DNA of 64,000 nt. Source: Aporrectodea caliginosa. Lineage: Eukaryota > Annelida > Clitellata > Crassiclitellata > Lumbricidae. Under the pieces are notes generated by a model. It searched no databases, was not told the origin of the DNA, and was given only the letters and a program-made list of their open reading frames with translations. The translations under genes were made by a program, and so were the position numbers. Position 1 is the stretch's first letter. The number at the start of each line of letters is the position of its first letter. The stretch lies in assembly GCA_020284085.1 (NCBI GenBank), contig JACEVL010001161.1, positions 3,366,844 through 3,430,843 on the forward strand, given 5' to 3'. Below, one piece after another: positions 1-64,000 of the stretch.

Positions 1-198
1 CCAAACTTCTAAAGCGCCATGCGATATCACTAAATACTGTACTCTACTACTGCTACCATCAGCTGAGGTGTACCTATAAATATATTCATCTCATATTAAG
101 ACGCACCTCTTTAGGTCTGTTAGATTGAAGTGCTATCGAGCCCTTGCGATGTTCTTAAGACGCAGTGCACTAGATAAATGTTCAGATACAATGATACA

Positions 199-199
<1 letters not shown>

Positions 200-236
<37 letters not shown>
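200..236. repeat. AT dinucleotide repeat
   Basis: About 17 AT units, ending 29 bases before the first recognised exon. Similar AT runs lie at 15007-15035, 25480-25530, 41829-41875 and 54868-54892. Confidence 0.95.
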
Positions 237-240
<4 letters not shown>

Positions 241-264
241 ACGCACGAGATAATGTTGTTTTAG

Positions 265-407
265 GAACGAAAGGGTTTTTCGTTCAAATGAACTGCAGTT
301 CAATTGTCGGCAAATACGAATGGCTGCCTCTTCGTTTCAACAAGAGTTTTACCAGCAGCGAATCCTACGACTTCTGGCATTACACCTGGCGACTTCAACA
401 TTCCGGG
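265..407 (+). CDS. SEA-domain exon 1 of membrane protein gene
   Basis: First recognisable exon of a multi-exon gene that continues off the left edge. The acceptor is TTGTTTTAG before 265 and the donor is GGG/GTAAAG after 407. It enters in phase 1 and leaves in phase 0, which matches the next exon. It encodes about 47 residues, including EWLPLRFNKSFTSSESYDFW. This fits the first beta strand and first helix of a SEA domain, an extracellular module found next to transmembrane segments in mucins and receptors. The domain call rests on joining this exon to 1542-1714 and on strand/helix pattern, not on a search. The preceding 60 bases include an AT dinucleotide run, so the branch region is unusual. 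Upstream exons are not visible. Confidence 0.5.
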
Positions 408-1339
408 GTAAAGAGAAAGACACTTAACAGTTTGACACAGCTACGCAAAACTTGCATACATACAATAATTTTTGATTAAAAACAAGGTGAATAACGCAAG
501 AAGTTAATTGATTAGTTTATTAGACTACTGTAATAATTAGGCTACGGCGAATCATTGTAAAAGAAAAACAAAGTAAATATGATTGTGACTGTTTTCTGAT
601 TGCGCAAAAAAAAATAAAACCACATTCTAGATTCGCTAACAAAATGCGAAACATTGCATACAATAATCAGACCGTGATTTTCAGGTGCATATAATGTCTG
701 AGTAGACCTATTAAGAAAACGACAGCGACGATACGGATAAATATATACTTGATAGGCCTTATTGGCCTCTATCTCTTTAAGAGAATTACGATAATAATGG
801 TTTATAACGTTTGGATGAAAATACGTTAAATAGGCAAATTTTTTATGACAATTTAGCATATTTAATTAATTAAATTCCTTGTGTTAGTACTAATTATCCA
901 AAGAGATTTACCGAAGCCCTGGCCGTGATCGAAAGGGTTCAATTAGCTTACTTCACTTCTTTAACTGTACATTCTGGTTTCTTATTAATCGACAAATCGA
1001 AGACTCACAAGAAGCCGAATAGACCATGGGTCGGAGCATGGGAGTCTCTGATTTGTCAATTGAATTGAATATCTTAGAAGTTGTAGATTATAAGATGGTG
1101 TTACATTCATATTGTAATCCTGTATCTTATAATTATAGCACTATTTTATTAATGCAGAATAAATGATGCGGCACGCCCATTAATGACACGGTCAACTTCA
1201 GAAGGTCAGTTTGGTGACACTAAGGAGAATAAACTCTGAAACAGTCTTACGCCGAGATCCAACTGAAAAGAAAGATTCGGTCGAGTGATGACATTCATAA
1301 AATACATTCTGGAAACTTAGACCTAACCAGAAGCGGAAA

Positions 1340-1464
1340 TCTGTAAAAAAATTGGGGGACAGATTTTTTTCTGGGGCCGGACTTTGCCTTTTGCGGGCAG
1401 ATAGGCCCAGTCAAAACTTTGTGCGGACAGTCCCATCTCCCCCGTGATTTACGCCACTGGACTT
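1340..1464 (+). repeat. Interspersed repeat ending CGTGATTTACGCCACTG
   Basis: GTCAAAACTTTGTGCGGACA then CCCCCGTGATTTACGCCACT match the repeat at 58327-58461. The end CAGTGGCGTAAATCACG (inverse) has the look of a hAT-type terminal repeat, but the left end is not found here. Confidence 0.5.
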
Positions 1465-1541
1465 AACTATATTTATGCTAATGAAACGAATGACAGAATC
1501 ATGCAAGAGATGTTCGTAGACATTTGTTTGATTGATTTCAG

Positions 1542-1714
1542 ATGGATGAAATAATCCTGCGAAGTTCTCTGCATCGTGACTTCTTATCGACTCGTATTCT
1601 CCAGTTCTCCGATGCAAATCCTGGCGTCGAAGTCAAATTCGCCGTTTTCTTTCTCCTCAATTCTTCCGTTACTGGGAACGAACTGTCCGACGCCATTCGC
1701 AACCATTTAGTCAG
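1542..1714 (+). CDS. SEA-domain exon 2 of membrane protein gene
   Basis: The acceptor GATTGATTTCAG is good; the donor CAG/GTCTTA is weak. The exon enters in phase 0, compatible with exon 265-407, and leaves in phase 2. It encodes MDEIILRSSLHRDFLSTRIL followed by QFSDANPGVEVKFAVFFLL and NSSVTGNELSDAIRNHLV. This pattern matches the middle and end of a SEA domain: helix, hydrophobic strand after a glycine turn, polar turn, final helix. Many SEA domains cleave themselves at G-S-V-V-V; here the turn reads N-P-G-V-E-V, so the serine is absent and autocleavage looks unlikely (inference). The next firm exon (3404) needs phase 1, so one exon between them is missing. A poor candidate starts at 2422 after TTTTTTCAG and could end near 2495. 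Confidence 0.55.
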
Positions 1715-2136
1715 GTCTTAATCTTAAATAAACACAAACTCAACGATGCTTATGTTTCTATCTTGTCTGTCGCTCATCCTGCGAGCCATCACCACCCACC
1801 GCTGCCCTATATAATTGGTGCCATACAATTCAATGGTTCCATGCATGTACGAATCGTGCTACAACTCTTTCGGTATTTGATCCGCCATCCACTTATGCAG
1901 ACGTCTTATCGTAGCTAGTATCCAGCTATGGTACGTTAAATATATATAATATATACATAATATATATATGTACCATACCTGGTATCCTGGATATTATATT
2001 CGTTTAATAGTTCTGAGTGACAAACCGCAATCAATAACAAACATGTAAAGCTGTCAGTACAAAATACGGGTTGCGTCTTTGTTTCCTTAAGATAAATCTC
2101 ATTAATTGCGTTCAATGATAGAGATCTTCTTGACAG

Positions 2137-2230
2137 CATTTTCGTGGGTGTTAGATGAGACCCGTATGGGCTTTATACCTGTCCGTATGGGTCATATAAG
2201 GGTTCCATATGGCCATGCTGATAGGGATAT
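2137..2230 (+). mobile_element. Palindrome-rich MITE copy, partial
   Basis: GTGGGTGTTAGATGAGACCC and GTATGGGCTTTATACC align with the copies at 8108 and 30535; the ends are eroded. It lies in the SEA/EGF gene between the second SEA exon and the EGF exon. Confidence 0.45.
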
Positions 2231-2489
2231 GGTCTCTGCATATAGTCACAACTACCTATTAATCCGATGTTACGCTTGTGCTCTTACAAGGGTTAACTAT
2301 TGTAATTATCTAATTGTAGTTCAGAAACAGAACTTGGACAATCGAGGATCAACGTCTCCAGTTCATTTCTACATCAAGTGCGAGTTATCGGTCTGTGTCA
2401 GCTTCACTTTCATTTTTTCAGTTTGATCAGCTGCTCTGAAGATGTCATATCATGTGCAACTGGGCATTTGAGTCGTCCTTCGGGCATAG

Positions 2490-2635
2490 ATAGAGGTCAT
2501 AGAGAGAGATCATAGATAGAGGTCATAAGCAGAGGTCATAGACCGAGGTCATAGACAGAGGTCACATATAGAGGTCACAGATAGAGGTCACAGATAGAGG
2601 TCACAGATAGCGGTCATAGATAGAGGTCAAGAGCA
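2490..2635. repeat. 15-bp minisatellite in SEA/EGF gene
   Basis: About nine units of GATAGAGGTCATAGA or GATAGAGGTCACAGA. Because the period is a multiple of three and every unit has GAG/GTCA, it offers many similar weak splice donors. Confidence 0.85.
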
Positions 2636-3403
2636 CAGAGAACTGTTCGAAGGTGTTAATGAATGTTACGATAGGTTCATCGTCTGCAGTTCATTAAGTT
2701 TCGCCCAGTATATTTAATTATTTATGAATGCAAATGTGAATGTTATTCCTTCTGTCTGTATTGTTGCAGTTGTTATCATTGTTAATGATGTTATAAATAT
2801 TGATATTTTTGTAAGATCGTTGTCAAAGCTGTTGCTATCGATGTTGTTCACTAATTACTTTTGTCTTAGTTAACAGCGAGTGTTATTGATCTAATGCAGC
2901 CAAGTGCAACAATACAGTGAAATAGAAGTAGAGGAAAGAGAAGAAGTTCTCACGTTGTACGATTCAGAGAGACATTTCCCAGGATGAGGGGTCGATGAAA
3001 CTACCATATTGCATTGTCGAATTACGGGAATTACGGGACGGGAGTACAACCAGATCACCCTGTGTTGCAGAGCGAAGAGATCTTCGGCCTAGTAGGGTTG
3101 ACTCAGAAATACATAGCTTCCTTAGGCCTATAAGAAAGGATGGAGCGCAGCCGACATGGCAGTTATACAACAGCACAAAACCCTCAAACTCGACGCATCT
3201 CCACATAATGGGAAAAGTAAACGCACCGTGCTCTTCATGCAGTTAGACGAATGACAAAACTTTACAATCACACCGGTTAACCAAGCTGCAGCGTTTAAAT
3301 CGGATTAAGTTAGCTAATGTGAGAAGATGGAGGGTGGCATGAACGGCATGAACGGTCTCATTGTTGTCCTGCTGAGTGTAGAGTTGCATCATGCTGTCTG
3401 TAG

Positions 3404-3565
3404 ATCTGAACGAGTGTCAGTACAGTGGCAACGTGTCTCTGCTGTTGAACGACTGTGATCATAATTCCGTCTGTTCCAACACCGTCGGATATTTCGAATG
3501 TGTCTGTGGCCTCGACTACAAAGACGAAACGATCGAGGCCGAGTTCAAAGGTCGAAACTGCACAG
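3404..3565 (+). CDS. Calcium-binding EGF-like exon
   Basis: A symmetric phase 1-1 exon of 162 bases, the usual arrangement for EGF modules. The acceptor is CTGTCTGTAG and the donor is ACAG/GTTGGT (weak). The protein begins D-L-N-E-C, the N-terminal calcium-binding motif of cbEGF domains. It has six cysteines: NEC, NDC, SVC, FEC, CVC and NC. Between the third and fourth lies CSNTVGYFEC, which carries the asparagine that is beta-hydroxylated in many cbEGF modules and the conserved aromatic. The loop between cysteines five and six is long (about 17 residues). In this gene it follows the SEA domain and precedes the membrane segment. The domain call is secure; the exact donor is less so. Confidence 0.8.
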
Positions 3566-3825
3566 GTTGGTTCTGCATTTTTACAGCGTGGTGGTCGAGT
3601 TAAATAAGAGGTGGTGATGATGATTGCGCTGGTTATGGTAGTTGTGATGATGATTGCGGTTCTTATGGTGTTGGTGTACGACGACGACGATGATAATGAT
3701 TATACGACGATGATAATGGCGACATTAAACGTCAGCGCCGGTTTCATGAGCGCAAACAGAAATTTGTGCAGAAGGGGCAAGACGCGAAAACTAGAACATG
3801 TCATAGCGACCAAACAAACCAGCAT

Positions 3826-3925
3826 TTACATGGGTATTAGATAAGACCCATTGGGTGTAATGTTTGAAATATGGGATCTTCATGTACTCTATAAATTATG
3901 AGCATGCTGGCACTCCTGGCAGGAC
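3826..3925 (+). mobile_element. Palindrome-rich MITE copy, degenerate
   Basis: ATGGGTATTAGATAAGACCC and GAAATATGGGATCTTCATGT align with the family. ATGCTGGCACTCCTGGCAGG at the right resembles the terminal CTGCCAGCAT in inverse. It lies in the intron after the EGF exon. Confidence 0.4.
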
Positions 3926-4439
3926 GAATGCTAATTTCAGAAGAAGCAAGTGACTCATCTTGCCCCTGCATGTGGGCTCCAATGAACGGCTTCAAGTAAA
4001 TTAATCTGAATTGAAACAGATATCTTAGACATAGAAGACCAACATTCTTAGACGATTATGTAACTGTCCTGATGAGTTCTGAAGGTGGACTAATGCCTCT
4101 GCCCTTCCCTTGGTCGTTCAACCGAAGTCCTGCGGCGATAGTCGTTATCCGGACAGAGGTCTGCTGCTGCTGCTGCTGGGATCACATGTCGGTCCCTGTC
4201 TAGCGCAGTCAGACTCTCTTGATGGATGTTGGGCGCGGTTCTTGCTATAATTATCTGTCTCGGCTTTTGTATCAGCCCCTCCTCGTCCTCCTATATCAGT
4301 CGGACGTCTGAAGCCGACGTAGTCTTTCTCTCGCTTCTTTCACGGCCAACTGTGCTTCCTGGGTGGCCATCGATATAAGACGTCTTTGGCTTACGTCTGT
4401 GCTTACGTATGTCTTTTTACGACGCCAAATGAGATTGTG

Positions 4440-4445
4440 GCGAGC

Positions 4446-4476
<31 letters not shown>
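4440..4476. repeat. CTG trinucleotide repeat
   Basis: GCTGCTGCTGCTGCTGCTGC, about nine units. A shorter one (five units) lies at 4162-4178. Confidence 0.95.
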
Positions 4477-4477
<1 letters not shown>

Positions 4478-4734
4478 ATCTCCTCTGCTGCAGACCTGTC
4501 TGTCTGGAAGTCCCGGGCCAACAACCAGCGGGGGACAACCCACAACGACCGATGCTCAACATGTGCACCTGTTCGCCTTTCTCTCTTCCAGTTATCTTAC
4601 ATGTATTCCCCGCTGAATAGTGGCTGAATAGTTGCTGTCTACGCAGCGCATTAAATGCAATGTTTTTACGGCGTTGCATTGATATGTAGATAACGTTGTC
4701 TGTAGTCTGCTAAATGGGTTCTGTTTAATTTCAG

Positions 4735-4789
4735 CAATCGAAAGAGAAAAGCAACGCCAAGATTTTGAAAAGTCGATCAGTTCAGCTGG
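4735..4789 (+). CDS. Juxtamembrane linker exon
   Basis: A 55-base exon between TTTAATTTCAG and GG/GTTAGT. It enters in phase 1 and leaves in phase 2. The phases join the EGF exon before it and the 5668 exon after it. It encodes A-IEREKQRQDFEKSISSA-G, a charged, probably helical linker. No domain is recognised. The main support is the unbroken splice-phase chain with exons that carry clear domain signals, since the peptide alone is too short to identify. Confidence 0.5.
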
Positions 4790-4868
4790 GTTAGTCTGCA
4801 CTCAACTTCGTCGTCTCATTTCGTCTAACGAACTAACACAACTTGAAGGGGCGCTATAACAAGTGCTC

Positions 4869-4976
4869 ATACATACATACATACATACATACATACATAC
4901 ATACATACACACATACATACATACATACATACATACATACATACATACATACATACATACATACATACATACATAC
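4869..4976. repeat. TACA microsatellite
   Basis: About 27 units of ATAC, one ACAC variant. It lies in the intron following exon 4735-4789, 80 bases downstream of the donor. Confidence 0.97.
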
Positions 4977-5218
4977 AACATCAGTCGAAAAACTAAATTT
5001 CAGTGACACTGCAAGAGACATACATATAGAGAGTTGCAGAAGATTACGTAAGGAACAGATGAAAATGCTATAAATAGAAATGACGGCTATGGTAGAATGT
5101 GATGACTGCCTAAATTTGATAAAGATGCGGAAAGCCACTTTCTGAAGAAAATCTTATGTATAAGTTATCGAAAGGACGGAGGTTCTTTACTTATACTTCT
5201 CGCCTTAAGTTATTAAAA

Positions 5219-5612
5219 CCGATCCACATACTACACTGCGCCTCGACTCTGGAACGATCTTCCATCTGAATTCCGCAAATTCTCTCTTCTCCTCCCCCCC
5301 CCCCCCCCCCCCCAATGGCGCCGCTCTCCCACCGTTGTCTGCCTCAGGCTCCTTTACTTATCACTTCTTAGGGTTTCCACTCTAAATTAAAATCTCACCT
5401 CTACAAGAAATTCTACTCTAATCGTCCGACCTCCAAACTTTCTCGTCCTCAAGCACTCCGCAGCCTGCTCTCTCTGGTCTCTGGCAACCAGCCTCGGAAC
5501 TTCCCTTGGCATCTCTGGACAGTCTCTCTGACCTGACGCAGCGCTCGTGAATAAGCTAGTGCCCTGCCCCTGGCTTTAGAGTAGCGCTTTAGAAATTATG
5601 CACTTTACGATT
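5219..5612 (+). pseudogene. LINE C-terminus and 3' UTR fragment
   Basis: Begins with text reading ALRLWNDLPSEF-like (APRLWNDLPSEFRKFS), the conserved C-terminal motif of CR1/L2-type polymerases. Then comes a run of 20 C (about 5294-5313), then LKSHLYKKFYSNRPT. It ends with the shared 3' end GTGAATAAGCTAGTGCCCTG and ACGATTACGATTAC. It lies in an intron of the SEA/EGF gene just upstream of the 5668 exon. Confidence 0.75.
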
Positions 5613-5667
5613 ACGATTACTTTGTGTCTTATGACAGAGATTATAATATGCTTTGCTTTCATTTCAG

Positions 5668-5702
5668 TTGCACAAACGGGCAGTGTGACACGCCATGGGA
5701 TC
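5668..5702 (+). CDS. Short cysteine-containing juxtamembrane exon
   Basis: A 35-base micro-exon with a strong acceptor (TTTCATTTCAG) and a consensus donor (GTAAGTG). It enters in phase 2 and leaves in phase 1. Read in that frame it encodes CTNGQCDTPWD, with two cysteines spaced as in a small EGF-like or disulphide loop just outside the membrane. The other two frames either stop or give nothing recognisable. It joins exon 4789 upstream (codon GG/T) and exon 6813 downstream (codon C/TT). Confidence 0.6.
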
Positions 5703-6812
5703 GTAAGTGATTATAAATAGCTTCCATAATGTTATACTTATTTTGTGCTTTAACAAACGTGTTTTGTTCTCTTCCTCGCACCTGTGTACTGAGACTTTTC
5801 CCTTCTCCACGAATTGTTTCTGAAGCGACTTGCTTTATTAAAAACACATCAGCTGCAGAAGCCATTGTTTGTTTCGTCTGCATGCAATCATCTCAGACTT
5901 CTTGCATCTCTGAATTCTTCGTCGTCTAAATGACAGTACCAGTTGGTTCGCAAATAAACAAGAAAAAAACCATACAAAAAATGTGTTGTCTATTGCCTGT
6001 GTTTTTAAATGGCCACTGATACAAATTGACTCCAAGCCGGTGCTATGTGCTCTATCACCTGTTGCATGTAAACAAGGCGGTCGTCTTAGGCATTATAGCG
6101 AATTGTTCGGTCTATGCTGCAGGAATGTGTAATTATCTCGTCCTGCCGCAAGAGATTTTCTCGTCCTGTCGCAAGAGGTCGGTACCAGGCTCGAACGCTA
6201 ATGACTTGCCTTTAACGCTGTAGGGTTTTGAGTGTTACATGAGCGATAATGTAAAGCAATGCATAACTTAACACATGCAAGACGCGAAGTAATTATAACT
6301 GGTGGTTGATTCTCTTAGACGCAGTTGCCAGGTATTGCCAGAAAAACATCACCTGGTCCATGGACTACTCTCTGTGTTTTCAGTTAAAAGTCAATGGTTG
6401 CATGTTAAGACCCGCAAGACGAACTACAAGAACGCTTTTAGGAAAGACCAAGAGAAGGGCCTGTGGTCTTAGGATCATGGGAAGGGCCTCTGGTCTTAAG
6501 ACCAACGGAAGCTCCTCTGGTCTTACATGTAAATTCGTTTCCCGTTGTCTCTGTCAACAGTCTTTAAAGTTGGGTATCTGCGACCATTAACTTTGTCGGA
6601 CCGCTGACTTACTTATATACGGTCAAGAGATAGTATGTTCCCTCTGACTAGCTGCGTGACTAAGTGACTTGACCTATTAACCCCTGCGTGATTTGGCCTA
6701 GAACGGATCTAAGCCGTCTGAGCCAACACGGGTGTATGAGTCAAATCCTCCACAGTTGGCTAACATTCTCTTATCTTTGAATAATATGAATATCTTGTCT
6801 TGTTTTTGGCAG

Positions 6813-6897
6813 TTGTGATAACAATTACAATCGGGACATTTTCATTGTTGCTGTTGCTTCTGATTGTCGAAGTCGTCAGCCAAACGAAACACGTGAG
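6813..6897 (+). CDS. Transmembrane-helix exon
   Basis: The acceptor is TTTTTGGCAG and the donor is GAG/GTCAGT. The exon enters in phase 1 and leaves in phase 2. It encodes the 20-residue hydrophobic stretch VITITIGTFSLLLLLIVEVV followed by SQTKHV, which is a single membrane-spanning helix ending at the polar, partly basic start of the tail. An alternative donor seven bases earlier (CAC/GTGAGG) would leave phase 0 and give a different, shorter tail. The phase-2 donor is preferred because it keeps the next exon in the frame rich in lysine and arginine. Confidence 0.6.
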
Positions 6898-7100
6898 GTC
6901 AGTCTATCAACAGGAACAGATAAGATCTCTTCCCTTACTTCATTTCAGTGTATAGGCCCTGCCTTCTCGTCTCGTCGATCTCTCGAATTTCATCGTATTA
7001 TTCTATCCGACGCACTGATATTACGGCCTGTAGTTTTATCGATTAACACATCCAGTTCATTGTGATAACGCCTGTATAGGACGGTAGGACCCATAATAAC

Positions 7101-7979
7101 GGTGACCCGTCAGAACGGCCCAGGACAAATCGGCCCCGACAAAACGGCCCCGACAAATGGGCCCCGACAAAACGGCCCCGACAAAACGGCCCCCGTCAAA
7201 ATGGCCTCGACAAAACAGCCCCGTCAAATCGGCCCCCGTCAAATCGGCCCCCGTCATATCGGCCCCCGTCATATCGGCCCCAGTCATATCGGCCCCCGTC
7301 ATATCGGCCCCAGTCATATCGGCCCCATGCAAAATATCCAATGTTGCAAGTACTTTTAAGCTTACGCTGACAAACTATGTTGAAATGAGGCCGCAAGCGA
7401 CGGTTCAGCTGGGCAATGGACTGCGGGGACCATCGTCTAATGCTAACTGGACCTGGTTGGCGTATTTAATTATTTAAATGCTTTCAATGACAACAGTTAC
7501 TATCATAGAACCAACTTCTATTTACGCAACGAATTGTTTTTCATAAATCCAACTTCCATTTTAACGCCAAAATTATTTTCAGCAATCCAACTTCCATTTT
7601 AAACTGACCACATAAAATAATTTGGCAACGTAAACTACGGTTTTATCAATCCGGATTCTATTTACGCAAATAATTCTTTTCATCAATCCCACTTAAAAGT
7701 ACTTAGGACACGGGATATTTTGTGATGGGCCGATGTGACTGGGGCCGATATGACTGGGGCCGGTTTGACGGGGCCGATTTGACGGGGGCCGATTTGACTG
7801 GGGCCGATATGACGGGGGCCGATTTGACGGGGGCCGTTATGACGGGGGCCGAAATGACGGGGCTGTTTTGTCGAGGCCATTTTGACGAGGGCCGTTTTGT
7901 CGGGGCCGTTTTGTCGGGGCCCATTTGTCGGGGCCGTTTTGTCGGGGCCGATTTGTCCTGGGCCGTTCTGACGGGGTAC
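7101..7979. mobile_element. Foldback-type element with GGCCCCGACAAAAC tandem repeats
   Basis: The left arm (7101-7350) holds about 15 tandem units of 14-17 bases such as CGGCCCCGACAAAA and CGGCCCCCGTCATAT. The right arm (7690-7979) holds the same units inverted. Both arms then share GTACTTTTAAG / CTTAAAAGTACTT, so the arms pair over about 250 bases. The core (7363-7690) contains four degenerate copies of AATCCAACTTCCATTTTAA. The outer ends are GGTGACCCGTCAGAACGG and its approximate inverse. The 10-base repeat CCATAATAAC lies directly outside both ends (7091-7100 and 7980-7989). It sits in the intron between exons 6897 and 9586 of the SEA/EGF gene. Confidence 0.85.
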
Positions 7980-8107
7980 CCATAATAACAGCTGAATATA
8001 TTTAGACGGGGTTACTTTGAAATGCATGTACAAATTGTACATGCAAACCTATTTTACGTACGTACTTTAGGCCTAGAGTTTTAAGTTAGGCAAACTAATT
8101 ATACTGC

Positions 8108-8214
8108 TAGCATGCCCACGTGAAACCCATACAGGACCAGTATTCCCACATGGGATCCCGTATAGAGCCCATTTGGGTCCTATCTAATACCCACATGGAC
8201 ATGCTGGCAGGGGC
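8108..8214 (-). mobile_element. Palindrome-rich MITE copy
   Basis: Read on the minus strand it begins CCCCTGCCAGCATGTCCATG and ends GTGGGCATGCTAGC, with the same order of half-palindromes as the copy at 30535: GGACCCAAATGGGCTCTATA, ATCCCATGTGGGAATACTGG, TCCTGTATGGG. Confidence 0.6.
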
Positions 8215-8714
8215 CAATACCCTACTCAACGTGAGTTGTATTAACATCGCTCTTTCTAGGGTAGTACTATCAACAAAGGCCTCTGAAAGCACTAGACCTA
8301 CTGAGAGTTATTCATTTTAAAAGGTTTTGTACTCCGACAGTTAATACCTTTATCGGTCTACATTGCAGAAAGGCATCAATCAGATTAATGGGGTTTTAGA
8401 AGAATGATGTTTTCTTATGGGATTAAGTTACTTAGGTTTTTTTAACGCATTTTCAGTCACAAAACTAATCTAATGTGCATCTGCTACGCATAATTACACC
8501 AGCTGTATACTTAATTAGTACATAGTCCTTCCCGTCCATGTCTGCGCATGGGGCAATGCATCCTCTCCATTCGTCTCTGTCCATCGCCAGTCTATCGGAC
8601 TCGTCCCACGACGTCCCCCAAGCACCTCGAGTCGTCTCTGATGGTCTACGGCCAATTCTTCCGTGGTCTTTACCTTTTCCTTTTCATGAGATCCAGATCA
8701 TCACTTGGTTGGCC

Positions 8715-8858
8715 ATTCTATCCTTATTACTAAGACGGCTTTGCCCTGCACACCGAGCAACTCAGTACAATTTGCGCACTCGTCCACATCCATTTGTCCT
8801 CCCAAATAAAGACGATAAAAACTTCATTCCACGTATGATGTTTAAAAACATTTATTAG
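8715..8858 (+). pseudogene. LINE C-terminal fragment
   Basis: RATQYNLRTRPHPFVLPNKD then DKNFIPRMMFKNIY and stop. This matches the extreme C-terminus of a non-LTR retrotransposon polymerase (Y/H-N-L-R-x-R, then N-F-I-P-R). It is 5' truncated and lies in the last intron of the SEA/EGF gene. Confidence 0.65.
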
Positions 8859-9585
8859 AGAGTCCCAAATCTAGACAATTAAGCCAAGCTAATCTACCTG
8901 ACCCAGAATGACTCTTTTAGCCTAAATACGTTTCACTTAAGCCGACTATCGATGAAGAACCTTGTAACTAGCTGCGTTATGACAGCCAGAGTTGATCAAT
9001 AAACGAAAATACAATAAAATACAATATCCTTACAAACCACTTGTCCCATTCAGTTTAAATCGTCCTCTTCTCTCGTTCGCTCTCATAGTTTCATTCGATA
9101 TTTTACCACGTTATGAAATATGCATAACTCTCTGTCACCTATAATGTACGGCCTTCTGTCTTTTTATTTGTCACTGTTATGGGCAAATTTAAGCCGTTGA
9201 GAGATTTTTAGGAGGGCGCTATCATTATATCTAGATATAAGGACTCGTATATGTGCACCTTTTCAGTGTCTAGAAAGGTATAAACACATACGATAGGTAT
9301 CTATAATTAGGTAGACCTATAAGTTTACAGAAATTTTAAATGGTATGCTTATTAAACCAAGTATGTTTGTGGTAATAAACACCGGTAGGCTATTAATGTT
9401 AAAAAACTTCACGGCGTCAAAATGAGCGTAAAAATGACACATGCAAACAATAAGTTTACATTACGAGCCACTATTTTCCTAAACTGAATGCAAGATATGC
9501 AGATAACTAGAAGTACTGGCGCATAGTATTTGTTTCATTTGTGCAATTTTTGTTCTGTATTTCGTCATCTGGTTTCACTCTACAG

Positions 9586-9757
9586 GAAACTTCTGGCGGA
9601 GAAAAGAAAGCGGAAGTCTGTCTCCCTGCGTCGAATGACGATGATGCAGGACTCGGAGCAGCTGCTCAGCGCCTCAGCATCCCTGTCTGTCGACAACGAG
9701 ACTTCGAGGAGTTCCAATGAAACGGCCGCTGCTGCCTCTGGTGGTCGCCAACACTGA
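9586..9757 (+). CDS. Cytoplasmic-tail last coding exon
   Basis: The acceptor TTTCACTCTACAG is strong. Entering in phase 2, the exon encodes R-KLLAEKRKRKSVSLRRMTMM, then a serine-rich segment (QDSEQLLSASASLSVDNETS), and stops after GGRQH at 9755-9757. The lysine and arginine cluster directly after the membrane helix fits the positive-inside rule for a type I protein. The serine-rich tail contains RRMT and RKS sites that could be phosphorylated (inference). Reading in phase 0 also gives an open tail of similar length, so the frame depends on the donor choice at 6897. Possible polyadenylation signals AATAAA lie near 10480 and 10685. Confidence 0.6.
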
Positions 9758-9799
9758 CTCAACGAACAGCAACAACAACACTTGCTCTGAGTCTCTCTG

Positions 9800-12300
9800 C
9801 TCCTGATATACGCCTTTCATGTCTGCAGCCGTTATCGACGCCCTCTCTGTCCGATCCGTGTCGCCTGAATGTCCGGATTTCTAAGCCAAACTGTAGCCCA
9901 ATGTTGGCTTAGACAACATAAAAGCCGCAAGTCAGCTGGCTCAAACAGGCAATCGTCCTATTCATATGACACAATATTAAATAACATGGTAGAGTCATTT
10001 GTGTTCGCAACAGGCTTCTTCACACCACAGCTCAAACGAGCAATTGCATGGCCTATTCATGCGTATATGACACACTATTAAACAACATGGTAGACAGGAT
10101 TCTACGTAACACGTAATGACGTTTGCGCTGTAAGCATCTAAGAAAAGGGATCGCATACTGCGCGCCAAGGAACAGCACAGTATGTTAACTTACTAAGTCC
10201 AGGTTAAAACTCTGACTATTAAGCAATCAATCTCAGACGCCAAGCTATGGCGACGTCATGGGGTTTCTTAATGACGTAACCCACAGACGCGGAAGGCCAA
10301 CGCTAGCGCTATAAAAGTTGGAGGGACAATTCATGCAGTTTATATACAGCAAACGACTGGGTGCTAGGAGTGTGATAATTATACGTCCTTAATTTATGCC
10401 CAGGATATAAGTTTAGATAATATCAAGCTTATACGAATGTTTTCGACCACCCTGCCTGACAAAAATAGTTATATCACCATAATAAAAATCTGGAAAGAAT
10501 ATTATGAACTAATGAAACGAATGATTTAGACCTAATTCCAACCCTTTGAAATCGGATAGGCACAGCGGTTGAATTCTCGCATGAGTTCATCCAGCAGTAT
10601 ACACAGCTGATCGTAAGAATTCCATCATTCTGTCTAAGATTAAATCGAATGCACGGAATATGAAGCGATGGATCGACATAACCCAGAATAAACTTACCGA
10701 CAAACAACAATTAATGTCATTAAACTTCGGGAGTACTTCCTAAAAATTGAACTCCTCTGTGAAAGAATCAATAGTTTCGTTCCGATGCTGTAGATTCTTT
10801 CGCTTGGGTGTTTCTGTTGTTTGGCACTGTGTTAGTTTTATCCAAGTGTTGCATGTACTTGTAATATGTATTGTAGGGGAAAGAATAGTTAGTAACTATG
10901 TCCTGACCAATTTTGTCCATTGTATTATTTTCGTAATGGTATCATAATCGTAACCACGACATTTCTAAATCGCTACTTGAAAGTTAAGCGCAGTGCACCA
11001 GCTTATTCAAGAGCGCTGATTTTCGCAACATTCTTTCTTAAAGATTACTTACTGCTCTCTGACTGCCTGAGTGCAAGCCTGCTGATCTTTACGTATGCCT
11101 GTCTATCCGCCTTCTTTCTTTTATCTGCATGACTGTGATGTCTGTCGTATAATATTTACATATCTGAACATTTCTCTATGCGGCCTGCCTTAGTTAGTCT
11201 TGCATGCAGAAACTGTCATCTATCTCACTGTTTATTTTTCTTAAAGATTCGTCATAATATAATATAATATATTTCTTTGCTCTTTTTTGATTTTTTGAAC
11301 CATCATTTATCTGTAGTTTGAGTTAAAATGTTATGTTAGACCTGCTTTTTAATGCAACGCATGTGAAATATATAACATTTTATTCTGGCAATAAGAAGGG
11401 CTAAGACTGGTGAAAAAGAGAGAAACCCAGACAAAAGTGAACCAACTTTTTAGTTAATTTAAATGGGATTGTAGCAGTAATGTTGAACCTATCGTAGCAT
11501 AAGACACATGCAAATGATTTTTTCTTAAAACATAATTCAAGCCAAAATCCTTTTGCGTAGACAAATTCTTTGGCATCTAACCAAGTTACATTCCAGACGT
11601 TAATTTTACTTTCATCTGCATTACTATGCTTGTTAGCACGCATCTATCTTTCTGTCTGTATGATTGTCTGTCTGTCTTTCTTTCTGTATGTCTGTCTTTC
11701 TGTCTGTCTGTCTTCCTGTCTGGCTATCTGTCTGTCTGGAAGATAATCATTTGATTCGCGGCCTTTGCTTAGCAGGGTCAGATGAATCATCGATGTCTCA
11801 GAGGTACGAAACTAGATGTAGGACGATGTTGAGGAAATGTGTTTCGTCGCTGGATTCTTGTGGTTTATTGCACATCAAGGACTTCAAAAACCACTAATGA
11901 TGATTTAAAACTACAAATGAGTCTCTGATGACTTTGCTGACCAAGGCAACAAATATGTGTGCATGTGTGGCATAAACAAATACATGGTATGCACGTATGC
12001 CTGTATGGATGTACGTATAGGCGTAATACAGGCGTATGTATGTATGCATGTGTGTATTATGTGTATGTATGTAAAGACTTTTACTACCTCGTAAAGCGCT
12101 GCCCAGTCTATACCCTGACATGAGCTCTGGAATAATAATTAAAAAAACTACTATAAGGCTTTCAGTTGGTTCGGTAGGCTGCTTTGATGTGTGTCGGATA
12201 TAGGGCAGTGAGTTAAACTGATGTCATTGAGTTTGCCTTTTGTTTGGCGAGGCCTTCAAACGGTGTTTACACGTTGGCCAAGTCGCTCGAAATTAAGGAC
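9800..12300. other. Mostly unique non-coding DNA after the SEA/EGF gene
   Basis: Probably the 3' UTR of the gene at first, with AATAAA near 10480 and 10685. Then comes a LINE tail remnant at 10978 and a degenerate CTGT-rich stretch at 11650-11742. I see no other gene. Confidence 0.5.
10978..11030 (-). mobile_element. LINE 3'-end remnant
   Basis: AAGCGCAGTGCACCAGCTTA then TTCAAGAGCGCTG is the inverse of the 3' end of the LINE family at 29558-30137. Only about 50 bases remain. Confidence 0.5.
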
Positions 12301-12319
12301 ATTAAAAAGCCTTCTCCCA

Positions 12320-13545
12320 TTTGCTTAAAGATGCCTTGAGTCTAACACGTAGAAGCGACCTCGTGGTATGTCTGGGAGATCCTAATGCTGTCTGTGGTTC
12401 AAATAGAAACCTTTGCATCGGAATTTGGAAATTGAATGACAACACGGTAAAGTAACTGGAATTCTGTGCCACTACCAGATTCTGCATTTGTTAGTCTTGG
12501 TATCAGAGGTGAGGTATCCATCGTTTTGCATGGTTTACCAACGATGGTTATACAAAGAGGGAGATCGATAACGTCTTGATGAACACTAGATGGAGGGCTA
12601 CTTCCCTATTATAGCAGAATCTCAGGCAGACTGGAATGTGTTTCAGATCAACGAGCAGTTGTCACTGCTTTTCTTTCCCCCAGGTTCATGATGGTGAACG
12701 GTAGACGCAAAAACGCTCCTTTGAGATTTAACATAAGGCTCCTACAGGATCCCAGTGTCAGAAGAGCTTACGAGGCTGACACAAGGGATCGTTTAATTGC
12801 GACTTACATGTATGTGTAGCATATGTGTAGACTGGGATATCTGTAGAGACGTCATGCATGGGGCATTGGGGCTGCTACTCTGCCACTCTGGGTTACTGAA
12901 GCAAGGAATGGAACAGCAACAGAACACGGGAACAGGTATCTAGGGAAAGAGATGCGAGGCTGGCTGTGAACCATGCTGACTATGTCGTACTCAACAAGGA
13001 GTGCAAGAAGTATGTTAAGGTTAATAAGCAACAGTGGGCCGAGGAGACAGCAAGGTTGGCCGAGGAAAGTTTGGCCCGAGGATGACAAGCGAAGCTTTTG
13101 ACGACTTCAAGTACTTCGAGTCAATTTCCAGAGGATCATTAGTCCGATCTCAGTCATGGATCACGGGATCTGCCTTTGCCCTGCAGTAGCTAAACTGGCA
13201 GATGCTGCAAGCATTATGAGCTATCGCTCAACCGCCCTGAATAGGCAACTTGACACTTTAGACATGCGGTGCCTCAGGAAGATCCTGAGATTATACCTTC
13301 ATGGACCTTGTCAGCTAGTAAAGAGAACTGCAAGAAAACCAGGCTCTCTCACAGTTCGGAAACGCAGTCTCAGCTATTTTGGGCTCGTCGCACGGGCTGT
13401 GAAACCACCGAAGAGTCACCTGGACCACAACTGGAGACAACGCGGCTGACCTAAGACCACTTGGACCAGAGTCGTTGAGGAGGTTATCGCAGATTTAAAG
13501 TTCGGCCTTCATACAGCATGAAGGAAGACTCAGGACAAACAGCTT
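12320..13545 (+). pseudogene. LINE with endonuclease and C-terminal remnants
   Basis: The first half carries apurinic-type endonuclease text in broken frames: VVCLGDPNAVCG, FCATTRFCIC, HRFAWFTNDGYTKREIDNVL and then a degraded S-x-D-H region followed by SCHCFSF. The second half reads STALNRQLDTLDMRCLRKIL and, after LTVRKRSLSYFG, TTWTRVVEEVIADLKFGLHT. These are the C-terminal features of the same LINE type. The RT core between them is mostly missing. Many stops are present. Confidence 0.7.
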
Positions 13546-13639
13546 GGCATTGATATGTATATTTTCATACGGCTCAGCTGAGTTAACATAGCATAACAAC
13601 GGTTTAAAGTGATTCAGACGTGTAGTCTGTGTTAGAACC

Positions 13640-13955
13640 GCTGCAAGTTATCCTGTAATGCCTAGTAGACAGTACTGTAGCCTATCTCTCCTATAGCTTC
13701 CTCTTAAAAGCTGTGATAGTGTCCACTGAGACCGTTCTATCATCTAGCTCATTCCACAGGCCCACAACTCTTGCACCGAAGAATTTCTGCCCTAATGTTC
13801 CTTTCGGATTCTTAAATAATTTATACCTATGTCCCTCAGTTGCCTTGTTTGGTGCTAATTAAAAAATCTCCCCTGCACTGCCTCCTTTCCAGTAATAATC
13901 CTGTAGGCTTCAATTAGGCTCCTCTGCTCCTCATTCTCTCTAATGTTGTTAGCAA
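13640..13955 (-). pseudogene. LINE reverse transcriptase C-terminal fragment
   Basis: On the minus strand: QRSLIEAYRIITGKEAVQGR, then APNKATEGHRYKLFKNPKGT, then GARVVGLWNELDDRTVSVDT and ITAFKRKL and stop. This is the classic C-terminal order (RGHRYKLF, R-V-V-x-x-W-N-x-L, F-K-x-x-L) of CR1/jockey-like polymerases. Confidence 0.8.
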
Positions 13956-13961
13956 AGTACC

Positions 13962-14033
13962 GGGGTTCGAACCTGCGACCTTTAGGCTCTGGTTCAAGAA
14001 TTTACCCAACCTCTCTACTAGATAAGCCAAATG
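13962..14033 (-). mobile_element. tRNA-like SINE head
   Basis: On the minus strand, GGCTTATCTAGTAGAGAGGT resembles an A box and GGTCGCAGGTTCGAACCCCG is a B box with stem. The T-arm is intact and the acceptor stem is not. Confidence 0.45.
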
Positions 14034-14479
14034 ACAAGAGCTAGTTAAATGACACGAGTTAGTTACCAGCTGCAGGATAAGTTGGTTTGTAAGGCGTAAG
14101 GCCTAGATGGCTTAAGGTAACACGTACGCGAGGGTTACATGGCTTAAGGGTAAGAGTTATAATTAAGGGCATTAAGGCGTGAGGGTAATATGGCCGAGGG
14201 GTAACAAAGGGCGAGGCTTATGGCGCCGCTGTATATAATAGACGGGTGTTCAGACAAAACAAGATAGGGTGCCAATCGGTCTGTGTTTATGACATATGTT
14301 GAGGAAACAGAAGATTTATGAGTGGTCGACTGTGTTTTTCTTCGCTTTTTATCTGCTCCGTTTCGTCAGCGTTATGAGATCTGTCGTCGTTTCTTGATCA
14401 TCGTTTGCGGCGGGGACTCTTTTCTCTTCTTCTTCTTTTTGTTGTTGTTATTGCTGTCTCGGCTACAGCGGCGCACAAG

Positions 14480-14480
<1 letters not shown>

Positions 14481-14548
<68 letters not shown>
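14481..14548. repeat. CT dinucleotide microsatellite
   Basis: About 33 CT units. Confidence 0.97.
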
Positions 14549-14550
<2 letters not shown>

Positions 14551-14804
14551 CACTCACAACAATAGAGCGACAGCGGCAATCATTGCACAACTGACGGCAG
14601 GCAGCAATAAATCAAAACCCTGTGTGAAGTATGGTCGCACATTTACACTAAATATAAATATATAGATAAATACATAAGTTATGTATAAATAGACAAATTT
14701 ACAGATATACAATACACATTCGCATGAGCATGCACGTGATTCATATAGCACTTAAAGGGCCCTGGTTGGTGCAGCTATACTTAAAAGGCGATATATATAT
14801 AAGG

Positions 14805-15012
14805 GTCCCGATAGCGCATTGGATAACACACTTGCGTAGAGAGCGAGAGGTACCGAGTTCGAGTCCCGTAGGGCGGATATGCTTTGTAGGCTGCTATTAG
14901 CGCCTTAGTATTGCAGGCTGTCTGTTCTGTTAGTAGTTAAGATTGTTTCAATTGCATAACATGTAAATGTACAGCGCAATGCGTTTGTCAGGCGCTTGAT
15001 TAAAGAACAGAT
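14805..15012 (+). mobile_element. tRNA-derived SINE with TA/TTA tail, complete copy
   Basis: The head (14806-14878) has tRNA-like boxes: GATAGCGCATTGGATAACAC and GAGTTCGAGTCCCG. The body ends AGGCGCTTGATTAAAGAACA then GATTATTATATATAT. The last hundred bases recur at 49138-49237. Confidence 0.75.
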
Positions 15013-15469
15013 TATTATATATATATATATATATACAGTGTCTAGATATAGGGCCTACATACACAGTGTGCCTCTCATATTATGTGTATATAGAATATAA
15101 TAAATCCTTTAATCATTCAATCAATTAATCAATTTATTGAACACCAGTTATAATAAAAACAATCAATATGTCAGTCACTCAAGTAAAGTATTAGTAGGCT
15201 TTAGGCATTCAAAGGCGAGACCAGAAGTTTCCCGCTAGTTTCTTTTGAAAGAAATCATGACGGCATTTTCAATAGTTTCATAATTCATCAGGTTCTGTTA
15301 AATTTATAAATTATGTTAGCCAAATATTTTCCTTTCATTTAACACTTTTAATGTCATTATATTGTACAAGTCGTTTATACGTGTAACAGGAAAGAAATAA
15401 AATATTAATTTAATTCTAATTTTATATTTAAAAACAACGGTGTGTATTCATATATTTAAGTGCAAGTGT

Positions 15470-15685
15470 ATATGTAGAAGAGAGGGAATATGCTTGGAGA
15501 AAGACATCATGCAGGGCACAATGCCGGGAAATCGGAAAAGAGGAAGACCGAGAATAAACTGGTTGGGCAACATAAAAGAATGGACTGTATTGACAATGGA
15601 GGAATTGATAAGACTGACGGAAGACAGGAGACGCTGGAGGAATATTGTTCATGATGCGGCCGACCCTCGAAACGAGGATGGCTGA
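15470..15685 (+). pseudogene. LINE C-terminal fragment (RTE-like)
   Basis: LEKDIMQGTMPGNRKRGRPR, INWLGNIKEWTVLTMEELIR and LTEDRRRWRNIVHDAADPRN, then stop. This is the recurrent C-terminal segment of many animal LINE polymerases: KRGRPR-x-x-W, then DR-x-x-WR-x-x-V-H-x-A. Only this end is present. Confidence 0.75.
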
Positions 15686-16654
15686 GAACAGAACAGAACA
15701 GTATAATTATGCCTGTCATAGACATACTTTTCTGTGTCTCTTATTCGCTCATGCAAAAGACCGTTCCCACACTCCAATTGAGACACTTCGTAGAGCCCAT
15801 CAAACAGAGCTGATCGGATTTGCACAAATTCAATTTGCGACCCTATAGTAGGCCGATAAAGTTGCTGGGAAGTTTTCTGAACTCCAGAACCTTAGAGTCC
15901 TCAAATATAGGCTACTACCAATGCAGTAGTCTATCTATAGGCTAGGCCTATATACGCACAATATGCATACGCGTAAATGTTGCTCTCTTTTTATGCATGC
16001 ATGAGTCAGTATTCAGTAGCCTAATTATGCATGTACGCAACCAACAGCTGATCAAAGCAGACACCCATTTGAAACTGTACGGTCGTAGTGGGACTATACG
16101 TAGGCCTATACGTTCGCGTAACCAATAGGCGTCTGCATGTACACTGATGCGTATACATGCAGTGGTGTATGTCTGCCTGCTTGTACTTAGTCCAGCCTAT
16201 ATATAGACCGTATACCTGCCTAAAGCAACGACATCTATCGACAGACCCAAGCATAACCGGACATTTTTTATCTGTGTTTAGACCTAATTATGGAGTCGTT
16301 TGATAGTTATAGGTTGCGCAGCATGCATAATTGTAGTCACCGCTACGCAAAAACATGCAGTTTTTAGACCAGATAGCCCTACACATGGGCATATACACAC
16401 ATGTGCTTGACCTATATGGTTCTATAGGTGGACACATATAATAATAATAGATCTATAGACTCATGCAAGCAGACAGTTTTTAATTGATATAAAATATCTA
16501 AATGATGTAATATCCGTCGGTTTGACTCTCACCAGTTGTGACTTTTAGAGCTTAGCAGAGTGATTTCTCACTCATGAACTTATTGTTTTTAAATAACCCT
16601 TATGCCATTTAGGTAAGCTTTTGTGAAGTACTTTGTGAGGTGTCTAGGTAATTA

Positions 16655-16800
16655 TAGGGTGACCGGCGAGATGAGTCCTATGTGACTTCACCGGTAGCCC
16701 ACCACTCGGTTTGTAAAATTTGTGTATTGTCATTTTGCTTTATTTTGTGGTGAATAAACTACTTACTTACTTACTTACTAACTAACTAACTAACTAACTA
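16655..16800 (+). mobile_element. Retroposon 3' end with TTAC/TAAC tail
   Basis: A short segment ends TTTGTGGTGAATAAACTACT and is followed by TTAC and then TAAC tandem units (about 16766-16800). This is the usual finish of a CR1-like LINE or SINE. Confidence 0.4.
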
Positions 16801-17919
16801 CAGTAACTGTTTAATTTTGGAGTGCCTGTAGTAATGCAATGTATTAATAGATGTAACGTGCTGTGATAAAGCAAGTAAACTTGTTAAACAACTTAGGGAC
16901 TAATTCTCATAAGTACACCGTGCTATAATTTTTTTATAAGAACAGGCAGATAAGGCTACTGTATCAGGTGTAAGTGTTCGCAAAGCAGCTAAGGAAATCA
17001 ACGAAGCGAGTCTGACGGCTTATGTATGGGTTCTTGAGAAATGATAGACGTCTGGACTGTGAAAATGACGGCGTGTATGATTCTATAGCCTGAGTTTCAG
17101 TGCAAATAAGTCGAAATGGGAGAACAGAATTGCAAGAGGGTTTTTTGATGGTCGCAATTTCCTAATCTTTGGTTACGCTTGCTGCATGTGTCAGATGTAG
17201 AAATCGAGTTTTTCTCAGTTTGTAAGATAGGCAAAAAATATTTATGGACCTGCCTTTTATGGTGCTCATTTTCAGTACATCGAATTTAATTAAGCCGTTG
17301 AATGATCAATGCCAATAAGTTACCCTCCCAAACCGGTTTGGTTGAGGTTTGCCGGTTGCAAACCGGAGATGAAAAGTATATGATAATTGACAGTATCAGA
17401 AGCGGCAAAAAGAGTTTAAAATATAAGCAGTTACCTTTCTTTTGTTCATAGGTTGGTTGTTAACGGAGTTATGCGGTTGTGACCTGTAGGTCATTAGAGT
17501 GCAGTTTCAGAGCGTCATCAATATAATAACACAGAATGTAGCGTAGGCGTCAGCAGCTAAAGAAATCAGACAAAGAAAACGTGTTTTAGGTGCACGAACT
17601 GAATAACACGAAGGAAAGTATCTAGGTAGGCTAATAGACCTACCAACGTTCGGTTAGCACGAAGAATTCTCTGTACACCGATGCACGATCGAAATCAATA
17701 AAAGTGTAAAAGATTGTTAGCAGAATGATCTAATTCACTCAGCGAAACATAATGACCTACAATAAAGTTTCAATACAACACAGAATTAAAGACTCATTCT
17801 TTGCATTTTGTAAACAGTTATGGCAATGAAATGTGATGTTCAGACAAGGTTTGAGGGTGGGGTGCCCGAGCGAAGTAACGCTTACGTTTTGGCGTACAAT
17901 GTATGTCCTTTAGCAGTGA

Positions 17920-18890
17920 TCGACAGAAGTTAACTACTGTAGTTGACAGCTAGCAATTAAACCAGTGTGTGAACAATTAAATGGGTTGGCTAACTACTTT
18001 TCTAAAGTACCGGTAACTGCAACTAGTAGTTCATATTAAAAACTGTAATTTGCAGTTAAATAGGCCCATATAATTATTTTTCAAGAAAGACAATATCCCG
18101 TTGTGTCCCAACATTATTTTTTGTCGCAGTTGGCAACAGCGGATGTTAGATTGCATTTCCGGTTATACAGTGGCGGTCCTGATGATGAATTAGTAACATG
18201 ATAATGTATATCGCATCGTATCTGAGAATTTGTAAAGCGCTTCTTACAGTAGCCTACTACTGTAGCTATTCAGAGGCGCTCTCAGCGTGACAGCCCGGGG
18301 AAATAAGAAAGTTTTAATAGTTCATCATTGCTTCAAAAATACAGCCGAAAAGTAAAAGTGCAAACGAAAAATTTACAGGTGCATGCATGTACAATTGTAC
18401 AGGTCCAAGAAAATATTTTTGGAAAATTCTTTAAGGCTTCTCCGAGATACTTCTTCAATTCTGACTCTAAGTCGTGACATTCACTGTTCAGACTTTGTCA
18501 GATTTACAGACTTGCCCAATGCCCATGCAGACACAGCGAGTGTGGTATGTGTAGGCTATTCAGCTCGCTGTTTTTAAATTCTTTCTCTCGGTGTTGCCAA
18601 TGTCAGCCCTTGTAATGTGCATACTCGACATTATTTACAGAACATTGCATATTGTTTTACTTTAAGGTGAAGACTAACAATCAATTATCATTCGATTTGC
18701 AATCAATGACACCTATCGTTCAACAGTTTTTCTCATCTTGCGTCACGAGCAAAAGATATTACAAAAGTAGTCATACAAGTAGGTAACTTGTTTAAAAAAA
18801 CCAATTAAAAACTACGGTACTAATTAAACTGCCTGAAAGTAGTTAGAGAGTAGTTGAACTGTTTTTAAAGTAGTGTCCATCATTTAGGGA
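17920..18890. other. Region bounded by TAACTAC/GTAGTTA-rich ends
   Basis: The left boundary (about 17925-18060) contains GTTAACTACTGTAGTTGACA and GCTAACTACTTTTCTAAAGT. The right boundary (about 18830-18890) contains GAAAGTAGTTAGAGAGTAGT and TTTTTAAAGTAGTGTCC, roughly inverse. It may be an old DNA transposon. No coding remnant. Confidence 0.3.
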
Positions 18891-19227
18891 CATTTAAACG
18901 CGACCTCTTACTGCTGTTATATAAGAGCAGCGATTGATTGAACTCATCGACTGCCATAGGCTACTGAGTACTAATTCTCAGCCAAGTGGCCATCGTTGCT
19001 GTGTGCACGCGTTGTGGGCTTTTTTCGGCTGTGCATCTGCTGTTGACAAAGGCGAATGTTGATGCATGAGCTTCGGTCGTCGTTTTTATCAACCGAGCGA
19101 CGTCGTCGGTCGGCCAATGTGACTCTGTTCTCGTCTGCAGTCTGTGTGTGTGCGTCGCTCAGCAGTTACCCATGCACCTCGCATTCATCGACCGTCAGAC
19201 CGATCGACCACGTGTGCCTGTGACGAA

Positions 19228-19292
19228 CGAGGAACAGAAGGAGGAGGAGGAGGACTAGGAGGAGGAGGACTAGGAGGAGGAGGAGGCCGAAC
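19228..19292. repeat. GGAGGA repeat in a CpG-rich stretch
   Basis: GAGGAGGAGGAGGACTAGGA units within about 300 bases (19000-19320) richer in CpG than the flanks. This could mark a promoter or first exon, but no coding frame or start-site motif supports that. Confidence 0.6.
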
Positions 19293-20648
19293 CGAGCAGC
19301 CTGCCAAGGTAGCAGCAAATGGCTGATTGCAGTCGCACCACACATATTGAGACGTATTTGCGAAGATGACTGACTATACGACGGTGGCATAGAAGATATC
19401 TCTCCGCTATTATATAGACGGTCTCGTTCTGTAGAGGCTGCAGTGTCTAAGAGACACATTCACCGTCGTCTCTGCGTCTTCAGGCATTCGTGGCTTCTTC
19501 GTCTCTGCTATTATTACGTCTAATATATTATTACTGAAGTTATAGCAGCTATTCAAACGATCGGTCGATGACCTCTTTAGTAATGTACACCATTGGGTGA
19601 TGGGCGGATGCAAATAGATCTTCTATATTATCATACGTCTGATTGGCTTAAGCACCAGCTGTTCCTCCTTTGGTTCCTAAAGCGGAACAACCGTTTCTCT
19701 GACTAGGTAAGCTCACTGATTTTCCTCATGTGATTAAATGCAGATGTACTTCGAAACTATACTTTAAAATGATATTAGGCCTATAATACACAGTCCTTAC
19801 ACAATAATTGAAAAAATGACCAGTGTTACATGCTGTTGTAGGCCTAACGTAGCATAATCGAAGGACCTCTGGAACGCTCCTATTAAATACCCAGCTGACA
19901 TAAGACAGCGAGAGAGGTCAAGAGACAGCGCCAAGAGCCAGAAGCTTTAGTTAACGCACTGCTTGACCTCGTTGGTAACCCCAATTAGGCCATTAGGTAA
20001 CCAGCAAACTCTAGTTTGGCCTTTAACAACCCATCTTAGGCCATAATTACCATATTAAGCAATAAGCAGCCCAGGTTAGGCATATGGGCCATTACCAAGC
20101 CAAGTAAGACCCACGATTAATCCACCTTAACCAGCTGGACCATTATAACAACCCTATTAGACAATGTGTGCGATCAGACATATAGGCGTATATTGTTTGT
20201 TCTATTATAATTTATGAACCACTGAGAACCGTTGTCATCTGTCGCAAATTTCCCAATTTAGACAGAACTTGAGTCATAGTATTTTCTCTGTAGTATTAAC
20301 TAATTTGTCTGACTTTGTTGAAAACTGAACTTTGGCATAAGATCCACTCATTCCACTGAACCGCGTAATTTCAGCTTCTTTGGACTTCCTAGTACAAGTA
20401 TAATTATAGACTAATTGTAGACCTGCTGTTCCACGTCAGCATTTCTCATAATTATTTCATCGAACACCTGAATCCTTTGCTAAAATTTTTTTGGATGTTG
20501 TACCACGCAGCTTGAAGTGTTTGATTGATGAGACTTGAGCTATGCTCATTAGTCGTTAGATTCAGAGCCCAGACCTTGATCAGCTGTCATTCACACCTTG
20601 GTCTCATTATATGAGCTGTATTTAGATAAATGCCTTCCTTTAACTTAA

Positions 20649-20673
20649 ATATGTATGTATGTATGTATGTATG

Positions 20674-20707
<34 letters not shown>

Positions 20708-21056
20708 TGTATGTATGTATGTATGTATGCATGTATGTATGTATGTATGTATGTATGTATGTATGTATGACGTATGTATGTATGTATGTATGTATGTATG
20801 TATGTATGTATGTATGTATGTATGTATGTATGTATGTATGTATGTATGTATGTATGTATGTATGTATGTATGTATGTATGTATGTATGTATGTATGTATG
20901 TATGTATGTATGTATGTATGTATGTATGTATGTATGTATGTATGTATGTATGTATGTATGTATGTATGTATGTATGTATGTATGTATGTATGTATGTATG
21001 TATGTATGTATGTATGTATGTATGTATGTATGTATGTATGTATGTATGTATGCATG
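20649..21056. repeat. Giant TATG microsatellite, left part
   Basis: About 100 TATG units with a few variants (TATA, GCATG, and one ACG interruption at 20770). It is the left part of an array that resumes at 22119-22176 and 23412-23559 on the far sides of two transposons. Confidence 0.97.
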
Positions 21057-22118
21057 TTAGGGTGGTTCTTAAAAATAAAAGTTTGAAACTAATGTTCGCC
21101 AAGGTTCCATTTGGTTCCATTCCATCCAGAAACATCACACAAAAAGTTGTATGAAAAAATTTTAATATTTAGGACTGCCACAACACCATCAAAGTTTCAC
21201 CCTTTATCAAATATAGGAGCACTCGAACAGTAAGCATAATAGTTGTAATCAACCATGAAAAGTGAACACTTAAACCAGGAATAAATTCAACTGCCTGTAG
21301 TAGGTCCAGATTACAGCACAATTACATTTATTGCATGCCTGGTTACTAGTGATTACACTGATTAGTGATTAAAATTATTTATTAGAGTTATTATTATTAT
21401 TGAGGAAATGGTAAAACGTTAATAACTTCTACAAATATGGGCATATTCTGAAAATTAACACATCATTTTATTCAGTTTTAAGAGCTCTTTCTAGCGGTAT
21501 ATTGCATGGCAGTTAATTAGTTTTCAATTAGAATATTTTACAAGAAAACCTACAATTTTCTCGAAAAACGCTTTGTCTCGTAACTTTGGCCCTCTGGTGG
21601 GGGCGGAAGACATTAATATTTTTTTAAAGATTTGAACAGTGTTTGATCCATGCCATTAGGCAACTTTGGGTTGCTATTACTTTTCGAATTTCTAATTTTC
21701 GCTTATTTTCCATTCCACCCTTTTGTGTATGCTTGTTCGAATAGATTTGTGGTTATCGGTCTCAGGAACTCACGGATCAAATACCACTAAAATACTAATA
21801 AAAATTGATAATAAACAATCAACGAGAACATAAACATTGTAGAAATTATTTTTAAGTTGTGCTTAACTAAAATCATCCAGCTTTTCTGTTGAAAACTAAA
21901 CATAGGTCAAAAAATGCGAATCAAATACATTTACTCGAAATGACGAAAATTATTTGTAAAAGTCAAAATTTCAAAGACGTTGTGGCAGTCCTAGATATTG
22001 TTCAATCCTGATCATTTTTGGGCTACATTACTTCTAAACCAATTGGCACGGAATGCCGGGTTGGCGAAAGTAAACAACTGAAGTTGAAAATTTTCCATTA
22101 GAGATGCAACCACCCTAA
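21057..22118. mobile_element. DNA element with long degenerate inverted repeats, family unknown
   Basis: It begins TTAGGGTGGTT and ends AACCACCCTAA, and both ends are embedded in TATG microsatellite. A second perfect inverted pair lies at nearly equal distances inside: GGACTGCCACAAC at 21172-21184 and GTTGTGGCAGTCC at 21979-21991. Weaker inverted similarity lies between them and the ends, so the terminal repeats are at least about 130 bp. ATGT on both sides could be the target duplication but is ambiguous in this repeat. No transposase remnant is visible. I cannot assign a superfamily. Confidence 0.7.
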
Positions 22119-22176
22119 TGTATGTATGTATGTATGTATGTATGTATGTATGTATGTATGTACGTATGTATGTATG
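22119..22176. repeat. TATG microsatellite, middle part
   Basis: About 14 TATG units between the inverted-repeat element and the hAT element. Confidence 0.95.
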
Positions 22177-23411
22177 CAGAGGCGGATCTACCATGAAGCT
22201 ACTTAAGCTTAAGCTTCAGGGTTCCCAGGGCCTCAGGACCCTGAAGACAGTATTAAACTGATGGTATCATATTACAATGATGATAATATAGACCACAAAT
22301 TACACGGTGATTCATTAAAAAACGTCCCCCTACATAAGTTAGCATAACTCGTGTAGATGACCATCAATTTTATTGAAATTTCAGAACAATGACGATTGAT
22401 GTTCTAGCCAAGTGCTACATAAATTGTTTCACATTCAAAGCCAAAATGACGTAACGCGAATGACGAAACTAATGACGTCACGACTATCTCGACAAAATGG
22501 TGTTTACCGAAGAAGATAACATATGCTATAACATTTCTAAGAAAGACTAAATTTACATTACGGTGCAATATTACAGAGATGTTGTACTAAAACAGGGCCT
22601 TTTACCAGACATTCGTGACATTACCGATGAGTAGGCCTATTTCATCTTCCAGCAGGATAGCGCTCCTGCGCACAGAGCACGGGACACTGTTGCGTTACTG
22701 GAAACTGAAACACCTGATTTCATCCCGCCTACTTTGTGGCCACCCAACAGCCCTGATTTAAATCTAGTGGACTATAAGATATGGAGTGTCGTGCAAGAGA
22801 AGGTCTACAGATCTCGAATATGTGATGTCTGTGAGTTGTGGAGGCATGGGACGAAATGGATCAGCGCATCATTGCTGAATCAGTCAAACAGTGGCGTACT
22901 CGTCTTCGCGCATGCGTAGCTGCCAAAGGGGGTCAATTTGAACATAAATTTTAACTTTCCTAATGTTTAGAAATAACGCCTCTGTCTTCCTTTAAAATTT
23001 CTTTCACATAGCATGACATTTGACGGAGTGACAGTGAAATATGCAGGGGGACGTTTTTTAATGAATCACCGTGTAGTAAACGAGTGTCATCAATTCAAAG
23101 AATATTTGCACCTTAGGAAATCACAGAAGGCAGAGGAAAACAAGCCATCTGAAATTCAATGCGCAGAAGTTCTATACCTTAACGACCTTGTAACAGCTGA
23201 CACAACTAACAAAACTGAGCAATTAAGGTTTCTCAATTTAATGCAGAAACAGGTTAATTGCACGCGGGGGATTATGTCCGGGGGTATGTCCTACGCAAAT
23301 CGGAAATTTTGTCCTGGGGATAATGCCAGGAGATTATGTTGTGCAATCAGTTGCAAAGGGGCCCCCATAGCAGTTGAAGCTTCAGGGCCCCAAAATGTAG
23401 ATTCGCCTATG
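22177..23411 (+). mobile_element. Degenerate hAT element inserted in a TATG microsatellite (copy 1)
   Basis: Imperfect terminal inverted repeats (CAGAGGCGGATCTAC at 22177; GTAGATTCGCCTATG ending 23411) are flanked on both sides by TATGTATG. That would be an 8-bp duplication, though the target is itself a TATG array so the duplication is not independent proof. The interior encodes V-V-N-E-C-H-Q-F-K-E-Y-L and later IQCAEVL, shared with copy 2 at 43219-44351. It is interrupted by a mariner at 22303-23073. Near the right end lies a run of GGGGATTATGTCC-like repeats (about 23265-23335), apparently a reduced version of the foldback element found in copy 2. Confidence 0.75.
22303..23073 (+). mobile_element. 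Mariner-type transposon, internally deleted
   Basis: The 33-bp terminal inverted repeats (22303-22335 and 23041-23073) differ at one base. They are flanked by TA at 22301-22302 and 23074-23075, the Tc1/mariner target duplication. Coding remnants at about 22630-22965 read FQQDSAPAHRARDTVALLET and WPPNSPDLNLVDYKIW, which hold the second and third catalytic aspartates of an IS630/Tc1/mariner transposase. The N-terminal DNA-binding region and first aspartate are missing and frames are broken, so it is inactive. The matching empty site exists in the hAT copy at 44.2 kb. Confidence 0.93.
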
Positions 23412-23559
23412 TATGTATGTATGTATTTATGTATGTATGTATGTATGTATGTATGTATGTATGTATGTATGTATGTATGTATGTATGTATGTATGTATGT
23501 ATGTATGTATGTATGTATGTATGTATGTATGTATGTATGTATGTATGTATGTATGTATA
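23412..23559. repeat. TATG microsatellite, right part
   Basis: About 37 TATG units after the hAT element, followed by a degenerate CTGT-rich stretch to about 23755. Confidence 0.95.
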
Positions 23560-23759
23560 TCGTTATGTCTATTTTGGTCTGTCTATATGACTCTCTGCCT
23601 GTCTCCCAACCACTGTGTATGACTGTCTGTCAGCCTGTGTATGTCTGACTGTGTTTGTCTGTCGACCACTGTGTGTCTGTCTCACTGTCTGTCTGCTTGT
23701 ATGTGTTTGGCTGTGTGCGTACGTCTGTGTGTCTGTCTGCTTTGTCTTTCTCTACTAGA

Positions 23760-25480
23760 TGAATCATTTATTAAACATGATATCAGACAAACAATCGATT
23801 TCCAAAGATGTCGTCTGATTATTCAGCAGTGAATAAACCTGAATTTTACGGTCGTTGGCAAATATGTCACGTGTGGGATGTTTGTCCAGAGATTCTGTCC
23901 GTCTGTTCTGTACTAAACTGTCGATAGAACCATCCACACACCCACTTGCATCTCTTAGTTGTCCATTGACCAAAAGAATTCAACTTTAACAAAATTATAT
24001 TATGCTATATAACGTATGTATGACATTGTATGTGTGTATAACGTATGTTGGTATGCATGCATTTATTTATGTATTCACATTTAAACTTGTAGTCTATGCA
24101 AGTATGCATGTAGGTCTACAAACATGCATGTTTGCACTGGTATGTATCTGTGTATGTTACTAGGCATGCATGTAAGAATAATCTATATTTACCCTAGTAT
24201 GTGTATATTTAGATACGTATGTATATGTGTAACTTATGTGATTTGTAAGTGCACACTTACATAACGCCTCTTAAGTAGAGTCATCACAGGTCCTCTCAAC
24301 CTGACAATACAAGGTTTCACTAGATCTGGCCATTAAAGCTCTTCATTTTCCTCCTACGACTAGCCCTTCATTCCCTATGTTCCCCTTGATATACAATAAC
24401 TTCTGTCAGTGAATTCTTGGTTTGAATATATATAATTTATATGTTTGTTTGTTTGAATGTATTAAGCTTGCCATGTACAGTGCTGTGCGTTTGCTGGTGC
24501 TTCTCATTATAGAATATACTTACTTATGTATGTTTGTTTGTTTGCGTGTGTGTTTATTTGTTTAAAGTACGATTATTTAAGTTTAGACATTTATATGGCC
24601 TCAAGAATAGGAAACGCCATATAGATTGTCAACACAGCCCAGGCTTTCTTCCTCAAAAGACAGATATTGAATCCCCAACCCAATAATATTATTCTCGTGA
24701 ACGGGAATCCAGATGAAGATTGTTCCGCATGAAGTTCTATATTATTTTGCGATAACATTTCTATGAAGTTGGGCGCGATGCAGCAGACACAGCTGATAAT
24801 TAGAACACAATTAATGGCAATTGGCAAGATCGTAATTGCAATTATAATTGTAATCGAGTATTTCTACAGCGACTTCTCAGGGTGAGTTAATCAGAGGCAC
24901 TTTCTACGTCATCCTAAATGGTAAATTCCTAAATTTCAGTTAGAACAAAACGCTCATCATTAAGTAAAGTGTTCCGATAATTGGAAAAGCCATCACCGGT
25001 GACTCATGAGTCTGCGTTTCGGTGTTATTTCGCGATTCAGGAATCGTTTGTCTGCGTTTTTGGACGGTGTTTCGTTCCAAGCGATGGAAACGTCGCTTGT
25101 AATGTAATATAATGTAAAGCTTCAAACATTTCTCAGCGCCCACAAAGCCGCGTCAGGGAGACCACTTTATATCACTGGCGCTATATCAAATCAAGTCCGC
25201 AATAGCCAGGCTGCTCTGTTCGTTCCGGTGCCAGGTCAGAATCTGGGAGGTCGCTGCCATTGTACCGGTCTATTGAAGAGCAATCGGGATTGTTTAATCT
25301 AACGAAGGAAGGTTGAGAAGAGTCTTTGGGGGCATTTTGTTTATTAGTATGGTATTTTGTGACAGGATCAATCGTCAGCCATAGAGCGTGTGTGCGGAAG
25401 TCCATCACTTGAGACTTTTCTAGATATCTGAGCATAGCTTAAATGCCATTAAATTTTTAACATCATAAGATGACGTTAAA
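23760..25480. other. Unique DNA, nothing recognised
   Basis: Loose TATG/GTAT-rich text to about 24240, then unremarkable sequence. No coding motif, SINE head or inverted repeat seen. Confidence 0.4.
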
Positions 25481-25612
25481 AATTATATATATATTATATA
25501 ATAGATATATATATATATACTAGATATATATTATATCTTTGTGTAGGCTTGCGTAGAGAGCTCCTCTGATTGGCTGTGTTTGTGAATACAAATTTATTTA
25601 GAGCCGCTTAAA

Positions 25613-25832
25613 GAGGTTCCATGGTAGGCCTCTTGAGGTTCCATGGTAAGCCTCTTGAGGTTCCATGGTAGGCCTCTTGATGTTCCATGGTAGGCCTCTT
25701 GATGTTCCATGGTAGGCCTCTTGAGGTTCCATGGTAGGCCTCTTGATGAAGTTGAAGTTCCATGGTTGGCCTCTTGAGGTTCCATGGTAGGCCTCTTGAT
25801 GAAGTTGAAGTTCCATGGTTGGCCTCTTGAAG
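25613..25832. repeat. 22-bp minisatellite of GAGGTTCCATGGTAGGCCTCTT
   Basis: Seven 22-base units (GAGGTTCCATGGTAGGCCTC then TT), with GATGTT variants, and two longer 31-base units containing GATGAAGTTGAAGTTCCATG. Each unit carries CCATGG and AGGCCT palindromes. All three minus-strand frames are open through it, which is a consequence of the repeat and not evidence of a gene. Confidence 0.9.
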
Positions 25833-25839
25833 CATCGCT

Positions 25840-27230
25840 AAATAAATTTCTATTAACAAGCACAGTTACAACTCACAAGAGATGTACAAGATATGCACGT
25901 ATACCCGCAACAAGTCATCTTCCTGTAGGCTCCCGAATGTCCGCGGATGCTACGATAAATAATTGCTGGATAAACCTACTTCGACAAAGGAAGCATGACA
26001 GCTTAGCGCAATTTATATGGCGGTTGATGGAAGAATGATGACGCAGATCGTGCGTAAAGTTTCGAGATGACAGTTATGAAGCGCTAGTTAATCCTTACTA
26101 TGCGACGATGCGGGAAAGTTCTTCATTACTGTGTAGTTTTGGATAATTTTTTCTGCAGTTGATAGCATCTCGGTGGATCTATGAGGACTGAGGAGAGGTT
26201 TATTGAGCGGCGAGGGACGAATACCTAATACTTATCAGTGTTCTTGGTCCAGATTCATACGAGCCATTGGTTGATTTCTTATATATACAAGATATTGGGT
26301 TGCTATAACAAGGCAATTTTATGGTTGGAAATACAGTTTAGGTAAACGAACACGTTTCACGGCATCCTATGACATGGCTGATTTCCTGATGATTTATTAT
26401 GCTAGGCAGCTGTGCTTTCATTTTCCTGATTTGCCGTATACTGCTAATTAGTTTGACAAATAATAGTTTTGCTATCATTGCTCTAGGCCTGTAGAGTATG
26501 ACATCGGCTACTGGGATACAATGTCATACTGTACTGTGTTATCATGCAACTGTAGGCCTACTGCACTTTCTGTACATGCAATTACGGCTTAGGCGTTTGG
26601 AGGCCGAGGCCTGAGTCCGAGTCTGTTTGAATGATTAAAGCACGTGCGTTGCAAGTGGTACAAGTCGCTACGTTATACATTTTGAAACAAAATATGTAAT
26701 TTCCTATCCAATAATTAAAGTGTTTTCGGCGTTAAACTGTTGAACTTCTGGGTCAATTCGTATTGTTCCTGTAACTGCATGTATGTAAGCCTACATACAG
26801 TTGTTTGCCCTATAAACTGAATTCTTACCAATAGGCCTGTGTGAGTAACTCTATTTTCCTCAACCTTGACTCTGCATCCACTATGTAATTATTATGTCGT
26901 TATTACAATTACAATTGCAATTTATTTAAAAATTGCTATAGATCTGTAGGGAAAGAAATTAATAACCTGTCTTTTTAAATGACTGTATAAGGAATCTTGT
27001 TAGCACCAATGCAACCCATATAACACTGCTTCGTTGTATCCAGGGTTTAGTACTGAAGCGGGTGCAGTGATAGAAATTTTTAAACTTGCACGCCTCTAAA
27101 CATTTGGCGAGATATGTAAATTCTAAACATAGACTGTTTTAGATTTAGAGTTAGACTGGGTTTGGTGTTTAGTCCTGCTGGACGATTCTTTCAACTAGTC
27201 GAAGTTTTTGTCTCTGTTTGAGGATGTTAT
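25840..27230. other. Unique DNA, nothing recognised
   Basis: No domain-bearing frame or repeat structure found between the 22-bp minisatellite and the LINE. Confidence 0.4.
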
Positions 27231-27780
27231 TAATTCTCAACCAGTTATGCTTGTGTGTCACTACAATCGCAGTTACAACGCTTACAACGGAACCATCTTC
27301 TCCATTTACATGTTACCCAAATCTCTTCCTGGATGACATCAAATCTCCTGTGCTTGAGCCGCTGTAAAACTGAATTCATACTGATAGGAATGCGTCAGCA
27401 ACTCAAGAAAATTCCAGGTCCCTCTATTTCACTCAACCTTGACTCTGCATCCACCGACACAATCACCGCAAATTCTCCTGTCCGCAACCTAGGTGTGATT
27501 TTTTTAACCAAAACTTTAGCTTCTCCGATTACATCACCCATCTTTCCCGCTCGTGCTTCATACACATCCTCGACCTTCGCAGAATCCGCCCTAAACTCGA
27601 TTTCAAAACTGCATCTACAACCACCACATCCATAGCCTAGTTCACGTTAAATTAGACTTCTGTAATTCTCTCTTTCTCAACATAGATTTCACCCAAATAA
27701 ACCGCCTCCGAGCTATTCAGAATGCTCTCGCCCGTGCTGTCACCAAAACACCCACGAACCACCACATCACTCCTGTCCTC
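27230..27780 (+). pseudogene. LINE reverse transcriptase fragment, 5' part
   Basis: Non-LTR retrotransposon remnant covering the part after the RT catalytic motifs. Recognisable are SSWMTSNLLCLSRCKTEFIL, then SPVRNLGVIF, then after a frameshift LDFCNSLFLN, IQNALARAVTK and TPVL. This is the order seen in the C-terminal part of CR1/L2/Crack-like polymerases. It breaks at 27781 where another element is inserted and continues at about 29558. Several frameshifts make it a pseudogene. Confidence 0.85.
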
Positions 27781-27915
27781 AATCAATCAATCAATTTCGT
27801 TTATTCACAACACCAAGCTGACCGGTCGCAACTTGTTACAGGTAACAGATAGGAAAAATTGTCTAAGCCCTGACAGTTAGTTATTAAATGGGTTGATATA
27901 GCAAATATTATCTCT

Positions 27916-29470
27916 CAGGGGTGGACTGGGCCGCCGGGACACCGGGAAGATTCCCGGTGGGCCGCCAGGACCGGTGATATAATAATTTAATCAATTTAGT
28001 ACAGATGATACAGGTTTTTTACAAAAAATTGCGGCATCGGTTAACCGGTTTTTAGTTTCGGTTAACCGGTTTGTAAATTAACTGAAAAAGAGCAATGCAT
28101 ACTTACTTACCTACAGTGCTCCGTACAGCCAGCGGCCGCCATGTTAGATAAGAATTTACATCTTCCATTCTACTTCCGGCGTCTTCCACTGAGTTTGTTT
28201 TGATAAAATTTCTTTTAAATTTGTTAGTTAGTAATAAGTAATATTAATTAAATAAGATATGTTACGGTTATGAGTGATATAAATCCGAAACGTAAATGTA
28301 AAGGTGGTGCGGAGAAAGTAAGAGATAAGAAACTAAAGATTCTTGGTAAAGATGGAGCTAAATGCCGAAATCTAGTCGATTTATTTAAAGCCACTCCAAT
28401 TCAAACTGAAGACACCAGCTCTCAACAAACACCTTCTGCAAGTAAACAACCCGACACAAATCGAAACGATGAAAACAATCAGCATTCGGTCCAATCAGTC
28501 GTGCCAACAAACTTTATTCCCACCTTACATTTAGAAAATGTTACGGAGCCGTCGGAGTTAACTGACAACACAACGCTGGCAGTGGCAGATCTAAATGCCG
28601 AGAATGATAGTTCAGAAGAAGTGACAGAAACTTCAGTTATCGATGATAAAAACACCAGTTACTATTTCAAACGTCCTCGACAGAATACTTTACAATCGTT
28701 TTTTAAATTTCACCCAATACAACCTAGTGTGAGTGAAACTGATCTACCATTTACAAATGCGTATCGGGTATTTTTCAGAAGCAATGGTATCAATAGGAAT
28801 TGGGTGTCATACTGTAAAGAATCTAAAGCATTGTTTTGCACAGTATGCTTAGCATATGGCAAGACTGACGATATGAACTCATTCACAACGGGAATGAATT
28901 CCTGGAAACATGTGCATCAAAGAATAGAGGAACATGAAAACAGCAAATATCACGAGAAGTGTGTGGAAGCTCATTTAATGTCTGTAAGTGGAAGAGACAT
29001 TGATAGCATTTTATTCTCTCAGCAAAGTAAACGAAGGTACCAAGAAGTTCAAGAAAAGAGACAAGTGCTGGAAAGAGTAATTGAGATTCTGAAAATGATT
29101 GGAAAACGTGGTCTCAGTTATCGGTCAAAAAATGATGCTGCATATACATTAAACGACGATACAATCGATCATGGAAATTTCTTGGAAATATTATTATTAA
29201 ACAGCAATAATACCATCACAGTGAGTCCGAATAAATTGATTTATAACTTGAGTTGACGCATTCTTAATATTTTATATATAATTATAAATTATATATGCGA
29301 TTTATCGTTTTTTGTTATTGCATAATGTAATTTGTAAAGTGACCCATGACTTTGGAGGTCACTGGCCCTCGGGTATGCATGAAAAAATGCACAAAGAAAA
29401 TAAAAGTCATGAAGTTAGGGCCGCTTTTTGTTTTTTTCCCGGGCCGCTTGAACTCCCCAGTCCACCCCTG
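27916..29470 (+). mobile_element. hAT DNA transposon, internally deleted, with exact ends
   Basis: The ends are inverted repeats: CAGGGGTGGACTGG at 27916 and CCAGTCCACCCCTG ending at 29470. On both sides sits the identical 8-bp duplication TTATCTCT (27908-27915 and 29471-29478), the signature of hAT transposition. At 1.55 kb it is much shorter than a complete autonomous hAT. It encodes only the N-terminal part of a transposase (28270-29256) and no DDE or dimerisation domain. Near the left end two palindromic CGGTTAACCGGTTT motifs lie in tandem (about 28038-28071), possibly transposase-binding sites (inference). The intact target duplications and terminal repeats suggest recent insertion. It sits inside another element that interrupts a LINE. 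Confidence 0.93.
28270..29256 (+). pseudogene. Truncated hAT transposase (TTF-type zinc finger, ZMYM1-like)
   Basis: A 328-codon frame without internal stops. Residues 1-150 are basic, then low in complexity and rich in S, T, N and Q. Residues about 160-240 form a TTF-type zinc finger: a W-V-S-Y-C segment, then ALFCTVCLAYG and a run of histidines (WKHVHQRIEEHENSKYHEKC). Residues about 255-315 match the start of the hAT catalytic region (RVIEILKMIGKRGLSYRS, then GNFLEIL). The frame then ends abruptly. The RNase H-like catalytic core and the C-terminal hATC dimerisation region are missing, so no active transposase can be made. Such N-terminal pieces can still bind DNA; repressor function here would be speculation. 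Confidence 0.85.
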
Positions 29471-29557
29471 TTATCTCTGCTCTAACGGTTAGTTAATAAA
29501 GAAGAATTACAGTAGGCTAGTGGCAATGTTAGTTAGGGCAACGAACGAGGTAACCAA

Positions 29558-30137
29558 TACTGTCAAAACACTCCACTGGCTCAAAGTACCTGAACGAATA
29601 GAATATAAAGTCATATCGCACACTTCAATGCTCCCAGTCTTCCTACCTCCGTCAGTTGTTCACGGACCAACCACTTCGTCCAACCCAATCCTCTTCCACC
29701 CTCACATTGTTCCGCCCTTCCGTCACCTCATCACTTAAATCACTTAAATTATTTTGCAAATTGCTCCACAACCATATCTGTCCTGCCTCTTTGGAGCAAA
29801 CTCCCGCCAGTATTACGACAAATATCTGACCCACCCGACGAACTCACCAAAACCTCACCTCTTCCTATCTCTCCACCGGTCTTCCACTCAAAACTGAAAA
29901 TACTGCTTTGTCACACATTCTATCCCGATTCCTCTTCTTCCCCTCACCTCCCTCGCCGTTTCAACTCTAAACACCACCCACCTTAGCCGTCTGACTGTTT
30001 GACTGCCTGACCCTTTGAATCTTTATTCTTGGCCCTCTGCCTATCGAATCTATTTGATTAAGCGCCTGTGAATAAGCTGGTTCCCGCGACCTCGCTTTTA
30101 GGCGCTGAAGAAATTTCGAGATTATGATAACGATTTT
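29558..30137 (+). pseudogene. LINE fragment, 3' part and 3' UTR
   Basis: Continuation of the 27230 LINE. KTLHWLKVPERIEYKVISHT directly continues the interrupted reading frame. The C-terminal region ends around 29960. The 3' UTR finishes with a family-specific end, GCGCCTGTGAATAAGCTGGT then GGCGCTGAAGAAATTTCGAG and GATTATGATAACGATT. The same 3' end recurs at about 5550, 33893 (reverse), 39820 and 10982 (reverse). Confidence 0.85.
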
Positions 30138-30188
30138 GAGGTCCCTATAGCAGAAAAGGCGCCATATAAAGATCAGATACATACCAAC

Positions 30189-30408
30189 GATGTATGTATG
30201 TATGTATGTATGTATGTATGTATGTATGTATGTATGTATGTATGTATGTATGTATGTATGTATGTATGTATGCATGTATGTATGTATGTATGCATGCATG
30301 TATGTATGTATGTATGTATGTATGTATGTATGTATGTATGTATGTATGTATGTATGTATGTATGTATGTATGTATGTATGTATGTATGTATGTATGTTTG
30401 TATGTATA
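30189..30408. repeat. TATG microsatellite
   Basis: About 55 units with GCATG interruptions near 30272 and 30292-30298. Confidence 0.97.
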
Positions 30409-30423
30409 CAAATTGGGCCATTT

Positions 30424-30500
30424 GGGTAGCACGTTGGCAGACTGTTAATGCGCTTCTCTTTCAAACGTGTGTTAGGGGTTCGAATCCCTGAAGGTAGTTC
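30424..30500 (+). mobile_element. tRNA-like SINE head
   Basis: GTAGCACGTTGGCAGACTGT resembles an A box region and TTAGGGGTTCGAATCCCTGA is a B box with its stem. There is no closed acceptor stem. It lies between a TATG microsatellite and a MITE. Confidence 0.45.
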
Positions 30501-30534
30501 GAAATTGATAATTGTTGCAAGGTTATGTGTGGTG

Positions 30535-30645
30535 CCCTGCCAGCATTTACTTGAGCATTAGATGGTACCCATATGGGCTACATACGAGTCCCATGTGAAA
30601 ATATTGGTCCTGTATATGAGCTTTATGTGGGCCTATTTGGCAGGG
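30535..30645 (+). mobile_element. About 110-bp palindrome-rich MITE (reference copy)
   Basis: The ends are inverted: CCCTGCCAGCAT on the left and TTGGCAGGG on the right. The body is made of half-palindromes such as TACCCATATGGGCTACATA, AGTCCCATGTG and GGTCCTGTATA. Homologous copies lie at 8108-8214 (reverse), 2137-2230, 3826-3925 and 42264-42342. No coding potential. Confidence 0.65.
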
Positions 30646-30649
30646 TGGC

Positions 30650-31340
30650 TAAGTACCCCGAAATATTTCATTTTTTTTCTGCTGTGTTCGCTATCCAGCC
30701 CAGAGATCTCTGAGCCCCGATATCGCTTCTCTGAAAACTGTCAATATCGAATTCTGCAGAATTATTCATTTGGTTGATTAAATATCTCATCGTCTTAAAA
30801 ATATAGAATTAAAGAAAAGCAGACTCGGTCGTGGTTTCGTCTTGCCAGGTCGGAATCGTCTCTCATGATTTTCTTCTGTGATAGCGCTATATATAAATTT
30901 ACCATTGAAATAACAATTACAAGAAATAAGGAATGATAATGAACCATGTGGAATTTCGAATGCGAAACATGAAATAATTTTTATTTTCGAAAAAAAATTA
31001 CCTAAATTTTCTTAATTGCTATTAAATTGCTCAACCGATACATTACAGAGCCACATCGCTACTACACTCTTCAGTCTATTGGCTGCTCACTTATTACCCC
31101 CACGTGTACCTAGAACGCTTCTGCGACTGTTTTCTTTGACAACAGTGAACGTTAGATGTTGTCTGCAGTAAGCTGGCTAAATATGGATGTTAGATGCAAT
31201 CAGACAACTCAGTGTTGCAGAGCGAGGAGATCTGCTCTATCGATCTATCTATATATTCAAAGATAAATCAATAGATTGATGGACGAATGGATAGAAGGAT
31301 GGATGAAAGGACTGAATGGATTTATATATAGATTGTGTGC
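30650..31340. other. Unique DNA, nothing recognised
   Basis: No coding or repeat structure seen. Confidence 0.4.
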
Positions 31341-31341
31341 G

Positions 31342-31344
31342 AGA

Positions 31345-31386
<42 letters not shown>

Positions 31387-31605
31387 CACAGAGAGACAGA
31401 GAGAGACAGAGACAGAGACAGAAATACAGAGGCAGAGAGACAGAGACAGAGACAGACAGACAGGCGGAGACAGAGACAGAGCAGAGACAGAGACAGAGGC
31501 AGAGGCAGAGACAGAACAGAGACATACACAGACAGACAGACAGAGGAGAGAGAGAGAGAGACAGAGACAGAGACATTGACAGAGACAGAAAGAGATAATC
31601 AGGGG
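31342..31605. repeat. GAGA/CAGAGA purine-rich microsatellite
   Basis: GA run followed by irregular CAGAGA units; pure purine apart from scattered C and T. A closely similar block lies at 32390-32615. Confidence 0.9.
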
Positions 31606-31859
31606 AAACTGAGGTTGGAAACGAATCAGACAATGCATGGAAATGTTTTGAAGAGATGAAACGCCGTCTGACAGATAGGCAGATGAATGACAACAGCCAG
31701 CGAGGCATTTGGGGGCCATCATCCCAAGCGACCGCTTACTATTACTACGTCATTTAAGACTGCACAATGTAGGCCTGCGTTCGTCTTTTTCACACGATGA
31801 GAAACGCCTTCGATGGCCAGAGGTGCGGCTCAACCAAAGACCGTGAAGAGCAGATCCTA

Positions 31860-31896
31860 CTCTGACTGACTGACTGACTGACTGACTGACTGACTA
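31860..31896. repeat. CTGA tetranucleotide repeat
   Basis: About nine perfect CTGA units. Confidence 0.97.
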
Positions 31897-32389
31897 ACAG
31901 GCAGCAGGTATAGAACATTATGCGACAACAACTTCCAAAACGGGTCCTCGAACGCTAGTATAGGCGCTCGCTATCAATTATAATTATACACTTCGGTGGT
32001 AGCTTAGTCATCGTCTCAAACGCTAGAGGTCTGTCTCTTGTACACTTGCAGTGGCTCCTATTGACGATCGATGGGGCTTACTCTTGTACTCTTGTACGAG
32101 GAGGGTAATTGTAGACCTTCCCCAAAGTGTCTTCAACATTGAGAGTACATGTTAAATCCAGAACCTGGCTGAATATGTGTAATGTTTGTGCATAGAGCCT
32201 TTTAAAACTCTCTTGACGAACTGAAGTGTCAGGCAAAACAAAATATCCAGTTGAATGCTACCGAATCTCATGGGCCACTTATGAGCAAAATGGGAGCTTC
32301 AAATTCCCAAACGACCCTGAGGGGCTTACTACAGGGGTTTGTAACCCTTTTTGAGTCGTATCAGATGACAACATTTGAGTCATTTTCTG

Positions 32390-32615
32390 AAGAGAGAGAC
32401 AGAGAGAGACACAGAGAGACACAGAGAGACACAGAGAGACACAGATAGACAGAGACAGACAGAAAGACAGAGAGAGAGACAGAGAGAGCACGCGGCAGAG
32501 AGACAGAGACAGGCAGAGACAGACACAGACACAGAGAGGCAGAGACAAATAGACAGAGGCAGAGACAGAGACAGAAGGAGATAGAGAAAGAGAGAGAGAG
32601 GAGGAAGGAGGGAGA
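32390..32615. repeat. GAGA/CAGAGA purine-rich microsatellite, second block
   Basis: GAGACACAGAGAGACACAGA and similar units, ending with GGAGGAAGGAGGGAGAG. It resembles 31342-31605. Confidence 0.9.
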
Positions 32616-33486
32616 GATAGAACCCTGTGGCTCATGTCATGAGGTGGGCGTGAAGACATTTCCTTCGTTATAATATGACTGCGTAAGGTTACGCCGTAAA
32701 CATTATGGACGTAGTCTTGTGGCGTCATTCACGCCAAAGTCCTTCTACCCCTCGTCATTCCCCCAATTCACCCCTCTCGTCACCCCTTTCGCCAGCCAGG
32801 GTTTTGCATCGTACCCTTTCTTGTTATTCTTTGCCAGAAGCACAATGGTATCTCAAGGCACCGCACATACTCTCGCCTCTCCCACTCGCAAGCGCTCAAC
32901 AAAGCGCGACTTATGACTAACGTTACGATTAATAGTGACTCGGTCTATGCGGGGTCTTAAGCACGCGGGGGTTATTAGTAATCATCGGTGGCCGCCGACA
33001 TTTGCCTTAAACGAGACCTGCTGTTTACCTATGGATTAGACTGGTACAGACATCGTTCAGCCGACGTGTTAAATGTTGATTCGATGTGCGAGGAACACCT
33101 TCTGGCAGCTATCACTCGAAACCTATCGTGACTGAATTTATTACGAGTTTTTTTCCTACTGTTCTTACACTGTGCTTGCGCGCGCGTGTGTGTGTCTCTC
33201 TCTTTCTCTCTCGCATCGACAGAAGTTTTCCGGCGATAGGCTCTTGTCTTTGGGCGATCAAATTAAATTCGTGTTTGAACATCTTTGACAAACTGATTGG
33301 CGGCGTTCGTTTGTGCTACATTTGGGCTTTCGTCTTTAGGCGTCTGCTGCTTCTTCGACTTCTCGTGTCTTGCCAGAACACTTGGACCAGTTATAGAAGT
33401 CGGAATCTTCATTCAACAACTCCACTGATTCAGGAAATTCCTACAAAATCGGATTTCGTCAAGGTATTTGACTTGCATGTAATGTC

Positions 33487-33526
33487 AATCTAATCTAATC
33501 TAATCTAATCTAATCTAATCTAATGC
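33487..33526. repeat. TCTAA pentanucleotide repeat
   Basis: Seven to eight perfect TCTAA units. Confidence 0.97.
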
Positions 33527-33892
33527 GAAGACTTCCTCTATAGAGCACCGTAATTGATAGCTGCTTCAAGTCGAGATAAACCAATTATTTAATTAATCAT
33601 AATTTACTGGATAAGATTCGGAAGGTCAGGTTGACAAGAGAAGTGAGAGAACAAACAGGTCAAGCTGGGTACTCCAGCTGGGTAAGAGGAGTGCTGGGCC
33701 TAGACCAAAATGACATCATGGGAATTAAGGAACCGACGAAATTGGGTAGGCCTAATGAATCCCTAACCCTCGGACCAGCCACCCACTGAGAAAGCCCTTG
33801 AACTCTGCTTTGGTTCTATGTGTAGCAAGAGTCAGAGTCTCTTGTACTAGAATACGACGTTTTTAAGCTGGATAGATTGTAATCGTACTCTC

Positions 33893-34230
33893 CAAACTTC
33901 TAAAGCGCCACTCGAAAGCCAAGCGCAGGGCACCAGCTTATTCACGAACGCTGCGTCTAGTCAGAAGGGTTGTCCATAAGAGTAGTCTGAAGGAGGTACG
34001 AGTCCGGTTTCCAGAAGCTTAGAGGGGGTAGAGCAGCTGTTAAGGTGGATGTCGTTTAGGTCGAGAATTGAATGGTAGATGATCAGTTGAGTCGGGGTAA
34101 GTGTTCTTGAAGAGGTGAGACTTTAATTTCGAGTGGAAAGCCTTGGGTGATGGACAGAGGAGCCTGAGGAGATGATGTTGGGTGATTGACGATGATGGTG
34201 CAGGAACCCAAAAGTGCGGAATACAGGAGG
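33893..34230 (-). pseudogene. LINE 3' fragment, reverse
   Basis: The inverse of the shared LINE 3' end (AGCGCCACTCGAAAGCCAAG, CAGCTTATTCACGAACGCTG), preceded on the minus strand by AFHSKLKSHLFKNTYPDS, the last residues of the ORF. Confidence 0.7.
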
Positions 34231-34859
34231 CAGGGATGAATGGAGAACAAAGGCAGAACGTGTATCATGTAAGCTGCATGTGTTCTAGATTCATTGAGCT
34301 ACGGATGAACTTTTGCTTTCAAATGAGGGAAGGCATCAACTAAGCTGGTGGCGAAGAACATTCTTTCGTAAGCCAGGCGCTACATGAATGTCCTGGTACA
34401 TATACATGGCTCAAGATGTCGAAGCATTCTTTGAAGATCAAAGGAAGATTCATACATAGAGACAATTGTACGTCTACAGAGGATACAGTAAATAAACTAC
34501 TCATTAACCCAGCGGGGAATTAATTTATGCTACAGGGCACTCCACAGAAACTTAAAATTTGTATCGGCTTAAATCTAAGGCTTAAAATCTTTCTGGTGAT
34601 AGACCAAACATCAAACAGTTATGCCGTCTTGCCGATACCCTGCTGTTTTCGGCAGTTCTTGGAACAATAGGACATTTCGTCCACGGGTTGCTGCCCCCCG
34701 CCCCAGCGAAGCCAACGGTGTACAGCCTACGCCCCAGATGCCATGACCGGTTGCTGCCAAAGCTGACAACCAAATGAGGAAAACATTCATAGTCAGAATG
34801 TTGTTCGCATACTAATTAGATTTTTCTCGTAATCTCACTGTTCATGGATAGATTTTATG

Positions 34860-34963
34860 TTTGTGTGAATTTATATTGCTGATGCTTGTTCATCAGAGTT
34901 CATCTTTTGCAGCTGGCTATATTAAATAATATACTTACTTACTTGTTTACTTACTTACTTACA
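34860..34963 (+). mobile_element. Retroposon 3' end with TTAC tail
   Basis: GCAGCTGGCTATATTAAATA is followed by ACTTACTTACTTG and further TTAC units. The layout matches the one at 16655, but the sequence differs. Confidence 0.35.
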
Positions 34964-34969
34964 AGGGTG

Positions 34970-35700
34970 ATTCAATTGCTGAGCTGTCAGACGCTGCCTG
35001 TAACTTAAGTGTTGTTTTCAAGTTTACCATGTCTCTCACTGGCCGTGTAAACAGTATTTGTAAGTCATCATATAATTTGATCATTCGTGACATACGCATA
35101 AATAGGCGTCATGTGCCCTTGTCTGCAAGGATATGTCTGGCAAATGGATTGGTTTCAAGTCGCCTAGATCATTGTAACTCGCTTCTTACTGTAATCAATA
35201 AGTCAAACATACTGAAGCTGCAGAGAGTTCTGAACTCTTTGGCTAGAGCCATAACTAATACATCCAAATATGAACATATGACCTTATGCTAGAATCTTTG
35301 CATTTTCTTCCTGTTCAGCAAAGAATTAGTTTCAAATTGGGGCTCATAGTTTATAAAACTCTTATCTCTGGCCAGCCACAAATCTTAAAATCACTGTTCT
35401 TATTCTCCAGACTGATCATATTATTCAGCGAGGTCATCTGATTGTCTTTATCTGGTCATACCGAAATCAAGAACTGATCTTGGCAAACGAGCTTTTTCAG
35501 TTGCTGGACCTACTTTTTAGAACTCTCTTTCTGGGTCTGTCCGCTCTGCTCAGTCGCTTGTGTCATTTCGTTCCCAACTTAAAGCTTACCTCTTTCAAAT
35601 TGCTTTTTCATTATAGACTGCCTCTCTGTCTCTTACGGACTGATCTTCTGGATGTTGACCTGATTAAGGCTTGGCTTAGTTGTGCCATCGGTTGATGCCT
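34970..35700 (+). pseudogene. LINE reverse transcriptase C-terminal fragment
   Basis: FKFTMSLTGRVNSICKSSYN, SRLDHCNSLLTVINKSNILK and LQRVLNSLARAITN are followed by LESLHFLPVQQRISFKLGLI. After a frameshift comes GKRAFSVAGPTF then a stop in place of the conserved tryptophan, then SFRSQLKAYLFQ. Motif order is typical of CR1/L2-like elements. The substituted tryptophan and frameshift show it is dead. Confidence 0.85.
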
Positions 35701-35814
35701 TGTGCATTAGACACCGACGCAATAGAAGTTTTACAATTTCCATGTGAACAGCTGCAGCTGTTGACTGCTAGAGAAGTTTAAGACAGAGTTTGGATGAGAT
35801 AATCGTCAACCGTG

Positions 35815-35900
35815 GGACACAGTAACAGATTGGTTAGAGCGCTGGCTTCGTAACACAGCGGGCACGGGTTCGAATCTTCCCAGAGACGATTGCTGTGCAG
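35815..35900 (+). mobile_element. tRNA-Thr-like SINE head
   Basis: AGATTGGTTAGAGCGCTGGC, then a CGT anticodon-like loop (TTCGTAA), then GGCACGGGTTCGAATCTTCC form the D, anticodon and T arms of a tRNA-like promoter. The acceptor stem does not pair, so a SINE is favoured over a true tRNA. Confidence 0.5.
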
Positions 35901-36018
35901 GGATCTAGAACAAGTCTTTTAATTAAAAATTCATTCACAATTGCTGAGCGTCATTGATTGCTGCTTAATTATTAGATAGTGGCGTGCAGGTCTAATGTGC
36001 AATATGTGTAAAATGTGT

Positions 36019-36019
36019 A

Positions 36020-36104
<85 letters not shown>

Positions 36105-36150
36105 TGATGATGATAATAATAATAATAGTAATGGTAATAATAATAATAAG
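36019..36150. repeat. TGA/CGA/TAA trinucleotide microsatellite
   Basis: TGATGA units, then CGACGA, then TGA and TAA units. One frame encodes polyaspartate, which is a repeat artefact. Confidence 0.95.
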
Positions 36151-36889
36151 ATAGCCGTCTGTTTGTCCCAGAATGTGTTTCGTATTCTCCGGATAATTTT
36201 TTAATTTCTCAGAGAGTATTTCTTGAGGAAAAATAATAATCGAAAGAGGAAGAAGAAGCTGTCGAACAAATGACAAACAATTGAATCGGTTTGCTAGAAA
36301 GCTACCGAGTATAAAAGACAAGAATTTGATGCAACCAACTAGAATGAATGTCTGACTGGGCCTCGTAGGAATCCGCAAGACGCATATATCATCTGAACAG
36401 TCATGCCATCTTCAGCTCTCGACGGGAATCCGCTGGTTGTGTGCGTTGGCCCGCCGGTGGTGAATCTTCTAGCTTACTCTGCATTGTTTTGCTAACTGAT
36501 GTCATTTTCGTTCGTATACTGACACTTAACATCCTAAATAGGCTAGCGCAGAGAGCGCCTCTGAGTAGATATCTTGAAAAAGTGCTATATAAATTCTCAG
36601 AATGAATGAATGAATCCGAAATTCGTAAAGACGTCTGGTCGTCACGTGAGGGATCTCTTCGCTGAGGCGCAGATATCACACCACAATCTATGAAGACCCA
36701 TTGTATTGCTGGATTGCGTTGGTTTTTCTTCACCTCTAATGAAAAAGGAGGAACGAATGACTGAACATTAGGTCCTAAATTATTTATATGACTACACAGT
36801 ATACATGTATGTGCCCATATTGTATGTATTTATGCGTTTACATAACAGGTCTATTTGCATACAAGGGGTATAAGTGATAAGATCGGATA

Positions 36890-37205
36890 TGGTCGGCTCT
36901 GCTCCGCCATAGTTGACGACTTTTTGCACCTTCTTGGTCGGAATTCCTTTCGATCGCCTGCCTGTGGCCTCCTAGTGGTTCCCCGTATGCGCACCCACCG
37001 CTACTTCCCAAGCCAGTTTTGCTTTTGTAGGCTCATCCAGCTGGAATGACTTCCCTCAGGACCTGCAGCTAGAGCTCCTCAGAATCGCTCCCTCAGTTCA
37101 GCAAGCGTCTAAAAACATTCCTGTGTGCCAGTGATGGCACTGGCCCGGGCGGGGAGCGCTAATCAATTTTTGTTGGTGGCGCTTTATAAATTTTCGATTA
37201 TATAA
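36890..37205 (+). pseudogene. LINE 3' fragment
   Basis: SSSWNDFPQDLQLELLRIAP-like text is followed by a 3' UTR ending GGCGCTTTATAAATTTTCGA then TTATATAATTACA. It is the same family as 49735-50575. Confidence 0.6.
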
Positions 37206-37627
37206 TTACAATAACCTGATTGATTGGCTGAATTGGTTGAAGTCGTTGGTACAAATGACATTTTTCAGGGCCACGATTCTGAGGACCTTCCGTAGAGTCG
37301 CGAAAGCAAATGTGTTACTGTTACTTTCAAAAGCAATTAAGGGCAATCGTGTACAACTGGGCGTTAAAACAGCACTTGTTGAAGTCTTTAATGTAATTTT
37401 TGTATGGGAAGGCCGATAGGAATTTGTCTGAAGACAGGTTATGTTAAAATTGTTGCCTAAACTCGAAAACGAAAAACTTAAATGAATTTTAAATACAATT
37501 TAATCAGCTCAACTTAAGACTTTGCCTCATTGAAGATATGTAGCCTAGACAGATTGTAAGATAGATCACGGGGTTGACTGTTGTCTGGTCTACCATCCTA
37601 TTTCTGCTCTAAACTTAGTTTCTAAGG

Positions 37628-39100
37628 GGTTCCGGACAATTCCCCCCCTGTCAATTCCCCCCGGTCAATTCCCCCCCGTCAATTCCCCGGTCAATTCCCC
37701 AGGTCAATTCCCCCCGGTCAATTCCCCCAGGTCAATTCCCCCTACATATATATAATAATTATATTGTTATTGATTAATTACAATAATTATTATATAATAA
37801 TAATTTAATTATATTGTTATTATATTATAATTAATTATATTATAGTTATAATTAATTATATTAATTTAATTATATATTATATAATTTATATGCAAAAATA
37901 TCATTATATAATAATATAAAATATATGTCAATTCCCCCTACATATATATAATAATTATATTGTTATTGATTAATTACAATAATTATTATATAATAATAAT
38001 TTAATTATATTGTTATTATATTATAATTAATTATATTATAGTTATAATTAATTATATTAATTTAATTATATATTATATAATTTATATGCACAAATATAAT
38101 TATATAATAATATAAAATATATGTCAATTATTTCCTATATATATATAATAATTATATTGTTATTGATTAATTACAATAATTATTATATAATAATAATTTA
38201 ATTATATTGTTATTATATTATAATTAATTATATTATAGTTATAATTAATTATATTAATTTAATTATATATTATATAATTTATATGCACAAATATCATTAT
38301 ATAATAATATAAAATATATGTCAATTCCCCTACATATATATAATAATTATTATAAAATAATTACATATATTTTATATTATTATATAATTATATTTGTGCA
38401 TATAAATTATATATAATTAAATTAATATAATTAATTATAACTATAATATAATTAATTATAATAATATTTATTAATTAGTATAGTAATATAATTATTAAAA
38501 TAATATATAATATGTAATAATAATTAATATCACTAATAAATATATTAATTATTTATTAAAATTATATGTATAATATATAATATTAATATATTATATTAAT
38601 TATTATAATTATATAATTATTATATAATATATAATTATTAAATTATATATATAATATAATATATACACATATACATAGGTATTTATATAATTATATTAAT
38701 ATTTAATAATCTATAAAAATATATATTAATATTATTAATATCATATAATTTTATAATAATTAATTATATTGTTATTGATTAATTACAATAATTATTATAT
38801 AATAATAATTTAATTATATTGTTATTATATATATTATTAATTATAAATTGAATTATAATATATATATTATTTCTATTAATATAATTAATTATATTAATTT
38901 AATTATATATTATATAATTTATATGCACACATAATATAATTATATAATAATATAAAATATATGTAATTATTTTATAATAATTATTATATATATGTATGTA
39001 GGGGGAATTGACCGGGGGGAATTGACCTGGGGGGAATTGACCGGGGAAATTGACGGGGAATTGACCGGGGAAATTGACCGGGTGGAATTGTCCTAGACTC
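37628..39100. mobile_element. Foldback-type element with GGTCAATTCCCCC repeats and AT-rich core
   Basis: The left arm (37634-37745) carries GGACAATTCCCCC followed by tandem CCGGTCAATTCCCC units; the right arm (38999-39093) carries the inverse and ends GGAATTGTCC. The 10-base repeat GTTTCTAAGG flanks it at 37618-37627 and 39101-39110. The core is nearly pure A+T. It begins with three to four direct copies of a roughly 196-base unit starting at about 37740, 37938, 38134 and 38330, each followed by CAATTCCCC or a variant. It then continues in inverted orientation. No coding sequence. Confidence 0.85.
37740..38335. repeat. About 196-bp AT-rich direct repeats
   Basis: Three nearly identical units, each starting CCTACATATATATAATAATT (the third reads TCCTATATATATATAATAAT) and ending in ATATGTCAATT. 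A fourth begins at 38330 and turns into the inverse sequence. The whole block is a strong palindrome-former inside the foldback element. Confidence 0.85.
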
Positions 39101-39289
39101 GTTTCTAAGGTCTTTGAGAGAGTCACAGTTGACAGGATTAGTCGTCACTAGTCTTGTCGTCTCAATCTTTACGGCTACCTGCCAATCATCCAACACTTAT
39201 CGAGAATACTATTCCACTTAAATAACACTGCTTGCTGTCCACGATCATGTAATTCGTTCGACGGATGAAAGGAAAGTCACCGCTTTCAT

Positions 39290-39640
39290 CCTCGAAGTGT
39301 CAGTTAAATTCAGAAGAGTTGATCATTGCATACCGACTTCACCGTCTTGATCACTTGTTTAACCTCTTTAATGCTGCTCTCAGCTTGTTGTTTTCCCTGT
39401 GTCCTAGCATCCAGTCGATCCACTTCAGGGAGTTTATCTCATCGTCATCGGTTGTTTCGGTCTATGGCGTGCCACAGTGCTCGACACTTCACCATCTACT
39501 TTTCACTGTTTAAACTCTGGTGCTTAGAGCGCCGATCGCTGACCTTTTACTGAATCTCCATACGTATGCTGAAGACAATCAACTTCTGTTCTACTTCTGC
39601 TTCTTTTCTGCAACTACTCTCTGATGTTTTTTTTGAGATT
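39290..39640 (+). pseudogene. LINE reverse transcriptase core fragment
   Basis: SSSVVSVYGVPQCSTLHHLL corresponds to the conserved GVPQGSVLGPLLF. HTYAEDNQLLFYF corresponds to the catalytic YADD box with the first aspartate changed to glutamate. Both changes disable the polymerase. A piece of the 3' end of a different LINE follows (39770-39900). Confidence 0.75.
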
Positions 39641-39769
39641 ATATGGAAATGATTGACATTCAATAAGCTTATTTTTAAATTTCAAAAACCGAATTTGTTT
39701 GCTCAATCCAGCAGCTGCACAAGTTTGACTAACTCACTTACATCAATTCATTTGAGTGGTCACAGCGAG

Positions 39770-39900
39770 TCCTAGGTCCCCTCTCTTTGATCTCTCTGGG
39801 AACTAGACTCAGATCTAGCTCGTAAATAAACTGATGCCCTTCGCTTATCACTAGAGTAGCGCTTTAGACATCTGGATTTTACTATTACGATTCATTCGCA
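39770..39900 (+). mobile_element. LINE 3'-end fragment
   Basis: AGCTCGTAAATAAACTGATG, AGAGTAGCGCTTTAGACATC and ACTATTACGATTC match the 3' end seen at 5550. It separates two pieces of the LINE at 39290 and 40000. Confidence 0.55.
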
Positions 39901-39999
39901 ATTAGTCATCACATCATATGGTTGTCATATTTGATCCAATAATATATATATTTTTCACAGAATATTGAAGCTCCTGCAGATCTTTTCCTACAGGATACA

Positions 40000-40740
40000 T
40001 AAGTGGAATAAGATCTCAAGTGCACGGGAATATCTTGGTTTAAATCAGCTAACGTTCTGGTATCTATCTAGTCGTCTTGATCGCTGTAATTCGTTTTCAA
40101 CAGCGTCAAAAGACAATTCTGCACAAATTACAATATTTGGAACTTATTGGCCAGGGCTATAACGAAAAGACCAAATCTGAACACAGCACTTTCATCCTGC
40201 ATTCATTGCACTGACTTGCTATAAAACAAGTGGTTGGTGACTGTTTAACGATGCTATGTCATAATAAAGATGGTTAACGGCGCCCTCCTCCTTTATCCAG
40301 GATTGGGATTGGCACTACCATAGATCGGGCAGTGGCGGAGATTCCTATAGAACAAAGAATTTAGTTTCAAATTTGTCTTATAGTTTATAAAGTGCATATA
40401 ATACAGAACGACCAGCAGACTTTCTTTCGTCTTTACTCAACCCTCAGGTTCATAATTGCTCACTGGATGCTTTGCCTCTCATTGTTCTTCTCCTATGCAA
40501 CACAGTACTTGATTCCCAGGCTCGCTCAGTCTCAGAAACTAAGCTCTTTCATTCTCTTTCTATTCCTGTCCGCTCCGCTGGGTCTATGATATCGTTCTTG
40601 CTCTTCGATACTACTCTCTCTCTCTCATCCGGTTTCAGTCATCGGACTCGTCTGTCCGAAAATATAAATTAGCCTCAACTGAAACCCCATCTGTTTCAAA
40701 TTGTGGCCCATTTACCAAAGGGCCACACGGATCTTGACTG
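40000..40740 (+). pseudogene. LINE reverse transcriptase C-terminal fragment
   Basis: SSRLDRCNSFSTASKDNSAQ corresponds to SRLDYCNSLL. Later IEQRISFKF and, in shifted frames, further C-terminal text continue to about 40740. It is heavily frameshifted and probably the continuation of 39290-39640. Confidence 0.6.
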
Positions 40741-40869
40741 TATGACTCTGTCCAATGGATTCTGATTTGGATTTTGCGATTTTGATGAGAAACGACGATC
40801 GTTGATGATAACTTTTGTATTACGACGATGGCGATAAACATTGTTTCCTGGTTAGATTAGATCAGAGAT

Positions 40870-41092
40870 GACGATGGTGGAGTGGTGTTTATGTTTTTGT
40901 TGTTGTTGCTGTTGTTATTATTAGTGGTGGTGGTGGTGATAGTTGGCGGTGGTGATACTGGTGGTGACAGTGGTGGTAGTGATGAAGATGGTGACGAGAA
41001 GAGGGTGGGTGATGATCGCGTTGGTGATAGTAGTCATAGTGGTGTTGATTACGGTGGTGGTGATAATGATGACGGTGATGGTGGTTGTAAAC
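40870..41092. repeat. GGT-rich degenerate trinucleotide repeat
   Basis: GTTGTTGTTGCTGTTGTTAT then GGTGGTGGTGGTGAT and degenerate GGTGAT units. A smaller similar block lies at 41393-41465. Confidence 0.85.
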
Positions 41093-41658
41093 TACCGCCA
41101 CGTGTGATAGCTTACTTCACATATGAGTTGTCACTCTCTCGAAAAACAGAGTACGACTAACTTTATTCTCAACACTCACACAGAAGATACATGAACATGA
41201 AATGAAGTTTTCCTATACATTCTGATTGGTTCTAATGTACGATTCTCAATAATAGAGTTCAATCATTATAGAGTCTGTTCTTGCAACATTCTAATATAAT
41301 TTACATATAATAATATTATAACCAAAGCACCACTACTATTAAAACATAAATCTGTAAGTACATATCTTTATGAATATGACAAAGGTGATACCGTGATAGT
41401 GGTGGTCGCGATGATGATGGTGACGAGGATGAGAAGGATGGTGGTGATGATGATTATGATGATGCCCTCGCTGTTTGCGTTTAACCTATATGAACTGTAT
41501 TTCGTAACAACGTGTTTTGTTGTCTATGACAATCGAGTTCGACGAAATCTCCTCTGATTGGAGAGGAGTGAAATTGAAATCGTTTGCGTATATAAACCTA
41601 CCCTTGATCATAATAATAATAATTTTGTTTTTGAGTCTGAAGGTCTGTATGTTTGTAG

Positions 41659-41750
41659 GCCTACGTGACAGTCGTTTGATCCACCAATCAAAGAGGCGAC
41701 CGACCGGGACGACGTACGTCCAGGTGGCCAACTATTACTCATCTTCTCAG
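41659..41750 (+). CDS. Candidate internal exon, unknown protein
   Basis: An open segment bounded by TATGTTTGTAG and CTCAG/GTGAGG, with a second perfect donor CAG/GTGAGT 14 bases further on (after 41764). It encodes LRDSRLIHQSKRRPTGTTYV followed by QVANYYSSSQ, and is richer in G+C than its flanks. I recognise no domain. It might belong to an unseen gene or to the PRR15-like locus downstream on the same strand, but nothing links them. The two donors would differ by 14 bases and so shift the frame. Confidence 0.3.
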
Positions 41751-41842
41751 GTGAGGAGCCTCAGGTGAGTCATCCCAGTCATCATCAGCGTCGTCGACCA
41801 GCTCGACTAGTTCTACTTTGCCTCGTCTGTATATATATATAT

Positions 41843-41874
<32 letters not shown>

Positions 41875-42263
41875 ATACCTCTTCATGAACACTTGTATAT
41901 GAGTAATACACACATATATATATATATTATTTGTATATATTTATACATGTACGTAATATGTCTAGTTGTATACAAAGGGTATAGGTAACACTGAATGACG
42001 GCACCATGATATGATTGATAGGCTGAAGTCGTTGAAGTCGTTCGTCCAAGTGACTTCTCTGAGCATCGGTTCAGTTGTTTCATGACGCACGTCAGCTTCC
42101 AACCAGTTTCACAAGAGACAAGCAATCACTTCTCATTGGAATCAATTTTTATAGGCGAACGGGCAATTGTATAGAGGCAAATCACGTCCTGGAAAACGAA
42201 GCTAGGATGAATATAATTGAGCCAAACCAGGACTTATAATCTAATCCAATGACTTCCTCCCAC

Positions 42264-42342
42264 CATGCGTGTACATGGAGCCCATGTGGGATCCATATTC
42301 CTATAGGTGTATGGGATCCTATATGGGACCCGCATAGGTCGT
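42264..42342 (+). mobile_element. Palindrome-rich MITE copy, partial
   Basis: CATGGAGCCCATGTGGGATC and GTATGGGATCCTATATGGGA belong to the same repeat family; terminal repeats are not visible. Confidence 0.4.
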
Positions 42343-42493
42343 TGAACAGATATAGATCGGTTGCTTTATTATATTTAACACTTTGCGAAGTGTAAGACAG
42401 ATTTTAAATTGGGTTCTCTGCCAGTGTAACGTGTATATAAAACTAAATATATATATTGATTAATGCAAAACAGGTTGACAAGCCGCAACACGA

Positions 42494-43172
42494 TTACAAT
42501 GTAAAGTGAAATGAGATTAGTGATGTAGAGTTATAATGGATTGTGCAATACCGATGTGAAATGTTGATACTTAAGGGTTTATGTTTTCTGGCTCTGGCCC
42601 CAGAATTTTGAACCATTTGAAGTTTGTGTAGAACTTCCTTAATGGTGCCAATAAGAAGTGAGTTGCAGCAACCAATTCTGCTGGAGACTGAGGCATTAGC
42701 TAGTGTGTTGGTCAAACAGTTTGCAGCATATGAAATCTGATTATGCGAATATACCCTGTGTTGAATAAAACCGATCTCCGTCCACCTTGAACAGGTTCTG
42801 AAAGGAATAAAACATTTGCCCACAGTACGTACACATTCAGTACGATCTAGTTCTATGAGCAAGTCACTTAGCTGAGCAGACTTAAACCAGTCAAATTTGC
42901 GAAGCTGTTGACTTGTGCCAAATAGTAGGAATCAGACTCTTTAGAAACCGTCTGCTACTATCCATCCAGTACGGAACATTACTGAAAACAGAAGCAAGTA
43001 CTTTCAGAGCAGCGTTAGCCGAAGAGCTGTGAAATGACGGGAATAGTTGGGTACCTACAGTGGTATCGCCGAGAGAGCTGTCAGTAGGTAGTGAACAAAT
43101 TGGTGTGATGTATAGTGTAAACAGAAACGGGCCTAGTACAGAACCCTGCGGAGTACGGCGTGCTCAAGACAG
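42494..43172 (-). pseudogene. LINE reverse transcriptase fragment, reverse
   Basis: On the minus strand it starts RTPQGSVLGPFLFTLYITPI (conserved RT box). It then passes through a frame with SANAALKVL and later reads ISYAANCLTNTLANASVSSR, IGCCNSLLIGTIKEVLHKLQ and MVQNSGARA. The catalytic YADD box is degraded. A CR1/L2-like element. Confidence 0.8.
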
Positions 43173-43284
43173 CTGGCGCCGGACTGAATTGATTTATATG
43201 AAATTGAATGGGCACGTGCAGAGGCGGGTCCACACTTTTTGGGCCATGAAGTTTTAACTGTTATGGGAAGGCCCCTTTGCAACT

Positions 43285-43797
43285 GGTTGCAGGACATAAT
43301 CCTCCGGTCATAAATTTCAGAGATAACCCCACGGACAAAATCTCCCGGACATAATCCCCCAATTTTGCATAGGACATAGAAGAAGAAGAGGAGCAATCCC
43401 TTGAGCTAGTCCTGAGACAATCAATGGGTATGAAGTGTTAGCGACTTCATTTTCTTAGCCTCGGCATACGAGGGCGGGTGGACAATCCTCTCCCTCACCG
43501 TCTCACCTTCCCACCGACAGTGTACGGTCAGTAAACTCTGCTGATTTGGCTAGGGGGTGCTGGTGGAACATAAATCTCGAATCATATTTTCTGCCCTGGC
43601 GGGGATTTGAACCCCTCACCCCCGACCTCTCGATTGACAGTCCAATGCGCTAACCACTACACTATCGATGTTATAGATGTTATTGGATATTATGTATAAG
43701 TTTATCCATCTTACTTGACTGAGGTTGGGGTGATTATATCCTAGCCTGGCTGGATTATATCCGGGGGATTATATCTAGAGGGTATTATGTCCGTCTA
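43285..43797. mobile_element. Foldback-type element with GGACATAATCC repeats, carrying a SINE
   Basis: The left arm (43285-43376) contains GGACATAATCCTCC, GGACAAAATCTCCC and GGACATAATCCCCC. The right arm (43725-43797) contains the inverse GGGGTGATTATATCC, GGATTATATCC and GGGTATTATGTCC. The 11-base repeat CCTTTGCAACT flanks it at 43274-43284 and 43798-43808. A tRNA-derived SINE fills the core. It lies inside hAT copy 2. In hAT copy 1 a shorter stretch of the same repeats occupies the equivalent place (23265-23335). Confidence 0.7.
43394..43672 (-). mobile_element. tRNA-Asp-like SINE, copy A
   Basis: On the minus strand the head reads TAGTGTAGTGGTTAGCGCAT (A box), then GGACTGTCAATCGAGAGGTC with a GTC anticodon-like loop, then GGGGTTCAAATCCCCGCC (B box). 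This is a tRNA-Asp-like promoter. The body of about 200 bases is shared with copy B at 59492-59746 (for example GAAGTG or GAAGTCGCTAACACTTC-like text near the 3' part). It sits inside the foldback element 43285-43797. The tRNA-like head cannot be a working tRNA because the acceptor stem does not close. Confidence 0.75.
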
Positions 43798-44389
43798 CCT
43801 TTGCAACTACTAGACTAGACACGGAAGACACTTATGAGAATAAATATTATATCATACATTTTACAAATTGCTCTTTTTTAGTTTTTCTAGCAAGATATTC
43901 ACGTACAGTTTCGTCAAATGAGAGCTTCCTTGCAACGTCATTTGCTATAAACAATATTCATAAAGAACTTAAGTGCTCTTCAGTCATGGTAGCCCGAGGT
44001 TTGCTCTTTATAAAGGATGGGCTTTTAAAAATGTCTTTCTGCTTCACAGCTCGTGATAGGCACTGTCAAATATGCCTACAGCTAAAATTGGGCAACTTTT
44101 CAATTACGCGTTGCTCACAAATAAGCCGAAGAACTTCTGCGCATTGAATTTTAGATGGCCTGTTTTCTGCTGTGTTCTGGGATTTCCTAAGGTGCAAATA
44201 TTCTTTGAATTGATGACACTCGTTTACTAATTTGTGGTCTAGCCCTACATCATCTTTGTAATACGATTTCATCAGTTTAATACTGTCTTCTGGGATCGAG
44301 GCCCTGGGACCCTGAAGCTTCAGCTTCATTAGTTTCATAGTGGGTGCAGGTTAGACGGGAACCACCCAAGAACAGGACCAGAAAGTCCA

Positions 44390-45768
44390 AACCAGTATAC
44401 GGACGATTGGTCATAGGACGATTGGTCATAGGACGATCGGTCATATAGACGATTGGTCATAGGGCCTATTGGTCACAGGACTATCGGTCATAGGGCCTAC
44501 CGGTTATAGGTCATATGGGTCAAAGGGCCTTTCGGTCATAGGTCCTATCGGTCATATAGGTCCCATCGATAGGGCCTATCGGCGATAGGACTATCGAAGG
44601 CGGTCGAAGGCTAAAACAGAGAAGTTTTTAAAACATGAACATTGAACAACCATTTACTGGATCATTTACTGTGAAATAGCCTACGTTATATGAAATACGA
44701 ACATACGTAAAAGTCTAGAAGTGAGTTGATGCCTGCATGTAATTATCCTAATAAGTTTCTTGATTGGCACTGATTGTATTTGTCTACAAACGACGAATGT
44801 CCCTAATTGCTGCTTATTTTGCGTTCGGTGTGTTAAACTTAGACTAAAACTAAGAATGTCTATAACTCTCGACTACATCCAATTATGTCGGTTTATTAGC
44901 GGCATAGGGAAAGGCTTGTAATATGGGCCACTGTGTAATATGGGCCTCGACTGTATTTCCCACCTATCATGTCTGCGGAGAGCTCTTACATTGGGAAACC
45001 ATCCGTATACTGATTTCAACTTCCTGTTCGGGATGTGTGCCTTTACTAATAACTTCTGCCCGAAAAACATCAACGTTTATGTTTTGGTACATGTTGCTTA
45101 TAAGACTTATTGAACTTTAACAAGTGTTATATAGTTTAGGATTTCAGCTATGGTATGCCCTGATGTTTCAGAAGATAGACAATTTCTTTATTATATAAAC
45201 ACACAACTTTGTTGATCTATAATACATTCGTCGATCACGCTATAACAGATTTCCCCGAAGCACACCATTTTTGTAATACGGTCCTGTGATCGAATGTGTA
45301 ATATGGGCCATATCTTTATGGAATGATACAGTAGAAATAGGCCGTTATGGCTATTTTTTCCATGTAACCGGTTCTCAGTGTTGTTTACATTAGGCATAGG
45401 CCAAATTGTTTCTTAATGGTTATCCTAGTAAGTTTAATCTCAGAAAATCGGTTTTTACTGTTTTAATATTAGTCTGCGGCACGGAAACATTGCAATTCCA
45501 TCTTTAAAATGGTGGCTCATATTACACACCCGGTCGTGTAATATGAGCCATTTTCCGTATTTTGAAAAAAATTCGTTAAAAATTTATTTGCACAGATTAA
45601 GGAATAATTCCTTCATATTTGGCAACAATTCATGCCAAGTAATGCATGGAATAAATAAACTACACGTTTAATTGCTTCTGTGCTATGAAATAGGAAAAGT
45701 TTCTTAGGGGGCCCATATTAGAAGCCCTTCCCTATGACCAATAGTCCTACGACCAATAGGCCGTGTAC
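44390..45768. mobile_element. Foldback-like element with GGACGATTGGTCATA repeats (asymmetric)
   Basis: The left arm (44395-44596) is a run of 14-16 base units such as GGACGATTGGTCATA, GGCCTATTGGTCACA and GGTCCTATCGGTCATA. The right arm is short: CCTATGACCAATAGTCCTAC then GACCAATAGGCCG (45731-45763). The outer ends AGTATACGGACGATTGG and TGTACACGGCCTATTGG (inverse) match. No clear target duplication is visible. Another inverted-repeat element (44903-45736) occupies most of the core, abutting the right arm. Confidence 0.55.
44903..45736. mobile_element. Inverted-repeat element with TGTAATATGGGCC motifs
   Basis: The ends are CATAGGGAAAGGCTTGTAAT then ATGGGCC on the left, and the inverse CATAGGGAAGGGCTTCTAAT then ATGGGCC on the right, two mismatches in 27. 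The motif TGTAATATGGGCC or its variant is repeated near 44930, 45297, 45514 (inverse) and 45535. No transposase is visible. The repeated subterminal motif suggests a non-autonomous transposon. Confidence 0.6.
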
Positions 45769-45779
45769 ACAGAGGGTGC

Positions 45780-48700
45780 ACAGAGTCATGGTCAAAGTTA
45801 ATAAAGACGAGAAGTATGGAATAAAACTTTCTGACAGCGCATTAAACTATGAATAAAATGGTAAAAATGTAAGAAATACGACAATTTATATGTTAAAAAG
45901 GACAGCATCAGCGATTGACACGAAAATGTTGCACCGTCGACCCCATGTGAACGATTTCTTATCCAACTTTGGGGGTCGCAAAATGTGTTAATTTCTACAA
46001 TCTTCATAGCAGCATTTTTCACAAACATGCCTCAATAATTCAGGCGCTCGAACCATATCTTGGGTTCAGCCACCCACAGAATTTTTATCAACGAACTTTA
46101 TAAATTTTTTTGAATGATTTTCCCCAGTTGAACTCAAACGCCTCTAAAGGGTAAGGAAGACATGCAGTAGGAAGGAAGTTTCATCAAACCAATCTCAAAC
46201 ATCTTATATAAGTGCAATGAGCCACCGTCGTCCCTTTTGACATAAGTAGGGGACGGTAGGGTACAAGCCCCTGCAGAGACCTACATGTCCACTTTTACCT
46301 GATGTCTGGATGGTTAATTGCTTGTTAGGCGCTTCATTAAATAATAAATATTATTATTATTAAGTTGAGTTAGCTGTCTGGTGGAAAAGATTCTTTCAAT
46401 GCTATGTCGGCCGTTAAACGACCGAGTATCTGCCATTCCATAATCGTCGTGTTTTTGGCTACTCATTTATGCCGATCAGTTTGACACATTTTATGATTGT
46501 ATTATCATAATGTCACACAGTCTGGTCAACAACGGACGCTCGTGTGTGGGGGAGCAACCAGACACTTTTGTCTGGCACTGTGAGATTCTTCAACTGCCAG
46601 GTTAAAGGTCAACTTCACTGACAGACAAAGCTTAGGTCTTTCTATAGGAAGAGCTGCTGACCACGCTTTCCTGTCCAGTCATTAATCAGACATAATATTA
46701 AGACGCGCTAAGAGCACTGGGCTCAATCTGTCTCGTCTTCGGTTTGAGGCTACAGTTGCATGTGCAATTGTGCAGTTGACCACGACATGACCGACCTGTT
46801 TGCGTTAAATTTCCACGAAAACACGCTGCCTTAAAATGAACCATGGCTATCAGTTGTTTACTTATCTGGTGTTCTGTGAATGTACGACTAGAGTGGACTG
46901 TGGGCAACAAAGAACTGGTCAATGTTGTGGACGACGTGTGGGCGATAAACAGCACCGTGACCCACACTGGACTAGTTTTTGGAATGCTATTGAATACGAC
47001 TGTCTCCCACGCTTTACAAAAGCATCACCGGAACACGACTGGCTCTTAAGATGCGAGATCCTTGAGTCTGAATAATCGCTACTGATTCATCGTTATTCTA
47101 CTCGACCTCGTTCTTAATCTGTGGCATGCAAACAGTCCCAAAATAGGTTTATGGCGGCACTTAAGGGCAACACGTACAGAATAGAAACAGTCTGTACAGA
47201 GCAACTACAGACAGCGCTATTTGTGTAGGACTTAGACTGTCTATAGATAGGGATTGTCGGATTGACCTTTTTGAACTAACCAGATTTCCCAATAGATGCT
47301 TTCTTTATAAGTAGGCCTAATTAAAAAATTTGAAAGATGAGTCTAGAAACTTGAGGCCGATTTTGAGCCGACTAGAAGCAGAAACAATCATAACTTGAAC
47401 CAAGTTAAACGAACTGAAGCGTGTTATAAATTTGAAGAAAACTTGCTCTGTAAAATCGATTGTAAATAGAGAGAATGGTATTTTTTATTATTTTGTAGTA
47501 TCAACTGACGTTTCTTTGTGTTTCTACACAAGACAGCAACAGTTGCAGTTTATGCCGAGGTATTGATAAAGTTGAGGCAGACTTAAGCTTTATTTATACA
47601 TTTTTATATATTGCCGGAAGTTATGTGTAAGCATCGTATTCCAATTCTCTGCTGAGAAAAGCTCTTCCAGTTAGTAAATCTCACATTGCACCTGTGAGAA
47701 TCAACTCAGACTTCGGCGCAGAGTGAGAGGAAAGGACAAACCTTTCATGTAATTGGTGTCACAGGATATCTTTGACCATGAAAACTTCGACGGAACCCTT
47801 AGCTTATTGCACACATCGTTAATTAATTGTCACTTCTAATGAAATCACATTCGAAATCACAAACCACTGTGCAGCTCCAGTCGAGATTCAGGAGGCCACA
47901 GGAATCACAATATTTTGTAATGACTCGTTTACAGCAGTAGCCAGGCCATAAACAAATATTAGATCAGATGGCTCTTCGGTAATGATATGAACTGTTGTTG
48001 ATAAAGCAACAGGAGGTGAGTAAATACATGCCATTTATGTAGAAGGTGCATAATTATAGTCTCCAGTGTCTAATTAAGTTCGACAGGTTGGCTGCCTAAA
48101 GCATACAAATTAGTCTGCGCGAGAATACGTTGTATGTACAACGTCTTTGAGTTCACTTCTTGAAAAAGCACTTAGGAATGCTAATTAGGCCTAATAATGC
48201 TAATGCTGATTCGATTGCAAACTGTTCTGATATCCCGAAGATAAACGATTGCAGATTAACATCTCTTTGCATGGCTATGAAAAGGTAACTGAGGTAAGAG
48301 AGGCTTGAAGAATTTTTTGACCGTTGTCATTAGGAAAATGTATAAGACGCAATGGAATGTGTAATATGTATACGGCAAGGTTATGTTGACGCACTGGGTT
48401 TGGCCATTTAAAGCGCAGCGACAGGTGATTCAGTACACGTTAGACAGCTTAAAAAATGAGTTTAACAATGAGTCAGCGGGGGTCCCCTTGAGAGCTCTCT
48501 CCAACGAAATTCAAGACCCTTTGAGTTGTTAGTTGAAAACTGTGGCTAAAACGTCAAAACAGATCATCGTCATGAGATCAAACAAATAAAAATATTTTGC
48601 TGATCATAAAACTTAAACAGATTATGTTGAATCACACAAACATGTGAACCGGTTTCTTGCTTTCGAGTCATTTTCAACAACGCTTCAGCAGTTGTACAGC

Positions 48701-49135
48701 AGGCAAAGTTTTTGCTACAGCCCAAGCGAACTGTTCGTCTTAAACGTTGGACCTGCTGAACTAAGTGCTCAGAGGTGGCTTCATGACTCATGGAAAATTG
48801 TCTGCCGACTCATTGAAAAGGCGCATGCTTTCACGCATGCATGGCATCTAGGCAGCGTATACACGTAAGTGGCTGGATGCATGCCTTCCACAAACTGTAT
48901 GGCACGCGTGTAAGGTTGACTGATGATGATAGGCCTAGATCTGCTTCTATTACGTTGACATTCTCTATGACAGCAAAAAAGGTATGCCATGTTCAGTAAA
49001 AAAAAGAACAGTTGTTGAAAGTTTTCGTTCGTACACTTGTTGGTAGGCCTGTTGTCATTAGGCCTACTCTTCTGAAGGTCCGTGCTTGCGTAGCTTTTTG
49101 GCTTTGTCCAGCCATCATCTGAAAATATCGCTATT
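45780..49135. other. Mostly unique DNA
   Basis: Contains the small ORF at 46843 and a short retroposon-like tail at 46310-46355 (TTGTTAGGCGCTTCATTAAA then ATT units). Otherwise no gene, SINE head or transposon end is recognised. Confidence 0.4.
46843..47049 (+). CDS. Possible small secreted or membrane peptide ORF
   Basis: A 68-codon frame with balanced codon use in otherwise stop-rich DNA. It starts with a hydrophobic stretch (MAISCLLIWCSVNV), has a second hydrophobic part (GLVFGMLL) and contains three N-glycosylation sequons (NST, NTT, NTT). The start context is weak (C at -3) and no promoter or splice site is evident. I recognise no family. It could be chance. Confidence 0.18.
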   Translation: MAISCLLIWCSVNVRLEWTVGNKELVNVVDDVWAINSTVTHTGLVFGMLLNTTVSHALQKHHRNTTGS

Positions 49136-49137
49136 TG

Positions 49138-49235
49138 TATTGCAGGCTGTCTGTTCTGTTAGTAGTTAAGATTGAAATTGCATAACATGTAAATGTACAG
49201 CGCAGTGCGTTTGTCAGGCGCTTAATAAAGAACAG

Positions 49236-49325
<90 letters not shown>

Positions 49326-49326
49326 T
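49138..49326 (+). mobile_element. 5'-truncated SINE tail extended into an ATT array
   Basis: TATTGCAGGCTGTCTGTTCT through AGGCGCTTAATAAAGAACAG matches the 3' part of the SINE at 14805. It then runs into about 33 ATT units (49227-49326). The tRNA head is absent. The A-rich/TTA tail of the SINE seems to have seeded the microsatellite. Confidence 0.75.
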
Positions 49327-49734
49327 TATTGTTATAAGGGAACGCGATAACTTAAGAATTGCTCCATTCGTCTTAGATGTTGCTAATGTCCTGCTAAGCA
49401 AAGCCTCTCTTAGACTGCACTACAAGTCAATAGTCACATAGTGCGTAGGAACAGGAATGGAAGATTACATTTCCTACATCTTTCTATTTCTTCATACTTA
49501 ACCTATCTGTCGTCAACATACCGGATAAATTAGTCACTCAGTCAGTAGGTCGGTTGGTCGGTCAATCTAACACAACCAACCAATCATATGGCGTGTAGGC
49601 TATATATATCATGTATGATGGTATGTGCCAGGCATATTTATATTGCACCAGTTAATAACTTCTCGAAGACGATGCCTAAATGATGTTGAAGTTCAATCAG
49701 AATAGTTTAGCCTCTATATATATACGCAGGAGAA

Positions 49735-50575
49735 TAATGCTGGTATAAAAGCCAAGTCTGGATGTCCTCCAACGGCCTACGATGAAGCTGTAATGAGTCC
49801 CCAGTTCAGTTGGCTTTGTGGTCGCGTTCAGATAAGATCGATATTATATCTAGTCTTTACGCCAGAGGTTTCCGGACATTTGTCCTCTTCCGCAGTCTGT
49901 GATCTGGGAGTTGTCCTAGACCTGGATCTCTCCTCGACTGATCATGTCAACAGTATCTGCGTCTCATGCTTTTACCACCTCCGTATACTATCCGCTGCTG
50001 GCTCTTCTTTCATGCATGCCGTCACTACTTTAGTTCACGCTCATATCTGCACCAAAGTGGACTTTGGTAGCTCTATCTTTACTGGACTTTCACTAGCTAA
50101 TATTTCTAGGCTTCAGTCGGTTGTAATGCCACTGCCCGTGTTATTGGAGGTATTCCCACGTTTGGCCATATAGCTTAATTTAAACGGGATACTTTGCACT
50201 TGCTTTCCTCCCCCAGCAGTGTATTCAGTTTGAGATCCTGAGTCCTGACCCTTTTCCTCATCTGGGTTTCTTCGGTCCCGCGTCGTGGCACCCTTCGGTC
50301 AGCTATTCGTGGACTCGATCCTGACTGTACCTCATATACTATGCATACTGCTACAGCTAAGTCCAGAAGCTTTGCCTATGTTGGGCCCATCAGTTGGAAT
50401 CACCTTTTACAAGAGCTGCGGCTCCACTTTCCACAGTTTCGTTAGAGCGTGAAGAAGTCTGCATTATTTATCAGTACTTCCACTGGTTCGTGTCGGGAGC
50501 GACACTGATGAGTATATATACCTCGAAGTGGCGCTTTATAAATGTCCGATTACGATTAAAAATTACAAGTCTCCA
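49735..50575 (+). pseudogene. LINE reverse transcriptase fragment with 3' end
   Basis: SSAVCDLGVVLDLDLSSTDH, VNSICVSCFYHLRIL, AHICTKVDFGSSIFTGLSLA and NISRLQSVV, then AKSRSFAYVGPISWNHL. It ends with GTGGCGCTTTATAAATGTCC then GATTACGATTA. The motif order is complete from the D-L-G-V box to the 3' end. The frame is broken near 50170. Confidence 0.85.
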
Positions 50576-50579
50576 CCTG

Positions 50580-52550
50580 CATGCCAGACGAAGAACAAGA
50601 ACAAATGATTCAAGGAATTAGCTGACCAACGGTTCAGAGTCTGTGCTGTACAGAGAACGCGTGAAATGTTCTAATCTTCAAATCACGGAAAGAATTATTT
50701 GCTTTGCTTCTTGTCTGACTGGCGAAGACTGCTTTTCATTGGACACCGAAAGAAGCGTTAGCAGAAGACGAAGTCCTACACCCACCACGTGGTAACCTCT
50801 AGGTTGATGGAGACTAAAGATGTATTAATACGCTGAGGTCTGTCTAATAATTGTATCGTATCGTATCATTACATGTCTCGATAAGCTTTGCAGTCGTCCA
50901 GAAGCAAATTCCTTCGTGCTAATCCTATCGCTCTCCTTCTTAGCGACGTCTATCATGGTCTTGGTCTCTAGCAATCATTCATTCCTCTGTTAATCGGACG
51001 TTGTCTGAGTCCAGTTGACAGATGAACGACCGAAATTACATTATCATAATTGGCAGCAGATGGAGGAGCTGAGAGACGCTCTTTCTCACTCGATATAGGA
51101 ACAACTGCAGCTGCAGAGTCATTCATCAGACCAACACTCAATCGTCGCCTGGGATTAGGACTGATGAATATATTCATGAGTTGTTTCGTAAGGTTTAGAA
51201 CCCGGACTCTCGTGAACAACAAAGGCTCCTGAAGCATAGCAGAAAATAAAGAATTTATTTGGCCACACCGTCTATCTATTATTGCCTGGTGGTAGCCTAG
51301 GTCCGATCCGCTTTTGACTGCTATAGTATGACCCATAGCCATACAGTTTTTCCTGGTCTCTTCGCATAGTCTCTCTGGCCATAGGCCACACTGCCCGTGG
51401 TTTCTTTGGCAACAGTGTTAAACTATAGACAAATGTGATACTTGGTAAGCAAATGATAGAAGGCATAAAATTAAGAAAAGCAAAAGAAAAATATATGATC
51501 GTAATATATTAAGCTTATTTATTAATCAGGTTGTAGAAATGAGGCGACACTAGAAATGCAGCTTTAACACTTTGACGACGAGCTGCATTGGTTTCCCAGT
51601 CACTTTTAGTAGGCCTACAGCCCTACACCGTTACACGCTCGTCGTTACTCGCTAAAATGTTAAAGAAAGAAATTCATAATTGAAACAGAACACAGGACAA
51701 CTGGACCAAACGTAAACTAGAGTTACCAACAATGCGTTACGGCTATTAGTGTCCATAGTGAATTAATAAAAGATTAAATGTGAGCAAACAACATTGGTAA
51801 GGACGAGCAGAGCAGACTTTAGTGAAGCTTGACATGTTAGCACTGGAAATTAAGCAGTGCACTTAGCACCAGACAACGCGACCCTAAGCCACAAATTATA
51901 AGTTATTGAAACAAAACTGACAGCAACCTTAGGACAGCAATTGCTCAGAAGTAGCTTCTATTCCAAACTAATCCACGAGGAGACCCGATGTCCACTTGCT
52001 CGGAGTTGACCGAACAACACGTGGAATAGTTTGCAATAATAACATTTTTTCTCTTTGGACAATAATTTAAGCAATTAGAAAGAACTGGAAATCGGCGTGC
52101 TTATCTGAGAAATACAGAGGTTCTAACTACACATACAATTAAAGTTTCTTTTTAAACCAACTCAAGCATCTTATGCTGTTCTGGTATGTAATTTTACTTC
52201 ACTGACTCTCACTCTAACCTTAGAATCGCTCACCACGAGTGCAATACCGCGTTTTAGTTAAGTCTGTAGTTAAGATTGTAGTTAAGTTTACACATGTCAA
52301 TGTAACGCTCCCAGTCAATTCTGGATTCATGGATTAGCTCTGTTCGTGTAATTTATACCGTGGCTGTTTATTTTCCACTCTGTATCTTTATTCAATTCCA
52401 TCCTTCGATTGTTTTTGGCAATTCTTTACTTAGGGTGTACCTCCTAGCGGAATTGCGATCCATTTTGGGCCTACCCTTTGTAGCCAATGTATTTTCCTCG
52501 TTGGTTTATTAATGTGTGAAAATTTGTTGAAATAAAAAATACTTGACTTG
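50580..52550. other. Unique DNA upstream of PRR15-like gene
   Basis: No coding motif recognised. It may contain the PRR15-like promoter and a non-coding first exon, but I cannot place them. Confidence 0.4.
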
Positions 52551-52556
52551 AATTGA

Positions 52557-52745
52557 TATTGTGGTGGTCTGTTATTTTATGTTGTGACGGTACGTTATTT
52601 TTTCCTGTGGTGGTATGTTATTTTAATTTATGGTGGTATGTCATTTTATCTTGTGGTGCTTTATTATTTTATCTCGTGGTGCTATGTTATTTTATCTTGT
52701 GGTGTTATTTTACCTTGTGCTTTGTCATGTTATGTCCTGTTGTGT
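52557..52745. repeat. Degenerate 22-24 bp minisatellite upstream of PRR15-like gene
   Basis: Repeated TTGTGGTGGTATGTTATTTT with many substitutions, about eight units. It ends about 160 bases before the PRR15-like start codon. Confidence 0.75.
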
Positions 52746-52907
52746 CATATCGCATTTGTATATATGTGATGTCATATTATTACAACATGCATCGTCGTGC
52801 TTTGAATAGACGATTGCTATAGCAACAGAAATCTGGTAATTTATCTTCCCATTGTACTATATTATGGTACATTTGAAACATGTACGTATGCGTTGTAGAA
52901 AATCAGG

Positions 52908-53468
52908 ATGAACTTTCTGACTCGATTCGGCGACAGACACGATCGCAAAGAGAAGAAGATGCCTGACCGCAGCCAATCGGTCGATCCGACGACATCTGCC
53001 CCTCTCTCTTCCCCGGACGCGAACCCTCGCCCCCGCCGCCTGGACAACAATCCCAGCGGATCACCGATGACCAGCCCAGGATCTCCTCCGTCGTCGGACG
53101 TCGACTGGGTGGTGGCCGCCGAGGAGGAGGAAATGGACAACGAGGCTGCTGATACACATCTACACGGTGGCAAGCGTCGCACCGTGTCCATCTCTCGATC
53201 TGGAAGATACAAGTCGAAAAGCAAGGGCCGTTCGAGGATCCTGAGCGAGGACGTCTACAGCGGGACGCCTGGCCCCATCGCCTCCTGCAGCCCCACGAGT
53301 CCTTCTCTACAGCAGACACCGCCTCCGCCTCAGCCGCAGCCGCAGCCGCTGCCGAAGAAGGGCTTAGTCAAACCGAGCGGCCGTGATAAGTCACCCGCAC
53401 GACCCTACATCATCCTAAAGTCCGACACTTCGTCCGTCAATTTCGCGATTGAATCGACAACTCTGTAG
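52908..53468 (+). CDS. PRR15-like: PRR15/PRR15L-family protein (single coding exon)
   Basis: A 186-residue reading frame, much richer in G+C than its surroundings and with no stop in about 560 bases. Residues about 89-112 contain KRRTVSISRSGRYKSKSK followed by GRSRIL. This matches the conserved core of vertebrate PRR15 and PRR15L (iSxSGRFKeKrKvRatL). The N-terminus (MNFLTRFGDRHDRKEKK) resembles the basic start of PRR15L. The middle is rich in proline and serine, residues 72-75 are acidic (EEEE), and residues 138-149 alternate proline and glutamine. The family is small, disordered and functionally poorly defined; human PRR15 is linked to trophoblast and gut epithelium. The start has A at -3 and lies shortly after CAG, so an intron in the 5' leader is possible, as in vertebrates. 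A polyadenylation signal AATAAA lies at 54137. The family call rests on one motif plus composition. Confidence 0.65.
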   Translation: MNFLTRFGDRHDRKEKKMPDRSQSVDPTTSAPLSSPDANPRPRRLDNNPSGSPMTSPGSPPSSDVDWVVAAEEEEMDNEAADTHLHGGKRRTVSISRSGRYKSKSKGRSRILSEDVYSGTPGPIASCSPTSPSLQQTPPPPQPQPQPLPKKGLVKPSGRDKSPARPYIILKSDTSSVNFAIESTTL

Positions 53469-54142
53469 TGCCATCGATTGATGCCCGGCTCATATGGACA
53501 ATTTGGACATGTGTCAAATGGATAGGAGACGAAGGGACTTAACGAGACACGAAGGGAAACTGTTCCATTTGGTTTCCTGCTGCGTTCGTTTCCTCGTCTC
53601 TCCAGTTCCTTCGCGAGGTTGCATCACACACTTTTGTCGCGATCCATGTTCATCTAAGTTATATGCGCTAGCGTTGAGTTTGATGAAGATTTAGACAGCA
53701 GCAGCTGTTGTTAGCTGTATGTGGAACATGACTGCAAAATGTGTTGCTTGCTATAAAGGCCTATGTCGATCTCTCGAACATTCACAACTGCTGTCTGAAT
53801 TGTCCTAAACCGCTGTGCTAAACCGCTGTGGCCCTCAGATCGTCTCAATTCATGACAAGCGAATCTACAGAAGCTGCAGTTCGTTCATTTAGTGAGGAAT
53901 ATTAAGCTGCACACATCATATGTACGTTTCCTGGTTTGCAGAGAAAGGATGATAGATTCTGTCCCCATTCTTACGTTGACGCGGGTACGTCAAGTCTTTT
54001 CTGAGCGCATGAGGTCTCATCTTGGAATCAGTGTCTCAGCACTTCTACATAGCATGCACTTCTACATTTTAGTAGGCCTATGCAATTCTAAATAGCAGTT
54101 CTACATAGTATGCATCTCACTTCGGAAGTAATTCGCAATAAA
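53469..54142 (+). other. Probable 3' UTR of PRR15-like gene
   Basis: Follows the stop codon and runs to the first clear AATAAA at 54137-54142. The extent is inferred from that signal only. Confidence 0.4.
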
Positions 54143-57100
54143 AACGTCTTTACTCGTTTTACTGGTGGCCATTGGTCGGGGCGAAATTCTGGAGGCGATA
54201 TATAAATTAGGTTTATATTATCACAGTACATTGGATGCCAGTTGGCGTATACCGGTGGTGGTTGACTTAATTGGTTTGAATCTCTAGCAAGCACCGGGTT
54301 AGCACCGTTGTAGACGTCAACCTATGGGCGTCGTTCGTAGTGGGATCCATAAATCATGTCAACTGATTGTAAGAGTTATGCGGTGAAACTCCCAGCAGCA
54401 TTGACTGCCGTCACAGGGCTTTTGCGAGGTAACAAAAAGTGCTGTACTAAATGTCCTGATACGTAATTAGATGTAATACGTGTATATATACAAACACAAA
54501 TACAAACATACATACATGCATAAATATATGCATGCACCTTGTCCGCGAGGCTAAGTCATCATGCTGGTCTGGTTAACTACATTGGTTAGGCGTATACGTC
54601 GTGGCGCCTTTGGGCGTGAGGATTGCAGTTCATCTCCCGGTGGCCATGGCTTATTATTTTTAGAGATATAAATCTCAGGTTAACACCGTCTTTACCCGGG
54701 GACCAGAAGTGGCATGGCACCCATTCAAATGGGCATTGTTGGTGAAGGATCTCATCCGATAAATTCGTTGAAAAAATGAGCAGGGGCGAGGCTATACGGT
54801 CGCTATAGAAAACGTGTAGCCTACATATGAATTTTCCATATCTTTGTACCAGTTTTAAGAGTAGGCCTATATATATATATATATATATATATTCCGTTTT
54901 GGAGAGCCTTGCAGAATCCTTTTCCGAATTACTTCTATTTTCAAATGTAATTTGAAATGTAGAATTGATTTCTAAAATAGGGTAATCGTTCTATACAGTG
55001 AGACATCTCTGCAGCTTACAATCGTCTCACAGACTATGCACTCTTGTTTTCCAATATATTGTAGCAATTTCCACTTCATTCACAGTCAAGTAGCACTCCA
55101 AAAAATGGAAATGACAATGCTAGCAAACATTTGCGCATGCGCTGACGGTTTTTGTCTCAGTGGTTGCTGTATGATTACGTGGACTTTTGTTGTTAGCGGA
55201 ACAGGGTACAAGAGAAGACGTTTCAGGTTCTTCCTTCATGTTTAGTTCTAATGTCGTAGTAAAACGTACGTGTCAATGCTGGTTGAACAAATTGTTTTAA
55301 TATCAAAAGAAATTTTGGTTAAAAGCTGACTTGAGTTGGCTTCATTTATTTTAAGCAAATAACAATTCTTGATGAGATTTTCGTGTTCATTTGAAAGCCG
55401 CTGTAAAGCGACTTTTAATTCAGCTGAATAGTTAGTTGATCGCTGTTTGTGAAATGCCATTTACAATGTGGCTTCCTTTATTCTCTAATTTCTTATGGCA
55501 TGATACGATTCCTCATAAAACCATTCATGATTAAAAAGCTCACTATGCTCACTATTGACAACCTTTGCATTGCCTACTTTTGTTTTGCCCTATTCTACTG
55601 AGCTTCAACAATGCACGTAATTTATTCTATTGTAGACACTAACTAAACTAATCATAAATTACATTAATGAAAGTATATAATCTTTCGATCCTAAGGTTAA
55701 TCAATTGCACGATACGACACTATAACCCAGATAGTGGACAATACAGTTGTGGAACGAACATGTGAAGAATGCAGTAGAAGTTGACTAATTGTAATATTTC
55801 GTTATTAAAAACTGATGTTTTCAACTGCACGTATTTAATTGTGTTCTATTTATGCGTATTGTTTAATCTCGGTGTTATCATCAACATTTATAAATTTTAT
55901 TCAGAATATTTTCTGGTTAAATGTTGCATTAAAGCTACCCCGACAAGTGTTATCAAACCACATAGCACTGGCTAGTTTTTGTTACCTTTTGCTGGACTGT
56001 GGAAAATTCATTAAAAAGTACATATTCAAGGACCCAACTAATCATGTTATTTTTTGCGTTTTATTGCTTCCAAGTTGATAACTGACATAGGTCTACATGT
56101 ATAAATGAAGTTTCAATCTCTTAAATGAAATTGTCGCGATCTGAATTGTCCATTGCGCATTAGAATTTAACTATACGACAGAGGCTTATTGCGTACGACA
56201 GGTTGTCACAGATTTGCTGTTAGTTTGATAAGCTTGTTAGTAGCATAGACAATCGGATTATCTGGTTTTGTGTTTCTTGTAATGCGTACGGTGATTGCTT
56301 ATTTGGACAGTGTTATGAGTGCTCAATTAATTGCGCTGACTTTCAATGAATCCCGCGTGACCTCTGCATATTGCTAAAAATTATCAGAGTTTTTCTGAGA
56401 AGTTTTGCATTTTAAAAATTACGAAGTAGACTAATAAGAAAAACACACGAGTCACTTTAAAAAGTTTCTTATTGTCGTCAAAGACGCAAACAACTTATGC
56501 TCAAATAATCGACCGGTCGCTAATTCAGACCAAAAAAGCATACATTTTTAAATTTTGCCTGCCCTGGGGAATTTGTGCAGATTTTTGCAGTGGCACTAGG
56601 CCTATGACTGTGGTTCAAGTAGTTCTTCGTCTAAAGAAGCATCTGCTTAATTAGCACATAAATTAGTGTATTTCATTGCACCTTAATTACTGCATTTGAA
56701 CTTCCGATCTGTAATGATGGAATAAGTTCAGAATAAACTGCGAATATTTGGTTCAGTTTTATAACGAGGGAATTAATCATGCTCCAAAGTCAGATAGATG
56801 TGATGATAGAGGCAAACTGAGACAGAGAAATATGATGGGATGTGTAGGCTTATATTAGGTGAATGTGTATCAATAAGGAAAAGGGAGACAAAGACAATCA
56901 GAGATAAATGCACACACGACGTACTGTGATTCGGCGCATCATTAAGCGTTCTTGAAACTGTTTATTTTTCAAAGGTAGTCTTCTCAGTTTATTTTGAACT
57001 TGTTTCTTTTCATTCTGCTTCGCTGTCTTATTTTAATGATTTGTAAATAGCTTCTATGCTTTTCGTAGAAATTGACGTCATTAACACCATCAGCCAGTAA

Positions 57101-58326
57101 CTACAGATGCTCACGAGCACTAAATCCAATATGGCATCGAGTCAAGTGCTCGCGATGTAAGTTTATGTGTTCAATAAACCGTTTCCGTTATTTTGTTAAT
57201 TTATGTGCTCAGTTATAACATCTCAGTAGGCAGGATCTACTACTGTTTTCGAAGTATGAATTAATTCTGTTTAATTAAAAGAGGCATTGCTCATTGCAGT
57301 TCTATGTTATCAGTGACTGTCTAAACTGTGTGAATAACTCGTCAGAGCACAATCAATTAAACTATTTCATGAATTTTCAACCATTGGCGTTTCATAATTA
57401 ATAATTATTATTACAGCAGACGAGGAGCAAATGCTGCTCATAAACGAGGTACAAATTGTGGGAATGAAATGTACTGCAACATGTGTTCGGGAGCTGTGGG
57501 ACATACAGCGCTCGATATAAAAGTGACGACGCATGCTTGGAGTGCTCAAAATTAATCAAATGGAAGCCGTTGAAGAAGAGCTGAACTAGACATAGTTCAG
57601 AATTATGCCTAAGATTGGACCATTAAAACCAATCCATGCAAGAAGTACAGATGCTAGCTGGCAGCAGTCTAAGAGATATTATCTCTGAGCTTGATTTTAA
57701 AATGTGGTTTTAGGCAACAGAATTGAATTTATGCAGTCAAGCTTTATTGGCTTTTGAAGAGCACTACTATATAATATGGGTTTTAAAATTCTAGAACAAT
57801 GGTCAGATGGGGAACTGCACTTACTGCAGCAAATATTAGAATATGTTATGCATGAGACGACGCATTGTAAAACAGAATATCCAGTGGACGCGAGGCACTG
57901 ATGATGAAATATTCTGTTATTGCGACAATCGGTTATTTATAAGCAAATTACTGATTTTAAACACACTGACACATGTTAGTATTGCTCTGAGTAAGCTTTG
58001 AGAACGCTTTATGCATTCCCTGCTATTACTGTATGCATTTATAGTAGGCCCTATGTCATAGGCTACTCCCAAAAATTGCAGTTTCATTCATTGTAGTCAT
58101 AGTTTAGCTATACTTTAAATCGCTTATTTTTCAGGTTATATTCACTTTTCATACATGCTTAATCATTATATGCATATAAGTACGCATACAATTGGACATT
58201 CGTATAGCCTATTCCGTTCAATAGCGTTTTATAAGAAACTTTGCAATAACATGTATTTTAATAATATTTCCATTTCGCCTTATGTATTTTTATACACAAA
58301 CCCATTTGCCTCTCTCATACTTTGGG

Positions 58327-58461
58327 GGGACAGATGATACGAAGGCCGGCTATTGGGGGGGGGGACAGACGGGATTAAGTCAAAACTTTGGGGGGACAGA
58401 CGGGATTAAGTCAAAACTTTGGGGGGACAGTCCCCTCAATCCCCCATGATTTACGCCACTG
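58327..58461 (+). repeat. Interspersed G-rich repeat, second copy
   Basis: Contains two tandem copies of GACAGACGGGATTAAGTCAA then AACTTTGGGGGG, and ends CCCCCATGATTTACGCCACT. It matches 1340-1464. It also contains a run of ten G at about 58356 and several runs of six. Confidence 0.5.
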
Positions 58462-59491
58462 CGAGTCATATCACTGCCTTCTTTTGCTACCATTGCATCT
58501 AAAAGTCACATCTTCTGTCCATCGCATTTGGTTTAAATATTAAATTATGTGGAAATTATTTCTCATAAAACGCAAAGGTTCGTGTACGTAGGGCCTATTT
58601 GAATATTTAGATTGCAAACTGAAATACCTTCAGATTAATAAATCAGATGCTTTCGTCAACATTAGAGGCCAACTACATATATGTCTATGTATACCAAGCT
58701 CGTTTATTCAGTATTCAAAAAGATAACGAAGAAGAAAATTATTCACATTAGACAGGTTTGGAAATCCATTGCTTCAACATCTCTACATAATTATGGAGCA
58801 CAGTATTTAAAAGCAAAGGTAACAACTGCATCAAAACGATCATCGTAAAATGTATGTTATTCAAAACGTAAGAAAAACGTGACCCTGATTGCCGCTAACA
58901 TCTGACGGATCAAAACGACGCAAAGAATAAAGAAGCAAAGCGAAGACATCTCGTGCATCCATATCAGATGCACATTTATCAGCTCCCTTGCCTTATATCT
59001 AATCCGTAGACTTCTATAGCGCCTCTATAGTAATGCACAAGGCATCAATTCAACGCAAAATCACCGTCCATTGAATAGAGCCACGCAATGAAGGTCTCCG
59101 TGTGGATATGCAGGGGCCAATGTTCCTATAGGCCGAACAGATAGTCTACAGTAAATCACGTACATCGTAAATTTAAGTAGATTCCAGTCATTGTTTGACA
59201 CTGATACTGTACCGCTGTTGAAATTGTTAACATGTTAAATCGATAGGCAATTATACAAGAAAACCAGAAAAGTTAAAGTAATATTCATATTGCGTTCCGT
59301 GTTCTTTCAGATTCTGCGCTGAATTATAATCTTAAGCGTTTCACACTTTTTAATGCATATTGAAGCAGTTATGAAGCATGCTCCTAAAAGCTCTCACAAA
59401 ACAGAACCGCTTTCGTGCATCACTCTATGGTTTCCAACTCTGTAATAGTATCGCTATTATTTTTAGCCATTGGTTATGGAAGGAAAAGCGG

Positions 59492-59746
59492 AGAACCTTG
59501 AGCTAACCCCGACAGGGTATACGAAGTGTTAGCAACTTCACTTTCTCAGTCTCGGCACATGATGGCGAGTGGGCAGCCTCAACCTCACCGCTGACAACAG
59601 TACTGACAATATTATGCGTCATAAGTTCGCTAGGGAGCGCAAGTGAAACATGAATATAAAACAAGTGTACCCTGTGGATATTGAGCCTCCGACGACCTCT
59701 CGACTGACAACCCAGCACGCTAACTAGCCTACTAGACCATCGCAAA
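59492..59746 (-). mobile_element. tRNA-Asp-like SINE, copy B (degenerate)
   Basis: Shares its order with copy A: CTTGAGCTAACCCC, GTATACGAAGTGTTAGCAAC, TTCACTTTCTCAGTCTCGGC, and GACCTCTCGACTGACAACCC at the tRNA-like end. The B box is eroded. This suggests an older insertion. Confidence 0.7.
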
Positions 59747-62700
59747 CCCTCAGATCTACTACGTAAACACTGTTTGAGCACTGCAATATGCTGCAGGCTG
59801 ACGATTTACAAGATTGGATGGATTGAAAATAGGAAATAGGATGCATTATGCTTTTATGCACACGCACGCAGTGTAGGAAGATGTCTGTATAGTTGCGTAT
59901 TCGACACGCTAACGGGTTTCATACAGATTTAAGGCAGTTGCTGGGTCTACTAAATTTCAATTACATGTAATCAAGTCAACCATCCAAAATGACAGTCATG
60001 TGCTGCAGTCCAATCAACTCCGTTTTAGTCACTAGTTACTAAGCGTAGCGCAGAAGAAATATATCAGCAAAGTGAAAGTCTAATACATTGGAAACGTAGG
60101 AAATATGAAGTGCTTAATAATGCTAAAACATCAAACATAGAAATGCCAATCGGAAATAAAACCTTCCTTCTCATCAGTCAATGTTAAACAATGTACCCTG
60201 TTATCGGTGAAGCTCTAATACCAACTCGAAGAAAATATACAACACAAAAAGCAAAGTAATAAAACTAAACATTAACCCTTCAATCGTGTTCTTACAGATT
60301 CAATTCGAAGCACATCTACATAATTCAAATTAAGTTTGAAAATTCGATATTATACTTGCAAATAAATAGTTCGAAGTCCTATACATATGTTTCTAGACAT
60401 CGACAGTTGAAAATACATAAGGTCACTAAATTAACTTCTAAACTTTCATTAAAATCAGTCATTTACAGGTAGGCCTACTCCAATTAGACCCGTTTTTCAG
60501 TTACACGCATTGAGGAAGATGAATAAACAGAATGATAGGCTCCTATATGATACTGGCGATAATTCGTATTAATTAGTTATACTCGCAGTAAACTTAGTAT
60601 TCGCTGGTGAAATTAATGGCGAATAGTCTACTTGCAATATGCTCGAACAGTTCATTATACGTTTATCAATAATTCACTGTTCTGTACAGACCGTCAAACA
60701 TTACATAGCGTACTTTCATGGACTTTATAGACATTCGTTCTTCTGAAACCTTGCAACAAAAGTTTCAAAACTAGATCTAAGAAGTGATAGGTTATAGGTC
60801 GAAATGCTATAGGGCCTACGCTTAGGCTCAGATGAACCAAAAATTGATACGAAACGTACGTCAATTTGCTCTTATTTAAGGTATTTTTCACAAATCTGAA
60901 AAACAAAACAATAATTTCACAAACAAGCATGGAAACTTTTGCAGAAAACCCGCAAATCATGGGGACTGATTTCTGCTACACGAATCGGAACTGCACATGT
61001 GCTTAAGTTGAATTCTCCATCACATCTACTAATTTGCATTTTGATATGGCTTTCTTCCAACTGCTTGCAAAATGTTTTCTACACAATCACTTGATGCTAA
61101 AATTCGCGATAAAATTTCTGTTGCAGCTGAGTTCTGAACAGCATCTGTGCAACGATCAGAATTTCAGTAAACCAAGTTGTTCAGTTCAGCCAAACAACTC
61201 ATTATATTATATCCCTACAACGCACTTCATACAATGTGAGACGATATAGTAGGCCCTAGTCATAATCCGTTTTGAAAACTTCATATATATATCTGCATCA
61301 AAAGCGGGAGCCACATGGGCCTTTTTCTCTAGTGCATGTTTTAATTTTGTATGCACCGATATCAATAGGCCTATCAATCTATGTTTAAGATCATAGATCA
61401 CATCGAAAGATTTAATTGCTATAGCTTTATTGCATGAGTGGTTTCTAAAAATAAAACCTATGCAGATTAATCAAGCATTCGCCGACATTAGGAATAGACA
61501 ATATGCGCATTATAACCTACTCTGAGAACTCACTTCGACTCGATTAATAATTTCAATAATGTGGATCAGGCAATCTGTCGGGACGAGCTCTTATTTTCAT
61601 AGGAGACTCATTAGCAGAACAGTGACTTCGCTCGGGTCACTCAGTGCACTCAATTTTTTATTTACAATGAAAACGAATCAGTCAGATCTCGATGCGAGGA
61701 TCGGCTGAGAGAGCGATTGCAACATACAGCTAAGGCAAACCATGCAAACGCCACTCATAATTCTACTCATAATCATGACCTTTCAATTTCTATAGTGATG
61801 CTGCTACTCAACGTTAAAAGCTGGGCACAAATTAATTCTTTTTGAGAGAGATACTAAAACAAATACAAGAGGGATTGCGCAATTAGGACTTGGGGAAGGC
61901 GATTTGCCACGCTGGACTATTCTATGTAGAACAGGGAACCACAGATGAGTCATTCAAATTCAACCGTAGGCTCAAGTTCGTCTGCTCAGATGTCGGGATT
62001 TTCCCGCGCCTTGAGCCGAACGCTGCAAAGAGAGTTTAGTTTGGAGATTGACTGCGTTGGTCGCTTCAGGCTAGCAATGCAATTCTTCCGCTTTTGATAG
62101 TTTCCTTGAAACGTTAAAACGGCCAGGATCAGTGAAATCAGAGAATAAGTGGAAAATTAATTAAATACTTCAGTCTTACGATTAGTAGTAACAATTGGAC
62201 TGTTGAAAATCATCGAAGTGACCGACTGCGATGACCTAAGCAATGTCATACATTCGGTAGTCAGAAGGTTCTTTAAGTTGTTTGATGCAGAGTGCCGTTG
62301 AGGCGAGTGAAGTTTGTTCGATACTGCGATCGCAAAATGAACGTTGAACTTCAAAAGAAATAAGTCGTTAAATACGAACTTCTGAGCTATGCAAATGTTT
62401 AAGAAGTTCATTGAGAAAACAAAAAATTCAACAGAACGAATTGAGTACGAATTGTGAAGGTAAAACTAGATCTACTAGATTAACTAGAACATACCGGTAT
62501 AAATCAACATTTAGCGATTTTATGCTACGACTGTGAACTGACACTATTTTTGATTCTTTAATAAATATTTCAAACTGAAAGAACTGAATGACCCTCTTTG
62601 CCAAAGCTGCCTTACCAACTACTAGGTTGAGAATTGGGCCATTAGTTTCAAAATAACTGGCTATGTTGAGTATCGGGCGTAAAGAAGGAGAATATTATTG

Positions 62701-62819
62701 TTATGTTATTAGGCCTATTAATGAAGATCCAGTGGGGTGTGTCTCTTGCTTAATCTGATACATGAGAGTGCGGAAGAATTTGGCCATTTGGCGAGTAGCC
62801 GGTCGGCACAATTTTTATC

Positions 62820-63371
62820 CATCTAGTTTAACTTACGGAAATCTTGTTTGTTTGTTTGTTTGAGCCACAGGCTAAAAAGTCAAATCTTGCGACGACTAAT
62901 TCGATCACTTACAATCATTCAATCGTCCTGAAACTTGGCAGATAGACTCGCCCTCGCAGACACTTCATTCTATAAAAATTTCAGCTCCCCAAAAAAGGCT
63001 AGCTTATAGAATCGGGGACTCAACTTTTCGAATCGGTGACTCAACTTTTCCGATACGCAGCGTTGCCATTGGCCGCAACAAAACGGGCGCGCTGCCTGAT
63101 TAAACGCACGCTATGACGTATAATGAACGCGGACTATATATTTGTAGAGGTAACTGCTTCATAAGACGCATTATAGGATACTAGATGGATATATTAAAAA
63201 ACTTTGTTTTTACGGGCTGTATTTTATTATCCATCTACTTTAACTTACGGAAATCTTGAATGTTTGAGCCACAGGCTAAAAAGTCAAATCTTGCGACGAC
63301 TAATTCGATCACTTACAATCATTCAATCGTCCTGAAACTTGGCAGAGTTTTTACGGGCTGTATTTTATTAA
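62820..63371. repeat. Direct repeat of about 120 bp, spaced 410 bp
   Basis: TCCATCTAGTTTAACTTACG through CAATCGTCCTGAAACTTGGC at 62818-62943 recurs at 63229-63346 almost unchanged. In addition TTTTTACGGGCTGTATTTTA flanks the second copy on both sides (63208-63229 and 63349-63370). The first copy has extra TTTG units. Confidence 0.85.
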
Positions 63372-64000
63372 GAGAGTGAAGCTGGTAGACTATGAACATC
63401 AAAGGGTCTGCGAAAATGCAAAATATAGTTTTGGGAAGGTTAACTACCTTTAACCGGTTGACGAGTGACACATATTCAGAGGCACTGATCCGCGTTTGGT
63501 CCAAGATGATGAGTGACATTTGTAAAAAAAAGTATCACTTGCTACTGTAACGGTGGTTACACTAAGATCATTCTTAAGCTAACTGGTAAGTACAGTGCAT
63601 CCGGAGGACTTCTACATGAATGTTTCCAGATGTGAGCTATCTGACAAATTCTTAGAGTGCCGATTGAAGGGAACTACCCTGAAAAGAGCAGTCGATCCTG
63701 ATTCTAATACTTCCCATGGAATAAGCAAATGTTTAATTTTCGGGTCGCATATGGCCTGCGACTTTAGGTACTGAGATGTACAATCGGCCTTGCTTTGGGT
63801 GATAGATCTAGAATGCATTAGCTTTCGTGCACAGATCATCGTGGCTAAATGGCTGGTTGAAAATCCACCGAAGGACATAAAATCCGCGGAAAGGCGAGAC
63901 ATAGCTTCAGATGCGCAGACTTAGAAACAGACCTACATAAAACAAGAAACTATTTGAACTAACACTGCAAGAGCCGACCCTATTCAGCTTTGTAACCAGA

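What the first reader, a model, noticed from the sequence alone, without database searches (positions are those of the whole stretch)
7101..43797. One architecture, three different sequences: foldback elements with 10-11 bp target duplications
Elements at 7101-7979, 37628-39100 and 43285-43797 have unrelated repeat units (GGCCCCGACAAAA, GGTCAATTCCCC, GGACATAATCC). They share the layout: arms of 13-17 bp tandem units in inverted orientation, a non-coding core, and flanking direct repeats CCATAATAAC, GTTTCTAAGG and CCTTTGCAACT. Two begin GGTT(G/C)C followed closely by GGACA. A fourth probable member lies at 44390-45768. This suggests one mobilising enzyme family acting on rapidly diverging minisatellite ends. 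It resembles Drosophila FB and sea urchin TU elements in form, but I cannot say whether this set is described.
Basis: partly seen in the sequence, partly recalled or inferred. Interest (0 to 1): 0.75.

Follow-up and report, generated by a model that had tools for sequence, protein, structure and literature searches.

The report
Foldback jumping genes of Phantom type
These are short, non-coding relatives of a known group of animal jumping genes (Phantom-type Mutator transposons) whose ends are built from small repeats, and the same genome holds full-length relatives that carry the kind of enzyme likely to move them.

Summary
The three foldback elements are real, but the target duplication is 9 bp, not 10-11. 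Aligning each element's arms in register gives 9 bp in all three. A blind scan of the window returns exactly these three, against 11 hits in 40 shuffles. Other E1 copies agree: 11 of the 14 with both ends resolved have an exact 9-bp duplication. Two paralogues of E3's site that I read have no insert and one target copy. The fourth structure is a repeat family too, but shows no duplication and is split by a young 826-bp element.

The predicted longer relative exists: MULE transposases, several with a FLYWCH finger, lie between 12-16 bp minisatellite arms, four with exact 9-bp duplications. The ends share a plan: a 7-nt cap, mostly starting GG, then tandem units. Eleven transposase families differ in unit, and units track transposases (Mantel p 0.007 hand-read, 0.026 scripted).

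This pattern is in print as Phantom, Muta and Tm1 foldback MULEs (PMC3169594, PMC5225508). It is a new set of members of a known kind. Which transposase moves E1-E3 is inferred.

The parts
7101..7980 (.). Element E1, 880 bp, ends GGTGACC... and (reverse complement) GGTACCC...
   Evidence: 40 genomic places scored of 1552 candidates, 93-100% identity
7092..7100 (+). E1 target duplication, left copy CATAATAAC
7981..7989 (+). E1 target duplication, right copy CATAATAAC
7106..7326 (+). E1 left arm, units near GGCCCCGACAAAAC
   Evidence: 95% inverted match to the right arm over 222 bases
7727..7976 (-). E1 right arm
37627..39100 (.). Element E2, 1474 bp, caps GGGTTCC and (reverse complement) GAGTCTA
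   Evidence: family; same caps in two other copies
37618..37626 (+). E2 target duplication, left copy GTTTCTAAG
39101..39109 (+). E2 target duplication, right copy GTTTCTAAG
37632..37742 (+). E2 left arm, units near GGTCAATTCCCC
37743..39000 (.). E2 AT-rich core; 196-bp period over 37731-38350
39001..39090 (-). E2 right arm
43285..43799 (.). Element E3, 515 bp, caps GGTTGCA and (reverse complement) GGTAGAC, each followed by GGACATAAT
43276..43284 (+). E3 target duplication, left copy TTTGCAACT
   Evidence: one copy of a variant in two insert-free paralogues
43800..43808 (+). E3 target duplication, right copy TTTGCAACT
43378..43668 (-). High-copy, probably tRNA-derived SINE inside E3
   Evidence: 5423 candidates, 40 scored; weak tRNA match 43601-43664 minus, below gathering score
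44395..45768 (.). E4, an older foldback-like family member interrupted by a nested element; no target duplication
44401..44556 (+). E4 left arm, units near GGACGATTGGTCATA
45733..45768 (-). E4 right arm, about two units
44907..45732 (.). Nested young element, 826 bp, GGGAA... ends, TA on both sides; not part of the foldback set
   Evidence: 39 other scored copies at 96-100%; ends

Best explanation
E1, E2 and E3 are non-autonomous cut-and-paste DNA transposons of the Phantom branch of the Mutator (MULE) superfamily. Each end has two parts: a 7-nt terminal cap (GGT, GGG or GAG first; the two caps of an element usually differ) and an array of 12-16 bp units. Inferred mechanism: a FLYWCH-MULE transposase made by full-length relatives binds the repeated units, cuts at the cap and inserts with a 9-bp stagger that is duplicated on repair. 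The transposase lineages of the genome have units of their own, so a non-autonomous family probably depends on the lineage whose unit it matches (E1 on the lineage of L054; E2 and E3 on lineages like L048, L050). SHOWN: end anatomy, 9-bp duplications, multi-copy families for E1 and E2, insert-free paralogues for E3, transposase ORFs between arms of the same plan. INFERRED: which transposase moves which element, that the units are binding sites, and that anything is still active.
For: Exactly 9 bp in register in E1, E2, E3 with chance low. E1: 11 of 14 copies with both ends resolved have an exact 9-bp duplication, 2 have 8 of 9, 1 none; 4 further copies unresolved. E2: two other copies have the same two caps, one with a 9-bp duplication. 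E3: 8 of 40 matches run across the joined flanks, two read, both without insert and with one target copy. MULE loci with inverted arms: 16 of 34 against 0 of 100 background places. FLYWCH plus MULE in 3 proteins; 119 of the 120 listed relatives of the L059 transposase carry both. Exact in-register 9-bp duplications at L045, L050, L056, L059. Right cap GAGTCTA shared by E2 and by coding loci L042, L048, L050. E1 unit matches the L054 unit at 0.93, shuffled p 0.002. Published Tm1 and Muta elements have the same plan.
Against: No coding element with E1, E2 or E3 arms was found among the loci held. FLYWCH was not found in L048, L052 or L056, whose ORFs may be incomplete. Of 21 large MULE loci examined for duplications only 4 gave an exact in-register 9-bp one; L043 has a 12-bp repeat (8 or 10 bp in register) and L055 8 bp. 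Half of the 34 loci show arms on one side or none. Tandem arrays as such are common in this genome (45 of 100 background places). Unit matches of E2, E3 and E4 are weak (0.71, 0.69, 0.53) and use units read by eye, without correction for several tests. No formal tree with named Phantom sequences was made.
Confidence: 0.88

Rival explanations
1. The elements are foldback derivatives of another superfamily (as Galileo is of the P superfamily), and likeness to MULE ends is convergence.
For: Foldback form arises in different superfamilies: Galileo carries a P-type transposase (PMC3169594; PMC3688188). No coding partner with E1-E3 arms was found.
Against: 9-bp duplications, caps shared with MULE-coding loci, GAGTCTA above all, and E1's unit close to that of L054. 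That P-type elements duplicate 7-8 bp is recalled, not from a call.
Confidence: 0.05
2. E3 in the window is not an insertion of its own but a copy of an older insertion that was spread with a larger host repeat.
For: 30 of 40 matches to the joined E3 flanks cover only the right flank, and 28 of these start at query base 110-112, at the duplication. The one read, C461, has an E3-like right arm directly before the shared flank.
Against: Only 1 of the 30 was read, and none of their left sides. Insertion as such, at some time, is still shown by the insert-free paralogues.
Confidence: 0.55
3. The arms are ordinary minisatellites that happen to lie inverted; the flanking repeats are chance.
For: Tandem arrays are common here: 45 of 100 background places have one within 1.6 kb.
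Against: Sharp, repeated ends and varied 9-bp duplications in E1 copies; scan against shuffles; inverted sharing in 0 of 100 background places; none of nine other arrays of the window has an inverted partner within 8 kb.
Confidence: 0.01

Closest known systems
Muta1 and the 14 MULE families of Aedes aegypti (PMC5225508; sections 6 and 7 and passages seen)
   Same: Many MULE families in one genome, 8-9 bp duplications, FLYWCH in 13 of 14 families, 9-15 bp subterminal tandem repeats in 10 of the 12 long-ended families, non-autonomous derivatives with varying repeat number. Muta1 excises and reinserts in yeast.
   Different: Muta1 has a 10-bp palindromic terminal motif; here the caps are 7 nt, usually unequal at the two ends. 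Sequences were not compared.
Tm1 of root-knot nematodes (PMC3169594; passages and first part of the Discussion seen)
   Same: Asymmetric 7-bp terminal motifs, then GGA, then 13-15 bp tandem repeats, mostly 9-bp duplications, a Phantom-type transposase. Its repeat after GGA (CGATTCAGTATCC...) begins like the L059 unit GGACGATTCATCCCC (by eye). Copies without duplication are also reported there, explained by crossover.
   Different: Tm1 has one transposase-bearing element; here there are at least 11 transposase families among 30 loci.
Phantom (Marquez and Pritham 2010; not held; known through PMC3169594, PMC6446971 passages and recall)
   Same: FLYWCH plus MULE domains, 8-10 bp duplications, some with foldback ends.
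   Different: No tree with named members was made here, so the exact clade is not placed.
Tetris of Drosophila virilis (PMC4079207; passages seen)
   Same: Non-autonomous foldback element, 8-10 bp duplications, tandem repeats inside the arms; placed by its authors in Mutator.
   Different: Units of about 220 bp, no coding partner found.
Drosophila FB and sea urchin TU foldback elements (recalled; named in passages)
   Same: Overall foldback form.
   Different: Sequences not compared; form alone does not assign a superfamily.

Membership tests
Mutator-like (MULE) superfamily | Target duplications of 8-11 bp | tested here: met
   9 bp in E1, E2, E3, in 11 of 14 resolved E1 copies, in one further E2 copy; not met in E4
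Mutator-like (MULE) superfamily | MULE transposase in the autonomous members | tested here: inconclusive
   Present between arms of the same plan, but no coding copy with E1, E2 or E3 arms among the loci held
Phantom branch | N-terminal FLYWCH finger plus MULE domain | tested here: met
   For coding relatives L053, L044, L045; not found in L048, L052, L056; E1-E3 themselves do not code
Phantom branch | Position in a transposase tree with named Phantom members | not tested
   No named sequences at hand; only relatives without names were found
Tm1-like foldback plan | Unequal 7-nt terminal motifs followed by GGA and 13-15 bp tandem repeats | tested here: met
   E2 and E3, L043, L050, L055; E1 differs, its GGACA lies at +23; L044, L045, L056 have caps but other units
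Galileo / P superfamily | THAP/P-type transposase in coding members | not tested
   No search for P-type transposases was made
Drosophila FB, sea urchin TU | Sequence relationship of arms | not tested
   No FB or TU sequences at hand

The most novel reading that the evidence does not exclude
One genome carries a whole set of Phantom lineages whose ends split into a conserved cap (cleavage module) and a lineage-specific minisatellite (address). The array units co-evolve with the FLYWCH finger, so that non-autonomous families are shared out among transposases that do not cross-react. That would be an animal system of transposase-end co-evolution with at least 11 natural pairs in one genome.
Probability: 0.35. 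Interest if true: 0.6.

Novelty: new member of a known kind. Interest (0 to 1): 0.38.

Why it matters
It settles what form alone could not: these foldback elements most likely belong with Mutator, and the genome that carries them holds coding relatives. Many transposase lineages and matching repeat units side by side offer a natural series for testing whether the minisatellite arms of foldback elements are transposase binding arrays, which PMC3688188 (passages) calls untested for Foldback and Phantom.

Tried and rejected
Duplications of 10-11 bp as read by the first stage: rejected, because the lengths differ only when the arms are not aligned in register. E4 as a plain fourth member: an older foldback-like family interrupted by a younger element with TA on both sides. 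Of 8 E4-family copies whose ends were fetched, 2 (C525, C1332) have a plausible right end and neither shows a clean 9-bp duplication (C525 has a 10-bp repeat that takes in the element's own first bases); in 6 the right end was not reached. An empty allele for E1: none in this assembly, only the window's own two flanks match. An E2 empty site was prepared but not searched. Inverted partners for nine other tandem arrays of the window: none within 8 kb. Phantom relatives in viral contigs, with the L059 protein: none confirmed. A coding element with E1 arms among the fetched loci: none; the strong E1 match is another E1 copy in the L056 locus. Tandem arrays alone as a sign of these elements: not informative. 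The host was not identified. The unit strings and the caps were read by eye; the 21 caps leave out the 6-nt right cap of L059. The array part is scripted, with a G+C and length filter, and drops L054 (no array).
Full report
WHAT IS THERE. The window is G000:C1160:3366844-3430843 of an unnamed assembly of 1,097,852,775 bases in 4544 contigs. Three elements have inverted arms of short tandem units and flanking direct repeats. The longest shared flanks are 12, 10 and 11 bp. When the two arms of each element are aligned on their shared GGACA, the longest duplication compatible with the register is 9 bp in all three: CATAATAAC, GTTTCTAAG and TTTGCAACT. A scan for a 9-bp repeat with at least 15 of 24 matching terminal bases returns exactly these three places; 40 dinucleotide shuffles gave 11 hits in total. 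A wider scan with duplication lengths 4-14 and a looser threshold (14 of 24) gave weaker hits at other lengths, among them several in TATG microsatellites, and four more at 9 bp with 14 of 24 matches.

COPIES OF E1. Forty places were scored out of 1552 first-look candidates, at 93-100% identity over the first 300 bases. I looked at 18 copies: L001-L008 (L001 is the window's own) and 10 more by end fragments. Both ends were resolved in 14. Eleven have an exact 9-bp duplication (L001, L002, L003, L005, L008, C609, C361, C800, C28, and read by eye from the output, C1189 and C763); 2 have 8 of 9 bases (L004, C903); 1 has none (L006). The right end was out of reach in 4 (L007, C1032, C873, C70). 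The duplicated sequences differ from copy to copy. No empty allele for the window copy is in the assembly: its joined flanks match only themselves.

COPIES OF E2. For the first 134 bases of E2, 40 places were scored of 384 candidates, giving 46 matches; 27 (the window's own included) start at query base 1, 7 at base 8 and 12 elsewhere. Two loci, C61 and C347, have one match from base 1 and an inverted one from base 8, so the arms agree after a 7-nt cap and the caps differ. Both ends of these two copies were read: caps GGGTTCC and GAGTCTA in both, as in the window. C61 has GTCAGCATC duplicated (9 bp); C347 lies in a GTAT microsatellite with a 12-bp repeat.

E3. Its core at 43378-43668 matches a high-copy repeat (5423 candidates, 40 scored) with a weak tRNA match on the minus strand (20.2 bits, gathering score 29), so probably a tRNA-derived SINE. 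Matching the joined flanks gave 40 hits: 2 are the window's own flanks, 8 run across the junction at 76-79% identity and 30 cover only the right side, 28 of them from base 110-112. Of the 8 I read two (C539, C838): no insert and one copy of a variant of the target; the window has about 8 further bases just beyond it. Of the 30 I read one (C461): an E3-like right arm stands directly before the shared flank. The window's E3 may therefore be a copy of an older insertion carried along by a larger repeat.

E4. The first 506 bases match 40 scored places of 1013 candidates, other than itself at 76-86% in the main matches, many with an inverted partner arm near by. No duplication flanks the window copy. 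Ends were fetched for 8 copies: left ends read GTATAC (4) or GTATCC (4), then GGACG; the base before is G in 7 of 9 copies counting the window, so the cap may be GGTATAC or GGTATCC. Only two right ends were plausible and no clean 9-bp duplication was seen. The inner 826 bp (44907-45732) is a different, young element: 39 other scored copies at 96-100% with sharp ends and TA on both sides in the window.

CODING RELATIVES. Pfam MULE (PF10551) was scored at 150 places of 395 candidates. I held DNA for 34 distinct places: the best 30 by score plus L057-L060. By script, 17 have tandem arrays of 11-17 bp on both sides, 15 on one and 2 on none; 16 share array words in inverted orientation and 6 in direct orientation. 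At 100 background places of the window, 12 had arrays on both sides, 45 on at least one, and 0 shared words in inverted orientation. Arrays alone are thus uninformative; inverted sharing is not. L010, L039, L040 and L041 are ZSWIM-like MULEs without such arms (Pfam on L040, the rest by likeness of sequence). Exact in-register 9-bp duplications flank L045, L050, L056 and L059; L043 has a 12-bp repeat (8 or 10 in register) and L055 8 bp. No clean one was resolved at the other loci examined (the 20 loci); L060 was not examined. L059 is 2977 bp with a continuous 474-aa ORF between arrays of GGACGATTCATCCCC-like units. Its protein has 316 relatives at E 0.001 among 7995 scored candidates; 119 of the 120 listed carry both FLYWCH and MULE, and the best, from a metagenome, is 100% identical. 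Of seven proteins scanned, L053, L044 and L045 have FLYWCH plus MULE, L048, L052 and L056 have MULE without FLYWCH, and L040 is ZSWIM-like.

END PLAN. Of 21 caps listed, 20 start with G and 18 have G second (read by eye). The right cap GAGTCTA is shared by E2 and the coding loci L042, L048 and L050. After the cap come GGACA-type units in E2, E3, L043, L050, L055 and the right end of L059, and other units in L044, L045 and L056. E1's unit is close to that of L054 (similarity 0.93, shuffled p 0.002); E2, E3 and E4 have weaker best matches (0.71, 0.69, 0.53; p 0.006, 0.018, 0.046, not corrected for several tests). Thirty non-ZSWIM loci fall into 11 clusters at 80% identity. Unit similarity correlates with transposase identity: Mantel r 0.37, p 0.007 with 11 families and hand-read units; r 0.34, p 0.026 with 10 families by script. 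This fits arms and enzyme diverging together; common descent alone would also give it, and binding is untested.

MECHANISM. Most likely a FLYWCH-MULE transposase recognises the repeated units and cuts at the cap, and repair of a 9-bp stagger gives the duplication. Arrays may raise specificity, as argued for Galileo (PMC3688188, passages). Slippage or unequal exchange could let arms diverge (inference).

KNOWN OR NEW. The pattern is in print: Aedes aegypti has 14 MULE families with 8-9 bp duplications, 10 of its 12 long-ended families carry 9-15 bp subterminal tandem repeats, and 13 of 14 have FLYWCH (PMC5225508, section 6). Tm1 has asymmetric 7-bp motifs, then GGA, then 13-15 bp repeats, mostly 9-bp duplications and a Phantom-type transposase (PMC3169594, passages). 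I therefore file E1-E3 as new members of a known kind. Four library searches listed no title or abstract start that speaks of comparing units with transposases in Phantom elements; that is a limited look at listings only.

Noticed in passing
window 44907-45732: A young, high-copy 826-bp element nested in E4: 39 other scored copies at 96-100% identity with sharp ends, GGGAA...TTCCC termini and TA on both sides. Its superfamily was not determined.
   Followed up: partly
window 37743-39000: E2's core is AT-rich with a 196-bp period in which the arm unit GTCAATTCC recurs, as if part of the arm had been duplicated inward.
   Followed up: no
L039, L040, L041: A second MULE type in the same genome: ZSWIM-like, without minisatellite arms, with long EVEHEN-type repeats at the end of the ORF in L039 and L040.
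   Followed up: no
L059: Dozens of MULE places in the genome share one score (51.0 bits) and many a 474-aa open frame, L059 among them, which suggests a recently active family; and its protein is 100% identical to one from a metagenome contig.
   Followed up: partly
window 28252-29253: An ORF of 334 aa with a zf-C17orf113 zinc finger match (E 2e-7), perhaps part of another transposon-derived gene.
   Followed up: no
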